A stretch of DNA of 64,000 bases from Streptomyces sp. R44 (GTDB taxonomy: Bacteria; Actinomycetota; Actinomycetes; Streptomycetales; Streptomycetaceae): positions 5,270,001 to 5,334,000 of the forward strand of contig NZ_CP163444.1 of assembly GCF_041053105.1 (NCBI RefSeq), written 5' to 3'. Below, in pieces: positions 1 to 64,000 of this stretch. Position 1 is the first letter of the stretch. Every line of letters starts with the position of its first letter. Below the pieces are notes generated by a model, which was not told the DNA's origin, searched no databases, and saw only the letters and a program-made list of their open reading frames with translations. Both the position numbers and the translations under genes were made by a program.

Positions 1-1073
1 AGCAGCCAGTCGTACGAGGTGACCCGGGCGAGCGCGTGCTCGGGCACCGCGCGCTGGACGGCGGTCTGCCACACGGGGGACAGGAAGCCGAGTCCCGCCT
101 GCGCTAGCCCGTACGCCGCGATCGTCAGCGGCGCGGGGGCGGCGAGCGCGAGCAGGACCAGCGGCAGCGCGTAGGTGGCGAGGCCGAGGTTCGCGGTCAG
201 GACCGGGCGGCGGGGGTTGACCCGGTCGGCGAGCAGCGCCCCGAGGAGGAAGCCGACGGCGCCGACCTGGAGGAGGATGACCCAGGTGGTGGCGCCGCCG
301 AGCCGCTGCACGGCGATCGCGGGCCCGAGGGTCATCAGGACGGCGGCGGCGCCGTTCCAGGCGCTGTGGCCGACGAGGCTGGTCCAGTACCAGTCCCGGG
401 AGCGGACCTCCTGCCAGCCCTCGGCGAGGTCGGCGCGGAGCGAACGGCGCGGGATCGGGACGCGCTTCACCCGTACGGCCGTCAGGAGCAGGGCGCTGAC
501 GGCGAAGGTGGCCGCGTCCAGGACGAACGCCCAGCCGGGGCCCACGGTCAGGACGAGGGTGCCGGCGAGCGCGGGTCCGGCGAGGCGGCTGCCGCTCTGG
601 GCGACGCTCATGGCGGCGTTGGCCCGGTGCAGCGACTCCGCCTCCACCGTGCCCTTCACCAGGGGCGAGCCGGTCGGCATGGCGAAGGCTCCGGCCGCCC
701 CGCCGAGGGCCTCGGCGACCGCGAGGACGGCGAGGCTGGGGGTGCCGCCGAGCAGCTGGACGCCGACGACGAGCTGGGTGGCGCAGCGTACGAGATCGGT
801 GGTGAGCGCGACCGTACGGGCGTCGAAACGGTCCCCGACGACGCCTCCCACCGGCAGCAGGAGCAGCTTGGGGACCATCGCGCAGCCGAGGACCAGGGCG
901 AGCGCCGAGGTGGAGCCGGTGGCCTCCAGGACGGCGAGGGCCAGGGCGGCGGGGATGGCGGCGTCGCCGAGGAGGGAGAGGGCGCGTCCGGTGAAGAGGA
1001 GGCGGAAGGAGCGGGTGCGCAGGGGGTGGGGGACGGGCGGGGGCGCGACGGGGCGCTGGGAGGCGGTGGCCAT
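1..1073 (-). CDS. MFS transporter (EntS/MFS_3-like), C-terminus cut by window edge
   Basis: The minus-strand reading frame opens with ATG at 1073 and stays open to the window edge (about 357 codons). The N-terminus, which I translated by hand, has a short polar leader and then the segment GRALSLLGDAAIPAALALAV, typical of MFS_3 exporters. The first inter-helix loop follows in VGGVVGDRFDAR, the usual G-x-x-x-D-R-x-x-R signature. It is a predicted multi-helix membrane exporter. It is divergent from a MarR regulator and the shared 85-bp spacer holds palindromes, so MarR control is the obvious inference. The substrate cannot be told. Confidence 0.85.
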   Translation of the reverse strand, partial: MATASQRPVAPPPVPHPLRTRSFRLLFTGRALSLLGDAAIPAALALAVLEATGSTSALALVLGCAMVPKLLLLPVGGVVGDRFDARTVALTTDLVRCATQLVVGVQLLGGTPSLAVLAVAEALGGAAGAFAMPTGSPLVKGTVEAESLHRANAAMSVAQSGSRLAGPALAGTLVLTVGPGWAFVLDAATFAVSALLLTAVRVKRVPIPRRSLRADLAEGWQEVRSRDWYWTSLVGHSAWNGAAAVLMTLGPAIAVQRLGGATTWVILLQVGAVGFLLGALLADRVNPRRPVLTANLGLATYALPLVLLALAAPAPLTIAAYGLAQAGLGFLSPVWQTAVQRAVPEHALARVTSYDWL

Positions 1074-1082
1074 GGACCGCAG

Positions 1083-1131
1083 AGTATTTCGGCACCGAAT
1101 AATTCGTCAACGAAATACTTCTCGTGAGAAG
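1083..1131. promoter_or_regulatory. Nested palindromic MarR operator
   Basis: AGTATTTCG (1083-1091) and CGAAATACT (1111-1119) form a perfect 9-bp inverted repeat centred on 1101. Inside it CGAAT-A-ATTCG (1096-1106) is a second perfect palindrome with the same centre. A third, CTTCTC-GT-GAGAAG, lies at 1118-1131. This AT-rich island in a GC-rich genome sits between the divergent MFS and MarR starts, so it is the likely MarR binding site. A TACGAT -10 candidate (1147-1152) puts the MarR transcript start at or next to its ATG. Confidence 0.7.
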
Positions 1132-1158
1132 AGTGCCCCGCCGACGTACGATCACCCC

Positions 1159-1704
1159 ATGGCGCACCCCGAGGAACCGCAGGAACCGCAGGAACCGCGC
1201 GACTGGACCGACGACCACGTCGCCCGCTGGCAGCCCGTCCTGCCCGGCCTCGACCCCGTCATCGAAGGCGCGGTCACCCGGATGAAGAAGCTCTCGGTCC
1301 ATCTGCGCCGGGTCAGGGAGCAGTCCCTCGTCGACTTCGACCTGGAGCGCCACGAGTTCGACACCCTCCACAAGCTCGCGGGCCGCGGCGGCAGCGCCGC
1401 CCCCTCCGAACTCGCCCAGGACCTCGACCTGGCCCCCGCCTCCGTCTCCGGGCGCCTCGACGTCCTGGAGAAGCGCGGCTTCGTCCGCCGCACCCCGTCC
1501 ACGACCGACCGGCGCCGGGTCGTCGTCGAACTCACCGCGTCCGGCCGGGAGACCTGGCTCGGCGCGATGGACGTCCTCGGCCACGAGGAGTACCGGCTGC
1601 TCGGTGTCCTCGGCCCCGAGGAGCGCGTCCTGCTCAACGACCTGCTGCGCCGGATCATGGTCGAGGCCGAGGCGGGCGGCCCCGCCCAGGGCTGGCACGC
1701 CTGA
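1159..1704 (+). CDS. MarR family transcriptional regulator
   Basis: This 181-residue protein has a winged-helix MarR domain. Helices around residues 60-100 include ELAQDLDLAPASVSGRLDVL (recognition helix), and the wing TPSTTDRRRVVVELTASG has the family D-x-R hallmark (TDRR). The start at 1159 is preferred because the frame upstream is antisense to the MFS gene. No Shine-Dalgarno is visible, and a TACGAT -10 seven bases upstream suggests a leaderless mRNA. It is divergent from the MFS exporter and likely represses it and itself. The ligand is unknown. Confidence 0.93.
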   Translation: MAHPEEPQEPQEPRDWTDDHVARWQPVLPGLDPVIEGAVTRMKKLSVHLRRVREQSLVDFDLERHEFDTLHKLAGRGGSAAPSELAQDLDLAPASVSGRLDVLEKRGFVRRTPSTTDRRRVVVELTASGRETWLGAMDVLGHEEYRLLGVLGPEERVLLNDLLRRIMVEAEAGGPAQGWHA

Positions 1705-1741
1705 CGGGGCGCTGTCAGTGGCCGTCCCTACGCTGCTCGGC

Positions 1742-2038
1742 ATGGGAACGGTGACCTTCGTCGACGAGACGACCTCGGGGGGCCGCACGGCCGGCCCCCG
1801 CCTGCCCGTCACGGAAGAACGGCTCACCCTGCGGGAGCTGATCCGCCGCCGGGTCGCCCACGAGGCGGCCGCCGCCGACGCCGAAGCGGCCTTCGCCCGG
1901 GCCGTCGAGGCCTTCGGGCGCAACGGCTTCCTGGTCCTGGTGGGCGACCGTCAGATCGAGGAGCTCGACGAGACGGTGACGGTGGGTCCGGAGACCGAGG
2001 TCGTCTTCCTCAGACTCGTTCCCCTGGTCGGCGGCTGA
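1742..2038 (+). CDS. Small ubiquitin-fold-like protein with C-terminal Gly-Gly
   Basis: This 98-residue protein has the order strand, strand, helix, strand, strand expected of a beta-grasp. MGTVTFVDET opens it, followed by LTLRELIRRRVAHEAAAA (helix), FLVLVGDRQIEELDETVTV, then TEVVFLRLVPLVGG at the very end. The terminal VGG resembles ThiS, MoaD and ubiquitin-like tails, which are adenylated or conjugated at the last glycine. The fold is inferred from pattern only. No E1, JAB peptidase or DUF4132 gene is adjacent. The start is ATG 1742 with TACGCT (1729-1734) as a possible -10, which implies a leaderless mRNA. Function is unknown. Confidence 0.75.
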   Translation: MGTVTFVDETTSGGRTAGPRLPVTEERLTLRELIRRRVAHEAAAADAEAAFARAVEAFGRNGFLVLVGDRQIEELDETVTVGPETEVVFLRLVPLVGG

Positions 2039-2048
2039 ACGACCTCCG

Positions 2049-2591
2049 TCACATGCTCAGCGAGCGCGCGTAGTTGAGCTGCCCCATCACCCACTGGAAG
2101 GTGTCCGGCCCGGTCGCCGGGATCATCGTCGAGTGGTGGCGCCCGCCGCTGGTGACCGTGACCTGGATGAAGCCGGTCGTGGTCTTCTCCTTCATCAGCA
2201 GGAACAGCAGGCCGAGCAGGCAGAAGATGAAGAAGATCACGGCGAGGACGATCGCCACGGTCGGCATCTTCTCCTCGGTCCGCGACATGTCCATCGCGTT
2301 CCACACGGCGCCCTTGAGGGGCATGTTCCCGGCCGGCGTGATGATCTGGTCGCCGACCACGGTGATGTCACCGAGGCTCAGCACCGGCGCCCCGCCGCCC
2401 GCCGGCGCGTGCTGCGGCGGCACCGGCACGCCGCCCGGCAGGGTCGGCTGGTAGGGCGGCGGCGTCTGCGGGTACCCGTACGCCGGTGCCCCGGGCGCCG
2501 CGTCCTGCGGATACCCGTAGGCCGGCGTCCCGCCCTGCTGCCCCGGCCCCCACTTGTACTCACCCTCCGCGTAAGGGTTCGGCTCGCTCAT
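2049..2591 (-). CDS. Proline/tyrosine-rich single-pass membrane protein, unknown function
   Basis: This 180-residue protein starts at ATG 2591. Residues 1-65 are low-complexity, rich in Pro, Gly and Tyr, with repeated AYGYPQ motifs. A small folded segment follows, then one strong transmembrane helix (about residues 110-133, VAIVLAVIFFIFCLLGLLFL). The remaining ~45 residues are beta-rich and include TGFIQVTVTSGGRHHSTMIP. It lies downstream of the sdh terminator on the same strand but is probably a separate unit. Similar proteins are common in actinobacteria without an assigned role. Confidence 0.85.
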   Translation of the reverse strand: MSEPNPYAEGEYKWGPGQQGGTPAYGYPQDAAPGAPAYGYPQTPPPYQPTLPGGVPVPPQHAPAGGGAPVLSLGDITVVGDQIITPAGNMPLKGAVWNAMDMSRTEEKMPTVAIVLAVIFFIFCLLGLLFLLMKEKTTTGFIQVTVTSGGRHHSTMIPATGPDTFQWVMGQLNYARSLSM

Positions 2592-2611
2592 CAGTCCCCG
2601 TCCTCCACAAA

Positions 2612-2656
2612 GAAAAAAGCCCGCTCCTGCACGCCGCAGCGTACAGAAGCGGGCTT
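2612..2656 (-). terminator. Rho-independent terminator of the sdh operon
   Basis: AAGCCCGCT (2617-2625) pairs with AGCGGGCTT (2648-2656). Read on the minus strand, the stem is followed by a run of six or seven U residues (plus-strand A tract at about 2612-2618). It lies 17 bases past the sdhB stop. This is one of the few classical U-tract terminators in the window. Confidence 0.85.
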
Positions 2657-2672
2657 CCCGCCGTACCAGTGG

Positions 2673-3431
2673 TCAGAAACGACGCGTGATCAGCGCGCGC
2701 TTCACTTCCTGGATGGCCTTGGTGACCTCGATGCCACGCGGGCACGCGTCGGTGCAGTTGAACGTCGTGCGGCAGCGCCACACGCCGTCCTTGTCGTTCA
2801 GGATCTCCAGGCGCTGCTCGCCCGCCTCGTCACGCGAGTCGAAGATGAAGCGGTGCGCGTTGACGATCGCGGCCGGACCGAAGTACTGGCCGTCGTTCCA
2901 GAAGACCGGGCAGGACGACGTGCACGCGGCGCACAGGATGCACTTCGTGGTGTCGTCGAAGCGCTCGCGGTCCTCGGCGGACTGCAGACGCTCGCGCGTC
3001 GGCTCGTTGCCCTTGGTGACCAGGAACGGCATGACGTCCCGGTACGCCTGGAAGAACGGCTCCATGTCGACCACGAGGTCCTTGAGGACCGTGAGGCCCT
3101 TGATGGCCTCGACCGTGATCGGCTTCTCCGGGTTGATGTCCTTGATCAGCGTCTTGCAGGCGAGCCTGTTCTTGCCGTTGATCCGCATCGCGTCGGAGCC
3201 GCAGATGCCGTGCGCGCAGGAGCGACGGAAGGTCAGCGTGCCGTCGACGTCCCACTTGATCTTGTGAAGGGCGTCGAGGACACGCTCCTTCGGGTCGATC
3301 TCGATCTGGAAGTCCTCCCAGACCGCGGCGTCCGAGACCTCGGGGTTGAAGCGCCGGATGCGCATCGTGACCGTGATGTACGGGGAGGCGGCGGACTCCG
3401 CCTCGACCTTGTCCAGTACGGGGGTAGCCAT
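2673..3431 (-). CDS. sdhB: Succinate dehydrogenase iron-sulfur subunit
   Basis: This 252-residue protein carries electrons from the SdhA flavin to quinone through three Fe-S clusters at the membrane face. The [2Fe-2S] ligands are in CAHGICGSDAMRINGKNRLAC. The [4Fe-4S]/[3Fe-4S] ligands are in CILCAACTSSCPVFW and CRTTFNCTDACPRGIEVTKA. The length is normal for the family. Its ATG at 3431 shares one base with the sdhA stop (TGATG), so translation is coupled. It is the last gene of sdhCDAB. Confidence 0.98.
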   Translation of the reverse strand: MATPVLDKVEAESAASPYITVTMRIRRFNPEVSDAAVWEDFQIEIDPKERVLDALHKIKWDVDGTLTFRRSCAHGICGSDAMRINGKNRLACKTLIKDINPEKPITVEAIKGLTVLKDLVVDMEPFFQAYRDVMPFLVTKGNEPTRERLQSAEDRERFDDTTKCILCAACTSSCPVFWNDGQYFGPAAIVNAHRFIFDSRDEAGEQRLEILNDKDGVWRCRTTFNCTDACPRGIEVTKAIQEVKRALITRRF

Positions 3432-5185
3432 CAGTACTTACGCTCCATCGGCTGGTAGCGGGTCGTCACGACCGGCTTGTAGTCGAGACGGACGGTCTCG
3501 GAGCCGTCCTCGCCGACCTCGCGGTACGCCATGGTGTGGCGCATGAAGTTGACGTCGTCGCGGTTCGGGTAGTCCTCGCGGTAGTGACCGCCGCGGGACT
3601 CCTTGCGCGCCAGGGCCGAGACGGCCATGACCTCGGCCAGTTCGAGCAGGTTGCCCAGCTCGATGGCCTCCAGGAGGTCCGTGTTGAAGCGCTTGCCCTT
3701 GTCCTGGATGGACACGTTCTCGTAGCGCTCGCGCAGCTCGGCGATCTTCTCGACGGCCGTCTTGATGGTCTGCTCCGTGCGGAACACCATCACGTTGGCG
3801 TCCATCGTCTCCTGGAGCTCACGGCGCAGGTCGGCGACCCGCTCGTTGCCCGTGGAGTTGCGCAGCTTCTCGATCTGCGCGACGACGAGCGCCTCGGGGT
3901 TCTCCGGCAGCTCGACGTAGTCGTGCTTCGCGGAGTACTCGGCGGCGGCGATGCCGGAGCGCTTGCCGAAGACGTTGATGTCGAGCAGCGAGTTGGTGCC
4001 GAGGCGGTTGGCGCCGTGCACCGACACGCAGGCGACCTCGCCGGCCGCGTACAGGCCCGGGACGACGGTGGTGTTGTCCGAGAGGACCTCACCCTCGACG
4101 TTCGTCGGGATGCCGCCCATGGCGTAGTGCGCGGTGGGCTGGATCGGGATCGGGTCCGTGTACGGCTCGATGCCGAGGTACGTACGGGCGAACTCGGTGA
4201 TGTCCGGGAGCTTGGCGTCGAGCTGCTCCGGCGGAAGGTGCGTCAGGTCCAGGTAGACGTGGTCGCCCTCGGGACCGCAGCCGCGGCCCTCGCGGATCTC
4301 CGTGTAGATGGAGCGGGAGACGACGTCACGGGACGCGAGGTCCTTCATGACCGGCGCGTACTTCTCCATGAAGCGCTCGCCGTCCTTGTTGCGGAGGATG
4401 CCGCCCTCACCACGGGCGCCCTCCGTCAGCAGGATGCCCATGCGCCAGATGCCCGTCGGGTGGAACTGGAAGAACTCCATGTCCTCCAGGGGCAGACCGC
4501 GGCGGTAGCAGGCGGCCTGGCCGTCACCGGTCAGGGTGTGCGCGTTGGAGGTCACCTTGAAGAACTTGCCGGTGCCGCCGGAGGCGTAGATCACGGCCTT
4601 CGCCTGGAAGATGTGGATCTCGCCGGTGGCCAGCTCGTAGGCGACGACGCCCGCGGAGTGCTTGACCCCGTCGACCTCGGTGATCAGCTGGTCCAGGACG
4701 TAGAACTCGTTGAAGAACTCCACGCCCTCCTTGACGCAGTTCTGGTACAGCGTCTGGAGGATCATGTGGCCGGTGCGGTCCGCGGCGTAGCAGGACCGGC
4801 GGACCGGGGCCTCGCCGTGGTTGCGGGAGTGACCGCCGAAGCGGCGCTGGTCGATCGTCCCGTTGGGCGTCCGGTTGAACGGCAGGCCCATCTTCTCCAG
4901 GTCGAGGACGGCGTCGATGGCCTCCTTCGCCAGGATCTCGGCGGCGTCCTGGTCGACCAGGTAGTCACCGCCCTTGACCGTGTCGAAGGTGTGCCACTCC
5001 CAGTTGTCCTCCTCCACGTTCGCCAGCGCGGCGGCCATGCCGCCCTGCGCGGCGCCCGTGTGGGAGCGGGTGGGGTAGAGCTTCGTCAGGACGGCGGTGC
5101 GGCTGCGCTTCGTCGACTCGATGGCGGCGCGCATGCCGGCGCCGCCGGCGCCGACGATGACGGTGTCGTACTTGTGGATCTTCAT
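3431..5185 (-). CDS. sdhA: Succinate dehydrogenase flavoprotein subunit
   Basis: This 584-residue catalytic subunit oxidises succinate to fumarate in the TCA cycle and respiratory complex II. The N-terminal FAD-binding motif is VIVGAGGAGMRAAIES. The covalent-flavin histidine is in RSHTGAAQGGMAAAL. The substrate region HPTGIW, the active-site region RGEGGILRN, and AHYAMGGIPTN are all present. It lies between sdhD (25-bp gap) and sdhB (1-base overlap). Confidence 0.98.
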   Translation of the reverse strand: MKIHKYDTVIVGAGGAGMRAAIESTKRSRTAVLTKLYPTRSHTGAAQGGMAAALANVEEDNWEWHTFDTVKGGDYLVDQDAAEILAKEAIDAVLDLEKMGLPFNRTPNGTIDQRRFGGHSRNHGEAPVRRSCYAADRTGHMILQTLYQNCVKEGVEFFNEFYVLDQLITEVDGVKHSAGVVAYELATGEIHIFQAKAVIYASGGTGKFFKVTSNAHTLTGDGQAACYRRGLPLEDMEFFQFHPTGIWRMGILLTEGARGEGGILRNKDGERFMEKYAPVMKDLASRDVVSRSIYTEIREGRGCGPEGDHVYLDLTHLPPEQLDAKLPDITEFARTYLGIEPYTDPIPIQPTAHYAMGGIPTNVEGEVLSDNTTVVPGLYAAGEVACVSVHGANRLGTNSLLDINVFGKRSGIAAAEYSAKHDYVELPENPEALVVAQIEKLRNSTGNERVADLRRELQETMDANVMVFRTEQTIKTAVEKIAELRERYENVSIQDKGKRFNTDLLEAIELGNLLELAEVMAVSALARKESRGGHYREDYPNRDDVNFMRHTMAYREVGEDGSETVRLDYKPVVTTRYQPMERKY

Positions 5186-5210
5186 GACGTGGATTACCTC
5201 AGCCCCGTGC

Positions 5211-5690
5211 CTAGCGGATGTTCGGGTCGAAGGTGAAGATCACCAGCGTGCCCAGAAGGATGGTGAACACCGTGGCGGTGTACAGCAGGCCCTTGAGCCA
5301 CAGGCGCGTGTTGGCCCGCTCCGCGTAGTCGTTGATGACCGTACGGAGACCGTTGGCGCCGTGCAGCATGGCGAGCCAGAGCATCAGCAGGTCCCAGACC
5401 TGCCAGAACGGGGACGCCCAGCGGCCGGCCACGAAGGCGAAGCCGACCTTGGTGACGCCGCCGTCCAGGAAGAGCTGGATCAGCAGGTGGCCGAGGACCA
5501 GGACGACGAGGACCACGCCCGAGAGGCGCATGAAGAGCCACGCGGCCATCTCGAAGTTGCCGCGGGTCGCGCGCGGGGTCTTGCCCGTGCGCTTGCGGGG
5601 GGCCTCGATGTACGGCGCGGGGTTGTCCACGTCGTAGTGCGCGCCGCCCTCGACGGGGCCGATCGCTGCGGAGGTCGTGTCAGCAGACAT
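5211..5690 (-). CDS. sdhD: Succinate dehydrogenase hydrophobic membrane anchor subunit
   Basis: This 159-residue protein has a hydrophilic N-terminus and three transmembrane helices (about residues 48-70, 87-110 and 125-150). LHGANGLRTVINDY contains the histidine and Arg/Asp residues expected near heme b and the quinone site. With SdhC it anchors SdhAB to the membrane. It begins 8 bases after sdhC ends and ends 25 bases before sdhA. Confidence 0.95.
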   Translation of the reverse strand: MSADTTSAAIGPVEGGAHYDVDNPAPYIEAPRKRTGKTPRATRGNFEMAAWLFMRLSGVVLVVLVLGHLLIQLFLDGGVTKVGFAFVAGRWASPFWQVWDLLMLWLAMLHGANGLRTVINDYAERANTRLWLKGLLYTATVFTILLGTLVIFTFDPNIR

Positions 5691-5698
5691 GAGTGGCG

Positions 5699-6079
5699 TC
5701 AGCTCCCGAACAGTTCACGTGCGGCGTGGCCGAGGACGGGGTACAGCGAGCCCGCCATCAGCACGACCCAGATGCCCACGACGGTCCAGAGCATCTGCTT
5801 CTGGTAGCGCGGGCCCTTGGACCAGAAGTCCACGGCGATGACCCGGAGGCCGTTCAGCGCGTGGAAGAGGATGGCGGCGACCAGGCCGTACTCCAGAAGA
5901 GCGACGATCGGCGTCTTGTAGGTCGCGACGACCTCGTCGTACGCCTCGGGGGAGACGCGGACGAGAGCGGTGTCCAGCACGTGTACGAACAGGAAGAAGA
6001 AGATGAGGACGCCGGTGACTCGATGAGCCACCCAGCTCCACATTCCTTCCCGGCCGCGGTACAGCGTTCCAGCCGGCAC
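5699..6079 (-). CDS. sdhC: Succinate dehydrogenase cytochrome b556 subunit
   Basis: This 126-residue, three-helix protein is the first gene of sdhCDAB. MWSWVAHRVTGVLIFFFLFVH carries the conserved Ser/His/Arg quinone-site region, and FHALNGLRVIAVDFW the heme-ligand histidine. The upstream region (6080-6271) has no other gene. It contains an inverted pair GTGTGAT (6209-6215) and ATCACAC (6236-6242) that could be regulatory. I rate that pair as weak. Confidence 0.95.
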   Translation of the reverse strand: MPAGTLYRGREGMWSWVAHRVTGVLIFFFLFVHVLDTALVRVSPEAYDEVVATYKTPIVALLEYGLVAAILFHALNGLRVIAVDFWSKGPRYQKQMLWTVVGIWVVLMAGSLYPVLGHAARELFGS

Positions 6080-6271
6080 GGAAAAACCCTCCGGGAGCGG
6101 GGATCAGGGCCGGCCGGCTTCTCTGTCGGTCAGACCCGGCCGGGTACGGTCCACCGGCCCCGGTCATCGTAGCGACGACTTGTCGGTTCGCTCGCGCGGG
6201 GTCCATCGGTGTGATCAAACAGGCACGGACGGACTATCACACGGCCCCGAATCGCCGCATTTCGGACGAAT

Positions 6272-6865
6272 TCACGGCGTGGTGACGCCGAAGGTGAGGC
6301 GGGCGCGGGCGAGCCGGCGGAGTTCGTCGGCGGCCACCACCCGCTCCTCCTCCGGTTCGTTGCCGAGACGTGACCGGATACCGGCCAGTACGCGGTCGAG
6401 ACGCTCGTCGGGCCGGACTCCGTCCAGGCTGATCACGAACGCGTGCCCGAAGCGGCTCTCGTACGCGGCGTGCGCGGCGCCCAGCGCCATGAGGGCCGCC
6501 GGCGGGGCGTCGGGGTGCGGGGCGGCGGCGGACTCGGCGGCGAGCGCCTCGTCCAGCTCGGCCCGTGACAGGTCGTAGCAGGCCTCGTCCGCGGCGGCGA
6601 GCAGGGCGTCGAGCGTCGGGTAGGGGCGGTGCGCGCTCACCCGTTCGGCCCAGCGCCGACTCGCACAGCAATCGAACAGGAGTGCCTCCGCGGCCCCGGC
6701 CGACGCGGCGTTGAAGCGGACGAGCCCGGAGAGATGCCGGGCCGCGCCCTGCTGGGTAGGTATCGCAGGCGTGTCCGTGGAGCCCGGCTTCCGGCAGGGG
6801 GCGTGGGTGTCGCGGGTCAGCGTGGGCTCCGGTACTCCGGGACGGGCGGGGTGGGCGTGACGCAA
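6272..6865 (-). CDS. OHCU decarboxylase-like protein (divergent), start uncertain
   Basis: The C-terminal 160 residues match the 2-oxo-4-hydroxy-4-carboxy-5-ureidoimidazoline decarboxylase family of urate degradation. Family-like segments are GLVRFNAASAGAAEALLFDC, YESRFGHAFVISLDG, and the R-LGN-E-EE-R tail. The usual HPRIG motif and following catalytic-Glu loop are replaced by a short HPDAPP segment, so activity is doubtful. No ATG exists. A TTG at 6865 and a GTG at 6913 are in frame, neither with a good Shine-Dalgarno. The conserved domain starts near 6742. No other urate genes are adjacent. Confidence 0.75.
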   Translation of the reverse strand: MRHAHPARPGVPEPTLTRDTHAPCRKPGSTDTPAIPTQQGAARHLSGLVRFNAASAGAAEALLFDCCASRRWAERVSAHRPYPTLDALLAAADEACYDLSRAELDEALAAESAAAPHPDAPPAALMALGAAHAAYESRFGHAFVISLDGVRPDERLDRVLAGIRSRLGNEPEEERVVAADELRRLARARLTFGVTTP

Positions 6866-7002
6866 CGTTATCGACGGGATGAGGGAAGTGTCCGACGGAT
6901 GCGCGAATTTCACCCGGAAGGGAGAGTTTCGGAACACATGATGGACGATCGGCTTCCGGCTCCGTCGACTGGTCGGACCCTCGTCCGTGGGGGAGGATCC
7001 GA

Positions 7003-8619
7003 GTGATGCGTTACTCCTTCCGGGGGCCTCGCCGGGGCCCCGCACTTCTGGCGACCGCGGTGGCACTGGCCACCGTGGCGGCCTGCTCGAACGGTTCTCC
7101 GTCAGGTCCGACCACCCCGGGCGCCTCCGCGAGCAGCGCGCCCACGAGCGCCGCGCCGACCACCCCGGCACCGAAACCGACGCCGACGAAGACCTACCCC
7201 CTCTCCACCGCGCCGCGCACCATCCCCTCCGTCAGTGCCCACGAGGCCGCCCGCGGTCCCGGCTGGAAGCCCGCGCCCACGGGCGGGGTCGTCCTCGCCG
7301 CGAACAGCGAGGCCCTCGCCGACGAGGGCCGGCTGATCGCGGGGGAGCTCGGCATCCCGTACCGCGGCGCCGCCGCGGCCGGACCCGGGGACGTGGAGCT
7401 GGCCGTGGGCGGGACGGGCGCCCCCGAGTCGTACACCCTGACGGTCCGCGACGGCCGCGTCCGGATCGCGGGCCCCGACGAGGCCGGCGTCTTCTACGGC
7501 ACCCGCACCCTCAAGCAGTCGGTCAAGGCCACCGGCGCGATGCCCGAGGGGACCGTCACCGACCGGCCGGCGAAGCCGCAGCGCGGACTCAACGTCGACA
7601 TCGCCCGCAAGCCCTTCACCGCCGCCTGGATCGAGGACCGCATCCGCGAGATGGGCGACCTCAAGCTCAACCAGCTCGGGCTGCACTTCTCCGACGACCA
7701 GGGCTTCCGGATCGAGTCCGCGAGCCACCCCGAGGTCGTCTCCGCGCAGCACCTCACCAAGGCCGAGGTCCGCCGGATCCTCGCCCTCGCGGCGAGCCGC
7801 CACGTCACGGTGATCCCCGAGATCGACTCCCCGGGGCACCTCGGCGCCGTCATCGCCGCCCACCCGAACCTCCAGCTGGTCAGCGCGAGCGGCCGGACCC
7901 CGCGCGGGGCCGTGGACATCTCCGACCCCGACTCGGCGCGGATCGTCGACGACCTGCTGCGCGAGTACGCCCAGCTGTTCCCCGGGGCCTGGTTCCACCT
8001 CGGCGCCGACGAGTACGTCGCCCTCATGTCGAAGAACCCCGAGGCGACCTACCCGCAGCTGGCGCGGGCCGCGCGCGCGAAGTACGGGCCCTCCGGCCGT
8101 GTCCAGGACCTCGCCACCGGCTGGCTGAACGACCGCGCGGCCGTCGTCCGGCCCGCCGGGAAGATCCCCAAGGCCTGGAACGACGGCTTCTTCACGGGCG
8201 GGGTGGCGACCGCGGCCAAGGACATCGAGGTCGAGTACTGGACGGGCAAGGAGATCGGCGCCCGGCAGCCCGTCTCGTACCTGGGCGCGGGCCGCAAGCT
8301 GGTCAACCTCAACGACCTGTACCTGTATTACGTCCTCGGCCAGCCCAACAAGTTCACGTACCCCACCGGCCGCCGGATCTACGAGGAGTGGACGCCGCTC
8401 GTCGTCCGCGGCCGGACCCCGGTGCCGGCGCGGTACGACTCCCAGATCCTCGGCGCCCGTTTCGCGGTCTGGGGCGACCTGCCGAGGGCCCAGACGCAGG
8501 CTCAGGTGGCAGCCGGTATCCGCCTCCCGCTCACGGCGCTCGCGCAGAAGCTCTGGGACCCGGCGAAACCGACGCTGACCTGGGAGCAGTTCAAGGCGCT
8601 CGCGGCGAAGGTGACCTGA
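7003..8619 (+). CDS. Secreted lipoprotein beta-N-acetylhexosaminidase (GH20)
   Basis: This 538-residue protein has a twin-basic signal and lipobox VAAC (cysteine near residue 28), then a Ser/Thr/Pro linker. The GH20b domain is at about residues 75-175 and the GH20 TIM barrel after that. The catalytic Asp-Glu pair is in HLGADEYV, the strand-1 segment is RGLNVDIARK, and VIPEIDSPGHL is family-typical. It probably trims GlcNAc residues from chitin or cell-wall fragments outside the cell. GGAGG at 6991-6995 serves GTG 7003 or ATG 7006. It is a single-gene unit. Confidence 0.95.
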   Translation: MMRYSFRGPRRGPALLATAVALATVAACSNGSPSGPTTPGASASSAPTSAAPTTPAPKPTPTKTYPLSTAPRTIPSVSAHEAARGPGWKPAPTGGVVLAANSEALADEGRLIAGELGIPYRGAAAAGPGDVELAVGGTGAPESYTLTVRDGRVRIAGPDEAGVFYGTRTLKQSVKATGAMPEGTVTDRPAKPQRGLNVDIARKPFTAAWIEDRIREMGDLKLNQLGLHFSDDQGFRIESASHPEVVSAQHLTKAEVRRILALAASRHVTVIPEIDSPGHLGAVIAAHPNLQLVSASGRTPRGAVDISDPDSARIVDDLLREYAQLFPGAWFHLGADEYVALMSKNPEATYPQLARAARAKYGPSGRVQDLATGWLNDRAAVVRPAGKIPKAWNDGFFTGGVATAAKDIEVEYWTGKEIGARQPVSYLGAGRKLVNLNDLYLYYVLGQPNKFTYPTGRRIYEEWTPLVVRGRTPVPARYDSQILGARFAVWGDLPRAQTQAQVAAGIRLPLTALAQKLWDPAKPTLTWEQFKALAAKVT

Positions 8620-8712
8620 TTTTTGTCGTGGACGCGATCGGTCCGCATCGCGTACGTTCCCCCGGCGGCGGCCGAGCGGTCGCCGCACGTCCCTATGGGG
8701 GGGACCCACACC

Positions 8713-9348
8713 ATGCGCATGCTCAAGAATCCGAACGGCCTGGCGCAGGCCGTCGTGGCCCTGCTCGCGGGCAACATCCTCTTCGACGTCGTGCTCGCCG
8801 GCATCGAAGCGAGTGAGCTGGGGGCCGACGACGCGGGCTACCCCGAATCCGCCTCCTTCGTGCCGGCCGACGGCGCCTACGTCCTGGCCGGCCTGGTGCA
8901 CCTGGCGACCATCGTCGTCTTCATCATCTGGTTCCACCGGCTGCGGAACAACGCCGAGGTCTGGGCCTCCGACCTGCAGACCCGTACGCCGGCCTATGCC
9001 ATCGGCGGCTGGTTCATCCCGATCGGCAACTTCTGGATCCCGCGGTCGGTCGCCGCGGAGATCTGGCGGGCCAGCCGCTGGGAGCCGTACGCGGCCGACG
9101 CCAAGGGGGAGCTGACGCTGCTCAACAGCTGGTGGGTGTGCTTCGTCGTCAGCGGCGTGACGGACTCGATCGCCGGGCGCCTGTACGAGGACGCCGCAAC
9201 CGTCGAGGCCTGGGAGATCGCGATCGTCTGGTCCCTCGCGGGCTACGGCCTCAACCTCGTCACCGCCGTCCTCGCCATCCTCCTCGTCCGTCGTCTGACC
9301 TCTATGCAGCACGCCAAGGCCACTGGCATGATTCCGGCCGCGCAGTGA
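8713..9348 (+). CDS. DUF4328 membrane protein
   Basis: This 211-residue protein has four predicted transmembrane helices. The DUF4328 signature is clear: FHRLRNNAEVWASDLQTRTP, then AIGGWFIPIGNFWIPRSVAA and EIWRAS. The family's function is not known. ATG 8713 starts right before the first helix, and the longer upstream frame is low-quality. Members often occur as isolated genes in streptomycetes, as here. Confidence 0.88.
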   Translation: MRMLKNPNGLAQAVVALLAGNILFDVVLAGIEASELGADDAGYPESASFVPADGAYVLAGLVHLATIVVFIIWFHRLRNNAEVWASDLQTRTPAYAIGGWFIPIGNFWIPRSVAAEIWRASRWEPYAADAKGELTLLNSWWVCFVVSGVTDSIAGRLYEDAATVEAWEIAIVWSLAGYGLNLVTAVLAILLVRRLTSMQHAKATGMIPAAQ

Positions 9349-9414
9349 CGAAAAAGCGCCCCCCGGCGCAGTAGTGGAAGTACTGCGTCCGCATCGGGTG
9401 GCGAGGAGGCGTCC

Positions 9415-9975
9415 ATGACGTCGGTGAACGGCCGGAGCCTGCTGGAACTGATCGACGGGGCCGACGAGCGAGGGCTGGCCGCGGCCGGACTCGCCTGCCT
9501 CGACCGCTGTCTGCCGCTGCTCGCCCCCGACCGGGCCGACGCCCTGCGCCCCGTGTGGGCCGCCGTCGCGCGCGGCGACGGCGGCGCCTGGGGCGAGGCC
9601 GTCGCCAAGGCCCGCGTCGAGCTCGACGTCGACGGTACGGAGGAGGCCGGGGCCGTACGCGCCATGCTCGCCGAAGCCCCGGCGGCCTGGACCGCCGAGG
9701 CCCTGCGCGCCTGGGCCGGGGACTGCTCCGTCACGGCGCTCGCCCTGCACGGGCGGTTCGACGCGGCGGGGGTGCCCGACGGTCTCGTCGAGCGCTGCCG
9801 GGCCGGGGACGCGGACGGCGCGGGCCCGCTGCTCGCCGGGGAGCTCCGACGCCAGCAGGCCGTCCTCGAAACGGTCGCCCACGGCCCGACCGGACTGCGC
9901 CGGGCGCGTGAACTCTCGGTCGAGGGCGGCCGGGTGCTGCGCGCGGTCGTCTCCCGCCGGGCCCGCACCGCCTGA
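9415..9975 (+). CDS. Conserved hypothetical protein, helical
   Basis: This 186-residue soluble, Ala/Arg/Asp-rich protein is predicted to be mostly helical. No signal peptide, membrane helix or recognised motif is seen. GAGGAGG at about 9400-9406 is a good ribosome-binding site for ATG 9415. It runs convergently into the Clp-N gene with only 3 bases between stops. I do not recognise the family. Confidence 0.75.
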   Translation: MTSVNGRSLLELIDGADERGLAAAGLACLDRCLPLLAPDRADALRPVWAAVARGDGGAWGEAVAKARVELDVDGTEEAGAVRAMLAEAPAAWTAEALRAWAGDCSVTALALHGRFDAAGVPDGLVERCRAGDADGAGPLLAGELRRQQAVLETVAHGPTGLRRARELSVEGGRVLRAVVSRRARTA

Positions 9976-9978
9976 CCG

Positions 9979-10716
9979 TCAGGCCTCCGGCGCCTGGATC
10001 GCGATCGAGGCGATCGTCTCCGCGATCTCCCGCTCCGCCGTGGCCTTGTCCAGGCCGAGCCCGCTCAGCACGCCCTGCCCGTCCTCGTGCTCCAGGAGGG
10101 CGAGCAGGATGTGCTCGGTGCCGACGTAGTTGTGCCCGAGGCGCAGGGCCTCGCGGAACGTCAGCTCCAGGACCTTCTTCGCCGCCGCGTCGTACGGGAC
10201 GAGCGCGGGCACCTCGTCGGCGGCCGGCGGCAGTGTCGCCGTGACCGCCGCGCGGACCTGGTCGAGGGTCACGCCCCGCGAGGTGATCCAGTGCGCCGCG
10301 AGGCCCTCCGGCTCGGCGAGCAGGCCGAGCGCCAGGTGGGCGGGGAGGGTCTCGGCGTTCCGGGCGGCGGTGGCCTCGTTCTGGGCGGCCATGACCACGT
10401 TCCGGGCGCGCGGGGTGAAGCGGCTGAACCCGGCGTTCGGGTCCATCTTCTCGGCGTCCGGCTCCTTGGGGACGAAGCGCTTCTGGGCCGCCTGGCGGGT
10501 GACGCCCATGCTGCGGCCGATGTCGGTCCAGGAGGCGCCGGAGCGCCGGGCCTGGTCCACGAAGTGGCCGATGAGGTGGTCGGCGACGTCGCCGAGGTGG
10601 TCCGCCGCGATGACCGCGCCGGAGAGCTGTTCCAGGGCGTCCGGATGGACCTTCTTGATGGCTTCGATGAGTTCGTCGAGACGGACAGGGACATTCAGAC
10701 CGACTGGATTCGTCAT
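9979..10716 (-). CDS. Clp N-terminal-repeat regulator with helix-turn-helix
   Basis: This 245-residue protein has an N-terminal helical region with a DNA-binding-like segment WTDIGRSMGVTRQAAQKRF (about residues 62-80). Two Clp-N repeats follow, with FTPRARNVVMAAQNEA, HLALGLL and YVGTEHILLALL. There is no AAA ATPase domain, so it is not ClpC. Proteins of this build are commonly annotated Clp protease N-terminal domain proteins. The HTH and the operator-like repeats at its promoter suggest an autoregulated DNA-binding protein (inference). Confidence 0.88.
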   Translation of the reverse strand: MTNPVGLNVPVRLDELIEAIKKVHPDALEQLSGAVIAADHLGDVADHLIGHFVDQARRSGASWTDIGRSMGVTRQAAQKRFVPKEPDAEKMDPNAGFSRFTPRARNVVMAAQNEATAARNAETLPAHLALGLLAEPEGLAAHWITSRGVTLDQVRAAVTATLPPAADEVPALVPYDAAAKKVLELTFREALRLGHNYVGTEHILLALLEHEDGQGVLSGLGLDKATAEREIAETIASIAIQAPEA

Positions 10717-10720
10717 GAGG

Positions 10721-10764
10721 CAACCTTAGGTTGACACCTCTCCACTGTCAACGGTCGGTTGACA
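10721..10764 (-). promoter_or_regulatory. Strong promoter with overlapping dyads for the Clp-N gene, probably leaderless
   Basis: On the minus strand TTGACA (10751-10746) and TAAGGT (10728-10723) are exactly 17 bp apart, a near-ideal housekeeping promoter. The expected start point falls on the A of ATG 10716, so the mRNA should be leaderless. GTTGACA (10730-10736) and TGTCAAC (10746-10752) form an inverted repeat over the -35 and spacer. CAACCT-T-AGGTTG (10721-10733) covers the -10, and a third GTTGACA lies at 10758-10764. This suggests repressor sites on the promoter. Confidence 0.75.
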
Positions 10765-11084
10765 CCCGAAGGGCGTACTGCGCCCCGGGAAGCGAGACGT
10801 CGCGAGAAAGAGTGAGAAAAGAAGGAAAGAAGAAGGGGGAAATGGGGGGAAATGGGAGACGACCGGGGCCGCCACCCCCCACAGGAGAGGCCCCGGTCGT
10901 CGTCCACGGAGCCGCAGCACGGCTCCGTACTCCTCTCAGCGCCGCCGGTGCGTTTTCTGTCACACCCCTCCGGACCGGCCGGAGGTTGCAAGTTGTACAA
11001 AGACCCCGGACCGCGTGGACGTGACGCCGCGACACCACGTAGCGTGCAGGTGCGCGAGGCCGCGTGGCGGGGTGACCAGCCGCG
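10765..11084. other. Intergenic region with purine tract and strong hairpin
   Basis: About 320 bases without a gene. A purine-rich tract (10800-10860) leads into a perfect 13-bp stem: GACGACCGGGGCC (10858-10870) with GGCCCCGGTCGTC (10889-10901) and an 18-nt loop. There is no U tract. A second small dyad CCTCCGG-ACCGG-CCGGAGG is at 10967-10985. The region lies between divergent genes, so the large hairpin would sit in the leader or upstream region of the sigma gene rather than end a transcript. Confidence 0.5.
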
Positions 11085-11807
11085 ATGACGCGGGGCGCGA
11101 CCACGTCACCGACGAACAGGGTTTGGGGAGTGCTGGGGGACGACGCGGAGCTGACGGCCGCGGTGCTCGCTGCGCAGGACGGGGACGAGAACGCGTTCCG
11201 TACTGTGTACCGCGCCGTGCAACCCCGGCTGCTGGGCTACATACGCACACTGGTCGGCGAGGCGGACGCCGAGGACGTCGCCTCCGAGTCCTGGCTCCAG
11301 ATAGCCCGCGACCTCGACCGCTTCGACGGCGACGCCGACCGGTTCCGCGGCTGGGCCGCCCGGATCGCCCGCAACCGCGCCCTCGACCACATCCGGATGC
11401 GCGGCCGCCGTCCCGCCGTCGGCGCCGACGAGACCGAACTCGCCGACAAGCCCGCCGACGCCGACACGGCCGGCGAAGCCCTGGAAGCCCTCGCCACCGG
11501 CGACACCATGCACCTGATCGCCCAGCTCCCGCAGGACCAGGCCGAGGCCGTCGTCCTGCGCGTCGTCGTCGGCCTCGACGCCAAGAGTGCCGCCGACACC
11601 CTCGGCAAACGCCCCGGCGCCGTGCGCACCGCCGCGCACCGGGGGCTCAAGAAGCTCGCCGAACTCCTCGGGGCCGACGGGCAGGGCGACGGCGCGGGAA
11701 CCGTCGTCCCCCTGGACGGCGTCCCTCCGCAACGCGGCCGGACACCGGGGTCCGTGGCCCCCGGCGGTGTGACGCAATCACGTCCGCGTACGCAGAAGGA
11801 CATGTGA
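11085..11807 (+). CDS. ECF-type RNA polymerase sigma factor
   Basis: This 240-residue protein has sigma region 2 at about residues 35-105 (FRTVYRAVQPRLLGYIRTLV, DAEDVASESWLQIARDL, FRGWAARIARNRALDHIRMR) and region 4 at about 140-195 (LPQDQAEAVVLRVVVGLDAK, then SAADTLGKRPGAVRTAAHRG). The C-terminal 40 residues are an unstructured tail. Its stop overlaps the next gene's start (TGATG), implying co-translation with a membrane partner that is the probable anti-sigma factor. Confidence 0.93.
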   Translation: MTRGATTSPTNRVWGVLGDDAELTAAVLAAQDGDENAFRTVYRAVQPRLLGYIRTLVGEADAEDVASESWLQIARDLDRFDGDADRFRGWAARIARNRALDHIRMRGRRPAVGADETELADKPADADTAGEALEALATGDTMHLIAQLPQDQAEAVVLRVVVGLDAKSAADTLGKRPGAVRTAAHRGLKKLAELLGADGQGDGAGTVVPLDGVPPQRGRTPGSVAPGGVTQSRPRTQKDM

Positions 11808-12895
11808 TGGCCGACGAGCGGTACCAGTGGCTCGACCAGGAGGCCGCGGAGCGGCTGCTCCGCGGCGAGCCGGTCGAGGCCGTCGACGACCGTGCGCGCG
11901 CCCAGGCCGAGCGCCTCGCCGAGGCCCTCGGCACGGCCCGTGTCCCCGCCGTCCCGCCGGCCGCGCGGACCGAACTGCCGGGCGAGGCGGCGGCGCTCGC
12001 CGCCTTCCGCAAGGCCACCGCCGAGCGGGCCGCCGCGGCCACCGCGTCCGCGTCCGCCGGCCGCACCGGCGCGGCCGACCTGGGCCGGGTCCGGCTCGCC
12101 CCCGTCACCGCCCCGGCCCGCCGCTGGGGACGTTCCGTGCGGTACGGACTGGCCGCCGCGGTCGCCGCCGTCACGGTCGGCGGCGTGGCCGTGGCCGCCG
12201 GCACGGGTGTGCTGCCGCTGGTCGGCCCGGCGCCCGCCAGCTCCGTCTCGGCGGGGGAGACCACCGACCCGCTCGTCTCGAAGGAGCCCGGCATACGCCA
12301 GGACCCCGAGACGCCCCCGACGGGACAGGACGGCGGCGAGCCCACGCCCGGCTCGTCCCCCTCGGCCGACTCCGGGTCCACCACCCCGACCCCCCGCGTC
12401 CCGGACGGACGCGGCACGGTCACCCCGGGCACGGGCACCCCCGAGCCCGGCAAGCCGTCGGGCAAGGACACCTCTCCCGAAGCCGCACGCGAGAAGGCCC
12501 TCATCGCCTGCCGTGAGTACCGGACGGGGAAGCTCGACGCCGCCGGCCGGCAGCAGCTCACGGGCGCCCTGCGCAAGGGCGAGACCCTGCGCGTCTACTG
12601 CGACCGGATCCTCTCCGGCGACACCGGTGCGCCCCAGGACGGATCCAAGGGCGACGGCAAGGACGACGGGGGCAAGGACGACTCCGGAAACAGCTCCGGC
12701 AGCGACCGCGGGAGCGGCTCGCTGGGCGGTTCCAACGGCGGTTCCAACGGCAGCTCCAACGGCACCGACAGCGGCTCCGCCAGCTCCGGGAACCGGGCCG
12801 GGAGCGTCCTTCCGGACGCCCAGCTCCAGGCCGGGGCCACCCTCGCGCTGCCCGCCGGAATCACCGCCGAGGCGCGCCTCCCGCTCGGGGTGTAA
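11807..12895 (+). CDS. Single-pass membrane protein co-translated with sigma factor (putative anti-sigma)
   Basis: This 362-residue protein has a cytoplasmic N-terminus (about residues 1-105) starting YQWLDQEAAERLLRGEPVEA, one transmembrane helix (about 108-130) and a long outer region. The outer region is rich in Ser, Gly, Thr and Pro, with a short folded core around CREYRTGKLDAAGRQQLTGA and a paired cysteine at LRVYCDRI. The zinc anti-sigma HxxxCxxC motif is absent. Position and overlap with the ECF gene make it the likely sigma regulator. That is inference from context only. Confidence 0.85.
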   Translation: MADERYQWLDQEAAERLLRGEPVEAVDDRARAQAERLAEALGTARVPAVPPAARTELPGEAAALAAFRKATAERAAAATASASAGRTGAADLGRVRLAPVTAPARRWGRSVRYGLAAAVAAVTVGGVAVAAGTGVLPLVGPAPASSVSAGETTDPLVSKEPGIRQDPETPPTGQDGGEPTPGSSPSADSGSTTPTPRVPDGRGTVTPGTGTPEPGKPSGKDTSPEAAREKALIACREYRTGKLDAAGRQQLTGALRKGETLRVYCDRILSGDTGAPQDGSKGDGKDDGGKDDSGNSSGSDRGSGSLGGSNGGSNGSSNGTDSGSASSGNRAGSVLPDAQLQAGATLALPAGITAEARLPLGV

Positions 12896-12990
12896 CACTT
12901 CTCGGCCCGTCGGCGCAGTAAGAAATGCCGACTGGTCATCGGCCGCGCAGAGAGCCGGGGTTCCCCCCGTACCTACGGCTCCGCGCACTC

Positions 12991-13029
12991 GGCGCGGGTG
13001 GGACACGTTCCCCCGGTCCCACCCGCGCC
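12991..13029. terminator. Bidirectional hairpin terminator
   Basis: GGCGCGGGTGGGA (12991-13003) pairs perfectly with TCCCACCCGCGCC (13017-13029) around a 13-nt loop. It lies between the convergent membrane-protein and L,D-transpeptidase genes. There is no U tract, as is common in Streptomyces. The gap also holds a weak 6-bp dyad (12909-12932). Confidence 0.65.
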
Positions 13030-13048
13030 CCTTCTTCTCCCTCCGCTG

Positions 13049-13909
13049 CTACCAGTGGACGACGACCTTGTCGCCGACCTTCACCTGGTCGAAGAGCGCG
13101 GAGAGCTTGACCTTGTCCCGGACGTTGACGCAGCCGTGCGAGGCCCCGGCGTAGCCACGGGCCGCGAAGTCCGCCGAGTAGTGCACGGCCTGGCCGCGGC
13201 TGAAGAACATCGCGTACGGCATGGGCGTGTGGTAGATCGTCGACGTCCAGTCCTTCGCCTTCCACTCCACCTTGAAGAGGCCCTCACGGGTCGGCGTGTT
13301 CTCCGAGCCGAAGCGGACGTCCATCGACGAGACGACCTTGCCGTCGATCATCCAGGCCAGCGTCCGGCTCTCCTTGCTGATGCACAGCACCCGGCCGGTC
13401 ATGCACCGCGGGTCCGGGGTGTCCAGCTTGTTCGTCGTCGACGGCTTCAGCTCGTCTGCGGTCGGCTTCCGGGTGGCGGAGAGCAGCTGCCGCCACGTCG
13501 CCTCGTCGACCGAGCCGGTCTGCGCCAGCCCCCGCCGCGCCTGGAACTTCTTCACCGCGGTCGCCGTCATCGTGCCGTAGAAGCCGGTGGGCGCCCGGTC
13601 GAAGAAGTCGAGCTGACGCAGCCGCGCCTGGAGCTCGCGCACCTGCTCGTTCTCGTCCCCGTCACCCATGAGCCGCTTCGCCACGGGCTTCCCGGAGGTG
13701 GGCGCGGCCGTGGGCGACGGCGGCTTGTCGTCCGTGGTCGGGGTCGAGCTCGGGGACGTCGTCCCGGGCGCGGTCGTGCTCGGCGCGGGAGCCGTGCTCG
13801 TACCCGTACCGGGTCCGGTACCCGCCGCGTCCGGCGTACAGCCGGCGGCGAGTGCCACCGCCGCAGCCGCCAGGACCACTCTGCGTATGACGGACGTGGA
13901 CCGCTTCAT
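13049..13909 (-). CDS. Lipoprotein L,D-transpeptidase with peptidoglycan-binding domain
   Basis: This 286-residue protein has a signal peptide and lipobox LAAGC (cysteine near residue 23), then a Thr/Pro/Ser spacer. A PG_binding_1 domain spans about residues 80-145 (VRELQARLRQLDFFDRAPTG), then the YkuD catalytic domain. The catalytic motif is intact: HYSADF followed by SHGCVNVRDK. It makes 3-3 crosslinks in peptidoglycan or attaches proteins to it, outside the membrane. ATG 13909 starts the signal peptide. The 186-bp region 13910-14095 upstream holds no other gene. Confidence 0.95.
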   Translation of the reverse strand: MKRSTSVIRRVVLAAAAVALAAGCTPDAAGTGPGTGTSTAPAPSTTAPGTTSPSSTPTTDDKPPSPTAAPTSGKPVAKRLMGDGDENEQVRELQARLRQLDFFDRAPTGFYGTMTATAVKKFQARRGLAQTGSVDEATWRQLLSATRKPTADELKPSTTNKLDTPDPRCMTGRVLCISKESRTLAWMIDGKVVSSMDVRFGSENTPTREGLFKVEWKAKDWTSTIYHTPMPYAMFFSRGQAVHYSADFAARGYAGASHGCVNVRDKVKLSALFDQVKVGDKVVVHW

Positions 13910-14095
13910 CGTTTCCCCCCGGGGTGTGTCGTGTGTACGTAGGGATGCTTCCCGGGCGCGTGCGGTTGCGCACGTGAGGAAGAGAGTGCGCATCCTGTGA
14001 GGAAGGTCCCGGCGCGCCGCCCTCCATCGCCCCACTACAGTCCGTCGCGAGGGTCGGTACCGCCGGGTGATCAGGTCGATCGGGAGGCACAACGC

Positions 14096-15676
<1,581 letters not shown>

Positions 15677-15700
15677 CCGATTCCGCCTGTTGAAATTTAA

Positions 15701-15734
15701 AGCGGAGTGTCGTACCGGTATGCGACACTCCGCT
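15701..15734. promoter_or_regulatory. 12-bp inverted repeat directly before lysE start
   Basis: AGCGGAGTGTCG (15701-15712) and CGACACTCCGCT (15723-15734) are perfect inverted arms around a 10-nt centre that itself contains the palindrome TACCGGTA. The right arm ends 2 bases before ATG 15737. It could be an operator, or a hairpin that ends the mutase transcript (25 bases after its stop). The position against the ATG makes ribosome access an issue if it folds in the mRNA. Confidence 0.6.
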
Positions 15735-15736
15735 CC

Positions 15737-16390
15737 ATGCTGGGTGTCACCGATCTTCCGACCTATCTCGCAGGGCTCGTCCTCATCATCCTCCTCCCGG
15801 GGCCGAACTCGCTGTACGTGCTGTCCGTCGCCGCCCGCAAGGGCACCCGCACCGGATACAAGGCCGCCGCCGGGGTGTTCACCGGCGACGCGGTCCTCAT
15901 GACGCTCGCCGCGCTCGGCGCCGCCTCGCTCCTGCAGACCACCCCGCTCCTCTTCATGATCGTGAAGTACGCGGGCGCGGGCTACCTGGCCTGGATGGCG
16001 TACGGGATGCTGCGCGCCGCCCTGGCGATGTGGCGCACCCGGCACGAGGCCGTCACCGAGTCCGCCGCCGAGCCGGACGCCGGGCCGTCCGAGCACCCGT
16101 ACCGCCGCGCGCTGATCATCAGCCTCTTCAACCCGAAGGCGATCCTCTTCCTGATCTCCTTCTTCGTGCAGTTCGTGGACCCCTCCTACGCCTACCCGGC
16201 GCTGTCCTTCCTGGTCCTCGGCACCCTGCTCCAGCTCGGCAGCTTCCTCTACCTGACGACCCTCATATTCGGCGGCACCCGCCTCGCCGCCGCGTTCCGG
16301 CGCCGCAAGCGCCTCTCCGCCGGCGCCACCACCGCGGCCGGCGCCCTCTTCCTCGGCTTCGCCGCGAAGCTCTCCCTGGCCGGTGCTTGA
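15737..16390 (+). CDS. LysE/RhtB family amino-acid exporter
   Basis: This 217-residue membrane protein has about six helices. The family motif is near the N-terminus (LIILLPGPNSLYVLSVAARK), and NPKAILFLISFFVQFVDPSY is typical of helix 4. It probably exports amino acids or analogues. The start at ATG 15737 gives the normal family N-terminus. A GTG at 15707 would put the upstream inverted repeat inside the coding region and is less likely. Confidence 0.92.
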   Translation: MLGVTDLPTYLAGLVLIILLPGPNSLYVLSVAARKGTRTGYKAAAGVFTGDAVLMTLAALGAASLLQTTPLLFMIVKYAGAGYLAWMAYGMLRAALAMWRTRHEAVTESAAEPDAGPSEHPYRRALIISLFNPKAILFLISFFVQFVDPSYAYPALSFLVLGTLLQLGSFLYLTTLIFGGTRLAAAFRRRKRLSAGATTAAGALFLGFAAKLSLAGA

Positions 16391-16472
16391 CCCTGGCGCC
16401 ACTCGTTCACCCGTTCGCGTGAATCCTCCGGGTGCGCGAAAAAACAGCCTGAGGTGGCATTACGGTCGCACC

Positions 16473-17750
16473 GTGACGACCTCCGCCACGGCAGCCGGTG
16501 GCACGGCCTATGCCCGGTACTCGTATCGGCTGCGCGTGTCATCCACGGCGCTTGCCGCTCTGCTTGGGGAGTGGGATCGGTGCCGGTGGATCTGGAACGA
16601 GTGCGTCGTACGGTCGAAGAAGGCGCATGCCGACGGCGAGAAATGCGGACCGGCCAGGCTGGACAAGATGCTCACCGAGGCACGAGCTATCACGCCGTGG
16701 CTCGCGCAGGGTTCATCGGTGCCGCAGCAACAACTCATCCGCGACTTCGGCAGAGCCCGCACGAAAGCGCTTAAGGACATCAAAGACCGCGTGCCTGTTC
16801 GGCGGCGGGCGGGACTCCCGACGTACAAGAAGAAGCGCGAGGCCGATCCGACACTCAACTACACGCGGAACGGTTTCTGTTTGAAGGGTGGACGTCTGCA
16901 CCTCGCGGGCAGGGTCGTACTGTCGGTGGTGTGGTCACGGGCGCTACCGGCCGATCCGACGTCCGTGCGTGTCTACCGGGACGCCCTCGGACATTGGTAC
17001 GCCTCTTTCGTGGTCCCTGCCACGACCCAGCCCCTGCCCGAGACCGGAGCGGCGCTTGGCGTCGACTGGGGCGTGAAGGAGATCGCCACCACCACAAGCG
17101 ATGCCCACGACCTTCCGCATCCTGAGTTCGGCCGAAAGTCGAAGGAGCGGCTGTCCCGGTACGACCGGATGATGGCCCGCCGCAGGCCCGGACGGGGGAA
17201 GCCGGCTTCAAAGGGATACCGGGAGGCGAAGCGGCTGCGGGTGAAGGCGCATCAGAAGGTCGTCAGGCAACGCGTGGACACTAGTCGCAAGTGGGCGAAG
17301 AAGGTCGTGCGCGACCATGACGCCATCGCGATGGAGGATTTCCGTCCCCGGTTCCTCGCCAAGACGACGATGGCCCGGAAGGCCGCCGACGCGACGATCG
17401 GCGCGACCAAGAACGCCCTGATCGAAATGGGCCGCAAGCACGGGCGAGACGTCCGTCTCGTGAACCCGGCATACACCACCATGGACTGCGCGCGGTGCGG
17501 AGCGAGAGCCAAGCACGTGCTGCCGCTGTCGGAACGTACGTACACGTGCGAGGCATGCGGAGCGACGTCCCCGAGGGACAAGAACTCGGCCCGCGTGATG
17601 CTCGTCCGGGCAGGTCTGGACCCGGCTGGTGTCGAGGGCGTGAGACCTCTTGGGGCGCAGCTCCAGGAGGCGGCCCGAGCCAGGAATCCTCTCCCTGAGC
17701 AGGGATGGGAGCATTCAAACGGTGTGAGGGTCGAAACTCGAAGCTCGTGA
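16473..17750 (+). mobile_element. tnpB: Stand-alone TnpB (IS200/IS605 OrfB) RNA-guided nuclease gene
   Basis: This 425-residue TnpB has an N-terminal helical recognition domain and a split RuvC nuclease. The catalytic acidic residues are visible: Asp in GVDWGVKEIATT, Glu in IAMEDFRP and Asp in SPRDKNSARVM. The zinc finger is CARCGARAK...YTCEACGAT. It looks intact and active. No TnpA (Y1 transposase) gene accompanies it. GTG 16473 is the likely start. A small hairpin TTCAC...GTGAA (16406-16423) may mark the left end. It lies between lysE and a MerR gene, and codon use is less GC3-biased than its neighbours. Confidence 0.92.
17681..17718 (+). ncRNA. Candidate 3' end of TnpB guide (omega/re) RNA
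   Basis: At the 3' end of tnpB, GGAATCCTCTCCCT...AGGGATGGGAG folds into a hairpin: TCCCT (17692-17696) with AGGGA (17701-17705), or CTCCC (17691-17695) with GGGAG (17707-17711). CATTCAA follows. This hairpin just before a TTCAA-type right end is the known layout of IS605 guide RNAs, where the flanking host DNA becomes the guide. If so, the guide would start near 17719 and the last ten or so TnpB codons lie outside the element. Pattern-based only. Confidence 0.4.
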
Positions 17751-17758
17751 CACCGCGC

Positions 17759-17789
17759 TTGACTCTCACGCCGTGTCAGAGTTTTGAGT
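17759..17789 (+). promoter_or_regulatory. MerR-type promoter/operator
   Basis: A TTGACT -35 (17759-17764) is overlapped by an imperfect dyad ACTCTCAC...GTCAGAGT (17762-17782). The -10 is unclear (TTTGAG or TTGAGT, 18-19 bp away), which fits the long spacer of MerR-controlled promoters. A degenerate inverted copy (GGTGTGAGGGTC) lies at 17721-17732, inside the tnpB end. AGGGG at 17791-17795 can serve as ribosome-binding site for ATG 17800. Confidence 0.5.
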
Positions 17790-17799
17790 AAGGGGCGTC

Positions 17800-18621
17800 A
17801 TGTTCGCCATCGGAGACTTCGCCCGGCACGGGCGGGTGTCGGTCCGGATGCTGCGCCATTACGACGCCATCGGACTGCTGCGCCCGGCCCACGTCGACCC
17901 GTACAGCGGCTACCGCTTCTACTCGGCGGACCAGCTCGCCCAGCTCAACCGCGTCATCGCGCTCAAGGACCTCGGCTTCACCCTCGAACAGGTGGGGGCG
18001 ATCCTCCGGGACGAGATCGGCGCGGAGGAGCTGCGGGGGATGCTGCGGCTGCGCCAGGCCGAGCTGGAAGCCGCCCTGGAGGCGGCGCGGGCCCGGCTCG
18101 CCCAGGTCGGTGCGAGGCTCCACGCCATCGAGAGCGAGGGACGCATGTCCACGCAGGACGTCGTCGTCAAGAAGGTTCCCGCCGTCCGGGTCGCCGAGCT
18201 GAGCGGGGTCGCCGAGAGCTTCGGCCCGGAGGACATCACTCCGGTCATCGGACCGCTGTACGAGGAGCTGTGCGGCCGCCTGGAGGCCGCAGGCGTCACC
18301 GGGTTCGGCCCGGCCGTCGCGTACTACGAGGACGCGGGCAGGGGGGACGGTTCGGTCCGCGTGCACGCGGCGACGACCGTGCCCGAGGGCACCGTCGCGG
18401 AGGGCGTCGAGGTGCACGTCCTGCCCGGCATCGAGGAGGCCGCCACCATCGTCCACCGCGGTTCGATGGACGAGATCCTGCCGACCGTGCAGACCCTGGC
18501 CGCCTGGATCGACACCAACGGCTACCGCTCGGCCGGCTACGCCCGTGAGCTGTACCTGGAGTGCCCGGAGGACCCGGCCGGCTGGGTCTCCGAGATCCAG
18601 GAGCCGATCGTCCGCGCCTGA
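17800..18621 (+). CDS. MerR family regulator with GyrI-like ligand domain
   Basis: This 273-residue protein has a MerR winged-helix (residues 1-70: FAIGDFARHGRVSVRMLRHY, YRFYSADQLAQLNRV), a coiled-coil dimer helix (about 75-112) and a C-terminal GyrI/AraC-E-type effector domain from about residue 120. The layout resembles BmrR/TipA-like multidrug-sensing regulators. The probable target is its own promoter. A transporter target is not obvious, since the lysE gene is separated from it by tnpB. Confidence 0.92.
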   Translation: MFAIGDFARHGRVSVRMLRHYDAIGLLRPAHVDPYSGYRFYSADQLAQLNRVIALKDLGFTLEQVGAILRDEIGAEELRGMLRLRQAELEAALEAARARLAQVGARLHAIESEGRMSTQDVVVKKVPAVRVAELSGVAESFGPEDITPVIGPLYEELCGRLEAAGVTGFGPAVAYYEDAGRGDGSVRVHAATTVPEGTVAEGVEVHVLPGIEEAATIVHRGSMDEILPTVQTLAAWIDTNGYRSAGYARELYLECPEDPAGWVSEIQEPIVRA

Positions 18622-18631
18622 TCGCACCGCT

Positions 18632-18668
18632 GCGGGCCCGGGACCCCCGCACGGGTTCCCGGGCCCGC
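18632..18668. terminator. Bidirectional hairpin terminator
   Basis: GCGGGCCCGGGA (18632-18643) pairs perfectly with TCCCGGGCCCGC (18657-18668). It lies between the convergent merR (ends 18621) and polysialyltransferase-like gene (ends 18686). There is no U tract. Confidence 0.7.
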
Positions 18669-18685
18669 CGTTCCGGTGGGGGTCG

Positions 18686-20005
18686 CTACTTCCTCAGCGC
18701 CTTGCGCAGCCGCAGCGCGCGGCGCGCGAGCCGGCGGACCTGGGGGTGGCGGGGGATCGGCAGACCCCCCGGCAGGTTCAGGACGGTGAGGCGGCGGCGG
18801 GTGAAGTGGTGCCGGGTGCGCTCGGCGAGCGGCCCCGACAGGTGCCGTACCGCCGCCTCCCGCAGCTCCGGGCGTATCTTCGGCTGCATCGCGAAGCCGA
18901 CCGCCGCGACCAGGTCGTTGAGCTCCTCCGTACCGATCCCGTCGGCGCCGCCCTCCTCCCGGGGCTCCAGGGGCGGGACGACCGCGTCGACGACCGTGAG
19001 CGGGATCCGGTTGCTGTTCTGGAACGGGCTGAGCCGCTCCAGGAGGGTGCGCGTCCCGACCCGGGCGACCGGCACCCCGTAGAACGCCGACGCCGTGAGC
19101 AGCGCCGTCGAGAAGCAGCCGACGACGAGCGCCGGCCGCAGCTCGCGGTAGAGCACCTCGGCGAGGACCGGCCGGTCCTCGACGGTCAGGACGGCGCCGA
19201 GCTCCTCCGCCGCCTCCACGAGGGTCCGCGACCAGGCGTCCGGGGCCATCGGGTGCGGCTTGAAGACGAGACGCCGGTGGCCGCGGGCGATCGCGCCCCG
19301 GACCATCCGCAGGTGCAGCTCCTCCTCCTCGGCGACCGTCAGCAGGTTCAGCGCGGCCAGGTACTGGCCGAGGAGCAGCGCGGGGCCGTCCTCCGAGGAG
19401 GCCGCCGGCCCCGCCAGCTCCTCCACGACCTTGGTGAACGCCTCCGTCGCCACCCGCTCCGGCACCGCCCCGAACTCGCCGAGCAGCAGCGGTTCCAGGC
19501 CGGGGACCAGGTCCAGGTGGAGCAGCCGGCCCACGCGCCCGCCGATCAGCGGGTCGATCTTGTTGCGGGTCGGCCCGTAGCTCATCAGCCCGTCCGCGTA
19601 CACCGTGATCGGCGCGTCGGGCAGCAGCTGGGCGATGGCGAGCGCGGGCGTCACCTGGAGCGACTCCAGGGCGAGTTCGACGCGGTCGTCGCCGAGGTCC
19701 CAGAGCTTGCGCAGATGGCGCTGGAGCATCGGGAGGTCGCCCGGGCGCGGGGTCCAGCCGGACGGGTGGAGCGGGGAGATCGTCTCGTTCCAGGACAGGA
19801 CGGAGTCGAAGCGGCCGCGCAGCGCCCCGAAGCCCTCGGCCTCGTCCAGGGCGGGGGTCGTCTCCGGGACGGGCGCGTTGTGGGTGACGAGGAGGATCCG
19901 CCGGTCGGCGGGCCCGAAGCAGCCGCTGTCGAGGGCGGCGGCGAGCGTCACCGCGCCGTAGAGGGTCGAGGCGCAGAAGATCTGGGTGGTCCGGCGGGCG
20001 CTCAC
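18686..20005 (-). CDS. Polysialyltransferase-like glycosyltransferase
   Basis: This 439-residue protein resembles the alpha-2,8-polysialyltransferase (POLYST) family, a GT-B-like fold using CMP-nonulosonic acid donors. The first strand is TQIFCASTLYGAVTLAAAL. The family HP motif is seen in LVFKPHPMAP, and the Ser/Thr motif in VVGCFSTALLTASAFYGVP. GTG 20005 overlaps the stop of the upstream GT2 gene by four bases. Given the neuA/neuB genes nearby, its job is probably assembly of a nonulosonic-acid-containing wall polymer. Function is inferred from family and context. Confidence 0.85.
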   Translation of the reverse strand: MSARRTTQIFCASTLYGAVTLAAALDSGCFGPADRRILLVTHNAPVPETTPALDEAEGFGALRGRFDSVLSWNETISPLHPSGWTPRPGDLPMLQRHLRKLWDLGDDRVELALESLQVTPALAIAQLLPDAPITVYADGLMSYGPTRNKIDPLIGGRVGRLLHLDLVPGLEPLLLGEFGAVPERVATEAFTKVVEELAGPAASSEDGPALLLGQYLAALNLLTVAEEEELHLRMVRGAIARGHRRLVFKPHPMAPDAWSRTLVEAAEELGAVLTVEDRPVLAEVLYRELRPALVVGCFSTALLTASAFYGVPVARVGTRTLLERLSPFQNSNRIPLTVVDAVVPPLEPREEGGADGIGTEELNDLVAAVGFAMQPKIRPELREAAVRHLSGPLAERTRHHFTRRRLTVLNLPGGLPIPRHPQVRRLARRALRLRKALRK

Positions 20006-21024
20006 GCGGCCACCTCCGGCTTCGCGTCCTCGCCGGCCGCACGGGCCGGTGCCGCCGGCGGTGGTGCGGGGCGGCGCCTGCGCAGCCGGCGCAGCATCGC
20101 CGCGCGGTCCCCGCCCATCGCGGTCAGGGCCTCGTCGAGGACCTCCTGGGGCATCCGCCGCAGCGCGCCCGCGCTCATCGACTTCAGCAGCCGCGCCACC
20201 TCGGGTTCGAACCTTTCGATCGAACCGATGTGATGGGAAATGACCGCGCAATACGTGCGGACGGCTTTGGGGAGAAGGAGCTCCGCGTCCGCGTCCTGTG
20301 CCGTTTCCTCGATCACCTGGTCGAATGCGCGGATGAAATCCAATTGACGGACATCACCGATCTGGGTGAGCGAGGTCGTCACCCCGCGCCGGTAGAACAC
20401 ACCGATTTCTCCGACAGCGGCGAACGATTCCGCCTCGCGGTGGAGTTTCCAGATCCAGGGCCGGTCCTCGGCCGTGCGGAGGCCGTGCGGGAAGTGCAGG
20501 AGACCCCGGTCCAGGAGCCGCCGGTGGTAGATCCCGGCCCAGGCGTACGGATAGTCGACCGAGGTCGTCCGGTGCGAGGGCAGGATCGCGTCCCGGGGCC
20601 GCAGCACCTCGCCGCGCCGGGCGACCGGCGCCCGGCGCACCGCGCGGTTGCGGCCGGTGACCGTGACGTGGTCGGTGCGCAGGAAGTCGCACCCCAGCTC
20701 CTCGGCGGCGGCGACGAGCCGCCCGTAGTAGCCGGGCGCGAGCCAGTCGTCCCCGTCGAGGAAGGCGATGTACTCCCCGCGGGCGGCGTCCAGGCCGGTG
20801 TTCCGGGCCGTGGCGAGGCCCTCGTTGTGCGCGTGCCTGATCAGGACGGCACCCGGGATCTCGCGCGCGGCCCGTTCGAGGAGCTCCGGGGTCCCGTCCG
20901 ACGAGCAGTCGTCGACAAGGAGGAACTCGAAGTCCTCGCGGGCGTTGGCCCGCAGGCTCGTGAGGGTGTCGGGGGCGTATGTCTGCACGTTGAAGAACGG
21001 CACGACGACGGAGAGCTTGACCAC
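20002..21024 (-). CDS. Family 2 glycosyltransferase
   Basis: This 340-residue protein has a GT-A fold in the first 220 residues. VKLSVVVPFFNVQTYAPDTL opens it, VDDCSSDGT is the nucleotide-binding acid motif, and EYIAFLDGDDWLAPGYY carries the DxD metal site. The C-terminal ~100 residues are helical and end in a Pro/Ala/Arg-rich tail. It is first of a two-gene minus-strand operon with the polysialyltransferase-like gene and divergent from the neuA/neuB operon. The 220-bp spacer to 21243 has no other gene. Confidence 0.92.
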   Translation of the reverse strand: MVKLSVVVPFFNVQTYAPDTLTSLRANAREDFEFLLVDDCSSDGTPELLERAAREIPGAVLIRHAHNEGLATARNTGLDAARGEYIAFLDGDDWLAPGYYGRLVAAAEELGCDFLRTDHVTVTGRNRAVRRAPVARRGEVLRPRDAILPSHRTTSVDYPYAWAGIYHRRLLDRGLLHFPHGLRTAEDRPWIWKLHREAESFAAVGEIGVFYRRGVTTSLTQIGDVRQLDFIRAFDQVIEETAQDADAELLLPKAVRTYCAVISHHIGSIERFEPEVARLLKSMSAGALRRMPQEVLDEALTAMGGDRAAMLRRLRRRRPAPPPAAPARAAGEDAKPEVAA

Positions 21025-21243
21025 GCGGCCGACGCTAGGCGCCGCCCCGGCATTACCGCCGACCGCCGGGCAGCCTTTCGGTGAACACCAAGCGGCGGGC
21101 CGATTAACCGCCTTTACCGGCAGGGGAAATCGGCCTCACGACGTCCGGAAAACGCCCCGCTTCAACGGGCGGAGAGGCTCTGTTCACCGTTTGTTGTGGC
21201 CCAGTTGGGCCGGAAAGCGGAATGCCCTTCTAGCGTCCTCGGC

Positions 21244-22533
21244 GTGCCAGCAAGTACCAGAGAAGCGGTACGGGTCGCCGTACTCGCCGACTCCGACACC
21301 CGGTGGAAATGGGGCGCCCTCACGGCGCGCCGCATCACCACGGCGACCGCCGAACCCACCGGCTTCGTCCTGCGCGGACGGGCCACGCCCACCGCGCGCC
21401 AGCTCGCCGAGACCGGGGTGTCCCGGACCGCCCCGCGCGAGGTGACGGGCGCCGAGTTCCTGCGCGCGATACGGGACGCGGAGGCGCGCGGCGAGGGATA
21501 CGACGTCCTCGTGCTCGCCCTGGTCGGCGGCACCGTCCGGGCCGTCCTCCAGGGCCTGGCCGACCTCGCCCTCGACCGGCGACCGGTGATCGTCACCGGC
21601 TACGTCGGCGTCGTCTACGAGAAGCTGACCGACGGCCTCCTGCTGCGCCACGGCGCCGACGTGGTCCTCGCCAACTCCCGCCACGACGCCGAGCGTTTCC
21701 GCGCCGTGTACGAGGGCGTGGGCGCCGGCGCCGCATCCGTCGTCGAGGCCGCACTGCCCTTCCTCGGCGGCGCCCCGCACACCCCCGAGGCCGGCCGCGA
21801 CACCCTGGTCTTCGCCGCACAGCCCTCCGTCCCCGCCACCCGCGCCGAACGGGCCTACGTCCTGCGGCGGCTGATCGGGCACGCCCGGCTCCACCCGGAC
21901 CGCGAGGTCCTCCTCAAGCTCCGCTCCAAGCCGGGCGAACACACCACGCACCTGGAGGAGTTCCCCTTCCAGAAGCTGGTGCGCGAACTCGACCCGCCGG
22001 CCAACTTCCGCCTCGTGTACGGGCACATGGGCGAGGTCCTCGACCGCACGGACCTCCTTGTCACGGTCTCCTCGACGGCCGCCCTCGAAGCGCTCCACCG
22101 CCGGATCCCCACCGCGATCCTCACCGACCTCGGGGTCCGCGAGGCGCTCGGCAACCACCACTTCGTCGGCTCCGGCCTGCTGACCTCCTTCGACCGGCTC
22201 GACAAGGGGGACGCGCCCACGCCCGACGAGACCTGGCTCGCCCGGCAGGGCGTGGCCTCCGACAGCCCGTACGAGGCCGCCTTCGACGCCGCCCGCGACC
22301 GGGTCGCCGCACTCCTCGCGCAGCCCGCCCTGCCCCCGATCAGCCCCTACTACACCGCGGAGACGGCCCCCGGCTACCTGCCCGGGATCCTCGCCCGCCA
22401 CCGCCTGGACGTCACCGCGCCCGAGCCCCGCGAGAGCGGACTGCGCCGGGTCGTCCGGGAGGCCGCCCGGGGCGCGTACCGCCACGGCGTCCAGCGCGTG
22501 GCCCCCGTCATCCGCCGCCTGGGAGAACTGTGA
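21244..22533 (+). CDS. DUF6716 putative glycosyltransferase
   Basis: This 429-residue protein matches what is annotated in streptomycetes as DUF6716 putative glycosyltransferase. VRVAVLADSDTRWKWGALTA opens a GT-B-like fold, and the C-terminal half has VTVSSTAALEALHRRIPTAI as a donor-site-like motif. GTG 21244 is preferred: TAGCGT (21232-21237) is a good -10 whose start point falls on the GTG, giving a leaderless mRNA. Its stop overlaps the neuA ATG by one base. It is first gene of the four-gene nonulosonic-acid operon. Confidence 0.85.
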   Translation: MPASTREAVRVAVLADSDTRWKWGALTARRITTATAEPTGFVLRGRATPTARQLAETGVSRTAPREVTGAEFLRAIRDAEARGEGYDVLVLALVGGTVRAVLQGLADLALDRRPVIVTGYVGVVYEKLTDGLLLRHGADVVLANSRHDAERFRAVYEGVGAGAASVVEAALPFLGGAPHTPEAGRDTLVFAAQPSVPATRAERAYVLRRLIGHARLHPDREVLLKLRSKPGEHTTHLEEFPFQKLVRELDPPANFRLVYGHMGEVLDRTDLLVTVSSTAALEALHRRIPTAILTDLGVREALGNHHFVGSGLLTSFDRLDKGDAPTPDETWLARQGVASDSPYEAAFDAARDRVAALLAQPALPPISPYYTAETAPGYLPGILARHRLDVTAPEPRESGLRRVVREAARGAYRHGVQRVAPVIRRLGEL

Positions 22534-23723
22534 TGACCCCGACCGTGCCGACCGTCCTCGCCGTCATCCCCGCCCGGGGCGGCTCCAAGGGCGTGCCCGC
22601 CAAGAACCTCGCCCCGGTCGCCGGGATCCCCCTGGTCGCCCGCGCCGTGCGGGCCTGCCTCGGCGCCCGCCCCGTCACCCACGTCCTGGTCTCCACCGAC
22701 GACCCCGCCATCGCGGCCGCCGCCCGCACCGCCGGGGCCGAGGCCGTCCGGCGGCCCGCCGAGATCGCGGGCGACACCGCCACCAGCGAGGCCGCCGTCC
22801 TGCACGCGATGGACGCCTTCGAGGCCACCCACGGCCGCCCGGCAGACGTGGTCCTCCTCGTCCAGTGCACCAGCCCCTTCCTCACCTCCGCCGAGGTCGC
22901 CGAGACCGCCGAGCGCGTCACCTCCGGCGCCGCCGACACCGCCTTCACGGCCGCCCCGTCCCACGGCTTCCTCTGGCGCGAGACCGAGTCGGGCGCCGAG
23001 GGCGTCAACCACGACAAGGCCCACCGCCCGCGCCGCCAGGACCGGGAGCCCGAGTACCTGGAGACCGGCGCCGTCTACGCGATGGACGCGGCCGGCTTCC
23101 GCGGCCACGGGCACCGCTTCTTCGGCCGCACCGCGCTCGTCGTCACCGACCCCGCCCGGGTCCTGGAGATCGACGACCCGCACGACCTCGCCCGCGCCAC
23201 GGCCCTCGCGCCGCTCCTCGACGAGCCCGTCACGCCCGGCTTCGCCGACGTCGACGCCGTCGTCCTCGACTTCGACGGCACCCAGACCGACGACCGGGTC
23301 CATCTCGACGCCGAGGGACGCGAGTTCGTCTCCGCGCACCGCGGCGACGGCCTCGGCATCGCCGCCCTGCGCCGCGCCGGACTGCCCGTCCTCATCCTCT
23401 CCACCGAACAGAACGCCGTCGTCGCCGCCCGCGCCCGCAAGCTGAAGATCCCCGTGCTGCACGGCATCGACCGCAAGGACCGCGCCCTCAAGGAGTGGTG
23501 CGAGGCCGAGGGCATCGACCCGCAGCGCGTCCTCTACGCCGGCAACGACGTCAACGACCTGCCCTGCTTCCACCTCGTCGGCTGGCCCGTCGCGGTGAGC
23601 AGCGCCCACGACTCCGTACGGGCCGCCGCCCGCGCGGTCACCGTCACCCCGGGCGGCTCCGGAGCGATCCGCGAGATCGCCGCCTGGCTCCTCGGACCCG
23701 AGCTGAACACCCCCAACCCGTAA
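22533..23723 (+). CDS. Bifunctional CMP-nonulosonate cytidylyltransferase / HAD phosphatase
   Basis: This 396-residue fusion has an N-terminal NeuA-type cytidylyltransferase (about residues 1-230) with the CTP-binding signature AVIPARGGSKGVPAKNL, plus QCTSPFLTS and DREPEYLETGAVYAMD. The C-terminal ~155 residues are a KdsC-like HAD phosphatase with motif I DFDGTQTDD and NDVNDLPC near the end. This order matches vertebrate CMAS. It should activate the nonulosonic acid and could remove the 9-phosphate left by a NeuB acting on a 6-phospho-sugar. Cytoplasmic. Confidence 0.9.
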   Translation: MTPTVPTVLAVIPARGGSKGVPAKNLAPVAGIPLVARAVRACLGARPVTHVLVSTDDPAIAAAARTAGAEAVRRPAEIAGDTATSEAAVLHAMDAFEATHGRPADVVLLVQCTSPFLTSAEVAETAERVTSGAADTAFTAAPSHGFLWRETESGAEGVNHDKAHRPRRQDREPEYLETGAVYAMDAAGFRGHGHRFFGRTALVVTDPARVLEIDDPHDLARATALAPLLDEPVTPGFADVDAVVLDFDGTQTDDRVHLDAEGREFVSAHRGDGLGIAALRRAGLPVLILSTEQNAVVAARARKLKIPVLHGIDRKDRALKEWCEAEGIDPQRVLYAGNDVNDLPCFHLVGWPVAVSSAHDSVRAAARAVTVTPGGSGAIREIAAWLLGPELNTPNP

Positions 23724-23734
23724 GGAACCGCACC

Positions 23735-24628
23735 ATGAGCACCCGTCTGCGCACCCTCGGCACCAAGACCGCCGGCCCGGGCCACTCCGTCTACGTCTGC
23801 GGCGAGATCGGCATCAACCACAACGGCGACCTCGACAACGCCTTCAAGCTGATCGACGTGGCCGCCGAGGCCGGCTGTGACGCCGTCAAGTTCCAGAAGC
23901 GGACCCCGGAGATCTGCACCCCGCGCGACCAGTGGGACATCGAGCGCGACACCCCCTGGGGCCGGATGACGTACATCGACTACCGCCACCGCGTGGAGTT
24001 CGGCGAGGACGAGTACCGCGCCATCGACGAGCACTGCAAGGAGCGCGGCATCGACTGGTTCGCCTCCCCGTGGGACACCGAGGCCGTCGCCTTCCTGGAG
24101 AAGTTCGACGTCCCCGCCCACAAGGTCGCCTCCGCCTCCCTCACGGACGACGAGCTGCTCCGCGAGCTGCGCGCCACCGGCCGCACGGTGATCCTCTCCA
24201 CCGGCATGTCGACGCCGAAGCAGATCCGCCACGCGGTCGAGGTCCTGGGCAGCGACAACATCCTGCTCTGCCACGCCACCTCCACGTACCCGGCCAAGGC
24301 CGAGGAGCTCAACCTGCGCGTCATCCAGACGCTCCAGGAGGAGTACCCGAACGTCCCGATCGGCTACTCCGGCCACGAGACCGGCCTCCAGACCACCCTC
24401 GCCGCCGTCGCCCTCGGCGCCACCTTCGTCGAGCGCCACATCACCCTCGACCGCGCCATGTGGGGCTCCGACCAGGCCGCCTCCGTCGAGCCGCAGGGAC
24501 TCCAGCGCCTCGTCCGCGACATCCGCACCATCGAGGCCGCGCTCGGCGACGGCGTGAAGAAGGTGTACGAGTCGGAGCTCGGCCCGATGAAGAAGCTCCG
24601 CCGGGTCCAGGGCACCGTCGCCGCATGA
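23735..24628 (+). CDS. NeuB-type nonulosonic acid synthase lacking SAF domain
   Basis: This 297-residue protein is the TIM barrel of the NeuB family, which condenses PEP with a six-carbon sugar. Recognised segments are CGEIGINHNGDLDNAFKLID, DAVKFQKRTPEICTPRDQ, WFASPWDTEA, STGMSTPKQI and FVERHITLDR. Typical NeuB proteins are about 345 residues and end in a SAF (antifreeze-like) domain that closes the partner subunit's active site. Here the protein stops right after the barrel. The substrate may be mannose or a derivative, giving a Kdn-like product (inference). Confidence 0.9.
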   Translation: MSTRLRTLGTKTAGPGHSVYVCGEIGINHNGDLDNAFKLIDVAAEAGCDAVKFQKRTPEICTPRDQWDIERDTPWGRMTYIDYRHRVEFGEDEYRAIDEHCKERGIDWFASPWDTEAVAFLEKFDVPAHKVASASLTDDELLRELRATGRTVILSTGMSTPKQIRHAVEVLGSDNILLCHATSTYPAKAEELNLRVIQTLQEEYPNVPIGYSGHETGLQTTLAAVALGATFVERHITLDRAMWGSDQAASVEPQGLQRLVRDIRTIEAALGDGVKKVYESELGPMKKLRRVQGTVAA

Positions 24629-25725
24629 CCCGGCAGCTGGCGTTCGTCGAGAGCCCGGTCCAGCTGCTCAATGTCCTGGAGTGGGCGCACACGCAGGATT
24701 CCGGGGGCCGTACGGCCCCCTCGACCGGTGGGTCCGCGGACGCCACCCCCCTCACCGTCGTCGTGCTCTCGCCGACCGACCCCATGTCGCGGGGCCAGCT
24801 GCGCCGGATGGCCCAGCTGGCCCGCGACCAGGGCCTCACCGTGCGCTGGCAGGAGGCCCGCGGCGGCCGCGGCGCGCTCGTGCGCACCCTGCGGGAGCTC
24901 GCCCGGCCGCTGCGCTCGGCGGAGCGGGTGATCATCGGGGACCCGTTCTCCCGGTACGTCCAGCTCCTCCTGACCCTGTTCGCCCCCCGGCACCTCACGG
25001 TCGTCGACGACGGCACCGCGACCATGGAGTACGCCGCCCAGCTCGGCCGTGGCGAGCGCCTGGTGCGCTGGCACCGCAAGGGCAGCCTCGGCCCGCGCGA
25101 GCTGGTCCTCGCCCCGGTGACCACGCTCGCCCGGCGGAAGCTCGCCCCCACCCGGGGCCGTACCGTCGAGATCTTCACCTCGCTGCCCCTGGAGGCCCCG
25201 CCCGGAGTCACGGTCACCGAGAACGCGTACGCCTGGACCCGGGACACCTTCGGCCCGCCACTGCTCACCGGCGGCGCGGACCTGGTCGGCACCTCGCTCG
25301 TCGAGACGGGCGTCGTCGACGCCGACCACTACGCGCGCGTGGTGAGCGAGCTCGCCCGCGCCCACGGCGCCACCCGCTACTTCGCGCACCGCCGGGAGAG
25401 CGCCGAGAAACTGCACCGGATCGCCGTCGAGACGGGCCTCCAGGTCGTCCGGCCCGATCTGCCCCTGGAGCTGATCGCCCGGCGCGGCCCCATCGGACGC
25501 ACGGTCGTCAGCTTCCCGTCCACGGTCGTGCACACCCTGCCCCTGGCCCTCGCCGGCACGGGCGTGAAGGTCGCCGTCATCGACATAGCGCCCGAGTGGC
25601 TGCGGGCGACCGCCTCACCGCGCGCCCAGGGCTTCCTGGCCGGGATCACGGGCACCGCGGCCCACGAGGTCGACCGGCTCACCACCCGGGCGGCACATCC
25701 GGCCGATCGGCTCGAATTCGGCTGA
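24625..25725 (+). CDS. GT52/sialyltransferase-like protein
   Basis: This 366-residue protein overlaps neuB by four bases (ATGA). The N-terminus RQLAFVESPVQLLNVLEWAH has the C/S-PxQLLN pattern of GT52 and bacterial sialyltransferases. VVDDGTATMEYA and SFPSTVVHTLPLALAGTGVK look like the donor-binding His/Ser motifs of CMP-sugar transferases. No membrane segment is seen. It is the last gene of the operon, so it probably transfers the CMP-activated sugar made by the two preceding enzymes. The family call is from motif memory only. Confidence 0.75.
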   Translation: MTRQLAFVESPVQLLNVLEWAHTQDSGGRTAPSTGGSADATPLTVVVLSPTDPMSRGQLRRMAQLARDQGLTVRWQEARGGRGALVRTLRELARPLRSAERVIIGDPFSRYVQLLLTLFAPRHLTVVDDGTATMEYAAQLGRGERLVRWHRKGSLGPRELVLAPVTTLARRKLAPTRGRTVEIFTSLPLEAPPGVTVTENAYAWTRDTFGPPLLTGGADLVGTSLVETGVVDADHYARVVSELARAHGATRYFAHRRESAEKLHRIAVETGLQVVRPDLPLELIARRGPIGRTVVSFPSTVVHTLPLALAGTGVKVAVIDIAPEWLRATASPRAQGFLAGITGTAAHEVDRLTTRAAHPADRLEFG

Positions 25726-25749
25726 GGGTACCCACAAGGAGTGAGCTTC

Positions 25750-25788
25750 ATGCCTGCGAAACCGAGATTCTTTCCCCTAAGGGGCTGA
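25750..25788 (+). CDS. Possible 12-residue peptide ORF with ideal Shine-Dalgarno
   Basis: AAGGAG (25736-25741) lies 8 bases before ATG 25750, which opens MPAKPRFFPLRG and a TGA stop at 25786-25788. Codons include AGA and CTA, unlike the neighbours. CCCCT-A-AGGGG at 25774-25784 overlaps its end. It sits in the 116-bp gap between the GT52-like and M20 genes. It may be a regulatory leader or chance. I assign no function. Confidence 0.3.
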   Translation: MPAKPRFFPLRG

Positions 25789-25841
25789 ACTTTTCGTGAT
25801 CAACGGGCAGTTGACCTCTCCACGGGCCTACCCTTCAAAGG

Positions 25842-27062
25842 GTGAACCAGTTGAAGTCCCGTGAGCCAGACTCCGTCACCCTGCCCGGAACGCTGTCCGA
25901 CTCCCTGCGCGCCGAACTCGTCGCCTTCCGCAGGGACTTGCACATGCACCCCGAGCTCGGCAACCAGGAGTTCCGTACGACCGCCGCGCTCAAGGCCCGC
26001 CTGGAGGCGGCCGGCCTCGCGCCGAAGGTCCTTCCGGCGGGCACGGGACTCATCTGTGACATCGGCACCCGGGACCCCGGCCGGTCCATGCTCGCGATCC
26101 GCGCCGACCTCGACGCGCTGCCCATCCCCGACGTCAAGACCGTCGCCTACCGCTCCACCGTGGCCAACCGCGCCCACGCCTGCGGACACGACGTCCACAC
26201 CACCACCGTCCTCGGCGCCGGCCTCGTCCTCGCCGAGCTCGACCGCCGCGGCCTGCTGCCGAACGCCGTACGGCTGATCTTCCAGCCCGCCGAGGAGGTC
26301 CTGCCCGGCGGCGCCGCCGACGCCGTCGAGGCCGGCGTCCTGGACGGCGTCGGCCGGATCATCGCCGTCCACTGCGACCCCCGCGTCGACGCCGGGAAGA
26401 TCGGGCTCCGGGTGGGCCCCATCACCTCCGCCTGCGACCGCCTGGAGATCACCCTCGACGGCCCCGGCGGCCACACCGCCCGCCCGCACCTCACCACCGA
26501 CCTCGTCACCGCCGCCGCCCGGGTCGCCACCGACGTCCCCGCCGTCCTCGCCCGCCGCGTCGACGCCCGCTCGGGCCTCTCGGTCACCTGGGGCCGCATC
26601 GAGGCCGGCCACGCGCCCAACGTCATCCCGCAGCACGCCGCCCTCTCCGGCACCGTCCGCTGCCTCGACCTGCCGACCTGGCGGGAGGCGCCCGACCTGG
26701 TCCACGCGGCCATCGACGAGGTCGCCGCCCTGCACCGGGCCAAGTCGACCGTCACGTACGTCCGCGGCGTCCCCCCGGTCGTGAACGACCCGCTCGTCAC
26801 CGAACTGCTGCACGACGCCATGACGGCCCGCCGGGGCACGCACGCGATCGAGGACACCGAGCAGAGCCTCGGCGGCGAGGACTTCTCCTGGTACCTGGAG
26901 CACGTCCCCGGCGCCATGGCCCGTCTCGGCGTCCGCACCCCCGGCGACACCCGGGTCCGTGACCTGCACGCCGGCGACTTCGACGTGGACGAGCGGTGCA
27001 TCGACGCCGGGGTGGAGCTCTTCACGGCGGCGGCCCTGCTCGACGGGACGCCCGAGCGCTGA
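25842..27062 (+). CDS. M20 family amidohydrolase
   Basis: This 406-residue metallohydrolase belongs to the IAA-amino-acid/N-acyl-amino-acid hydrolase type. Metal-site segments are DLHMHPELGNQEFRTTAALK, ADLDALPI, HACGHDVHTTTVLGAG, FQPAEEVLPGGA and GGEDFSWYLEH. The dimerisation domain lies around residues 190-300. It should cleave an acyl or amide bond in the cytoplasm. GTG 25842 is preceded by TACCCT at 25829-25834, which could be a -10 giving a leaderless mRNA. It ends 350 bases before the nucleoside operon. Confidence 0.92.
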   Translation: MNQLKSREPDSVTLPGTLSDSLRAELVAFRRDLHMHPELGNQEFRTTAALKARLEAAGLAPKVLPAGTGLICDIGTRDPGRSMLAIRADLDALPIPDVKTVAYRSTVANRAHACGHDVHTTTVLGAGLVLAELDRRGLLPNAVRLIFQPAEEVLPGGAADAVEAGVLDGVGRIIAVHCDPRVDAGKIGLRVGPITSACDRLEITLDGPGGHTARPHLTTDLVTAAARVATDVPAVLARRVDARSGLSVTWGRIEAGHAPNVIPQHAALSGTVRCLDLPTWREAPDLVHAAIDEVAALHRAKSTVTYVRGVPPVVNDPLVTELLHDAMTARRGTHAIEDTEQSLGGEDFSWYLEHVPGAMARLGVRTPGDTRVRDLHAGDFDVDERCIDAGVELFTAAALLDGTPER

Positions 27063-27409
27063 TTTCCGGCCGGACGGAGACGGGGAACGGCGCCGGACGG
27101 ACGTGACCGGCGCCGTACGAAGGCCGAGAACCGCCTCGAACACGCTCGCTCGTCCGTCCGGCCCACCGCCGTCCCACGTCCGGCCCAGCGCCCGGCGCGT
27201 CGCCTCCCGCGCCCTGTCCGGGCACCCCGCGTCCGCGGTATAACCGGCGGTACCGGGCCGAACGCCCCCGGTCGCCTCCGTCGGCCGGTTCGCGACGATC
27301 CGATAACGACTCATGAACGGGTCTTTAACTGACATCTACGCGCGTTACGATCGCCGCGAAACCAGCGCCGGAAGAGGCGCTTTCGGTCAGTCTTGAAGGG
27401 ACCCTCCTC
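27063..27409 (+). other. Intergenic region: terminator hairpin, then BMP promoter
   Basis: The 347-base gap begins with a hairpin ACGGCGCCGG (27087-27096) / CCGGCGCCGT (27107-27116), probably ending the M20 transcript. The middle (27120-27320) shows no gene or strong repeat. The right end holds the promoter region for the BMP lipoprotein: TACGAT (27346-27351) as a possible -10, overlapped by the CTACGCGCGTTA motif at 27336-27347. GAAGGG (27395-27400) is the ribosome-binding site. Confidence 0.6.
27336..27347. promoter_or_regulatory. Nucleoside-regulon palindrome (BMP gene)
   Basis: CTACGCGCGTTA is a copy of the CTACGCGCGTAG palindrome with a degenerate last two positions. It touches the TACGAT -10 candidate of the BMP lipoprotein gene, so a bound protein would block the promoter. 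This is one of six such copies in the window, each at a nucleoside-metabolism unit. Confidence 0.65.
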
Positions 27410-28468
27410 TTGCGCCGGATCACCAGGATCACGACCGTGGGCATCGCCTCCGCGGCGCTCGCCCTGTCCGTCACCGCGTGCGGCAAGTCGTCGAACGACA
27501 CGAGCTCCAGCTCCAGCTCGACCGCGGGCGCCGTCAAGGCCGCCATCGCGTACGACATCGGCGGCCGCGGCGACCAGTCGTTCAACGACGCCGCCTTCGC
27601 CGGCCTGCAGAAGGCCGAGAAGGAGCTCGGTGTCAAGGGCTCCGAGGCCGAGCCGTCGCAGGGTGAGAGCGACGCCGACAAGGTCGCGCGTCTGACCTCC
27701 CTCGCCCGCGCCGGCAACAACCCGGTCATCGGCGTCGGCTTCTCCTACGCCCCGGCCATCGCGAAGGTCGCCAAGTCCTTCCCGAAGACCACGTTCGGCC
27801 TCATCGACGACACCTCGGTGACCGCCCCGAACATCGCCAACCTCGTCTTCAACGAGGAGCAGGGCTCCTACCTGGCCGGCGTCGCCGCCGCCAAGGCGTC
27901 CAAGTCCGGCACGGTCGGCTTCATCGGCGGTGTCGAGGTTCCGCTGATCAAGAAGTTCGAGGCGGGCTTCACCCAGGGCGTCAAGGACACCAACCCCAAG
28001 GCGAAGGTGCTCACCCAGTACCTGACCCAGCCGCCGAACTTCGACGGCTTCTCGAAGCCCGACCTCGGCAAGGCCGCCGCGCAGGGCCAGCTCGACAAGG
28101 GCGCCGACGTGATCTACGCCGCCGCCGGTCTCGCCGGCGCCGGTGCCATCGAGGCCACCGCCACCGCGGGCAAGTGGGCCATCGGCGTCGACTCCGACCA
28201 GTACAACCAGGCGGGTCTGGCCTCGTACAAGGACCACATCCTGACCTCGGTCACCAAGGACGTCTCCGGCTCGGTCTTCAACGTGATCAAGTCGGTCAAG
28301 GACGGCAAGCCGCAGACCGGTGAGATCCGCTACGGCCTCGCCACCAACGGCGTCGGCCTGGCCGACTCCAACCCGGCGTACATGAAGATGACGGACCTCA
28401 TCGCCGCGGTGGACAAGGCGAAGAAGGACATCGTCGACGGCAAGATCACGGTCAAGACCGCTCCGTAA
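27410..28468 (+). CDS. BMP family nucleoside-binding lipoprotein
   Basis: This 352-residue lipoprotein uses a TTG start (27410) 9 bases after GAAGGG. Its signal peptide ends in lipobox VTAC. The BMP/Med domain follows: KAAIAYDIGGRGDQSFNDAA, NPVIGVGFSYAPAIAKVAK, VGFIGGVEVPLIKKFEAGF and WAIGVDSDQY. BMP proteins with downstream RbsA-type ABC genes are nucleoside importers (BmpDEFG/YufNOPQ type). It is the extracellular receptor of the ABC system encoded by the next three genes. A hairpin after the stop may raise its level over the ABC genes. Confidence 0.95.
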   Translation: MRRITRITTVGIASAALALSVTACGKSSNDTSSSSSSTAGAVKAAIAYDIGGRGDQSFNDAAFAGLQKAEKELGVKGSEAEPSQGESDADKVARLTSLARAGNNPVIGVGFSYAPAIAKVAKSFPKTTFGLIDDTSVTAPNIANLVFNEEQGSYLAGVAAAKASKSGTVGFIGGVEVPLIKKFEAGFTQGVKDTNPKAKVLTQYLTQPPNFDGFSKPDLGKAAAQGQLDKGADVIYAAAGLAGAGAIEATATAGKWAIGVDSDQYNQAGLASYKDHILTSVTKDVSGSVFNVIKSVKDGKPQTGEIRYGLATNGVGLADSNPAYMKMTDLIAAVDKAKKDIVDGKITVKTAP

Positions 28469-28495
28469 GGACACCCAGGTCACGACCTGAGCCCG

Positions 28496-28533
28496 GGCCC
28501 GGCGTCCGGTGGCACCCCCACCGGACCCGGGCC
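28496..28533 (+). terminator. Hairpin between receptor and ABC genes
   Basis: GTCCGGTGG (28504-28512) pairs with CCACCGGAC (28518-28526), extended outward by GGCCCGG (28496-28502) and CCGGGCC (28527-28533). It lies 28 bases past the BMP stop, where receptor genes often have a partial terminator that lowers expression of the following transporter genes. Confidence 0.65.
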
Positions 28534-28573
28534 TCGGCCCCATTCCCGTACGGGTTTTCATTTTTCGGCAGCG

Positions 28574-28585
28574 CTACGCGTGTAG
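28574..28585. promoter_or_regulatory. Nucleoside-regulon palindrome (ABC operon)
   Basis: CTACGCGTGTAG, one mismatch from the CTACGCGCGTAG consensus, lies in the gap between the BMP gene and the ABC ATPase gene. It indicates a second regulated promoter inside the cluster. It abuts the ATG at 28586, which argues against that ATG being the true start. Confidence 0.65.
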
Positions 28586-30294
<1,709 letters not shown>

Positions 30295-30298
<4 letters not shown>

Positions 30299-31410
30299 AG
30301 AAGATCGACAAGGACAAGCTGATCATCGGGGCCGCAGGCCCCGTGCTCGCGCTGGTCTCGTCCTTCGTGCTCACCGTCCTGGTGCTGCTCGCGACGGGCC
30401 TCGACCCGATCGAGCCGATCCGTCTGATGATCGAGAACGCCGGGTACTCCGACGTCCAGGTCCTGATCGTCAACTACACCGGAATCCTCTATCTGGCGGC
30501 CCTGGGTGTGGCCATCGGCTTCCGGATGAACCTCTTCAACATCGGCGTCGAGGGCCAGTACCGCCTCGCCGCGATGGTCTCGGCGCTGGTCGGCGCGGCC
30601 GTCGACCTGCCCGGTCCGCTGCACATCCTGCTGATCGTGGTCGTGGCCATCGCGACCGGTGCGATCTGGGCCGGTATCGCGGGCATCCTGAAGACCACCC
30701 GCGGTGTCTCCGAGGTCGTCTCCACGATCATGCTCAACGCCATCACCACCTCCCTGGTGGCCTGGCTGATCCTCCCGAAGAACTTCGGCGTCCAGCCCGC
30801 CGGCTCCAACGACCTCACCACCGGTCAGATCCCCGAGTCCGGCTGGTTCCCCGGCATCGACATGGGCGACGGCGGTGAGATCTACGGCTTCACCTTCGTC
30901 GCGCTGGCGCTCGGCGTCGTCTACTGGTTCGTCATCAACCGCACCCGCTTCGGCTTCGACCTGCGCGCCACCGGTGAGAGCGAGTCCGCGGCCCAGGCCA
31001 GCGGCGTCGACGCCAAGAAGATGATCCTCACCGCGATGCTGATCTCGGGTGGCCTCGCCGGTCTGGCCGGCATGCCGATCCTGCTCGGCGAGTCGCACAC
31101 GTACAGCCTCGCGTTCCCGGTCGGCGTCGGCTTCACCGCCATCACCGTCGCCCTGCTCGGCCGCAACCACCCGGTCGGCATCCTCTTCGCCGCCCTGCTC
31201 TTCGCGTTCCTCGAGAAGGCGTCCTCCAGCCTGGACATCGCGGGGTACCCGAAGGAGATCACGCAGATCATGCAGGGCATCATCGTGATCGCCGTGGTCG
31301 TCTCCTACGAGCTCGTCCGCCGTTACGGCACCCGCCGCCAGCAGCAGAAGGTCGGCGAGGAGCTCGCCGCCGGCGGCGCCATCAAGACCGACAAGGAGGT
31401 CTCGGCATGA
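30295..31410 (+). CDS. ABC transporter permease (nucleoside import)
   Basis: This 371-residue membrane protein of the BPD_transp_2 type has about nine helices. The family signature is present: FRMNLFNIGVEGQYRLAAM early, then LRATGESESAAQASGVDAKK in the cytoplasmic coupling loop. It overlaps the ATPase stop by four bases (ATGA) and overlaps the next permease the same way, so the transporter genes are co-translated. Confidence 0.95.
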
Positions 31411-32669
31411 GCACCGGCACCGTCGCCAAGCCGAGCGCCGCGCCCAAGAAGGCCGGACGCCGCAAGCTGACCTGGCCCTGGATCCTGCTGATCGTCGCGG
31501 CCGGCCTCGTCCTCTTCTCGTTCGTCCGCGCGGTCTCCGGGGCCGACGACCTCACCTCCGTCGGCCAGATCTCCGGCGCGCTCCAGCTCGCCGTGCCGAT
31601 CGCCATGGCCGGTCTCGGCGGTCTGTGGGCCGAGCGCGCGGGCGTCGTGAACATCGGCCTCGAAGGCATGATGATCCTCGGCACCTGGTTCGGCGCCTGG
31701 GCCGGCTACCAGTGGGGCCCGTGGACGGGTGTCGTCGTCGGCATCCTCGGCGGCGCTGTCGGCGGTCTGCTGCACGCGATCATCACGGTCACGTTCAACG
31801 TGAACCACATCGTCTCCGGTGTGGCGATCAACATCCTCGCGGTCGGCTTCACCCAGTACCTGTCGAACTTCACCTTCGCCGAGGCCGAGGGCGGCTCCTC
31901 CAAGCAGTCCCCGCGCATCGACAAGATCACCGACATCACCATCCCGGGACTCTCGGACTGGCTGATCGACCTCCAGCAGAAGCACTGGTTCCTGATCTCG
32001 GACCTCGCCGGCATCCTCGGCGGCCTGGTCACCCACCTGTCGCTGCTGACGATCGTGGCCGCCCTGCTCATCCCGGCCACCTGGTGGCTGCTCTGGCGCA
32101 CGTCCTTCGGCCTGCGCCTGCGCTCCTGCGGTGAGAACCCGGTCGCGGCCGAGTCGCTGGGCGTCAACGTCTACAAGTACAAGTACATCGCCGTCGTCGT
32201 CTCCGGCGGTCTCGCCGGCCTCGGCGGCGCCTTCCTCGCGATCGTCTCCACCGGCATCTACCAGGAGGGCCAGACCGGCGGCCGCGGTTACATCGGTCTC
32301 GCCGCGATGATCTTCGGCAACTGGATGCCCGGCGGCATGGCGCTCGGCGCGGGCCTCTTCGGCTTCACCGACAGCCTCAAGATCCGTGGCGGCGCCGAGA
32401 ACGTCCACGCGCTGCTGCTGCTCGTCGCGGTGCTCCTGGTGATCGCCGCCGCGTGGCAGCTGTACAAGAAGAAGTACTTCTCCGCGGTCGCCTCCGCGAT
32501 CTTCTCCGCCGGCTTCTTCATCTGGTACTTCGTCACCGACGAGGTCCCGAGCCAGTTCGTCGACGCCGCCCCGTACGTCACCACCCTGCTCGTGCTCGCC
32601 CTCTCGGCGCAGCGCCTGCGGATGCCGAAGGCGGACGGTCTGCCGTACCGCAAGGGCGAGGGCAAGTGA
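31407..32669 (+). CDS. ABC transporter permease (nucleoside import)
   Basis: This 420-residue second permease of the heterodimer has ten or so helices. LGGLWAERAGVVNIGLEGMM and RLRSCGENPVAAESLGVNVY are the matching family motifs. ATG 31407 overlaps the first permease by four bases. Its stop overlaps the GTG of cytidine deaminase (GTGA), tying uptake to catabolism. Confidence 0.95.
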   Translation: MSTGTVAKPSAAPKKAGRRKLTWPWILLIVAAGLVLFSFVRAVSGADDLTSVGQISGALQLAVPIAMAGLGGLWAERAGVVNIGLEGMMILGTWFGAWAGYQWGPWTGVVVGILGGAVGGLLHAIITVTFNVNHIVSGVAINILAVGFTQYLSNFTFAEAEGGSSKQSPRIDKITDITIPGLSDWLIDLQQKHWFLISDLAGILGGLVTHLSLLTIVAALLIPATWWLLWRTSFGLRLRSCGENPVAAESLGVNVYKYKYIAVVVSGGLAGLGGAFLAIVSTGIYQEGQTGGRGYIGLAAMIFGNWMPGGMALGAGLFGFTDSLKIRGGAENVHALLLLVAVLLVIAAAWQLYKKKYFSAVASAIFSAGFFIWYFVTDEVPSQFVDAAPYVTTLLVLALSAQRLRMPKADGLPYRKGEGK

Positions 32670-33070
32670 CGCCCGCCGCTGCGAAGCCCGACTGGGACCT
32701 GCTCCGGGAGACCGCCCGCGAGGCGATGTCCCACGCGTACGCCCCGTACTCGGGCTATCCGGTCGGCGCGGCGGCCCTCGTGGACGACGGGCGGGTGATC
32801 TCCGGCTGCAACGTGGAGAACGCCTCCTTCGGCCTCGGCCTGTGCGCCGAGTGCGGGCTCGTCTCGCAGCTCCAGGCGACCGGCGGCGGCCGGCTCACGC
32901 ACTTCGTGTGCGTGGACGGCCGCGGCGAGTCCCTGGTCCCGTGCGGGCGCTGCCGGCAGCTCCTCCACGAGTTCGGGGGCCCCGAGCTCGTCCTGGAGAC
33001 CCCGGCCGGGTTCCTGACCCTGGCGGAGATGCTCCCGCAGGCCTTCGGCCCTGACCACCTCGCGAAGTAG
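32666..33070 (+). CDS. cdd: Cytidine deaminase
   Basis: This 134-residue, homotetrameric-type cytidine deaminase converts (deoxy)cytidine to (deoxy)uridine in the cytoplasm. The zinc site is complete: CNVENASFGLGLCAECG (Cys and the catalytic Glu) and PCGRCRQLLHEF (two Cys). N-terminal YAPYSGYPVGAAAL is typical. GTG 32666 overlaps the permease stop. It is the last gene before a compound hairpin and the deoA promoter. Confidence 0.96.
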   Translation: MTPAAAKPDWDLLRETAREAMSHAYAPYSGYPVGAAALVDDGRVISGCNVENASFGLGLCAECGLVSQLQATGGGRLTHFVCVDGRGESLVPCGRCRQLLHEFGGPELVLETPAGFLTLAEMLPQAFGPDHLAK

Positions 33071-33074
33071 CACG

Positions 33075-33155
33075 AGGTCGCGGCCCCTGCCCTTCGGGCA
33101 GACGACGGGATTTCGCGGCCGCGACCTGAGCGGCCCTTCCGCCACCATGGAAGGG
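33075..33155 (+). terminator. Compound hairpin after the ABC-cdd operon
   Basis: AGGTCGCGGCC (33075-33085) pairs with GGCCGCGACCT (33117-33127) and encloses CTGCCC-TTC-GGGCAG (33087-33101). A second stem CCCTTCC (33134-33140) / GGAAGGG (33149-33155) follows. Together they separate cdd from deoA. Confidence 0.6.
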
Positions 33156-33174
33156 TCGCTCCCCCTTTCCCCCT

Positions 33175-33186
33175 CTATGCGCGTAG
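33175..33186. promoter_or_regulatory. Nucleoside-regulon palindrome (deoA)
   Basis: CTATGCGCGTAG, within TCTATGCGCGTAGA, has one mismatch from the consensus. It ends 14 bases before the deoA ATG. TAGAAA (33184-33189) could be the -10, so the site would overlap the core promoter. Confidence 0.7.
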
Positions 33187-33200
33187 AAAGAGGCACCACC

Positions 33201-34478
33201 ATGGACGTCATCTCCGTCATCCGCACCAAGCGGGACAAGGGCGAGCTGAGCCCCGAGCAGATCGACTGGGTCATCGACGCGTACACCCGCGGCGAGGTCG
33301 CCGACGAGCAGATGTCCGCCCTGGCCATGGCCATCCTGCTCAACGGCATGAACCGCGCGGAGATCGCCCGCTGGACCGCCGCGATGATCGCGTCTGGCGA
33401 GCGCATGAACTTCGACTCCCTCTCCCGCCCGACCGCCGACAAGCACTCCACCGGCGGAGTCGGCGACAAGATCACCCTCCCGCTCGCCCCGCTCGTCGCC
33501 GCCTGCGGCGCGGCCGTGCCGCAGCTCTCCGGCCGCGGCCTCGGCCACACCGGCGGCACCCTCGACAAGCTGGAGTCCATCCCGGGCTGGCGCGCGCTGC
33601 TGTCCAACGAGGAGATGCTGCACGTCCTCGACACCACGGGCGCGGTCATCTGCGCGGCGGGCGACGGCCTGGCCCCCGCCGACAAGAAGCTGTACGCGCT
33701 CCGCGACGTGACGGGCACGGTCGAGGCGATCCCGCTGATCGCCTCGTCGATCATGTCGAAGAAGATCGCCGAAGGCACCGGCTCCCTGGTCCTCGACGTC
33801 AAGGTCGGCACCGGCGCCTTCATGAAGAACATCGAGGACGCGCGCGAGCTGGCGCGGACGATGGTCGGTCTCGGCACGGACAGCGGCGTGAAGACGGTCG
33901 CGCTCCTCACCGACATGGCGACCCCGCTCGGCCTCACCGCGGGCAACGCCCTGGAGGTCCGCGAGTCGGTCGAGGTCCTCGCGGGCGGCGGCCCGAAGGA
34001 CGTCGTCGACCTGACGGTCGCCCTCGCGGCCGAGATGCTCGCCGCCGCCGGCATCAAGGACGCCGACCCGGCGAAGGCCCTCGCGGACGGCTCGGCCATG
34101 GACGTCTGGCGCCGGATGATCGCGGCCCAGGGCGGCGACCCGGACGCGACCCTCCCGGTCGCCCGCGAGCAGCACGTCGTCACGGCCCCGTCGACCGGTG
34201 TCCTGACCCGCCTCGACGCCTACGACATCGGCATCGCCGCCTGGCGCCTGGGCGCGGGCCGCGCCCGCAAGGAGGACCCGGTGCAGGCGGGCGCGGGCGT
34301 CGAGCTCCACGCGAAGCCGGGCGACACGGTGACGGCGGGCCAGCCGCTGCTCACCCTCCACACGGACACCCCGGAGAAGTTCGACTACGCCCTGAAGTCG
34401 CTGACGGCCACGTGGGACATCGCGGCTCCGGGCACGGAGTTCACCCCGAACCCGATCGTCCTCGACCGCATCGCCTGA
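33201..34478 (+). CDS. deoA: Thymidine phosphorylase
   Basis: This 425-residue pyrimidine nucleoside phosphorylase splits thymidine or deoxyuridine with phosphate into base and deoxyribose-1-phosphate. Signature segments are DKHSTGGVGDKITLPLAPLV, SGRGLGHTGGTLDKLESIPG and LVLDVKVGTGAFM. The length is normal. ATG 33201 follows AAAGAGG (33187-33193). It is a separate unit with its own regulon palindrome, directly after the import/cdd operon. Confidence 0.97.
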   Translation: MDVISVIRTKRDKGELSPEQIDWVIDAYTRGEVADEQMSALAMAILLNGMNRAEIARWTAAMIASGERMNFDSLSRPTADKHSTGGVGDKITLPLAPLVAACGAAVPQLSGRGLGHTGGTLDKLESIPGWRALLSNEEMLHVLDTTGAVICAAGDGLAPADKKLYALRDVTGTVEAIPLIASSIMSKKIAEGTGSLVLDVKVGTGAFMKNIEDARELARTMVGLGTDSGVKTVALLTDMATPLGLTAGNALEVRESVEVLAGGGPKDVVDLTVALAAEMLAAAGIKDADPAKALADGSAMDVWRRMIAAQGGDPDATLPVAREQHVVTAPSTGVLTRLDAYDIGIAAWRLGAGRARKEDPVQAGAGVELHAKPGDTVTAGQPLLTLHTDTPEKFDYALKSLTATWDIAAPGTEFTPNPIVLDRIA

Positions 34479-34494
34479 GGTCCGGGACGGCGAC

Positions 34495-34525
34495 GGGAGC
34501 CGGTGCGAGGACTACACCGGCTCCC
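34495..34525. terminator. Shared hairpin terminator (deoA / HAD gene)
   Basis: GGGAGCCGGTG (34495-34505) pairs with CACCGGCTCCC (34515-34525). It follows the deoA stop by 16 bases and its right arm overlaps the last codons of the convergent HAD gene. Confidence 0.65.
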
Positions 34526-35168
34526 CGAGCAGCCCCGGCAGCTCCCGCATGTGGTCGAAGACCACCGTGCGCGGGCCCATCAGGCGGTCCGCCCGCGTCA
34601 GGCCCCCGCAGTAGCCGAAGGCGCGCATGCCGGCCGCGCGGGCGGCCTGGACGCCGTACGGGCTGTCCTCGACGACCGCGCAGCGCTCCGGCGGCACGCC
34701 CATCGTGGCCGCCGCGTGCAGGAACAGGTCCGGGGCGGGCTTGGCGCGGGCGACGTCACGGGCGCTGAACACCCGACCCTCGAAGCGGTCGAGCAGTCCC
34801 GCCCGGCCCAGGTTCTTCCGGATGCTGCCGTGGCTGCCGTTGGAGGCGAGGCAGTACGGGACGGCCAGGCTGTCCAGGACGTCCGTGACGCCCTCCACGG
34901 CCGTCAGCTCGGCGTCCAGCGCGTCCTCGTACCGCTGCCTGAAGGGGGCCTGCCAGCCGGGTTCGAGCGGCCGGCCCCGCCGCTCCTCGACGATCGCCGT
35001 GAGCATCTCGTGCGAGGAGCCGACGAAGAACTCGGCCATCTCCGCCTCGGTGAACGTCGCACCGAGGGAGGCGAACACCTCCCGGTCCACCCGGCAGTAG
35101 ATCCGCTCGCTGTCCACCAGAACACCGTCACAGTCGAAGATCACCAGTTCGACAGGCTCAAGAGTCAT
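34512..35168 (-). CDS. HAD superfamily phosphatase (beta-phosphoglucomutase-like)
   Basis: This 218-residue protein has HAD motif I VIFDCDGVLVDSE, a helical cap (residues 18-80), motif II YCLASNGSHG, motif III lysine in RAKPAPDLFLHAA and motif IV VVEDSPYGVQAARAAGM. Such enzymes dephosphorylate small sugar phosphates or isomerise them. The exact substrate is unknown. ATG 35168 shares the CATG with an ATG on the other strand (35167), so it is tightly divergent from the STAS gene. Confidence 0.93.
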   Translation of the reverse strand: MTLEPVELVIFDCDGVLVDSERIYCRVDREVFASLGATFTEAEMAEFFVGSSHEMLTAIVEERRGRPLEPGWQAPFRQRYEDALDAELTAVEGVTDVLDSLAVPYCLASNGSHGSIRKNLGRAGLLDRFEGRVFSARDVARAKPAPDLFLHAAATMGVPPERCAVVEDSPYGVQAARAAGMRAFGYCGGLTRADRLMGPRTVVFDHMRELPGLLGEPV

Positions 35169-35184
35169 GATCGAGAGCGTAGCG

Positions 35185-35493
35185 ATGAGTTCCGTGCGCC
35201 CGGGCGGTCTCCCCGGTGTGGACACCAGCCAGCCCCTCGTCATGACCCTGCCCGCCCGCCCCGGCCCGGAGGACGTCGCCCGGCTCTGCGCCGAGCTCGC
35301 CGCCGCCCCGCCGGGCGAGGTCGTCTGTGAGGTCGGCGCGCTCACCGGCGCCGACCTCACCGCCGTCGACGCCCTCGCGCGCCTGAAACTCGCCGCGAGC
35401 CGCCGTGGCCACCGCATCCGCTTCGAGGGAGCAGGACCCGGACTACGGACCCTGCTCCACCTCACCGGCCTGGCCGAAACGCTAGGCCTCTAG
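35185..35493 (+). CDS. STAS domain protein
   Basis: This 102-residue single-domain protein resembles anti-sigma-factor antagonists. LVMTLPARPGPEDVARLCAE is strand 1 and helix 1. GEVVCEVGALTGADLTAVDA holds the site where antagonists carry a phosphorylatable Ser; here the central D-x-T-A-V-D-A lacks the usual Ser. LLHLTGLAETLGL is the typical C-terminus. ATG 35185 is chosen over 35167 because the latter overlaps the divergent HAD start. Its end overlaps the sigma-factor gene on the other strand by 12 bases. Confidence 0.8.
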   Translation: MSSVRPGGLPGVDTSQPLVMTLPARPGPEDVARLCAELAAAPPGEVVCEVGALTGADLTAVDALARLKLAASRRGHRIRFEGAGPGLRTLLHLTGLAETLGL

Positions 35494-36453
35494 CCGCGCC
35501 GGCAGGTCGAAGAGCGGGAACCAGCGCTCCGTGTCCAGGAAGAAGTCCATTCCGCCGACCTTGCCGTCCCGCAGCTCCAGGACGATCAGCGCCCAGGGGC
35601 TGAAGCCGCCCGCCGGGTCCGGGTGGTAGTGCGCGAAGGCCGGGGAGCCGTTCGCCACGGTGGCGACCAGCTTCGAGCCCCGGCACACGTCGCCGACGCC
35701 CAGCATCCAGCCCACGATGTCGTCGTGGCCCCGCAGCCACAGGTCGTACGGCGGCATGGACATCGTCGCGTCCTCGTGGAGGAGCGCCGTCAGCGCCTTC
35801 ATGTCGTAGCCCTCGAACGCGGCGACGTAGCGCTCCAGGAGCGCCTGCTGCTCCTCGTCCAGCGGGTTCGCCGGGTCGGAGGCCGCCGGGGCCTGCTCGG
35901 CGAGGGTCGCGCGGGCGCGCTGGAGGGCGCTGTTGACCGAGGCGACGGAGGTGCCGAGGAGCTCGGCGACCTCGCTCGCCTTCCAGGCGAGGACCTCGCG
36001 CAGGATGAGCACGGCCCGCTGCTTGGGCGGCAGGTGCTGGAGCGCGGCCACGAACGCGAGCCGTACGGACTCGCGGGACAGCGCCGTCTCCGCCGGATCG
36101 CCCGCCGTGGGCAGCACCCGCCCGTCGGGGATCGGCTCCAGCCAGGTGATCTCGGGCTGCTTCACGAGCTGAGCCTGAGCGACGGGCGTCGGGGAGGTCA
36201 GATCCATCGGGCGCGCCCTTCTGTTCCCCGCGTTCAGCGCGTCCAGGCAGACGTTGGTGGCGATCCGGTACAGCCAGGACCGCAGCGAGGAGCGGCCCTC
36301 GAAGGAGTCGATGGCCTTCCAGGCGCGGACCATCGTGTCCTGCACCGCGTCCTCCGCCTCGAAGGAGGAACCGAGCATCCGGTAGCAGTAACCGGTCAGC
36401 TCCCTGCGGTACTTGTCGAGTTCCTCGGTCGTCGCCGTCGCGGCATCGCTCAT
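35482..36453 (-). CDS. ECF sigma factor with C-terminal SnoaL-like domain
   Basis: This 323-residue protein has region 2 (YRRELTGYCYRMLGSSFEAE, DAVQDTMVRAWKAIDSFEG, LRSWLYRIATNVCLDALN), region 4 (LPPKQRAVLILREVLAWKAS, VAELLGTSVASVNSALQRAR) and a SnoaL/NTF2-like domain from about residue 205 (LLERYVAAFEGYDMKALTAL). This SigJ/SigX5-type build uses the fused domain in place of a separate anti-sigma. No anti-sigma gene is adjacent. ATG 36453 is preferred. GTG starts up to 36486 would translate the upstream hairpin. Confidence 0.92.
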   Translation of the reverse strand: MSDAATATTEELDKYRRELTGYCYRMLGSSFEAEDAVQDTMVRAWKAIDSFEGRSSLRSWLYRIATNVCLDALNAGNRRARPMDLTSPTPVAQAQLVKQPEITWLEPIPDGRVLPTAGDPAETALSRESVRLAFVAALQHLPPKQRAVLILREVLAWKASEVAELLGTSVASVNSALQRARATLAEQAPAASDPANPLDEEQQALLERYVAAFEGYDMKALTALLHEDATMSMPPYDLWLRGHDDIVGWMLGVGDVCRGSKLVATVANGSPAFAHYHPDPAGGFSPWALIVLELRDGKVGGMDFFLDTERWFPLFDLPARLEA

Positions 36454-36475
36454 CGGGTCCACACCCCACTCACCC

Positions 36476-36504
36476 CTCACCGGCACCCGTTCGGTGCCGG
36501 TGAG
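36476..36504 (-). promoter_or_regulatory. Perfect 12-bp inverted repeat in the sigma-gene leader
   Basis: CTCACCGGCACC (36476-36487) and GGTGCCGGTGAG (36493-36504) flank a 5-nt loop, 23 bases upstream of ATG 36453. As RNA it would form a stable stem close to the ribosome-binding region. As DNA it could be an operator or autoregulatory element. Confidence 0.55.
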
Positions 36505-36537
36505 AGGGAAGCTACCTCAGCGGACCGACAGCCGGGG

Positions 36538-37245
36538 TCAGGTTCCCGGCTTGCGGCCGTAGACGAAGACGTCGTCGCCGTTCCTGAGCAGATTCCAGTA
36601 CGCTTTCGCGTCCCTCGGCGTCATGTTGACGCAGCCGCCGGAGCCCGGCGGGTTCCACATGGACTTGGTGGTCGAGTGGAAGGCCTGGCCGCCGTCGAAG
36701 AACTGCGAGTACGGCATGGAGACGTGGTAGAGCGTCGACCAGTGGTTGATGTTCCGCCAGTAGATCTTCTTGGAGCCGGTACGGGTCTCGGTGCCGTCCT
36801 TGCCCGTACGGACCGGAACCGGCCCGTACTTGAGGCGCGAGCCGTCCTGGATCCAGCTGAGCTGGCGGGTCAGGTCGACGCAGGCGATCCGGCCCCGGTT
36901 GGTCGGGCAGGTGCCCGCCCGGTTGGGGTTGGTGCCGGCCGCCCTCTGCTGGAGCATCGTGTTCATGGTGCGCCAGGTGACCGGTCCGGCGTACCCCACG
37001 GTCGGGGTGATGCCGTGCTTGGCCTGGAAGGCCTGGATGGCCTGACAGTCGGCGAGCGACTGGCGCCCGTCGACCGGCCGTCCGAGGAACTTCTCCACCT
37101 GCTTCTGGTACGGCCCCGTCGTCACGTTGCAGGACGCCGCCTGCGCCGGGGCCGTACCGAGCGCGATCGTCATCGGCACCACGAGCGACGTGATGCCGGC
37201 GGCGATGCCCGCCCTTCTGCCTACGAGCCGCGAGATTCTTTTCAT
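36538..37245 (-). CDS. Secreted L,D-transpeptidase-like protein with variant active site
   Basis: This 235-residue protein has a signal peptide (cleavage after AQA near residue 36). A peptidoglycan-binding domain follows (about residues 40-105, SLADCQAIQAFQAKHGITPT), then a YkuD domain. The catalytic Cys is present but the motif reads GSGGCVNM, so the usual His of SHGC is Gly. The upstream QAFHSTTKSMW His is kept. ATG 37245 follows GGGGGAG at 37262-37256. It differs from the lipoprotein enzyme at 13049-13909. Confidence 0.92.
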   Translation of the reverse strand: MKRISRLVGRRAGIAAGITSLVVPMTIALGTAPAQAASCNVTTGPYQKQVEKFLGRPVDGRQSLADCQAIQAFQAKHGITPTVGYAGPVTWRTMNTMLQQRAAGTNPNRAGTCPTNRGRIACVDLTRQLSWIQDGSRLKYGPVPVRTGKDGTETRTGSKKIYWRNINHWSTLYHVSMPYSQFFDGGQAFHSTTKSMWNPPGSGGCVNMTPRDAKAYWNLLRNGDDVFVYGRKPGT

Positions 37246-37327
37246 GATCGTCAACTCCCCCTTGAGTCCCTGTACTTGAGGACGTAAGGGGGAGTTTGAC
37301 GGTTGCAGGCCCGCAGCGGGAGACCGC

Positions 37328-38587
37328 CTACGCCGCCGCCGGGTGCAGACGCCGCGCCTCGACGCGCGCGCTGTGCGAGCCGTACAGGGTGACCGAGACG
37401 ACCCCGAGGACCGCGACCAGGCCGATCAGGACGGTACCGGCCCAGCCGCCGGCGTGGAAGGCGATCGCGCCGAGCGTGCCGCCCGCGCTGCTGCCCAGGT
37501 AGTACGCCGACTGGTAGAGCGCCGAGGCCTGCGCGCGGCCCGTCTTCGCCGTGCGGCTCACCGAGGAGGAGGCGACCGCGTGGCCCGCGAAGAAACCGGC
37601 GGTGATCAGGACCAGGCCCACGAGGACCAGGGCGAGCGAGTCGGACAGCGAGCACAGCAGGCCCGCCGCCGTCGTGGACACCGCCAGGTACAGCGCGCCG
37701 CGCCGGCCGAGACGGCCGACCAGCTTGCCGGCCGCGGCCGAGGAGACCGTACCGACCAGGTAGATCAGGAAGATCGAGCCGATCACGCCCTGCGGCAGCG
37801 AGAACGGGGCCTCCACCAGGCGGTAGCCGATCACCGTGTACACCGCGCCGAAGACCGTCATGAACAGCGCGCCGATCACGTACAGCCGCATCAGCAGCGG
37901 GTCGGCGAGGTGCCCCCGGACGGTCCGGGCGAGCGCCTTCGGGTTCAGCGTGCCGGGGGTGAAGTGCCGGGCCTTCGGGAGCAGCGCCCGGAAGGCGAGC
38001 GCGCACACCAGGGAGGTCAGGCCGACGGCGGCCAGACCCGCGCGCCAGCCCCACAGCTGGGAGACCCAGCCGGTCACGAGCCGGCCGCTCATGCCGCCGA
38101 TCGAGTTGCCCGCCACGAAGAGGCCGATCGCGGCGACCAGCGCCTTGGGCCGCACTTCCTCGGCGAGGTAGGCCATCGCCGAGGCCGGGAGGCCCGCGAG
38201 CGCGGCGCCCTGGACCGCGCGGAGCGCGATCAGCGACTCCAGGTTCGGGGCGAGCGGCACCAGGAGGGCCACGGCGACCGCGACGGAGAGGGAGGCCGTC
38301 ATCATCGCGCGCCGCCCGAAGCGCTCCGAGAGGGCGCTGAGCGGCAGGACGCAGAGGGCGAGGGCGCCGGTCGCGGCGGAGACCGTCCAGGAGGCGGCGG
38401 AGGCGGTGGCGCCGAACTCGGCCGAGATGGCCGGGAGGAGGGCCTGCGTGGAGTAGAGGAGGGCGAAGGTGGCCAGTCCGGCGGCGAAGAGCGCGAGGCT
38501 CGTCCGGCGGTAGCCGGGGGCACCGGGGGAGAGGCGGGTGTCGGCGGACGCGGTGGTGGCGGCCGCCTTGGTACTGGCGGAAGGCAT
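37328..38587 (-). CDS. MFS transporter (YnfM-like)
   Basis: This 419-residue protein has 12 predicted helices. The loop 2-3 motif is LPLSALSERFGRRAMMTASL, and AVQGAALAGLPASAMAYLAE is typical of drug/arabinose-exporter-type MFS proteins. The N-terminus has a polar 25-residue leader. It is divergent from a LysR regulator 62 bp away, which probably controls it. Substrate unknown. Confidence 0.93.
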   Translation of the reverse strand: MPSASTKAAATTASADTRLSPGAPGYRRTSLALFAAGLATFALLYSTQALLPAISAEFGATASAASWTVSAATGALALCVLPLSALSERFGRRAMMTASLSVAVAVALLVPLAPNLESLIALRAVQGAALAGLPASAMAYLAEEVRPKALVAAIGLFVAGNSIGGMSGRLVTGWVSQLWGWRAGLAAVGLTSLVCALAFRALLPKARHFTPGTLNPKALARTVRGHLADPLLMRLYVIGALFMTVFGAVYTVIGYRLVEAPFSLPQGVIGSIFLIYLVGTVSSAAAGKLVGRLGRRGALYLAVSTTAAGLLCSLSDSLALVLVGLVLITAGFFAGHAVASSSVSRTAKTGRAQASALYQSAYYLGSSAGGTLGAIAFHAGGWAGTVLIGLVAVLGVVSVTLYGSHSARVEARRLHPAAA

Positions 38588-38649
38588 GTCACGAACGTAG
38601 GACGGTCCGCTTCATGCGTCCAATGCACGGAACTGCTGTAATCGTTCCC

Positions 38650-39621
38650 ATGGTGCATGAGTACAGGCCACAGCCTCGGCTGTCACCGAACAGTAACGAA
38701 GAAGACATGGGACTGCTGCTCGCGCCGCGGCTCGCGTACTTCGCCGCCGTCGCCCGGCACGAGCACGTGACCCGCGCCGCGGCCGAGATGGGCGTGCCGC
38801 AGTCGACGCTCTCGCGGGCCATGGTCCGGCTCGAACAGGACCTCGGCGTCACCCTCTTCGCCCGGCGCGGCCGCACGGTCTCCCTGACCCCTGCGGGCCG
38901 CCGCTTCCTCACCGCCGCCGAGCGGGCCCTCGCCGAGGTGGAGCGGGCCGCCGACACCGTACGGGCCGACGCCGACCCGACCGCGGGCCGGGTCGCCTTC
39001 GGCTTCCTCCACACGATGGGGTCCGAGACCGTCCCGGGCCTCATCCGCGCCTTCCGCGTCGACCATCCCCGGATCCGCTTCACCCTCGTCCAGAACTACG
39101 GCGAGGCCATGATCGAGCGGCTGCGCGCCGGCGACCTCGACCTCTGCCTGACCTCCCCGGTGCCGGACGCCCCCGACCTGGTGGCCCGGCGCCTCGACGA
39201 ACAGCGGCTTCGGCTCGTCGTCCCGGACGACCACCGGCTCGCGGGCCGCAAGCGGGTGCGGCTCGCCGAGGCCGCCGAGGAGACCTTCGTGACCCTGGAG
39301 CCGGGGTACGGGCTCCGCCGCATCACCGACGACCTGTGCGCGGAGGCCGGCTTCAAGCCGCGGGTCGCCTTCGAGGGCGAGGAGGCCGAGACCCTGCGCG
39401 GCCTCGTCGCCGCCGGCCTCGGCGTCGCCCTGCTCCCGCCGCCCGCCGTGCCCCGCCCCGGTGTCGTCGAACTGACCGTCACCGCGCCGCGCGCGGTCCG
39501 CGAGATCGGCGTCGCCTGGCTGGACGGCCACCCGGACACGGCCCCGGTGGCCGCCTTCAAGAAGTTCCTGCTCGGCAGGCGCGGCCACCTGCTCCCGAAG
39601 GAACCGTCACCTCCGGCGTGA
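38650..39621 (+). CDS. LysR family transcriptional regulator
   Basis: This 323-residue protein has the LysR winged helix at about residues 20-80 (RLAYFAAVARHEHVTRAAAE, PQSTLSRAMVRLEQDLGVTL, FARRGRTVSLTPAG), then a type-2 periplasmic-binding effector domain. ATG 38650 is chosen; the next in-frame ATG is at 38707. It is divergent from the MFS transporter. The 62-bp spacer must contain both promoters and the LysR site. Its last 15 bases overlap the convergent hydrolase gene. Confidence 0.93.
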   Translation: MVHEYRPQPRLSPNSNEEDMGLLLAPRLAYFAAVARHEHVTRAAAEMGVPQSTLSRAMVRLEQDLGVTLFARRGRTVSLTPAGRRFLTAAERALAEVERAADTVRADADPTAGRVAFGFLHTMGSETVPGLIRAFRVDHPRIRFTLVQNYGEAMIERLRAGDLDLCLTSPVPDAPDLVARRLDEQRLRLVVPDDHRLAGRKRVRLAEAAEETFVTLEPGYGLRRITDDLCAEAGFKPRVAFEGEEAETLRGLVAAGLGVALLPPPAVPRPGVVELTVTAPRAVREIGVAWLDGHPDTAPVAAFKKFLLGRRGHLLPKEPSPPA

Positions 39622-40395
39622 GCCGTACCTCGACGCCCCGAACCCCGCCGCCAGCGGCATCCGCAGGCCGAGCGGCGGGGGAGCCGCCATCGCGTCGGTC
39701 ACCGGGCGCGCCACCGGCCGGGAGAACAGGGCGCCGAGCACGAAGTCCGCGGCGAGGGCCCGGACCTCCGCCGCGTACTGGCGCAGCGCGTGGCCGTCCG
39801 AGTGGACCTCGAAACGGCAGGTCTCCCGGTTCGCCTTCTTCGCCCGCTCGGCGAACCGGAACGACAGCTCCGGGTCCGTCCGCGCGTCGTTCGTGCCGTG
39901 CACGAGCAGCACCCTGCGCCCCACCAGCTGCCGCACCGGCTCCGGCTCCGCCGCCACGTCGTCCTCCGGCAGCCACGGCGCGAGCGCGAGCACCGCGCCG
40001 ACCGCCGGATGCCCGGCCGCCCGCAGCGCCGCCCGGGCCCCCATCCCGTGGCCCAGGAGGCAGACCGGGACGTCGCCGTAGCGCCGTACGGCCTCCTCGA
40101 CCGCCCAGGTGGCGTCCGCGACGAGGTCGGCGTCCGTGCCGTTCCAGCCGCGCGCCCGGTAGCGCACCACATGCGCCACGAGCCCCTCGGGCCGGCCCGC
40201 CCGCACCAGTTCACGCGCCGGTGGAAGCATCGCGGCGTGCGCCCGCGCGGACGCCCGCCGGGCCGACACCGGCTCGCCGTCCGGCAGGAGCAGCACCACG
40301 CCGCCCACCGCCGCCACCGCCGACCGGGAACCGACGGGGCGCCCGAGCCGGGGTCTCCGGGTCTCGGGCGGCCCCACGAGTGCGAAGTACGCCAT
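39607..40395 (-). CDS. Alpha/beta-hydrolase-fold protein lacking the nucleophile serine
   Basis: This 262-residue protein has an alpha/beta-hydrolase fold. VGGVVLLLPDGEPVSARRAS is the first strand, and VCLLGHGMGARAALRAAGHP is the nucleophile elbow, where Gly replaces the catalytic Ser of GxSxG. The acid (HGTNDARTDP) and His (SDGHALRQYA) positions are kept. It may be a non-catalytic homologue or use another mechanism. The C-terminus overlaps the LysR gene end by 15 bases. Confidence 0.88.
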   Translation of the reverse strand: MAYFALVGPPETRRPRLGRPVGSRSAVAAVGGVVLLLPDGEPVSARRASARAHAAMLPPARELVRAGRPEGLVAHVVRYRARGWNGTDADLVADATWAVEEAVRRYGDVPVCLLGHGMGARAALRAAGHPAVGAVLALAPWLPEDDVAAEPEPVRQLVGRRVLLVHGTNDARTDPELSFRFAERAKKANRETCRFEVHSDGHALRQYAAEVRALAADFVLGALFSRPVARPVTDAMAAPPPLGLRMPLAAGFGASRYGSRRR

Positions 40396-40483
40396 GGCAG
40401 AACAGTCTCAGAAGGCGAGGTGTACGCCAGTCGTACGCGCGGTCTCTGTTACGTATCGTCCGGAGAGCGAACGCCCTTTGCTC

Positions 40484-41251
40484 CTATACCCGTTCGAACC
40501 GGGCCACCGAGCCGACGACCGCGAAGCCCCTCCGGCCGTACCAGGTGTGCGGCCAGTCGCCCGCGAAGGCGGTGAGGAAGCGGGTCGTGCAGCCCGCGGC
40601 GGCGGCCTCGTGCAGGGCGGTGTCCAGCACCCTCCCCGCGTACCCGCGCTTCAGATGGGCCTCCACCGTGACCAGGTCCTCGATCTGCGCGATCCCCGCC
40701 GCCGGATCCATGTACAGATCGGCCCAGGCGGCCACCTCCCCCTCCGGGGTGTACGCGGCGAAGAAGCGGACGACGTCGGCGCCGCGCCGCCGCGCCACCC
40801 GCCGCTCCACCAGGTGCGCGATCTGCTCGGGCGTCGCCCGCGGGGCGAACCGCGGCCAGGACTCGGCGACCGGGCCGCGCAGTTCGTCGAAGTCCACCTC
40901 GCGCGCCCCACCGTGCTCCGGCACCGGACCGGTGTGCGCCATGATCAGGGTGGTGGCGTGCCGGAACCCGGCCCGCTCCATCGGCTCCACGCAGGCGGCG
41001 GCGACCTTCTCGTCGAGGACGTACGCGAAGCGGTACGGGAGATGGCTCTGCGCCTCGTCCGTGTAACCGGCCAGCGCCTCCGGGTCCACGGCCCCGTAGG
41101 CGAGCACGTGATTGTTCCATCGGGAGTGCCGGTAGGCGTCGTCGAGCACCGCGACGGCGCCCGGGAACTCGACGGTGCGGGCCGCCTGCCGGCGGTGGAA
41201 GTCGGACAGGAAGCGGTGGATGCGCGGGAGTTCGGGTGCGGTTGAGGTCAT
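40484..41251 (-). CDS. GNAT family N-acetyltransferase
   Basis: This 255-residue protein has a GNAT domain in the C-terminal half. QIEDLVTVEAHLKRGYAGRV is strand 4 and the acetyl-CoA pyrophosphate loop (R-G-Y-A-G-R), then DTALHEAAAAGCTTRFLTAF and WYGRRGFAVVGSVARFER. The N-terminal ~110 residues look like a degenerate second GNAT fold. Acceptor unknown. It is divergent from adenosine deaminase. Confidence 0.9.
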   Translation of the reverse strand: MTSTAPELPRIHRFLSDFHRRQAARTVEFPGAVAVLDDAYRHSRWNNHVLAYGAVDPEALAGYTDEAQSHLPYRFAYVLDEKVAAACVEPMERAGFRHATTLIMAHTGPVPEHGGAREVDFDELRGPVAESWPRFAPRATPEQIAHLVERRVARRRGADVVRFFAAYTPEGEVAAWADLYMDPAAGIAQIEDLVTVEAHLKRGYAGRVLDTALHEAAAAGCTTRFLTAFAGDWPHTWYGRRGFAVVGSVARFERV

Positions 41252-41340
41252 GCGGGCAGGCTAGGGCCTGTCCGACAATTCCCGCCGGGTCCGTGCCGTC
41301 CCCGCCCCGCCACGAGAAAAACGGCGCCGCACGGGGTGTT

Positions 41341-41362
41341 CTACGCGCGTAGGGGCTAGAGT
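41341..41362 (+). promoter_or_regulatory. Nucleoside-regulon palindrome in the add promoter
   Basis: CTACGCGCGTAG (41341-41352) is a perfect palindrome. TAGAGT (41357-41362) is a good -10 whose start point falls on the A of ATG 41369, so the mRNA should be leaderless. The palindrome occupies the -35/-10 spacer, the classic place for a repressor. Confidence 0.8.
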
Positions 41363-41368
41363 GCGGAA

Positions 41369-42523
41369 ATGACGAGCCAGACCCCCAACGTCCCCACCGC
41401 GGACCAGATCCGCCGTGCCCCGAAGGTGCTGCTCCACGACCACCTCGACGGCGGACTGCGCCCCGGCACGATCATCGAACTCGCCCGGGAGCAGGGCTAC
41501 GAGCAGCTCCCCGAGACGGAGCCCGACAAGCTCGGCATCTGGTTCCGCGAAGCCGCCGACTCCGGCTCCCTGGAACGGTACCTGGAGACCTTCGCGCACA
41601 CCTGCGCCGTCATGCAGACCCGGGACGCCCTCTTCCGCGTCGCCGCCGAGTGCGCCGTCGACCTGGCCGAGGACGGCGTCGTCTACGCCGAGGTGCGCTA
41701 CGCCCCCGAGCAGCACCTGGAGGGCGGTCTCAGCCTCGAAGAGGTCGTGGAGGCCGTCAACGAGGGCTTCCGCGAGGGCGAGCGGCGGGCCAGGGCCAAC
41801 GGCCACCGCATCCGGGTCGGCGCCCTGCTGACCGCCATGCGGCACGCCGCCCGCGCCCTGGAGATCGCCGAACTCGCCAACCGCTACCGCGACACCGGTG
41901 TCGTCGGCTTCGACATCGCGGGCGCCGAGGCCGGCTACCCGCCCACCCGCCACCTCGACGCCTTCGAATACCTCAAGCGGGAGAACAACCACTTCACGAT
42001 CCACGCGGGCGAGGCCTTCGGGCTCCCCTCGATCTGGCAGGCGCTCCAGTGGTGCGGTGCCGACCGGCTCGGCCACGGCGTCCGGATCATCGACGACATC
42101 GAGGTCGCCGACGACGGCTCGGTCCGCCTCGGCCGCCTCGCGGCCTACGTGCGGGACAAGCGCATCCCGCTCGAGATGTGCCCCTCCTCCAACCTCCAGA
42201 CCGGCGCCGCCGCCTCCTTCGCGGAGCACCCCATCGGTCTGCTCCGCACCCTCCATTTCCGGGCCACGGTCAACACGGACAATCGCCTCATGAGCGGGAC
42301 GAGCATGAGCCGGGAATTCGAGCTGCTGATCGACGCATTCGATTACACGCTCGACGACATGCAGTGGTTCACGGTCAATGCGATGAAATCAGCGTTCATT
42401 CCTTTCGATGAACGACTCGCCATGATCAATGAGGTCATCAAGCCCGGATACGCCGAGCTCAAGTCCGAATGGCTGTTCCAGCAGACCGCGACGACCAGCG
42501 AGTCTTCCCGTACGGAGGGCTGA
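41369..42523 (+). CDS. add: Adenosine deaminase
   Basis: This 384-residue protein converts (deoxy)adenosine to (deoxy)inosine. Metal and active-site segments are [15 protein letters not shown] (HxH), [13 protein letters not shown] (catalytic Glu), RLGHGVRI (His) and [11 protein letters not shown] (Asp). Length and order are normal. Its product feeds the purine nucleoside phosphorylase at 62240-63043. Both carry the same promoter palindrome. Confidence 0.97.
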
Positions 42524-42547
42524 AACACGCCCCGCGCAGGGGTCAGG

Positions 42548-42581
42548 AGCGGCCGGGTTCTCGCGACACCCGGCCGCTTTT
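42548..42581 (+). terminator. Rho-independent terminator of add
   Basis: AGCGGCCGGGT (42548-42558) pairs perfectly with ACCCGGCCGCT (42568-42578), followed by TTTT (42578-42581). It lies 25 bases past the stop. Confidence 0.85.
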
Positions 42582-42695
42582 CGGTGTTTGCGGAGGCGAC
42601 GTTCGCTGGTTAGGTTGCAGAGCCGCTCTCCATTCCCAGGATTTCCCCGCCCGGCTTTCCTCGAAGCCCCCGGATTCCCCAAGGAAGATCTTCTG

Positions 42696-43061
42696 ATGAA
42701 GCAGTCTGCCGCCAAGAAGCTCGGTGTCGCCGCTCTCGGTGCCGCTTTCGTCGCCGCCGGTGCAGGCGCGGCCAACGCCGCGTCGTCCCTGCCGCTCGAC
42801 GCCGACGCGCTGGGCACGGTGACCCAGGCCGTCCCGCTGGGTGACGGCCTCACCACGCTCCCTGACGGCGCCTCCGAGTCCCTCGGTGCCGGCCAGGGCG
42901 CCCTCGGCCAGGGCCTCGACCAGGGCGTGAAGACCCTCCCGGCCGCCGCCGGCCAGGCCACCCAGAACCTCCCGCTCGACGCCGCCGCCGGCGGCCTCGG
43001 CGCCACCCCGCTCGGCGGCCTCCTCGGCGGCCTGCCGCTGAACGGCCTGCCGCTCGGCTGA
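42696..43061 (+). CDS. Small secreted protein, Leu/Gly/Ala-rich
   Basis: This 121-residue protein has a clear Sec signal peptide (MKQSAAKKLGVAALGAAFVA, cleavage after ANA). The mature part is of low complexity with repeated LPLD/PLG segments and no cysteine. AAGGAAGA (42681-42688) sets ATG 42696. It resembles another secreted protein at 48882-49280 in size, signal and LPLD-like repeats. Similar proteins are frequent in streptomycetes. Function unknown; it is not a chaplin (no chaplin domain). Confidence 0.85.
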   Translation: MKQSAAKKLGVAALGAAFVAAGAGAANAASSLPLDADALGTVTQAVPLGDGLTTLPDGASESLGAGQGALGQGLDQGVKTLPAAAGQATQNLPLDAAAGGLGATPLGGLLGGLPLNGLPLG

Positions 43062-43073
43062 CCCCCGCCGCAC

Positions 43074-43122
43074 ACGCCGAAGGGGCGCGCACCCGGAACC
43101 CGGGTACGCGCCCCTTCGGCGT
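43074..43122. terminator. Long bidirectional terminator hairpin
   Basis: ACGCCGAAGGGGCGCG (43074-43089) pairs with CGCGCCCCTTCGGCGT (43107-43122), continued by ACCCGG (43091-43096) / CCGGGT (43100-43105). It is between convergent genes. Confidence 0.8.
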
Positions 43123-43132
43123 ACGCACGGCC

Positions 43133-43333
43133 CTACCAGGCCGTGCTCGCGGTCTTCTCCGCCGGCAGGAAGATCCACAGGCCCAGGTAGATCAGGAACT
43201 GCGGTCCCGGCAGCAGACACGAGGCCAGGAAGATCAGACGCATCGCCGTCGCGGAGATGCCGAAGCGCCGGGCCAGCGCCGCGCACACTCCGCCGAGCAC
43301 GCGTCCTTCACGGGGGCGGGACAGTGCGGCCAT
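43133..43333 (-). CDS. PspC domain membrane protein
   Basis: This 66-residue protein is a single PspC domain: RPREGRVLGGVCAALARRFG, then ATAMRLIFLASCLLPGPQFL and IYLGLWIFLPAE. It has one or two membrane segments. PspC domains relate to envelope-stress signalling. Here it is a stand-alone short form. ATG 43333 follows AAGGAG. Confidence 0.9.
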   Translation of the reverse strand: MAALSRPREGRVLGGVCAALARRFGISATAMRLIFLASCLLPGPQFLIYLGLWIFLPAEKTASTAW

Positions 43334-43423
43334 GGTGGGCTCCTTCGGAGTCGGTCCGGGAGCCGCTCCTCCGGGCTCCCGATGACTCCATCCTGCCGTC
43401 GTGAACGGGGACGAAGCGTCCGT

Positions 43424-43921
43424 CTACGGGGCGATCGGGACCCTGGAAATCGTCGGGGTCGCACCCTGAGTCGCCTTCCGGTCCGGGGCCTCGCGCCTGC
43501 GGCGCAGCCGGCTCCGGCAGGCCGGGACGATCAGGAGATGCGCGAGGGCGACGCCCGTCGTGTTCAGGAGTACGGAGTCCACGTCGACGACCTGCCCCGG
43601 CACGGCGGTCTGGAGCAGCTCGATCGCCAGCGACACGAGGGCGCCGGCGGCGGTCGTACGGGTCAGGGAGGCCCAGCCGGAGACGTGCAGCCGTCCGTCG
43701 GCCATCGGGAGCAGCACGCCCAGCGGGGCCAGGAGCAGCAGGCCCTCACCGATCAGCCGGGCCGCCTCGACGCCGCCGAGCGCGAGGTCGGCCTGCAGGC
43801 CGTGCAGCGGGATCGTGTTCGGCGCGGTCACCCAGGCGACGTCCCGTGGGCGCAGGCTGACCCAGGCGACGAGCAGCAGATGCGCGAGGAGGAGGACGAA
43901 CCCCGCCACGCGGACGACCAT
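43424..43921 (-). CDS. VanZ-like membrane protein
   Basis: This 165-residue protein has four predicted helices, beginning VVRVAGFVLLLAHLLLVAWV. The VanZ-family motif is seen in NTIPLHG and ELLQTAVPGQVVDVDSVLLN. The C-terminal 30 residues are basic. VanZ relatives affect glycopeptide tolerance, but a role here is not shown. ATG 43921 starts just before helix 1. Confidence 0.85.
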   Translation of the reverse strand: MVVRVAGFVLLLAHLLLVAWVSLRPRDVAWVTAPNTIPLHGLQADLALGGVEAARLIGEGLLLLAPLGVLLPMADGRLHVSGWASLTRTTAAGALVSLAIELLQTAVPGQVVDVDSVLLNTTGVALAHLLIVPACRSRLRRRREAPDRKATQGATPTISRVPIAP

Positions 43922-44278
43922 GGCGGCCTGGCCGCCCGAACCTTGACGCTGCACGCCCCCCAAGACGCACGCCAGAGCGGAATCGGTTCCGCGCGCCCCC
44001 CCGTTGTGGGCAGGCGTTCCGCCGGGGCGTGGGGGTCCCCCCTGCTCGAGCGAAGCCGAGAGCTTGGGGGAGGGTGGGCACACGGAACGGCGCCCTTGCC
44101 GGCGCCAGAGGCTTCCGCGCCTGAACCCGCACCGGATGTACGCCGCCACGATGGGTGCGGGTCAAGGCGCGGAACGCGGAGGCGCCGCGAGAGGGCGCCG
44201 TCCCGTGTGCCCACCCGTCCCGCCCCAGCGGGACGATTGCCCACACGGCGCAGGGCGCGGGCCCACACGGGCGCGGGG
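43922..44278. repeat. Intergenic palindromic repeat cluster (MITE/REP-like)
   Basis: This 357-base gap has no gene. At 44031-44070, GGGGGTCCCCCCTGCTCGAG followed by CGAAGCCGAGAGCTTGGGGG is, to my recollection, a very common Streptomyces intergenic repeat. Next to it is a large inverted repeat: the arm at 44072-44096 (GGGTGGGCACACGG...) matches the arm at 44192-44216 with one mismatch. Further complementary patches inside give a stem-loop of about 145 bp. A further CCCACACGG-type half-copy follows near 44230-44265. Confidence 0.65.
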
Positions 44279-44878
44279 TCAGCCCGCAGGAGTCGGTGGG
44301 GTCGTCGGGGGGGTCGTGTCCGGGCGTTCCCGGACGTCGGCCGTGCAGCGGTACCGCTTCGGGGCGTACGGGCCCGGACCGCCGAGCAGCACCGTGTGAC
44401 CACCCGCCCCCGCCGAGCTCTCCGCGAACGTGCAGACGAGCTGCGACAGGGCCGTCGGCGCCAGGTCCTCCGGCTGCCGGCTCAGTCGCAGCGAGCCCGC
44501 CGGGTCGCCCCGGCGCCCGCCGGTGACCGTCAGCGGCCCCCGTACCTCGGTCGTGAAACCGGCCTCCCGCTCGCTCTCCGAAGGCGCGGCGAGCAGCTGC
44601 GCCAGCAACCCCCCGGCCGTCCGCACCGGATCGCCGCCCGCCTTCTCCTCCGGCAGCGGCGACCTGCGGTCCACCGCCTCCAGCTGCGAGCCGCAGACCA
44701 GGAACACCCGGACCGGCACTCCCTGAGCCGCCGCCTCGGACGTACCGTCGTCGGTCACGCTGCACGGGACCCGCGAGGGCGCGGCGCCCGCGTCCACCGG
44801 GACCGAGGTGGTCCGGATGCCGCAGCCGGTGAGCAGTGCGGTGAGCGCGACCGCCATGACAGTGACGCGACGTCTCAC
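44279..44878 (-). CDS. Lipoprotein of the afsQ operon
   Basis: This 199-residue protein has a signal peptide and lipobox LTGC (cysteine near residue 19). The body has VPVRVFLVCGSQLEAVDRRS and LLAQLLAAPSESEREAGF, resembling the LpqB/GerMN-type fold, with four later cysteines. GTG 44878 overlaps the afsQ2 stop by four bases, so it is co-translated with the sensor kinase. It may help AfsQ2 sense the envelope (inference). Confidence 0.88.
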   Translation of the reverse strand: MRRRVTVMAVALTALLTGCGIRTTSVPVDAGAAPSRVPCSVTDDGTSEAAAQGVPVRVFLVCGSQLEAVDRRSPLPEEKAGGDPVRTAGGLLAQLLAAPSESEREAGFTTEVRGPLTVTGGRRGDPAGSLRLSRQPEDLAPTALSQLVCTFAESSAGAGGHTVLLGGPGPYAPKRYRCTADVRERPDTTPPTTPPTPAG

Positions 44879-46407
44879 GCTTCCTCCACCTCGCCCTGGC
44901 TGCTGCGCGTCTGGACCTCGCGCGTGATCCCCGAGGCGTCCAGCGGCAGTCGCAGGACGAACACCGCGCCGTCGACCTCGCCGTCCTCGCCGACCGAGTT
45001 CGACGCCGTGATCGAACCGCCGTGGATCAGCGCGTTCTCCATGGCGATCGACAGGCCGAGCCCGCTGCCGTCGGACCGCGGCCGGGACGCGCTCGCCTTG
45101 TAGAAGCGGTCGAAGACGTGGGGGAGTACGTCCTCCGGGATGCCGGGGCCGTGGTCCCGTACCGCGATGACCAGCTCTTCCTCGTCCGTGCGGACCGAGA
45201 CCCGCACCGGCGAACCGCCGTGCTTGAGCGCGTTCCCGATCAGGTTCGCCAGGATCACGTCGAGGCGGCGCGGGTCGAGGGGCGCGACGATCCCGCGCTC
45301 CGCGTCGAGCTCCACCGCGTCCAGCCAGGCGCGCGCGTCGATGCACGCGGTGATCTGGTCCGCGATGTCCACGTCGTCGAGGACGAGCCGCGCGGTGCCC
45401 GCGTCGAAGCGGGTCACCTCCATCAGGTTCTCCACCAGGTCGTTGAGGCGCCGGGTCTCGCTCACCACGAGCGCGACCGCGGGGGCGATCATCGGGTCCA
45501 GGGAGTCCTGCTCGTCCTCCAGGACCTCGGTGACGGCGGTCAGGGCGGTCAGCGGGGTCCGCAGCTCGTGCGACATGTCGGCGACGAACCGCCGGGAGGA
45601 CTCCTCCCGCGCGCTCATGTCCGCGACCTTCTTCTGCAGCGACTCGGCCGCGCTGTTGAACGTACGGGACAGATCGGCCAGTTCGTCGGCGCCGGAGACC
45701 CGCAGCCGGGTGTCGAGCTTCCCCTCGCCGAGCTGCCGGGCCGCCTCGCCGAGCCGGTGCACCGGGCGCAGCACGGTCGTCGCCGCGACCTGCGCGAGCA
45801 GCACCGAGCCGGCCACCGCGAGCGCGGTGGCGATCCCCAACGACCAGGCGAGCGAGTTCAGATCGGCCTTCTCCGCGGCCAGCGACTTGAACATGTACCC
45901 GGAGGGGCCGCCGCCGTCGATCCGCGTCCCGCCGACGAGGTACGGCGTCCCGTTCCGCTCCGTACGCTGCCAGAACAGGTGGTACGGATACGCGTTGGCG
46001 TCCGTCACCTGCCGCTTCGTGTCCACGGCCTCCTGCAGCGAGCGCGGCACGTCGGCCAGGGTGAAGTCGTCCGGGTCCGAGGCGCCGACGATCGGCTTGC
46101 CCGCGGCCCGCTCGCCGAGCAGCAGCACCTGGTAGTCGGCGGCGCCGCCGCTCGCCATCTGCTCGGCGGTCCGCCGCAGGTCGTCCTGGGTGGGCCGGAG
46201 CGGCAGCGTCGCCGCCCGGTTCTGCATCTCCTGCCGGAAGTCGTTGAGCGCCCCGTCCTGGGTACGGGTCAGCACCGCCTCACGGTTCAGCCAGTACGCG
46301 ATGCCGGAGGCGGCGACGGCCGCGGTGAGCGCGACGAGGGCGAAGACGACGACGAGCCGCAGCCGCAGGCTGGAGAGCCGCAGCCGCGCGTAGATCCCTT
46401 TGCTCAC
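44875..46407 (-). CDS. afsQ2: Two-component sensor histidine kinase AfsQ2
   Basis: This 510-residue membrane kinase has TM1 at about residues 14-35 (LRLRLVVVFALVALTAAVAA), an extracytoplasmic sensor region to about 175, TM2 near 180-200 and a HAMP domain. HisKA carries the phospho-His in FVADMSHELRTPLTAL. The ATP-binding boxes are NLIGNALKHGG, RDHGPGIPEDVL and GSGLGLSIAMENALIHGG. GTG 46407 overlaps the afsQ1 stop by four bases. Gene order afsQ1-afsQ2-lipoprotein with divergent sigQ is the known arrangement. Confidence 0.95.
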   Translation of the reverse strand: MSKGIYARLRLSSLRLRLVVVFALVALTAAVAASGIAYWLNREAVLTRTQDGALNDFRQEMQNRAATLPLRPTQDDLRRTAEQMASGGAADYQVLLLGERAAGKPIVGASDPDDFTLADVPRSLQEAVDTKRQVTDANAYPYHLFWQRTERNGTPYLVGGTRIDGGGPSGYMFKSLAAEKADLNSLAWSLGIATALAVAGSVLLAQVAATTVLRPVHRLGEAARQLGEGKLDTRLRVSGADELADLSRTFNSAAESLQKKVADMSAREESSRRFVADMSHELRTPLTALTAVTEVLEDEQDSLDPMIAPAVALVVSETRRLNDLVENLMEVTRFDAGTARLVLDDVDIADQITACIDARAWLDAVELDAERGIVAPLDPRRLDVILANLIGNALKHGGSPVRVSVRTDEEELVIAVRDHGPGIPEDVLPHVFDRFYKASASRPRSDGSGLGLSIAMENALIHGGSITASNSVGEDGEVDGAVFVLRLPLDASGITREVQTRSSQGEVEEA

Positions 46408-47081
46408 GCAGGGACGTCCAGCCGGTAGCCGACCCCGCGGACGGTACGGATCAGCGTCGGCGAGGACGGCACGTCCTCCACCTTGGCGCGCAGCCGCTGC
46501 ACACACGCGTCGACGAGCCGCGAGTCGCCCAGGTAGTCGTGCTCCCACACGAGCCGCAGCAACTGCTGCCGGGACAGCGCCTGTCCGGGCCGCCGGCTCA
46601 GCTCCAGGAGGAGCCGCAGCTCGGTCGGGGTGAGCTGGAGGTCCTCGCCGTTCTTGGTGACCGTCATCGCCGAACGGTCGATGACCAGCGAGCCGTACGT
46701 CGCCGAGTCCGTCGACTCGCGCTCCCCGCGCCGCAGCACGGCCCGGATGCGGGCGTCCAGGACCCGCCCCTGCACCGGCTTCACGACATAGTCGTCGGCG
46801 CCGGACTCGAGGCCGACGACCACGTCGATGTCGTCGCTGCGCGCGGTCAGCAGGATGATCGGCAGCTGGTCGGTCCGGCGGATGCGCCGGCAGACCTCGA
46901 AACCGTCGATGCCGGGCAGCATGACGTCGAGCACGACCAGGTCCGGCCGCTGCTCGCGCAGCAGCTGGAGACCGTCCTCGCCCGTGGCGGCGGTGGCCAC
47001 CCGGTGACCCTGCCGGGACAGGGAGAGTTCGAGGGCCGTCCGGATGGCGTCGTCGTCCTCGATCAGCAGCAGAAAAGGCAC
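46404..47081 (-). CDS. afsQ1: Two-component response regulator AfsQ1 (OmpR type)
   Basis: This 225-residue regulator has a receiver domain (LLLIEDDDAIRTALELSLSR, phospho-Asp in LVVLDVMLPGIDGFE, Lys in DDYVVKP) and a trans_reg_C winged helix (LTPTELRLLLELSRRPGQAL, RLVDACVQRLRAKVEDVPSS). Sequence and length agree with AfsQ1, which controls antibiotic and nitrogen-related genes in Streptomyces. GTG 47081 gives the standard N-terminus. A matching GTnAC-n6-GTnAC box lies in the divergent promoter region. Confidence 0.95.
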   Translation of the reverse strand: MPFLLLIEDDDAIRTALELSLSRQGHRVATAATGEDGLQLLREQRPDLVVLDVMLPGIDGFEVCRRIRRTDQLPIILLTARSDDIDVVVGLESGADDYVVKPVQGRVLDARIRAVLRRGERESTDSATYGSLVIDRSAMTVTKNGEDLQLTPTELRLLLELSRRPGQALSRQQLLRLVWEHDYLGDSRLVDACVQRLRAKVEDVPSSPTLIRTVRGVGYRLDVPA

Positions 47082-47149
47082 GCCGTCATTCTGGCCCATT
47101 CGGCCGTCCGAGATCGACCGCTGTGCGACTCGCTTCTGTTCCGTTCCCT

Positions 47150-47165
47150 GTGACACGGCTGTGAC
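47150..47165. promoter_or_regulatory. AfsQ1 box
   Basis: GTGAC-ACGGCT-GTGAC fits the described AfsQ1 consensus GTnAC-n6-GTnAC. It is a direct repeat (CTGTGACA twice, 11 bp apart) between afsQ1 and sigQ, as expected for control of both. Confidence 0.85.
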
Positions 47166-47250
47166 AGTCGGCGGACAACGCCATGAAGTCCGGCGGGCAA
47201 GCTTCTTGGCACACGGACCGAAACACACTCCAACCGACGGGGGGCGCGAG

Positions 47251-47973
47251 ATGAACGCACTGCACAGCACCACCTCAAGCGCAGTTGTCACGCGTCTCCA
47301 CGACGTCGTGCGGAGCACGGAGAAGTCCGGCGCAGTGAACGGGCGGGGGTGCGTTCGCAGCGTCGGGCGTCAGCGCAAGGCGCCGTACATGGTGGCCGTT
47401 GCTGACGGGGGAGCGGCGTACGGGGAGGTCACGGGGGAGCGCACGAGCTGCTCGGAAGCCGAGTTCACGGCTTACGTGCAGGAGCGTCGTGCCTCCCTGT
47501 ACGCCACCGCCTACCACCTCACCGGTGACCGTTTCGAGGCCGAGGACCTGCTCCAGAGCGCGCTGTTCTCCACGTACCGCGCCTGGGACCGGATCAGCGA
47601 CAAGGCGGCCGTGGGCGGCTACCTGCGTCGCACCATGACGAACCTGCACATCAGCGCCTGGCGCCGGCGCAAGCTCAACGAGTACCCGACCGAGGAGCTG
47701 CCGGAGACGGTCGGCGAGACGGACGCGATGCGGGGCACGGAGCTGCGCGCGGTCCTGTGGCAGGCCCTGGCCCGGCTGCCCGAGCTCCAGCGGACGATGC
47801 TGGTGCTGCGCTACTACGAGGGCCGTACCGATCCGGAGATCGCGGAGATCCTGGACATCAGTGTCGGCACGGTGAAGTCGAGCATCTGGCGCTCGCTGCG
47901 GCGACTGCGCGAGGACGAGGTGCTGAGCTTCGGCCGTGACGAGGAGGAGTCCTTCGGCGAGCTGGTGGCCTGA
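47251..47973 (+). CDS. sigQ: ECF sigma factor SigQ (SigE-type)
   Basis: This 240-residue protein has a ~70-residue N-terminal extension. Region 2 (FTAYVQERRASLYATAYHLT, DRFEAEDLLQSALFSTYRAW, YLRRTMTNLHISAWRRRK) and region 4 (LPELQRTMLVLRYYEGRTDP, IAEILDISVGTVKSSIWRSL) follow. It is divergent from afsQ1, matching sigQ. ATG 47251 follows GGGGGCG. An internal start could give a shorter protein without the extension. Confidence 0.92.
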   Translation: MNALHSTTSSAVVTRLHDVVRSTEKSGAVNGRGCVRSVGRQRKAPYMVAVADGGAAYGEVTGERTSCSEAEFTAYVQERRASLYATAYHLTGDRFEAEDLLQSALFSTYRAWDRISDKAAVGGYLRRTMTNLHISAWRRRKLNEYPTEELPETVGETDAMRGTELRAVLWQALARLPELQRTMLVLRYYEGRTDPEIAEILDISVGTVKSSIWRSLRRLREDEVLSFGRDEEESFGELVA

Positions 47974-48072
47974 AGGTCGGGGGGACACGCCCGGCAGGGG
48001 CCCACGGGGGAAACGGGGGCCTGTGCCGGGACGGGGGAAACACGGGGGAACCGTACGGGGGTACGGGGAAAC

Positions 48073-48120
48073 ACGAAGCGGGTCGTACGAGTCCGGGGGG
48101 TCTCGTACGACCCGCTTCGT
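48073..48120. terminator. 19-bp perfect hairpin terminator
   Basis: ACGAAGCGGGTCGTACGAG (48073-48091) pairs perfectly with CTCGTACGACCCGCTTCGT (48102-48120) around a 10-nt loop. It lies between the convergent sigQ and uridine-kinase-like genes. Confidence 0.8.
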
Positions 48121-48139
48121 GCGTCCTGGGCGGTTGGGG

Positions 48140-48763
48140 CTACACCGGCGTGCGGTGGCGGCCCGCCGCCGCCGCGGCCAGGCGGCCCAGGGCTTCCGGC
48201 TTCGCGCAGGGGTGGGCGCCCAGGGCGGTCTGGCGGGCGACGATCGCGCGCTCGGCGCGCATCAGGCGCCAGCCGCGGCGCAGCAGGAACGGCACGGACT
48301 TGCGGCCCTCGCGGAGGTCGCGCAGGAGCCGGCGGCGGAACGTCGTGGAGGGGCGGCCCCGCAGGCACAGCGCGTCCGCGAGGACGTCCAGGTCGCGGCA
48401 GCGGTTCACGATCTCGGCCGCGAAGATGCCCTCCGCCACGAAGAGCGGCGTCCGCGCGATGTCGAGCCGCTCCCGGTCCACCCGGGAGCTGGTGGCGATG
48501 TCGTACACCGGGACGTCGGTCCGCCCCGTACGGCACAGCTCGACGATCGCGGCGACGGCGGCGTCCGCGTCCCAGGACCGTGGGGAGTCCCAGTCGATGT
48601 CCGTGGAGCCTTCGACGAGCGGGAGCGACGGGTCGCCGGCCTCCTTGTAGAAATCGTCGAGGCGCAGGACCGGAAGGCCGGCGACGGCGGCGAGGGACGA
48701 CTTGCCGGAGCCGGAGGGGCCCGCGAGCAGGACGACCCGGGTCGGGATCGGTTGGGAACTCAC
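48140..48763 (-). CDS. Uridine kinase-like P-loop protein
   Basis: This 207-residue protein has a P-loop GPSGSGKSSLA at residue ~16, then LPVLRLDDFYKEAGDPSLPL (the uridine-kinase DDFY motif) and IDWDSPRSWD. VAEGIFAAEIV follows, and a basic lid is seen in FRRRLLRDLREGRKS. It probably phosphorylates uridine/cytidine or a similar small molecule. GTG 48763 puts the P-loop at the normal distance. No nucleoside-regulon palindrome was found upstream. Confidence 0.88.
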   Translation of the reverse strand: MSSQPIPTRVVLLAGPSGSGKSSLAAVAGLPVLRLDDFYKEAGDPSLPLVEGSTDIDWDSPRSWDADAAVAAIVELCRTGRTDVPVYDIATSSRVDRERLDIARTPLFVAEGIFAAEIVNRCRDLDVLADALCLRGRPSTTFRRRLLRDLREGRKSVPFLLRRGWRLMRAERAIVARQTALGAHPCAKPEALGRLAAAAAGRHRTPV

Positions 48764-48881
48764 GGAACACCAGTGTGAGGCATTCCCCCGTCCAGGGGAC
48801 CACCGAGGAAGGCCGTTGGTATCGAGCATCACACCTCGACTACTGTCGGTGCCCGCCCGCTCACCCCCTGGAAGGATCCTC

Positions 48882-49280
48882 ATGGCGCGTCACGCAGACC
48901 ACCGGACCCCCCGCCGCAGCGCCCTGCTCAAGGCCGGTCTCACCGTCACGGCGGCGGGCGCGGCGATGCTCGGCGCGGGTGCCGGGGCGCAGGCCGCCGC
49001 CCCCGTACCGCTGCCCGTCGACTCGCTGAGCCGGACGGACGCCGCCGCGGCCGGGTCCGGCGCGCTGGAGGGCGTGACCCACGGCGTGGGCCCGCTGACC
49101 CGGCTTCAGCTCGACCCGCTGGCCAACACCGGAGTGGACCCGCTCGACAACGGCCTCGGCACCCAGGTCGCCGACTTCAAGCCGATCGGCACCAACGTGG
49201 TCACCGACCACGTCACGAAGGGCGGAGCGGTGGCCGATCTGCCGCTGGCCGGCCCGCTGACGCGGGGGCTGCTTCCGTAG
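48882..49280 (+). CDS. Small secreted protein
   Basis: This 132-residue protein has a twin-arginine-like signal (TPRRSALLKAGLTVTAAGAA, cleavage after AQA). The mature part is short with LPVDSL, LQLDPLANTGVDPL and LPLAGPLTRGLLP repeats. It resembles the protein at 42696-43061. AAGGAT precedes ATG 48882. Its last 68 bases overlap the convergent MFS gene. Confidence 0.85.
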   Translation: MARHADHRTPRRSALLKAGLTVTAAGAAMLGAGAGAQAAAPVPLPVDSLSRTDAAAAGSGALEGVTHGVGPLTRLQLDPLANTGVDPLDNGLGTQVADFKPIGTNVVTDHVTKGGAVADLPLAGPLTRGLLP

Positions 49281-50718
49281 CGTTCCGCAGGGGGACCTCG
49301 CGTACGAGCCAGGCCACCGCGAACGCCAGGGCGGCGAGCACGGCCGTGCCGAGCAGCACCCCGTGCACCCCGCCGGTCACCGCCGCCCGCACGCCCTCCC
49401 GTACCGGCTCCGGCAGCCGTGCGGCCTGGGTCGGGGTCAGGTTCGTGTCTGTCCCCGCGAGGCGCGCGGTGAAGACGGCGCCGAGGGCCGCGACGCCGAG
49501 GGAGCCGCCGAGGGTGCGGACGAGCGTGACGGTGCCGCTCGCCGCGCCCATGTCCCGGGGCGGGGCGCCGTACATCGTGATGAGCAGGGTCGACTGCATG
49601 AGGAAGCCCATTCCGGCGCCCAGGATCACGGTGAGCGCGGACGCGACGGCCGTCGGGGTGTCCACGTCGAGCAGGAGCAGGGCGAGCGCGCCCGCGGTCA
49701 TGAGCCCGCCGCCGAGGATCGGGTAGATCCGGTAGCGGCCGTCGCGCGCGATCAGCCGGCCCGTGACGAGCTGGACGCCGACCATGCCGAGCATGAGCGG
49801 CAGCAGGAGCAGTCCGCTCGCCGTGGACGTCCGGCCGCCGACGAACTGGAAGTACTGCGGCAGGTAGTTCATCGCGGCGATCATGCCCGCGCCGACCAGG
49901 AGGCTCAGGATCTGCGCGAGGGCGAAGTTCCGGCTGTGGAACAGCCGGGGCGGGATCACCGGCTCGGCGGCGCGCCGCTCGGTCCTGACGAACAGGGCGA
50001 GAGCGGCGACGGCGGTCGCGGTCAGGGCGAGGATTCCCGGCGAGGTCCAGGCGTACCGCGTTCCGCCCCAGGTCGCGAGCAGGGTCAGGGCGAGGATGCC
50101 GGTGGTGAGGAGCAGGGCCCCGGCCACGTCCACGCGGGCCCGGACGCGCGGGGTGCGGACGCGCAGCCCGAGGGAGACGAGCAGCAGCGCGGCGATGCCG
50201 ACGGGCAGGTTGACGTAGAAGGCCCAGCGCCAGTTCAGGTGGTCGGTGAGCAGCCCGCCGAGGAGCGGGCCGCCGGCGAAGGCGACCGGGAGCATCGCGC
50301 CGGTGATCGCCTGGACCTTCGGGCTGTCCTCAGGGGAGACGACGGTGCCGATCAGGGCGAAGGCGCCGACCATCAGGCCGCCGGCGCCGACGCCCTGGAG
50401 GGCGCGGAAGGCGATGAGCTGGTCCATGCTCTGGGCGAGGCCGGAGAGGGCGGAGCCGGTGAGGAAGACGGCGACGGCGGAGAGGTAGGCGCCCTTGCGT
50501 CCGTACAGGTCGCCGGCCTTGCCCCACAGGGGGGTGGTGACGGCGGCGGTGAGGAGGTAGGCGGTGACCACCCAGGACAGCCGGTCCAGGCCACCGAGTT
50601 CGCCGGCGACGGTCGGGAGCGCGGTGCCGACGATCGTGCCGTCGAGGGTGCCGAGGACGATGCCGAGCATGAGCCCGGTGAGGCCCGGGTAGGGCAGCGC
50701 CCTTCGCTGGTCGGTCAT
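49213..50718 (-). CDS. MFS drug transporter (DHA2, 14-helix)
   Basis: This 501-residue protein is of the EmrB/QacA type. The N-terminal GLMLGIVLGTLDGTIVGTAL carries the family D. Also seen are LWGKAGDLYGRKGAYLSAVA (loop 2-3) and ALQGVGAGGLMVGAFALIGT. About 14 helices. It is downstream of the oxidoreductase gene (2-base gap) and probably in one operon under the TetR regulator. The tail overlaps the convergent secreted-protein gene. Confidence 0.95.
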   Translation of the reverse strand: MTDQRRALPYPGLTGLMLGIVLGTLDGTIVGTALPTVAGELGGLDRLSWVVTAYLLTAAVTTPLWGKAGDLYGRKGAYLSAVAVFLTGSALSGLAQSMDQLIAFRALQGVGAGGLMVGAFALIGTVVSPEDSPKVQAITGAMLPVAFAGGPLLGGLLTDHLNWRWAFYVNLPVGIAALLLVSLGLRVRTPRVRARVDVAGALLLTTGILALTLLATWGGTRYAWTSPGILALTATAVAALALFVRTERRAAEPVIPPRLFHSRNFALAQILSLLVGAGMIAAMNYLPQYFQFVGGRTSTASGLLLLPLMLGMVGVQLVTGRLIARDGRYRIYPILGGGLMTAGALALLLLDVDTPTAVASALTVILGAGMGFLMQSTLLITMYGAPPRDMGAASGTVTLVRTLGGSLGVAALGAVFTARLAGTDTNLTPTQAARLPEPVREGVRAAVTGGVHGVLLGTAVLAALAFAVAWLVREVPLRNATEAAPASAGRPAADRPPLRPS

Positions 50719-50720
50719 GG

Positions 50721-51311
50721 TCAGGCTCCGTACGGCTTCTTGGCGCGGGCCTCACGGAGGGCGTCGGCCCACCAGACGAGCCGTTCGAGCATCGCCTTCG
50801 CGGCGGTGTCGGCGCCGGCGTCGACGGCCTTGCCCTCGGCGTCGAACTGTCCCCAGACGCCGGCGAGTCCGACCGACTCGCGGAGGGTGACGGCGTGCAG
50901 TTCGGCGAAGACCCCGCGCAGGTGCTCGACGGCGCGCAGGCCGGCCGAGAAGCCGCCGTAGGAGACGAAGGCGACGGGCTTGGCGTGCCACTCCTTGTTG
51001 TGCCAGTCGATCGCGTTCTTCAGGGACGCGGGGTAGCTGTGGTTGTACTCGGGCGTGACGACGACGAAGGCGTCGGCGGTGGCCAGGCGGGGGGACACGG
51101 CCCGCAGGAGGGCCAGGTCGGCCTCGTCGGCGGGGGCCTGGCCGAGGTGCGGGAAGACGGTGGGCAGCGGGGTCTCGGCGAGGTCGATCACGTCGACGGC
51201 CAGGTCGGGGCGGTCGGCGGCATGGCCGGCGAGCCAGTGCGCGACGGTCGGGCCGAGGCGGCCTTCGCGGGTCGAGCCCTGAATGACGGCGAGGCGGAGC
51301 GGCGTGCTCAT
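50721..51311 (-). CDS. NADPH-dependent FMN reductase / quinone reductase
   Basis: This 196-residue flavodoxin-fold protein has IQGSTREGRLGPTVAHWL (FMN phosphate loop), TPEYNHSYPASLKNAIDW (family signature) and FVSYGGFSAGLRAVEHL. It reduces quinones, azo or nitro compounds or free FMN. ATG 51311 faces the TetR gene across a spacer with three operators. It is the first gene of the oxidoreductase-MFS operon, which suggests a detoxification unit. Confidence 0.94.
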   Translation of the reverse strand: MSTPLRLAVIQGSTREGRLGPTVAHWLAGHAADRPDLAVDVIDLAETPLPTVFPHLGQAPADEADLALLRAVSPRLATADAFVVVTPEYNHSYPASLKNAIDWHNKEWHAKPVAFVSYGGFSAGLRAVEHLRGVFAELHAVTLRESVGLAGVWGQFDAEGKAVDAGADTAAKAMLERLVWWADALREARAKKPYGA

Positions 51312-51334
51312 GGGTCCCCCTGAAGCGCGTGGTT

Positions 51335-51391
51335 GTGTACGGCGTACACCGATGGGTGTACAACGTACACGTCGATGTGTACGTCGTCCAC
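51335..51391. promoter_or_regulatory. Three phased TetR operators
   Basis: GTGTAC-GGC-GTACAC (51335-51349) and GTGTAC-AAC-GTACAC (51356-51370) are perfect 15-bp palindromes. GTGTAC-GTC-GTCCAC (51377-51391) has one mismatch. Their centres (51342, 51363, 51384) are exactly 21 bp apart, so bound dimers would line up on one DNA face. They lie between the divergent oxidoreductase and tetR starts. A degenerate fourth copy is at 51395-51409. Confidence 0.85.
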
Positions 51392-51426
51392 AAGGCATAC
51401 GCTGTACGCGACACAAGGAGGCCGGA

Positions 51427-52161
51427 GTGGCGAAGAAGGACGAGACGGACCGCGTCTCGCTGTGGGAGCGGCTCGATCGGCCCGCGGCGGCACCCAGGGC
51501 GTCCCTCACCCCGGGCCGGATCGCCGAGGTCGCGATCGGGATCGCGGACCGTGAGGGATTCGCCGCCGTCACCATGCGGAAGGTCGCCGCCGAACTGGGC
51601 GTCGCGCCCATGGCCGCGTACCGGCACGTCGACGGCAAGGACGAGCTGTGGGCCCTCATGGTCGACCGGGTCGCGAGCGAGCTGGAGCCCCCGGAGGCAG
51701 GCGAGGGCTGGCGGGACACCCTGCGGGACCACGCGCACCGCACCCGCGACGGGATGCTGCGCCACCCGTGGCTCGCCCAGCTGCCGACCCCGCTCTTCGC
51801 CCTCACCCCGAACCGGATGGCGGCGGCCGAGCGGCAGCTGGCCTCGCTCGACGGCCTCGGCCTCGACGTCGACTCGATGATGGCCGCGTTCCGTGCGGTC
51901 GGCGCCTATGTGCACGGCGCCGTGCAGGCGGAGGTCGCCGTCGCGCTCTACATGAAGGAGCAGGGCTGGGCGAACGCCGACGAGACCCGCCGGGGGCTCG
52001 CCCCGCAGATGACGTACCTGCTCGGCACCGGCCGCTACCCGACCTACCGGACGTACGCGCTGGGGGCTGCCCGCAAGGACGACGCGGGGTGGCTGTTCGA
52101 GACGGGTCTCGAGTGCGTGCTCGACGGGGTCGCGGGCCTGATCGAGCGCGGCGGCGCATGA
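51427..52161 (+). CDS. TetR family regulator (TetR_C type)
   Basis: This 244-residue protein has the HTH at about residues 30-75 (RIAEVAIGIADREGFAAVTM, KVAAELGVAPMAAYRHVDGK) and a TetR_C-type ligand domain after that. AAGGAGG (51415-51421) sets GTG 51427. It is divergent from the FMN-reductase/MFS operon and probably represses it and itself through the three operators. The stop codon lies inside a 44-bp palindrome. Confidence 0.93.
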   Translation: MAKKDETDRVSLWERLDRPAAAPRASLTPGRIAEVAIGIADREGFAAVTMRKVAAELGVAPMAAYRHVDGKDELWALMVDRVASELEPPEAGEGWRDTLRDHAHRTRDGMLRHPWLAQLPTPLFALTPNRMAAAERQLASLDGLGLDVDSMMAAFRAVGAYVHGAVQAEVAVALYMKEQGWANADETRRGLAPQMTYLLGTGRYPTYRTYALGAARKDDAGWLFETGLECVLDGVAGLIERGGA

Positions 52162-52200
52162 CGAACGGCCCCCGGGAGCTCCCGGGGGCCGTTCGTCATG
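52157..52200. terminator. Perfect 44-bp palindrome (bidirectional terminator)
   Basis: The 44 bases from CATGACGAACGGCCCCCGGG to CTCCCGGGGGCCGTTCGTCATG form an uninterrupted perfect palindrome centred between 52178 and 52179. It includes the tetR stop codon and ends 8 bases before the convergent aldehyde-dehydrogenase-like stop. Confidence 0.85.
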
Positions 52201-52207
52201 GGGGTTC

Positions 52208-53101
52208 CTAGTACGAGGAGCCGCTCGCGCCCAGCGAACCCGTGGGGTGCCAGACCGTCTTCGTCTCCAGGAACGCGGTCATGCGGTCCGTGCCCGGGGA
52301 CTCGGCGAAGTCCTCCTCGGTACGGGGGCGCAGGACGCGCTTCAGGTTGTCCGCCGCCGCGATCTCCAGGTCACGGGCCAGACCGGTGTCCGCGCCCGTC
52401 AGGTCGATCGCGTTGACGTCCTGGTGGGCCGCGAGGTGCGGGCCCATCTCGGCGGCCTTGCCGGAGAGGATGTTGACCACGCCGCCGGGGAGGTCGGAGG
52501 TGGCCAGGACCTCGCCCAGGGAGAGGGCGGGGAGCGGGGACTTCTCCGAGGCGATGACCACCGCCGTGTTGCCCGTCGCGATCACCGGGGCGATCACCGA
52601 GACGAGGCCCAGGAAGGACGAGTCCTGCGGGGCCACGACCGTGACGACGCCCGTAGGCTCCGGGGTCGACAGGTTGAAGTACGGGCCGGCGACCGGGTTC
52701 GCGCCGCCCACGACCTGGGCGATCTTGTCGGTCCAGCCCGCGTACCAGACCCAGCGGTCGATCGCCGCGTCGACGACCACGGCCGCCTTCGACTTCGACA
52801 GGCCCTCCGCGTCCGCGACCTCGCGGACGAACTGGTCCCGGCGGCCCTCCAGCATCTCGGCCACGCGGTAGAGGATCTGGCCGCGGTTGTACGCGGTCGC
52901 GCCCGCCCAGCCGCCGAAGGCCTTTCGGGCCGCGACGACCGCGTCACGCGCGTCCTTGCGGGAGGAGAGCGGCGCGTTCGCCAGCCACTTGCCCTTCGAG
53001 TCGCTCACCTCGTACACCCGGCCGCTCTCGGAGCGGGGGAACTTGCCCCCGACGTACAGCTTGTAGGTCTTGAAGACACTGAGGCGCGTCACATCAGACA
53101 T
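52208..53101 (-). CDS. Aldehyde dehydrogenase-like protein, short, no catalytic Cys
   Basis: This 297-residue protein shows only the N-terminal part of the ALDH fold: KTYKLYVGGKFPRSESGRVY, WAGATAYNRGQILYRVAEML and VVTVVAPQDSSFLGLVSVIA. The catalytic Cys segment is absent and the Glu motif (LELGG) is replaced by DNLKRVLRPRT. Its ATG (53101) overlaps the full ALDH gene by 8 bases. It resembles the second, incomplete ALDH domain of two-domain ALDH16 proteins and may be its partner subunit (inference). Confidence 0.88.
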   Translation of the reverse strand: MSDVTRLSVFKTYKLYVGGKFPRSESGRVYEVSDSKGKWLANAPLSSRKDARDAVVAARKAFGGWAGATAYNRGQILYRVAEMLEGRRDQFVREVADAEGLSKSKAAVVVDAAIDRWVWYAGWTDKIAQVVGGANPVAGPYFNLSTPEPTGVVTVVAPQDSSFLGLVSVIAPVIATGNTAVVIASEKSPLPALSLGEVLATSDLPGGVVNILSGKAAEMGPHLAAHQDVNAIDLTGADTGLARDLEIAAADNLKRVLRPRTEEDFAESPGTDRMTAFLETKTVWHPTGSLGASGSSY

Positions 53102-54530
53102 CGAGGTAGGCCTCCAGACCGTGGCGGCCGCCCTCGCGGCCGAAGCCCGACTCCTTGTAGCCGCCGAAGGGCGAGGTCGGGTCGAACTTGTTGAACGTGT
53201 TGGCCCAGACGACACCGGCCCGGAGCTTGCTGGCGACCGCGAGGATGCGGGAGCCCTTCTCCGTCCAGATGCCCGCCGACAGGCCGTACTGGCTGTTGTT
53301 GGCCTTCGCGACCGCCTCGTCGGGCGTACGGAAGGACAGCACCGACAGGACCGGGCCGAAGATCTCGTCGCGGGCGATCCGGTGCGCCTGAGTGACGTTC
53401 GTGAAGAGCGTCGGGGCGAACCAGTAACCGGCCGACGGGATCTCGCACGCGGCGGTCCAGCGCTCGGCGCCCTCCGCCTCGCCCTGCTCCACGAGCGAGG
53501 TGATGCGGGCCAGCTGCTCCGAGGAGTTGATGGCGCCGATGTCGGTGTTCTTGTCGAGCGGGTCGCCGAGGCGGAGCGTCGACAGGCGGCGCTTCAGGCT
53601 GTCGAGCAGCTCGTCCTGGATCGACTCCTGGACGAGGAGGCGCGAGCCCGCGCAGCAGACCTGGCCCTGGTTGAAGAAGATGCCGTTGACGATGCCCTCG
53701 ACGGCCTGGTCGATCGGGGCGTCGTCGAAGACGATGTTGGCGCCCTTGCCGCCCAGTTCGAGGGTGACCTTCTTGTGCGTACCGGCGACGGAGCGCGCGA
53801 TCGACTTGCCGACCGCCGTCGAACCGGTGAAGGCGACCTTGTTCACGTCCGGGTGCTCGACCAGCGCGGCGCCCGTCTCCCCGTACCCGGGAAGGATGTT
53901 GACGACGCCCTTCGGCAGCCCGGCCTGGCGGCAGATGTCCGCGAAGAACAGGGCGGAGAGCGGGGTCGTCTCGGCCGGCTTCAGGACGACCGTGTTGCCG
54001 GTCGCGAGCGCGGGGGCGATCTTCCACGCCAGCATGAGCAGCGGGAAGTTCCACGGGATGACCTGGCCGGCCACGCCGAGCGGCTTCGGGTTCGGCCCGT
54101 AGCCGGCGTGGTCGAGCTTGTCGGCCCAGCCCGCGTAGTAGAAGAAGTGCGCCGCGACCAGGGGGAGGTCCGCGTCGCGGGTCTCCTTGATCGGCTTGCC
54201 GTTGTCCAGGGTCTCCAGGACGGCCAGCTCACGGCTGCGCTCCTGGATGATCCGGGCGATGCGGAAGAGGTACTTGGCGCGCTCGGAGCCGGGCAGCGCC
54301 GACCACTTCTCGAAGGCCTTGCGGGCCGCCTTCACCGCGCGGTCGACGTCCTCGGCGCCCGCCTGGGCGACCTCGGCGAGGACCTCCTCGCTGGACGGGG
54401 AGACGGTCTTGAAGACCTTGCCGTCGGCCGCGTCGACGAACTCGCCGTCGATGAACAGGCCGTAGCTCGGCGCGATGTCGACGATCGAACGCGACTCCGG
54501 TGCCGGTGCGTACTCGAATGCAGATGCCAT
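53094..54530 (-). CDS. Aldehyde dehydrogenase
   Basis: This 478-residue protein is a complete ALDH: IPWNFPLLMLAWKIAPALAT, FTGSTAVGKSIARSVA (NAD loop), LELGGKGANIVFDDA (catalytic Glu), NQGQVCCAGSRLLV (catalytic Cys) and EIFGPVLSVLSF. It starts 5 bases after deoC ends, so it is co-transcribed with deoC. DeoC releases acetaldehyde, so oxidation of acetaldehyde to acetate is the natural role (inference). Confidence 0.94.
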   Translation of the reverse strand: MASAFEYAPAPESRSIVDIAPSYGLFIDGEFVDAADGKVFKTVSPSSEEVLAEVAQAGAEDVDRAVKAARKAFEKWSALPGSERAKYLFRIARIIQERSRELAVLETLDNGKPIKETRDADLPLVAAHFFYYAGWADKLDHAGYGPNPKPLGVAGQVIPWNFPLLMLAWKIAPALATGNTVVLKPAETTPLSALFFADICRQAGLPKGVVNILPGYGETGAALVEHPDVNKVAFTGSTAVGKSIARSVAGTHKKVTLELGGKGANIVFDDAPIDQAVEGIVNGIFFNQGQVCCAGSRLLVQESIQDELLDSLKRRLSTLRLGDPLDKNTDIGAINSSEQLARITSLVEQGEAEGAERWTAACEIPSAGYWFAPTLFTNVTQAHRIARDEIFGPVLSVLSFRTPDEAVAKANNSQYGLSAGIWTEKGSRILAVASKLRAGVVWANTFNKFDPTSPFGGYKESGFGREGGRHGLEAYLDV

Positions 54531-54535
54531 GTTGA

Positions 54536-55495
54536 TCAGTCCACCGTCACGTAATCGGGGCCGGAGTAACGGCCGGTCGCCAGCTTCTGGCGCTGCATCA
54601 GCAGGTCGTTGAGCAGGCTGGAAGCGCCGAAGCGGAACCAGTGGTTGTCCAGCCAGTCCTCACCCACGGTCTCGTTGACGAGAACCAGGAACTTGATCGC
54701 TTCCTTGGTGTTGCGGATGCCGCCGGCCGGCTTCACGCCGATCTGCACGCCGGTCTGGGCGCGGAAGTCGCGCACGGCCTCCAGCATGAGGAGGGTGTTC
54801 GCCGGGGTGGCGTTGACCGCGACCTTGCCGGTCGAGGTCTTGATGAAGTCCGCGCCGGCCATCATGCCGAGCCAGGAGGCGCGGCGGATGTTGTCGTACG
54901 TGGACAGCTCGCCGGTCTCGAAGATCACCTTGAGGCGGGCGCGGTCGCCGCACTCCGCCTTGATCGCGGCGATCTGCTCGAAGACCTCCAGGTACCGGCC
55001 GGCGAGGAAGGCGCCACGGTCGATGACCATGTCGATCTCGTCGGCGCCGGCGGCGATGGCGTCGGCGGTGTCGGCCAGCTTCACGGGGAGCGCGGCGCGG
55101 CCGGCCGGGAAGGCGGTGGCGACCGAGGCGACCTTGACGCCCGAGCCCGCGACGGCGGCCTTGGCGGTGGCCACCATGTCGGGGTAGACGCAGACGGCGG
55201 CCGTCTTCGGGGTCGTGCGGTCGGTCGGATCGGGGTTGACGGCCTTGGCGGCGAGCGCCCGGACCTTGCCCGGGGTGTCCGCGCCTTCGAGCGTCGTCAG
55301 GTCGATCATGGAAATGGCCAGGTCGATGGCGTACGCCTTGGCCGTGGTCTTGATCGAGCGGGTGCCGAGGGACGCGGCGCGCGCCTCCAGGCCGACGGCG
55401 TCGACGCCGGGCAGCCCGTGGAGGAAGCGGCGCAGCGCACTGTCGGACGTGGTCACGTCGGCGAAAGCGGATGCTGCGGATGCAGTGGTGGGCAT
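54536..55495 (-). CDS. deoC: Deoxyribose-phosphate aldolase
   Basis: This 319-residue aldolase cleaves deoxyribose-5-P to glyceraldehyde-3-P and acetaldehyde. The Schiff-base Lys is in MMAGADFIKTSTGKVAVNAT, and the second Lys in QIGVKPAGGIRNTKEAIKF. DEIDMVIDRGAFLAGRY is typical. The length is that of the long (eukaryote-like) DERA subfamily. ATG 55495 or GTG 55501 can start it. It is first gene of deoC-ALDH-ALDH-like, with the regulon palindrome just upstream. Confidence 0.96.
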   Translation of the reverse strand: MPTTASAASAFADVTTSDSALRRFLHGLPGVDAVGLEARAASLGTRSIKTTAKAYAIDLAISMIDLTTLEGADTPGKVRALAAKAVNPDPTDRTTPKTAAVCVYPDMVATAKAAVAGSGVKVASVATAFPAGRAALPVKLADTADAIAAGADEIDMVIDRGAFLAGRYLEVFEQIAAIKAECGDRARLKVIFETGELSTYDNIRRASWLGMMAGADFIKTSTGKVAVNATPANTLLMLEAVRDFRAQTGVQIGVKPAGGIRNTKEAIKFLVLVNETVGEDWLDNHWFRFGASSLLNDLLMQRQKLATGRYSGPDYVTVD

Positions 55496-55514
55496 GGTCA
55501 CCAGTCGAGCATAT

Positions 55515-55526
55515 CTACGCGCGTAG
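55515..55526. promoter_or_regulatory. Nucleoside-regulon palindrome (deoC operon)
   Basis: CTACGCGCGTAG, perfect, within TCTACGCGCGTAG. On the minus strand TAGATA at its edge (55517-55512) is a plausible -10, so the operator overlaps the core promoter and the mRNA leader would be very short. Confidence 0.8.
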
Positions 55527-55594
55527 CGACCTGTACAGGGGCGCCCCTTCATGGAGCCCGAGGTCACAGGGGGTCCGACGGCGTGGTGACTCCT

Positions 55595-55610
55595 GTCACA
55601 CGCTCGTGAC
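55595..55610. promoter_or_regulatory. Second AfsQ1-like box
   Basis: GTCAC-ACGCTC-GTGAC fits GTnAC-n6-GTnAC. It lies in the 249-bp spacer between deoC and the secreted-protein gene at 55751, 141 bp before the latter's ATG. The spacer holds no gene. AT-richer sequence (55633-55657, with AATAGATTCTTAT) follows, likely part of a promoter. Confidence 0.45.
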
Positions 55611-55750
55611 ACGGAGCGGACGGCTCCCCCATACAAGATCAATAGATTCTTATCAGCAGCCAGCCAGACCTCACCGGCCCTTCCCGATCGAGATGTCAGC
55701 CAGGCATGCGGCTCTTCCTCATCCACCTGTGACCTGCCTCAGGAGTCGTT

Positions 55751-57358
55751 ATGCGCACCGCCCTTCGCACCGCCCTTGCCGCCGCGCTCGTCGCCGGCGT
55801 CGCCGCCACCCCGGTCCTCGCGGCCGGCAACGCCTTCGCCGCCGGTACGACCCCGGCGCCGACGGTCACCGCGAGTGCGAAGGCCACCGAGCCGGCGAAG
55901 GCCGCCGCGCCCGCCGAGGCCACCCCGGTCCGCACCGTCGAGCTCGCCGGCGGCCTGTCGGCGAAGGTGTACGCCAAGGGCGACCAGCACCCGTACTTCA
56001 CCGCCACGGTCCTCAAGGGCGGCACGGTCCTCGGCGAGCTGAAGGCCGGTGCCGGCTACCCGCAGCAGGACACCAAGGTCTTCGCCGGACACGCGGTGAC
56101 CCTGACCGCCGAGGGCAAGGTGACCGCCGTCGCCGTCGACGCGAACGGCACCCTCGTCCGCACCGTCGAGCTCGCCGGCGGCCTGTCGGCGAAGGTGTAC
56201 GCCAAGGGCGACCAGCACCCGTACTTCACCGCCACGGTCCTCAAGGGCGGCACGGTCCTCGGCGAGCTGAAGGCCGGTGCCGGCTACCCGCAGGAGGACA
56301 CCAAGGTCTTCGCCGGGTACTCGGTGACCCTGACCTCCGAGGGCGAGGTGACCGCGACCGCGGCCGGCACGCAGCAGGGCACCCTCGTCCGGACCGAGAC
56401 CCTCATCAACGGCACGATCGCCAAGATCTACAAGGTCAAGGACCTGCACCACCGCGCCGAGCTCTTCCACCAGGGCAACCCGGTCGGCGTCCTCGACGCC
56501 ATCACCCGCCCGGTCGCCGGCAACGACAACGGCGAGTTCTTCGTCCTCTTCGAGGACGGCCGCACCCTCAACTGGGAGCGCAACTACGTCCCCGGCGCCG
56601 AGCCCGGCATGTACGTCCTCGCCGACGGCACCGTCCTGGAGCTCGCCAAGAAGGACGGCCGCTACGGCCTCCAGCTCATCGAGAACGGCCACGGCCGCGG
56701 CTTCACCTACCTGACCGGCTCCCGCCAGGTCTGGACGTACGGCAAGGCGGTCGTCGTCCTGGAGCAGGACGGTGGCTTCGCGGCCTACATCCCGGGCTCC
56801 ACGAAGCAGGCCGCCCCGGAGCTCGTCCAGAAGGGCTCCAAGCCCGCCCCGGGCCCCGTCGTCACCGTCGGCGAGTGCACCGTCCGGCAGGACATCCCCT
56901 CGGTCTTCGCGCTGCTGACCGTGACGCTCACCAACGACCTGGAGAAGGGCCCCAAGGCCGTCCTCAAGGACGAGGCCGGCAAGCCGATCGTCACCGTCGA
57001 CCGCGCCCACCCGGCCGACCTGGGCCAGGGCCTCACGATCAAGGGCGCGAACACGGCCACCCCGCAGCTCGGCCAGCGCACCCAGGGCGGCGACACGCCG
57101 TACCGGTGGACCGCCTTCCCGAAGCTCCCCAAGGGCTGCGAGAAGGACGCCGCCGGCACCCCGGCGGGCAACAACGGCACCACCACCGACACCGGGCAGA
57201 CCTCCGTCATCCCGCAGGGCGGCGTCGCGGCCGGTGCCGAGCTCGGCACCCAGGGCGACTCCACCGCCCTGATCGCGGCCGGCGCGGGCGCGGCCTCCCT
57301 CGCCGCCGCGGGCCTCGGCTTCGTCGTCCTGCGCCGCCGGGCCGGCTCCCGCGCCTGA
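55751..57358 (+). CDS. Secreted, repeat-containing surface protein with C-terminal membrane anchor
   Basis: This 535-residue protein has a signal peptide (cleavage near residue 31) and an Ala/Thr/Pro linker. Two almost identical 76-residue repeats follow (VRTVELAGGLSAKVYAKGDQ...), then a diverged third unit. The middle domain (about residues 290-380) has FFVLFEDGRTLNWERNYVPG. A Gly/Thr linker with SVIPQGGVAAG follows. The protein ends in one hydrophobic helix and an RRRAGSRA tail, as in sortase substrates, though no LPxTG is present. AGGAG (55740-55744) sets ATG 55751. A sortase gene lies next to it. Confidence 0.9.
   Translation: MRTALRTALAAALVAGVAATPVLAAGNAFAAGTTPAPTVTASAKATEPAKAAAPAEATPVRTVELAGGLSAKVYAKGDQHPYFTATVLKGGTVLGELKAGAGYPQQDTKVFAGHAVTLTAEGKVTAVAVDANGTLVRTVELAGGLSAKVYAKGDQHPYFTATVLKGGTVLGELKAGAGYPQEDTKVFAGYSVTLTSEGEVTATAAGTQQGTLVRTETLINGTIAKIYKVKDLHHRAELFHQGNPVGVLDAITRPVAGNDNGEFFVLFEDGRTLNWERNYVPGAEPGMYVLADGTVLELAKKDGRYGLQLIENGHGRGFTYLTGSRQVWTYGKAVVVLEQDGGFAAYIPGSTKQAAPELVQKGSKPAPGPVVTVGECTVRQDIPSVFALLTVTLTNDLEKGPKAVLKDEAGKPIVTVDRAHPADLGQGLTIKGANTATPQLGQRTQGGDTPYRWTAFPKLPKGCEKDAAGTPAGNNGTTTDTGQTSVIPQGGVAAGAELGTQGDSTALIAAGAGAASLAAAGLGFVVLRRRAGSRA
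55928..56350 (+). repeat. Intragenic tandem duplication, 228-bp period
   Basis: Bases 55928-56065 (138 bp) are identical, third codon positions included, to 56156-56293. Similarity continues with changes to the unit ends. Each unit is 76 codons. Such identity points to recent duplication or gene conversion. Confidence 0.9.
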
Positions 57359-57467
57359 TCCGTACGGGAGCCCGCGCCTGATCCGTACGGGATCCAAGAC
57401 CGATCCGTACGGGATCCAAGACCGATCCGTACCGGACCCGCGCCCGATCCGTACCTGATCGCGCGCC
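57357..57467 (+). repeat. Five tandem copies of a 22-bp iteron-like repeat
   Basis: Units start GATCCGTAC at 57357, 57380, 57402, 57424 and 57446. Copies 2 and 3 (57380-57401, 57402-57423) are identical. Each unit core GATCC-GTAC-G-GGATC is itself nearly palindromic. The array begins at the stop codon of the surface-protein gene and lies 120 bp before the sortase gene. Confidence 0.85.
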
Positions 57468-57587
57468 AGGTCCCGCACTCCTCCCCCTGCCCTGACCCGA
57501 GCAGGTGACACCCCACCCCAGGCCGGTCGCCGCGTCCCGCGCGGCGGCCGGCCACACCCCTTCCCCCAGCCCGCCCGGAGCCGTCCC

Positions 57588-58211
57588 GTGAGCCGTCGAC
57601 CCGCCCGTACCCGTACCGCTTCCCTCGTCCTCGTGGCCGCCCTCGCCGCCCTCACCGGCTGCTCCGCGGCAGCGGACACCACGCCCGCCCACATCTCACA
57701 GGCCACCGCCCCCGCGCCGACCGCGAGCACGGCCCCCGTGAAGCCGATGGCGCGGTCCCTGCCCGTCCGGGTCCGGGTGCCCGCCGCCGGGGTCGACACC
57801 GGGCCCGTCCTCCCGCTCGGCCTGAACACGGACGGCACCGTCGAGGTGCCCTCCGTCGCCGACGCCGACCGCATCGGCTGGTACGACAAGGGCGTCACCC
57901 CCGGGCAGACCGGCCCCGCCGTCCTCATCGGCCACTTCGACACCGCCCGCGGCCCGGCCGTCCTCAAGAACGTCTCCAAGGTCCGCGTCGGCGACGAGAT
58001 CACCGTGACCCGCGCCGACCGCACGACCGCCGTCTTCCGCGTCCGGGAACTGCAGCAGGTCGACAAGGACGCCTTCCCGACGGCCAAGGTCTACGGCGAC
58101 ACCACCCACCCCGAGCTGCGCCTCGTCACCTGCGGCGGCGAGCTCGTCGACGGCCACCGCCCCGACAACATCATCCTGTACGCGGATCTCGTGGCCGCGC
58201 GGGCCGCCTGA
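57588..58211 (+). CDS. Class F-like sortase
   Basis: This 207-residue membrane-attached sortase has an N-terminal signal/lipobox-like segment (LVAALAALTGCS) and a sortase barrel from about residue 60. The catalytic His is in AVLIGHFDTARGPAV, the Cys in LRLVTCGGELVDGHRPDNII, and the Arg in HRPDN. It would attach or process surface proteins, and the preceding gene's product is the natural candidate. GTG 57588 follows CCGGAG. Confidence 0.92.
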   Translation: MSRRPARTRTASLVLVAALAALTGCSAAADTTPAHISQATAPAPTASTAPVKPMARSLPVRVRVPAAGVDTGPVLPLGLNTDGTVEVPSVADADRIGWYDKGVTPGQTGPAVLIGHFDTARGPAVLKNVSKVRVGDEITVTRADRTTAVFRVRELQQVDKDAFPTAKVYGDTTHPELRLVTCGGELVDGHRPDNIILYADLVAARAA

Positions 58212-58246
58212 GCCCCCCACCCGCCCCCTGAGGCACAATCGGCGGC

Positions 58247-58924
58247 ATGACGACCCCCGAGCCCAGCCACGAGCCGAGCCCCGAGCAGCCGTCCGCAGGA
58301 AAGACCCCCGCGGGACAGACCCCCGCCGACAAGGTCTTCCGGTCGCCCCTCGGGGTCGCGAGCGGGGTGTTCCTGCTGCTCCTCACGGCCTTCTTCGCCG
58401 GGGACTCGATGGTCCGCGGCGAGGGCCGCACCCCCTGGATCGCGCTCGCGATCCTCGTCCTCGCCGTCCCGCTGATCGTCGCCTTCACGATCCGGCCCGC
58501 CGTGTACGCCAACGACGACCGGCTCCGGATCCGCAACCCGTTCCGGTCGATCGTGCTGCCCTGGGCCACGGTCGCCGACGTCCGCGCCGGCTACTCCAGC
58601 GAGGTCTTCACGCAGGAGGGCGCCAAGTACCAGCTGTGGGCGATCCCCGTCTCGCTGCGCCAGCGGAAGAGGGCCGCCCGCCAGGCCGCCCGCGCCTCCC
58701 AGGACGACCCGCACGGCCGTACCTCCGTCACCGCCGACGTCCGGGACGCCGCCTCCCGCACCGCCCCCAGCGACAAGACCATCGCCGACCTGCGCGAGCT
58801 CGCCGAGCTGCGCGCCGGGACCCCGGGCGCGCAGGGCGAGCCGGAGGTGCGCTGGGCGTACGAGATCGTCGCCCCCGCGCTGGCCGGGCTGCTGCTCCTC
58901 GTCATCCTGATCGCGACGGGCTGA
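58247..58924 (+). CDS. PH domain-containing membrane protein
   Basis: This 225-residue protein has two N-terminal helices (about residues 35-85), a bacterial PH-like segment (VYANDDRLRIRNPFRSIVLP, WATVADVRAGYSSEV), a charged loop, and a C-terminal helix (VAPALAGLLLLVILIATG). CACAAT (58234-58239) as -10 would place the transcript start on ATG 58247 (leaderless). Function unknown. Confidence 0.88.
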   Translation: MTTPEPSHEPSPEQPSAGKTPAGQTPADKVFRSPLGVASGVFLLLLTAFFAGDSMVRGEGRTPWIALAILVLAVPLIVAFTIRPAVYANDDRLRIRNPFRSIVLPWATVADVRAGYSSEVFTQEGAKYQLWAIPVSLRQRKRAARQAARASQDDPHGRTSVTADVRDAASRTAPSDKTIADLRELAELRAGTPGAQGEPEVRWAYEIVAPALAGLLLLVILIATG

Positions 58925-58969
58925 GCCGCACCCCCGCCTCCCGGCCGGATGTCCCGGGGCCGAGCCCCG

Positions 58970-60121
58970 TCAGGGCGCTCCTTCCCACACCAGGAGCATG
59001 TGGCCGCCCAGCCACGCCGAGGAGAGCGCCGCACCCGTGAGGACGAGGGCGGCGACGTGCCACCGCGCGCGGGCGATCCCCGCGGCGAGCGGCAGCAGCA
59101 GCGGGAAGCCCGGCAGCAGGAAGCGGGCCCGCGGGAACCAGACGCCGCCGCTGCCGAGGACCACGAGCAGCAGCACCCCCGTGAACACGAGCAGCGGCAG
59201 CGGCTGCCGGTCCGCGAGACAGCACACGTACAGCGCGGCGGACACCAGCAGCACCAGCGACACGACGGTCAGGAAGAGCGGCGGGGACGCGCTGTGGAGG
59301 AGGTACCGGCGCAGCGCCCGCAGGGTCACCGCGCCGCCGTCCCACTGGTTCCCCCAGCGCCGCTGCACCTCGAAGTAGCCGTCCCAGCGCCCCCGGACGA
59401 GCGCCACCCACCCGACGTACCCGAGCCAGCCGAGGGGCGCCGTCAGGGCGGCGGCCAGGGCCCGCCGCTCGCGCCGGGCGGCGAGGAGCCCCGCCACGCC
59501 GACCGCCACCGCGACCGCCAGCCCCGTCGGCCGGGTCAGCCCGGCGGCCACCGCGAGGCCTGCGGCCCACGCCCAGCGCCCGCCGAGCACCGCGTACAGC
59601 GCCCAGGCGGCGAGCGCCGTGAACAGCGACTCCGTGTACCCCATCCACTGCACGGCGGCCACCGGCGAGGCGCCCCACAGGACGGCGAGGACCGTGCCGG
59701 CCCGACGCCCGTGCAGCCGGTCGCCGACCGCGAACACCCCCCAGGCGGCGAGCAGCGAGCACACCACCGCGAGCCCGAGGGCGACGGAGGCGCGGGAGCC
59801 GGGGAGGACCGCCGAGAGGAGCCGGACGAGCCCGGGGAAGAGCGGGAAGAACGCCAGGTTCCGGGGGGAGGACGGCTGGGTCGTGTACCCGTGCCCGGCG
59901 ATGTCCAGGTACCAGAGCGAGTCCCACGTACGGGCGAGCAGCGGCCACAGGCCGTGCCCCTTCAGATGCGCCCAGCGGGCGAGCACCGCAAGACCCAGGA
60001 GCCGTACCGTCAGGAATCCGAGCAGCGCCGGGGCCGCGCGCCGCAGCGCGCCGCCTTCCACGGCCTCGGGGGCGGCGGCGGTACGGGGGGCGGGGACGTA
60101 CGGCACGGGGGTGACGGACAC
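58970..60121 (-). CDS. PIG-V-like polyprenol-dependent mannosyltransferase
   Basis: This 383-residue protein has ten or so membrane helices. WDSLWYLDIAGHGY early, LAFFPLFPGLVRLLSAVLPG, and MGYTESLFTALAAWALYA match the PIG-V/GT-C pattern. Acidic residues in the first outer loop (WDS) are typical of GT-C catalysis. Acceptor unknown; wall glycan or glycoprotein modification is possible. Confidence 0.85.
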   Translation of the reverse strand: MSVTPVPYVPAPRTAAAPEAVEGGALRRAAPALLGFLTVRLLGLAVLARWAHLKGHGLWPLLARTWDSLWYLDIAGHGYTTQPSSPRNLAFFPLFPGLVRLLSAVLPGSRASVALGLAVVCSLLAAWGVFAVGDRLHGRRAGTVLAVLWGASPVAAVQWMGYTESLFTALAAWALYAVLGGRWAWAAGLAVAAGLTRPTGLAVAVAVGVAGLLAARRERRALAAALTAPLGWLGYVGWVALVRGRWDGYFEVQRRWGNQWDGGAVTLRALRRYLLHSASPPLFLTVVSLVLLVSAALYVCCLADRQPLPLLVFTGVLLLVVLGSGGVWFPRARFLLPGFPLLLPLAAGIARARWHVAALVLTGAALSSAWLGGHMLLVWEGAP

Positions 60122-60198
60122 CGGGTCACCCTGGCGCGCGCCCCCGGCGCGCGGTCCACGCTTTACGTCACGTGCCGTAGGGGGTTCACCCGGACGGG

Positions 60199-60236
60199 CG
60201 AGGGCCGGTACGGATTACCTTCCGTACCGGCCCTCG
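60199..60236 (-). terminator. 16-bp perfect hairpin terminator
   Basis: CGAGGGCCGGTACGGA (60199-60214) pairs with TCCGTACCGGCCCTCG (60221-60236), 6-nt loop. It lies 82 bases past the phospho-sugar mutase stop and upstream of the PIG-V-like gene, ending the PNP-mutase transcript. Confidence 0.75.
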
Positions 60237-60250
60237 GCGGTCCTCCGGGC

Positions 60251-60310
60251 CGATGTCCTGTCGGCCTGATGTCCCGCGCCCCGATGTCCTGCGCCCCGAC
60301 GTCCTGCGCC
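60251..60310. repeat. Four tandem 15-bp repeats
   Basis: Units near CCGATGTCCTGCGCC at 60251, 60266, 60281 and 60296. They lie just past the phospho-sugar mutase stop. No coding or regulatory role is evident. Confidence 0.75.
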
Positions 60311-60318
60311 CCGGCGGC

Positions 60319-61971
60319 CTACAGCCCGGCGGCCTCGGACAGATCCCGCTTGATCGCGGCGAGGATCTCGGCGCCCGTCGCGCGGGCGGTCGCCAGCTCG
60401 CTGCCGTCGCCGACCGGGACGACGACCTCCAGGTAGCACTTGAGCTTGGGCTCGGTGCCGGAGGGACGGACGATCACCCGGGCCTTGTAGTCGCCCTCCA
60501 GGTGGTAGCGGAGGCCGTCCGTCGGCGGCAGGGACTCGGTGCCCTTCGTCAGGTCCTCGGCGGAGACGACCGTCAGACCGGCGAGCCGGACCGGGGGACG
60601 CTCGCGGAGCGTGGCCATCGCGGCGGCGATGATCCCCAGGTCCTCGACCCGTACGGACAGCTGGTCCGTGGCGTGCAGGCCGTGCGCCACCGCCAGGTCG
60701 TCGAGCAGGTCGGTGAGGGTGCGGCCCTGCTCCTTGAGCACCGAGGCCAGCTCGGTGACGAGCAGCGCCGCCGTGATGCCGTCCTTGTCGCGGACGCCCT
60801 CGGGGTCGACGCAGTAGCCGAGCGCCTCCTCGTAGCCGTACCGCAGTCCGTCGACGCGGGCGATCCACTTGAAGCCGGTCAGGGTCTCCTCGTAGCCGAC
60901 GCCCGCCGCCTCGGCGATGCGGCCGAGGAGGGACGAGGACACGATCGACTCGGCGAAGACGCCGGTCGCGCCCTTGTGCACCAGGTGCGCGGCGAGCAGC
61001 GCGCCGACCTCGTCGCCGCGGAGCATCCGCCAGCCGCCCTCGACGTCCGCGTCGGGCACGGCCACGGCGCAGCGGTCGGCGTCCGGGTCGTTCGCGATGA
61101 CGATGTCGGGGTCCACGGCCCGGGCGGCCTCGAAGGCCAGGTCCATGGCGCCCGGCTCCTCCGGGTTCGGGAACGCGACCGTCGGGAAGGCCGGGTCCGG
61201 GTCGGCCTGCTCGGCGACGAGCGCGGGCGGCGGGAAGCCGGCCCGGTCGAACGCGGCCGTGAGGACCTCCTTGCCGACGCCGTGCATGGCCGTGTAGACG
61301 GTCCGCGCGGTCCGGGGGGAGCCGGGGGTCAGGACGGCGTCCGTACGCTCCAGGTAGGCCGCCAGGACCTCGTCGCCGAGGGTCTCCCAGCCGGTCTCGG
61401 GCCGGGGCACGTCGTGCAGCGAGCGGATGGCGTCGATCTCGGCGGCGATCTCGGCGTCGGCCGGCGGGACGATCTGCGAGCCGTCGCCCAGGTAGACCTT
61501 GTAGCCGTTGTCGCGCGGCGGGTTGTGGCTCGCGGTCACCTCGACACCGGCGACGGCGCCCAGATGCCTTATGGCGTACGCGAGGACGGGCGTCGGCAGC
61601 GGGCGGGGGAGGACGGCCGCGCGGAGTCCGGCGCCGGTCATCACGGCGGCGGTGTCGCGGGCGAAGTCGGCGGACTTGTAGCGGGCGTCGTAGCCGATGA
61701 CGACGAGTCCGCCCTCCTGGCCCTTCGCCTTCAGGTACGCGGCGAGGCCGGCGGCGGCCCGGATGACGACCGAGCGGTTCATCCGCATGGGTCCGGCGCC
61801 GAGCTCACCGCGGAGCCCGGCCGTGCCGAACTGCAGCGTGCCGCTGAACCGGGCGGCGAGCTCGTCGCTCGCGCCGGCCTCGATGAGTCGCGCGAGCTCC
61901 TCGCGGGTCTCGCTGTCGGGATCCTCGGCGAGCCAGGCCTGGGCCCGGGTGAGGAGGTCGTCCTGCGTCAC
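60319..61971 (-). CDS. Phospho-sugar mutase (probable phosphopentomutase/PGM2 type)
   Basis: This 550-residue alpha-D-phosphohexomutase has the phospho-Ser in VTASHNPPRDNGYKVYLGDG, the metal site in NDPDADRCAVAVPD, the sugar-binding region in GFKWIARVDGLRYGYEEALG, and a phosphate loop in VIVRPSGTEPKLKCYLEVVV. TASHNPxxDNGYKVY and the length suit the PGM2 group, whose members act on ribose/deoxyribose-1-phosphate. It follows PNP on the same strand, under the regulon palindrome, so interconverting pentose 1- and 5-phosphates is the likely job (inference). Phosphomannomutase activity is the alternative. Confidence 0.93.
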   Translation of the reverse strand: MTQDDLLTRAQAWLAEDPDSETREELARLIEAGASDELAARFSGTLQFGTAGLRGELGAGPMRMNRSVVIRAAAGLAAYLKAKGQEGGLVVIGYDARYKSADFARDTAAVMTGAGLRAAVLPRPLPTPVLAYAIRHLGAVAGVEVTASHNPPRDNGYKVYLGDGSQIVPPADAEIAAEIDAIRSLHDVPRPETGWETLGDEVLAAYLERTDAVLTPGSPRTARTVYTAMHGVGKEVLTAAFDRAGFPPPALVAEQADPDPAFPTVAFPNPEEPGAMDLAFEAARAVDPDIVIANDPDADRCAVAVPDADVEGGWRMLRGDEVGALLAAHLVHKGATGVFAESIVSSSLLGRIAEAAGVGYEETLTGFKWIARVDGLRYGYEEALGYCVDPEGVRDKDGITAALLVTELASVLKEQGRTLTDLLDDLAVAHGLHATDQLSVRVEDLGIIAAAMATLRERPPVRLAGLTVVSAEDLTKGTESLPPTDGLRYHLEGDYKARVIVRPSGTEPKLKCYLEVVVPVGDGSELATARATGAEILAAIKRDLSEAAGL

Positions 61972-62057
61972 GGTGTGCCTTTCGGGGAGGGCGGGGCGGG
62001 TGCGTTCTGGTGCGGGCGGGGTGCGGGGCGTGTGCCGCTGCGCGGAGCCTTTCCCCG

Positions 62058-62205
62058 CCCCGCCCCTTCCCGAACTGGGGGCAAGCCCCCAGACCCCCGT
62101 ACGGCCTGCGGCCGTGTCCTCGAACGCCGGACGGGCTGAACTTCAGCCCGTCCGGCGTCAGGACCGGGGTCCGGGGCGGAGCCCCGGTTACGGGAAGGGG
62201 CGGGG
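62058..62205. repeat. 148-bp composite palindromic intergenic repeat
   Basis: The outer arms CCCCGCCCCTTCCCG (62058-62072) and CGGGAAGGGGCGGGG (62191-62205) are perfect complements. The centre is a 17-bp perfect stem, ACGCCGGACGGGCTGAA (62124-62140) with TTCAGCCCGTCCGGCGT (62142-62158). CGCCGGACGGGCTG is, to my recollection, a widespread Streptomyces intergenic repeat. It separates PNP from the mutase (268-bp gap, no gene) and may attenuate read-through. Confidence 0.8.
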
Positions 62206-62239
62206 GAGAGGCCCCGCGCGGCGGCACCGCCCGCGACCG

Positions 62240-63043
62240 TCAGATTCGGTCCAGGACCCGCGTCAGCAGCTCACCCATCCGGGCCGCCGAGTCGCGCCCC
62301 GCCTGCAGGACCTCTTCGTGGTTGAGCGGTTCGCCCGAGAGCCCCGCCGCCAGGTTGGTGACGAGCGAGATGCCCAGGACCTCGGCCCCGGCCTCACGCG
62401 CCGCGATGGCCTCCAGGACGGTGGACATGCCGACGAGGTCGCCGCCGAGCACGCGGACCATGTTGATCTCGGCCGGGGTCTCGTAGTGCGGGCCGGGGAA
62501 CTGGACGTACACGCCCTCCTCCAGCGTCTCGTCGACCTCCTTGCACAGCGCGCGCAGGCGCGGCGAGTACAGGTCCGTCAGGTCGACGAAGTTCGCGCCG
62601 ACGATCGGGGAGGCGGCCGTGAGGTTGAGGTGGTCGCTGATCAGGACCGGCTGGCCGGGGCGCATGCCCTCGCGGAGGCCGCCGCAGCCGTTGGTGAGGA
62701 CGACGGTCTTGCAGCCGGCGGCGACGGCGGTGCGGACGCCGTGGGCGACGGAGGCGACGCCCCGGCCCTCGTAGAAGTGGGTGCGGCCGAGGAAGACCAG
62801 CGCGCGCTTCTCACCGATCTTGTACGAGCGGACCTTGCCGCCGTGGCCCTCGACGGCCGGCGGCGGGAAGCCGGGGAGCTCGGTCACCGGGAACTCGGCC
62901 TCGGGGGCACCGAGGGCGTCGACGGCGGGCGCCCAGCCGGAGCCCATGACCAGGGCGACGTCGTGGTTCTCGACTCCGGTCAGCTCGCGAAGACGTGCGG
63001 CAGCGGCCTCGGCGGCCTCGTACGGGGTGGCAGTTGCGTTCAC
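62240..63043 (-). CDS. Purine nucleoside phosphorylase (trimeric type)
   Basis: This 267-residue enzyme splits inosine/guanosine (and deoxy forms) with phosphate. [11 protein letters not shown] is the phosphate loop. [62 protein letters not shown] and [19 protein letters not shown] follow family order. NGCGG replaces the more usual NAAGG. ATG 63043. The first gene of the PNP-mutase unit, with the regulon palindrome 82 bp upstream. Confidence 0.96.
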
Positions 63044-63106
63044 TGACTCTCTCGCCTCGGGGAGGGGGGTCCGAGGGGAGCCCCGGACGGATTTGGTACG
63101 CGAAGC

Positions 63107-63136
63107 AGCGTAGCCGGAGAATTCCTACGCGCGTAG
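63107..63136 (-). promoter_or_regulatory. Nucleoside-regulon palindrome and promoter (PNP)
   Basis: CTACGCGCGTAG (63125-63136) is a perfect palindrome. On the minus strand TACGCT (63112-63107) is a likely -10, putting the operator in the -35/spacer region. The transcript leader to the PNP ATG would be about 57 nt. Confidence 0.78.
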
Positions 63137-63253
63137 ATGACGATGCTGACGGACATGCGATCGTTGTCTTGTCGTTTCCGACGAATGGAGGATTCCGGTC
63201 ACCCGGTCGGATCAACCCGGCCGGATCGGCGCGGCCCCGGCGACCCGCCCGGA

Positions 63254-63691
63254 TCAGCAGGGGCGCTTCCGCAACTCCATCACGTAGTCGTGCGGCGCGC
63301 CCGCCGACTCGGCCGCGTCGGCGACCTCGCCCAGGTACCGCGCGGACGGCAGCCCGCCCTCGTACGCGTTGAGGACGTACACCCAGGCCGGCTCCTCGCC
63401 GTCCAGGGTGTGCACCCGCACCCGCATCCGCCGGTAGATGTCGAGGCCCACGCCCTCCCAGCGGTCCATGGAGTCCTCGTCCATCGGCGCGATGTCGTAC
63501 AGCGCCACGAAGACCTGGGAGCGGGGGGCCTCCACGATGGTGGCCAGCGCCCCCTCCCAGCCCATCTGCTCTCCGCCGAAGGTCAGCCGCCAGCCGTTCA
63601 GCCAGCCGGTGCCGCGCAGCGGGGAGTGCGGTGCGCGGCGGCTCATCAGCCGCGCGTCGAGGTTGCCGGCGAAAGCGGCGTAGAGCGACAT
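63254..63691 (-). CDS. Gamma-glutamylcyclotransferase-like protein
   Basis: This 145-residue protein has the GGCT-like fold. LYAAFAGNLDARLMSRRAPH is the substrate-loop region (YGSN variant AFAGN). GTGWLNGWRLTFGG follows, then ALYDIAPMDEDSMDRWEGVG with the candidate catalytic Glu/Asp, and YVLNAYEGGLPSARYLGEV. The substrate is not known. ATG 63691. Confidence 0.88.
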   Translation of the reverse strand: MSLYAAFAGNLDARLMSRRAPHSPLRGTGWLNGWRLTFGGEQMGWEGALATIVEAPRSQVFVALYDIAPMDEDSMDRWEGVGLDIYRRMRVRVHTLDGEEPAWVYVLNAYEGGLPSARYLGEVADAAESAGAPHDYVMELRKRPC

Positions 63692-63787
63692 GGGACCGAG
63701 GGTACGGGAGGGGGCGGGCTGCCCGGAGAACCGTGAGGTGAAGGCCGTACGAGGGGCTCCGGCGGCCCCGGCGCGAGGCAGCGCCCG

Positions 63788-63847
63788 GCGTGCGGGAGAA
63801 TGGGGTACGCACTTGAAGCGTGCGGGACAATGGCGTACGCACTGCAC
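63788..63847. repeat. Tandem 30-bp duplication in the GGCT-lpdA spacer
   Basis: GCGTGCGGGAGAATGGGGTA at 63788 recurs as GCGTGCGGGACAATGGCGTA at 63818, each followed by CGCACT. Each unit contains the short dyad GTGCG...CGCAC. It lies between the divergent GGCT and lpdA starts, so duplicated promoter or operator elements are possible. Confidence 0.65.
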
Positions 63848-63897
63848 CCCAGCGGGGGGACCCCCCGGCAGAACGAGAGCGCGAGGCGTAGATCCCA

Positions 63898-64000
63898 GTG
63901 ACCCGGATCGTGATCATCGGCGGCGGACCCGGCGGATACGAGGCGGCCCTGGTGGGCGCCCAACTCGGCGCGGAGGTGACCGTCGTGGACTGCGACGGCC
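63898..64000 (+). CDS. lpdA: NAD(P)H-quinone dehydrogenase LpdA, N-terminal fragment
   Basis: The window ends 34 codons into this gene. GTG 63898 opens VTRIVIIGGGPGGYEAALVG, the FAD-binding GxGxxG Rossmann motif, followed by VTVVDCDG. This matches the N-terminus of actinobacterial LpdA flavoproteins of the lipoamide-dehydrogenase family. The redox-active CxxxxC region lies beyond the window. Confidence 0.82.
   Translation, partial: MTRIVIIGGGPGGYEAALVGAQLGAEVTVVDCDG

Follow-up and report, generated by a model that had tools for sequence, protein, structure and literature searches.

In E. coli, CytR/DeoR controls the deo-cdd-udp-nup genes, and DeoR senses a pentose phosphate. PurR is of the LacI type in E. 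coli, and a different PurR is found in B. subtilis. Streptomycetes live by recycling soil polymers. A LacI-type PurR is described in the available text of PMC4052901, and that of PMC9430930 presents NupR of Bacillus thuringiensis, a GntR/HutC protein, as a dedicated regulator of nucleoside uptake. In S. coelicolor, XdhR is a ppGpp-responsive repressor of purine metabolism, according to the accessible part of PMC6627660. In the open-access literature, with few subscription journals covered, no described regulator of nucleic-acid use in Streptomyces was found, which agrees with the original prediction, where no published regulator was named for the element discussed here. That element is a palindrome that appears to be the common on/off switch of one genome-wide Streptomyces regulon.

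The palindrome in the window and across the genome

The window, the whole 64-kb stretch of DNA that was analysed, makes up 0.7% of the 8.9-Mb genome of Streptomyces sp. R44. Six copies of the palindrome had been reported at promoters of nucleoside genes dispersed over it. All six are present where they had been placed, three of them as the exact 12-mer CTACGCGCGTAG. They are listed below as putative operators, without a strand and with their deviations from the 14-mer TCTACGCGCGTAGA, together with the genes, which were called by a GC-frame script, so that starts are approximate and some ORFs overextended.

27335..27348, putative operator at the BMP gene, TCTACGCGCGTTAC, 3 deviations
27410..28468, + strand, BMP-family substrate-binding lipoprotein, presumed nucleoside importer (93 bits, cut-off 400)
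28573..28586, putative operator at the ABC importer operon, GCTACGCGTGTAGA, 2 deviations
28664..30298, + strand, ABC ATPase of the importer, start codon uncertain (below cut-off)
30295..32669, + strand, two ABC permeases (below cut-off)
32690..33070, + strand, cytidine deaminase, cdd (above cut-off)
33174..33187, putative operator at deoA, TCTATGCGCGTAGA, 1 deviation
33201..34478, + strand, thymidine/pyrimidine-nucleoside phosphorylase, deoA (above cut-off)
41340..41353, putative operator at add, TCTACGCGCGTAGG, 1 deviation
41369..42523, + strand, adenosine deaminase, add (above cut-off)
52208..54530, - strand, two aldehyde dehydrogenases downstream of deoC (profile matches)
54536..55486, - strand, deoxyribose-phosphate aldolase, deoC (above cut-off)
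55514..55527, putative operator at the deoC operon, gene-strand GCTACGCGCGTAGA, 1 deviation
60319..61971, - strand, PGM/PMM-family mutase, presumed pentose-phosphate mutase (Pfam family match)
62240..63043, - strand, purine nucleoside phosphorylase, PNP (above cut-off)
63124..63137, putative operator at the PNP operon, gene-strand TCTACGCGCGTAGG, 1 deviation

The enzymes had been named correctly. In a profile search, the products of cdd, deoA, add, deoC and PNP exceed curated cut-offs, and Pfam places the mutase and an aldehyde dehydrogenase in their respective families. The BMP protein, the ABC ATPase and the permeases match importer families, but only below NCBIfam cut-offs.

The exact 12-mer occurs three times in the whole genome, each time inside the window. 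Up to one mismatch, there are 17 copies genome-wide, five of them within the window; a reversed control pattern gives 30 such copies, none exact. The raw window count at up to two mismatches is not unusual or above chance (7 copies against an expected 4.4 +/- 1.9, with 7 reached in 11 of 100 shuffles), and the case for the palindrome rests on placement and conservation, not on this count. The sole match at this level besides the six, at 52645, is inside the aldehyde-dehydrogenase coding region.

The element is better described as a 14-mer than as a 12-mer. Up to two mismatches, the 14-mer finds exactly five sites in the window, each among the original six; the BMP site has three deviations, as does one further window match at 21162. 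The whole genome has 20 copies at up to two mismatches, versus 7 for the reversed control. Exactly eight copies have one mismatch, and each of them stands at a nucleic-acid or nucleotide gene, the set being add, deoC, PNP, deoA, pydC of pyrimidine-base catabolism, purSQL, a secreted nuclease and a permease of the purine/uracil type. The two-mismatch copies include those at two secreted nucleotidases, endonuclease I and an ExeM/NucH-like nuclease. The regulon is therefore wider than first supposed. Few copies lie outside the window, and the best-scoring 14-mers all stand at genes of this kind. The proposal of one dispersed nucleoside regulon with a shared operator is thus strongly supported, but the regulon reaches far beyond this region and its element is 14 bp, not 12.

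Conservation and the missing perfect operator

Other streptomycetes carry the sites at the corresponding promoters; absence there, which would have counted against the original prediction, is thus not what is seen. The form TCTACGCGCGTTA(C/A) is found in 27 of 27 BMP promoters, and a site with up to two deviations in 22 of 23 orthologous promoters of the ABC importer and 15 of 19 GH25 promoters. For add, 20 of 22 orthologous promoters have the site, for deoA only 4 of 10. It is present at all 41 PNP promoters, 28 of which, like 108 of the 117 deoC sites, belong to loci that a scan for the deoC site itself had picked out; outside the loci of that scan, 9 of 9 deoC promoters have it. Many other loci of relatives were likewise fetched through the motif. 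The motif-independent sets are the clusters retrieved through the ABC protein and 57 pydC loci, which are the best-scoring matches of two protein searches; all 57 have a site with up to two deviations. Among relatives, the site is missing from one add promoter and from two pydC promoters. Unlike the regulon promoters, none of 277 promoters of seven control genes has a site even at three deviations. Away from the nucleoside cluster, the genome of a relative, G211, has 9 motif sites, and 7 of them are matched by a site beside the orthologous gene in R44; the same comparison with a control palindrome gives 2 of 14. The nucleoside clusters of other genera (20 loci, 388 kb) have no site at one core mismatch or at up to two mismatches of the 14-mer.

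Some further matches were not counted. In other genomes, exact copies close to a kumamolisin-type protease, a subtilase, an MFS gene, peptide/phosphate-type transporters or a HAD hydrolase, or within an IMP-dehydrogenase-like ORF, are isolated and were set aside as probably due to chance. A match in the rpoB leader (GTACGCGCGTAG), present in 4 of 4 genomes, was excluded for its three deviations from the 14-mer.

The perfect 14-mer is found in none of the 394 genomes of a class-wide search and at none of 318 regulon sites; it seems that no promoter carries it. Each promoter retains its own deviation. At position 7 of the pydC site, G and T have switched at least nine times, and C is seen only where two other bases deviate. 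The element is most likely a repressor operator whose strength is kept below the maximum, and tuning would be the cause of its imperfection. The fuller reading is evenly poised: that one streptomycete regulator spans extracellular DNA digestion, base catabolism and purine synthesis, and that selection keeps every operator one or more bases short of the ideal 14-bp palindrome, often with one half-site perfect and the other bearing a promoter-specific lesion that may change its letter yet goes unrepaired. The lack of a perfect operator at about 300 conserved sites offers a clean natural case of how selection caps operator strength.

Mode of action and candidate regulators

As read from the sequence, the purS site continues into TAGAAT and the deoC site into TAGATA, and the add 12-mer ends 4 nt upstream of TAGAGT. 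At the secreted HNH-type nuclease, the site overlaps the beginning of the coding region. These -10-like hexamers agree with the earlier remark that the site overlaps or adjoins the -10 as a repressor site would, while repression itself is suggested by position. An activator site or promoter element is unlikely. The site start ranges from about 20 to 150 nt upstream of the called start codon, as such an element might, but the element is a near-symmetric palindrome whose better half may face either way, and it overlaps or precedes the hexamers, with one copy at a coding-region start.

It is probable that a single transcription factor, most likely acting as a repressor, has the palindrome as its operator and governs nucleic-acid scavenging in Streptomycetaceae through tuned sites. 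From the above we infer both the single regulator and repression. The factor would act as a dimer on two inverted TCTACGC half-sites, blocking RNA polymerase at the core promoter or transcript start, and the departure of each promoter from the ideal by one base or more would keep binding reversible. Its targets would comprise secreted nucleases and nucleotidases, nucleoside import and base uptake, and, within the cell, deamination, phosphorolysis, catabolism of deoxyribose and ribose phosphates, pyrimidine-base degradation and the purine-biosynthesis operon purSQL. That purSQL keeps company with catabolic genes would be unusual if the repressor simply responded to nucleosides. Together with the permease of the purine/uracil type, its membership is a hint that the signal is purine limitation and not plain nucleoside induction. 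In S. lividans, SCO4917 (PNP), SCO4914 (deoC) and SCO4901 (add) go up together (log2FC 3.70, 3.24 and 2.16), as given in Table 3 of PMC6302529, whose names and numbers tie them to the regulon.

A regulator gene with its own copy of the site, suggested as a lead by the original prediction, does exist in the MarR and GntR families, but DeoR (0 of 25 promoters), LysR (0 of 10) and LacI (none at one mismatch) yielded none. The regulator would then be the MarR protein encoded beside the GH25 lysozyme, or the GntR protein of G211, whose gene is accompanied by those of an MFS transporter and a second adenosine deaminase; we regard this as rather improbable. At the MarR loci, 16 of 30 have the site at up to one core mismatch and one more at two, but 13 do not, and a genome of 1140 contigs (G017, 99% complete) lacks a close MarR orthologue (best 41%), yet has four exact core sites. 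In G211, a site with one deviation, TCTACGCGCGTAAA, separates the MFS gene from GntR, and GntR is followed by the second add. However, the GntR intergenic region also contains CTTGTCAGACAAG, a likelier GntR-type operator by the preference of that family, and the adenosine deaminase is itself an expected regulon target.

No LacI, GntR or DeoR gene had been reported in the window. None is present among the ORFs scanned, but a DeoR-family gene (contig positions 5335527-5336489) lies 1.5 kb past the right edge. That its product, which has a DeoRC sensor domain, is the regulator and senses a pentose phosphate as E. coli DeoR does is doubtful, and the evidence runs against it. The gene is 2.4 kb from the PNP site, and is also near it in eight other Streptomyces with coordinates compared. 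An orthologue of 84-90% identity exists in 15 of 15 other Streptomyces genomes, with residues 1-70, the HTH included, identical in all 15. However, the operator is lacking in all 25 distinct promoters of this gene and its orthologues (best, 5-7 deviations). Outside Streptomyces, the recognition helix SEVTVRRD is kept in 12 of 13 called orthologues, yet the nucleoside genes are absent there: none of 15 neighbourhoods matches the nucleoside reference proteins, distant ABC ATPases aside, and some of these DeoR promoters bear GATCG repeats instead (by eye). The protein scores 74 against the NCBIfam DeoR cut-off of 244, and its best match is AgaR (187.5 against 260).

Other families were rejected. 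The LysR gene at 38614 has the site in 0 of 10 promoters. PucR-type genes adjoin pyd operons of other genomes by eye, but none was seen at the pyd locus of R44, where the 552-aa ORF preceding pydC matches no Pfam family. Among 26 LacI HTH matches in the genome, none has a one-mismatch site within 1.5 kb, and one has a two-mismatch copy 1.3 kb away; LacI is also disfavoured because its operators usually have A at the third position from the centre. The BldD box, TNACNC-N-GNGTNA, has a central base, whereas by inspection of the sites the element has none between its halves.

That a GC-rich palindrome merely happens to sit near related genes is hardly credible: the window total at two mismatches is inside the shuffled range, but the sites are conserved at orthologous promoters, with 0 of 277 in controls, 7 of 9 matched against 2 of 14, and all eight one-mismatch 14-mers at nucleic-acid or nucleotide genes. 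What results is a delimited group of genes, together with a short sequence that can serve as bait in the search for the regulator.

Comparison with known systems

The streptomycete palindrome differs from the operator of CytR/DeoR in E. coli and from those of the PurR regulons. Like the latter, the present regulon joins purine synthesis genes with other nucleotide functions, but the catabolic deo, add and pyd genes are not known to be under PurR control. NupR, as described, has a narrower target and another host. XdhR is also a purine-metabolism repressor, from the same genus, but the targets described in the accessible part of PMC6627660, xdhABC and actinorhodin regulators, are none of the present set. 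As with CytR/DeoR, one circuit would cover nucleoside uptake, deamination, phosphorolysis and deoxyribose-phosphate aldolase; unlike it, the Streptomyces set adds secreted nucleases and nucleotidases, pyrimidine-base degradation and purSQL.

Placement and conservation of the site

A pattern scan of the window shows that all six copies of the 12-mer palindromic core on which the original prediction was built (BMP gene, ABC importer operon with cdd, deoA, add, deoC operon and PNP operon) are real and placed as claimed. At up to two mismatches there is a seventh match (52645, within a coding region); shuffled sequences give 4.4 ± 1.9 matches and reach seven in 11/100 cases. The raw number is not significant, and the case rests on placement. 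In the source genome (8,892,027 bases; window 5,270,001-5,334,000), exact cores number three, every one inside the window, and copies within one mismatch 17, five of them in the window; at the one-mismatch limit a reversed control pattern matches 30 times. All 25 Streptomyces genomes scanned, the source included, have three to six exact cores each and zero to three exact copies of the reversed control, and where contigs are long the cores mostly cluster in a single stretch. Of 16 genomes from other genera, three hold one exact copy each, two within an IMP-dehydrogenase-like ORF (judged by eye) and one within an unassigned ORF. The 14-mer TCTACGCGCGTAGA, the core plus one flank on each side, is nowhere perfect in the source genome, which carries eight copies at one mismatch and twelve at two; its reversed control has seven in all at up to two.

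Recurrence upstream of orthologues in other streptomycetes, as predicted, is seen before the BMP, ABC, add, deoC and PNP genes in the clusters of nine other Streptomyces (G191 partial, BMP of G139 outside coverage), the exception being add of G201, with no site listed within two mismatches.

Distinct promoters with a site within three deviations (mismatches) from the 14-mer, all fetched Streptomyces loci, many of them fetched through the motif itself; position of the deviation where characteristic
BMP: 27/27
ABC importer: 22/23; shifts between positions
deoA: 4/10; position 5
add: 20/22; right flank
deoC: 117/117; left flank (G 104, A 7, C 6, T 0)
PNP: 41/41; right flank
pydC: 57/59; position 7
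purS: 4/4; position 6
5'-nucleotidase: 3/3
cyclic phosphodiesterase/nucleotidase: 3/3
permease: 4/4; position 11
GH25: 16/19

One add miss is a second add gene (L224); in its operon the site stands farther upstream, ahead of a GntR gene. The other is that of G191. Control promoters have no site within three deviations (DeoR 0/25, perm1 0/19, ALDH1 0/110, PMM 0/51, pydAT 0/58, M20 0/4, LysR 0/10), apart from lpd (1/36), where the single match is taken to be a PNP site, the divergent intergenic region here being short. With the loci of the deoC-site scan set aside, 9/9 deoC and 13/13 PNP promoters have the site, as do, within two deviations, all 57 pydC loci fetched by protein alone (the best matches of two protein searches). 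Nucleoside clusters of other genera (20 loci, 388 kb) contain no site at one core mismatch or within two mismatches of the 14-mer, and a named-genome scan with the deoC promoter 18-mer listed 80 loci of at least 120 stretches, all titled Streptomyces or Kitasatospora.

The operator also stands at ABC importer genes in the relatives' loci L051, L058 and L059, the BMP gene being doubled in the last two. Elsewhere in the window, an ORF with a polysialyltransferase-family match (PF07388; 18686-20251) overlaps a glycosyltransferase-like ORF.

Members outside the nucleoside cluster

Sites within one mismatch outside the cluster were compared across the source genome (12/12 taken in), G211 (9/9), G077 (11/15, its pydC site being one of the four left out) and G150 (18/21). 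Conserved promoter sites precede purS-purQ-purL, a secreted 5'-nucleotidase and a PF00860 permease in 4/4 genomes, a secreted 2',3'-cyclic-nucleotide phosphodiesterase/nucleotidase in 3/4, and the pydC-aminotransferase-dihydropyrimidinase genes of reductive pyrimidine-base catabolism. Several function names rest on NCBIfam matches under cut-off; that of pydC is to N-carbamoylputrescine amidase, and the pyrimidine reading is likelier because of the neighbours, including a dihydropyrimidinase above cut-off.

The source genome and G211 have 7/9 sites in common, as against 2/14 for the control palindrome GATGCGCGCATC. Five of the seven are upstream as the genes read (pydC, purS, 5'-nucleotidase, permease, rpoB leader) and two lie within coding regions; both control pairs are inside called ORFs, as are three of the five upstream sites in the source genome, where the gene caller overextends ORFs. 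The rpoB-leader site GTACGCGCGTAG, found in 4/4 genomes (L011, L226, L233, L255), is probably unrelated and was dropped.

The eight one-mismatch 14-mers of the source genome are at add, deoC, PNP, deoA, pydC, purS, the permease gene and the gene of a secreted nuclease-like protein, all nucleic-acid or nucleotide genes, and not, as would speak against a regulon, at many unrelated ones. The nuclease-like protein has a PF07510 match and, by eye, a signal peptide; the site and the beginning of its coding region overlap, and there residues YAR are kept in 4/4 genomes and adjoining residues vary. The twelve two-mismatch 14-mers include the ABC importer, both nucleotidases, the MarR/GH25 intergenic region, an ExeM/NucH-type nuclease (164.6 bits against a cut-off of 300), a secreted endonuclease I (PF04231) and a secreted DUF3103 protein (L531:1501 / L542:5917), a possible new member. 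Related-form sites precede ExeM/NucH-type nucleases in G077 and possibly also G150. Beside the two-mismatch sites at 4394901, 4433295, 4990449, 6082668 and 8701969 no nucleotide gene was recognised. The shared site of the predicted nucleoside-catabolism regulon thus stands, and its extent widens to secreted nucleotidases and nucleases, pydC, purSQL and the permease.

Imperfection of the operator

None of 394 genomes in the class, including 40 Streptomyces, contains the perfect 14-mer, and neither does any of the 318 regulon sites compared, in which the position of the deviation is as a rule characteristic of the promoter. Among 213 distinct exact-core sites, mostly deoC sites of common ancestry, one consensus flank is present in 202, neither in 11 and both in none, where independent flanks predict about 48. 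Core-deviant sites may carry both (30/30 at pydC). Taking promoter classes as the sole independent units, and positions as independent, complete absence has a probability of 0.077, which is not compelling, so that the argument rests on substitutions within promoters. At pydC, position 7 is G in 33 sites and T in 21 (54 together), and a quick gene tree shows at least nine changes; in the remaining three it is C, accompanied by two deviations at other positions. We read the imperfection, from these sequences, as a possible upper bound on operator affinity.

Candidate regulators and signal

A dimeric repressor would bind the site at the core promoter. MarR, GntR and LacI genes were examined as its source and none was adopted. 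Where MarR and GH25 lysozyme genes are divergently oriented (L014, L328-L357), the operator lies nearby in 16/30 loci at one core mismatch. In G211, one divergent locus (L224:14-3100) holds an MFS transporter, the operator, a GntR regulator and a second adenosine deaminase, together with a CTTGTCAGACAAG palindrome; close relatives of this GntR protein are common in Streptomyces among the best 120 of 400 proteins at E 1e-20. A DeoR-family gene just outside the window (G000:C1:5335527-5336489; window coordinate 65527-66489; L061:2528-3490) lies near the PNP site in those relatives that were compared, and the HTH region of its protein is identical in 15/15 relatives. It was set aside as well: its own promoter is without the site, and orthologues elsewhere stand in other neighbourhoods. 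By gene order, SCO4920 is its presumed orthologue. In excerpts of two papers SCO4920 is described as belonging to the DeoR family, as central to an inferred network and as affected by glucose (PMC3224704, PMC4848846). Promoters adjoining DeoR orthologues of other families, by sugar-type ABC importers, contain GATCG repeats (L093, L094, L097).

As to the signal, the set includes purSQL and a permease of purine/uracil type. This suggests purine or nucleotide limitation, which we give roughly an even chance, ahead of a pentose phosphate inducer, a tentative alternative. An RNA-seq study of S. lividans, grown in minimal medium with glucose while overproducing a secreted cellulase, places SCO4917 (PNP), SCO4914 (deoC) and SCO4901 (add) in a table of 30 up-regulated genes (PMC6302529); in Tables 1-4, as excerpted, no other nucleoside- or nucleotide-scavenging gene was seen named. 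By annotation, the three are the perfect-core genes of the window, and under that condition they rose without need of added nucleosides.
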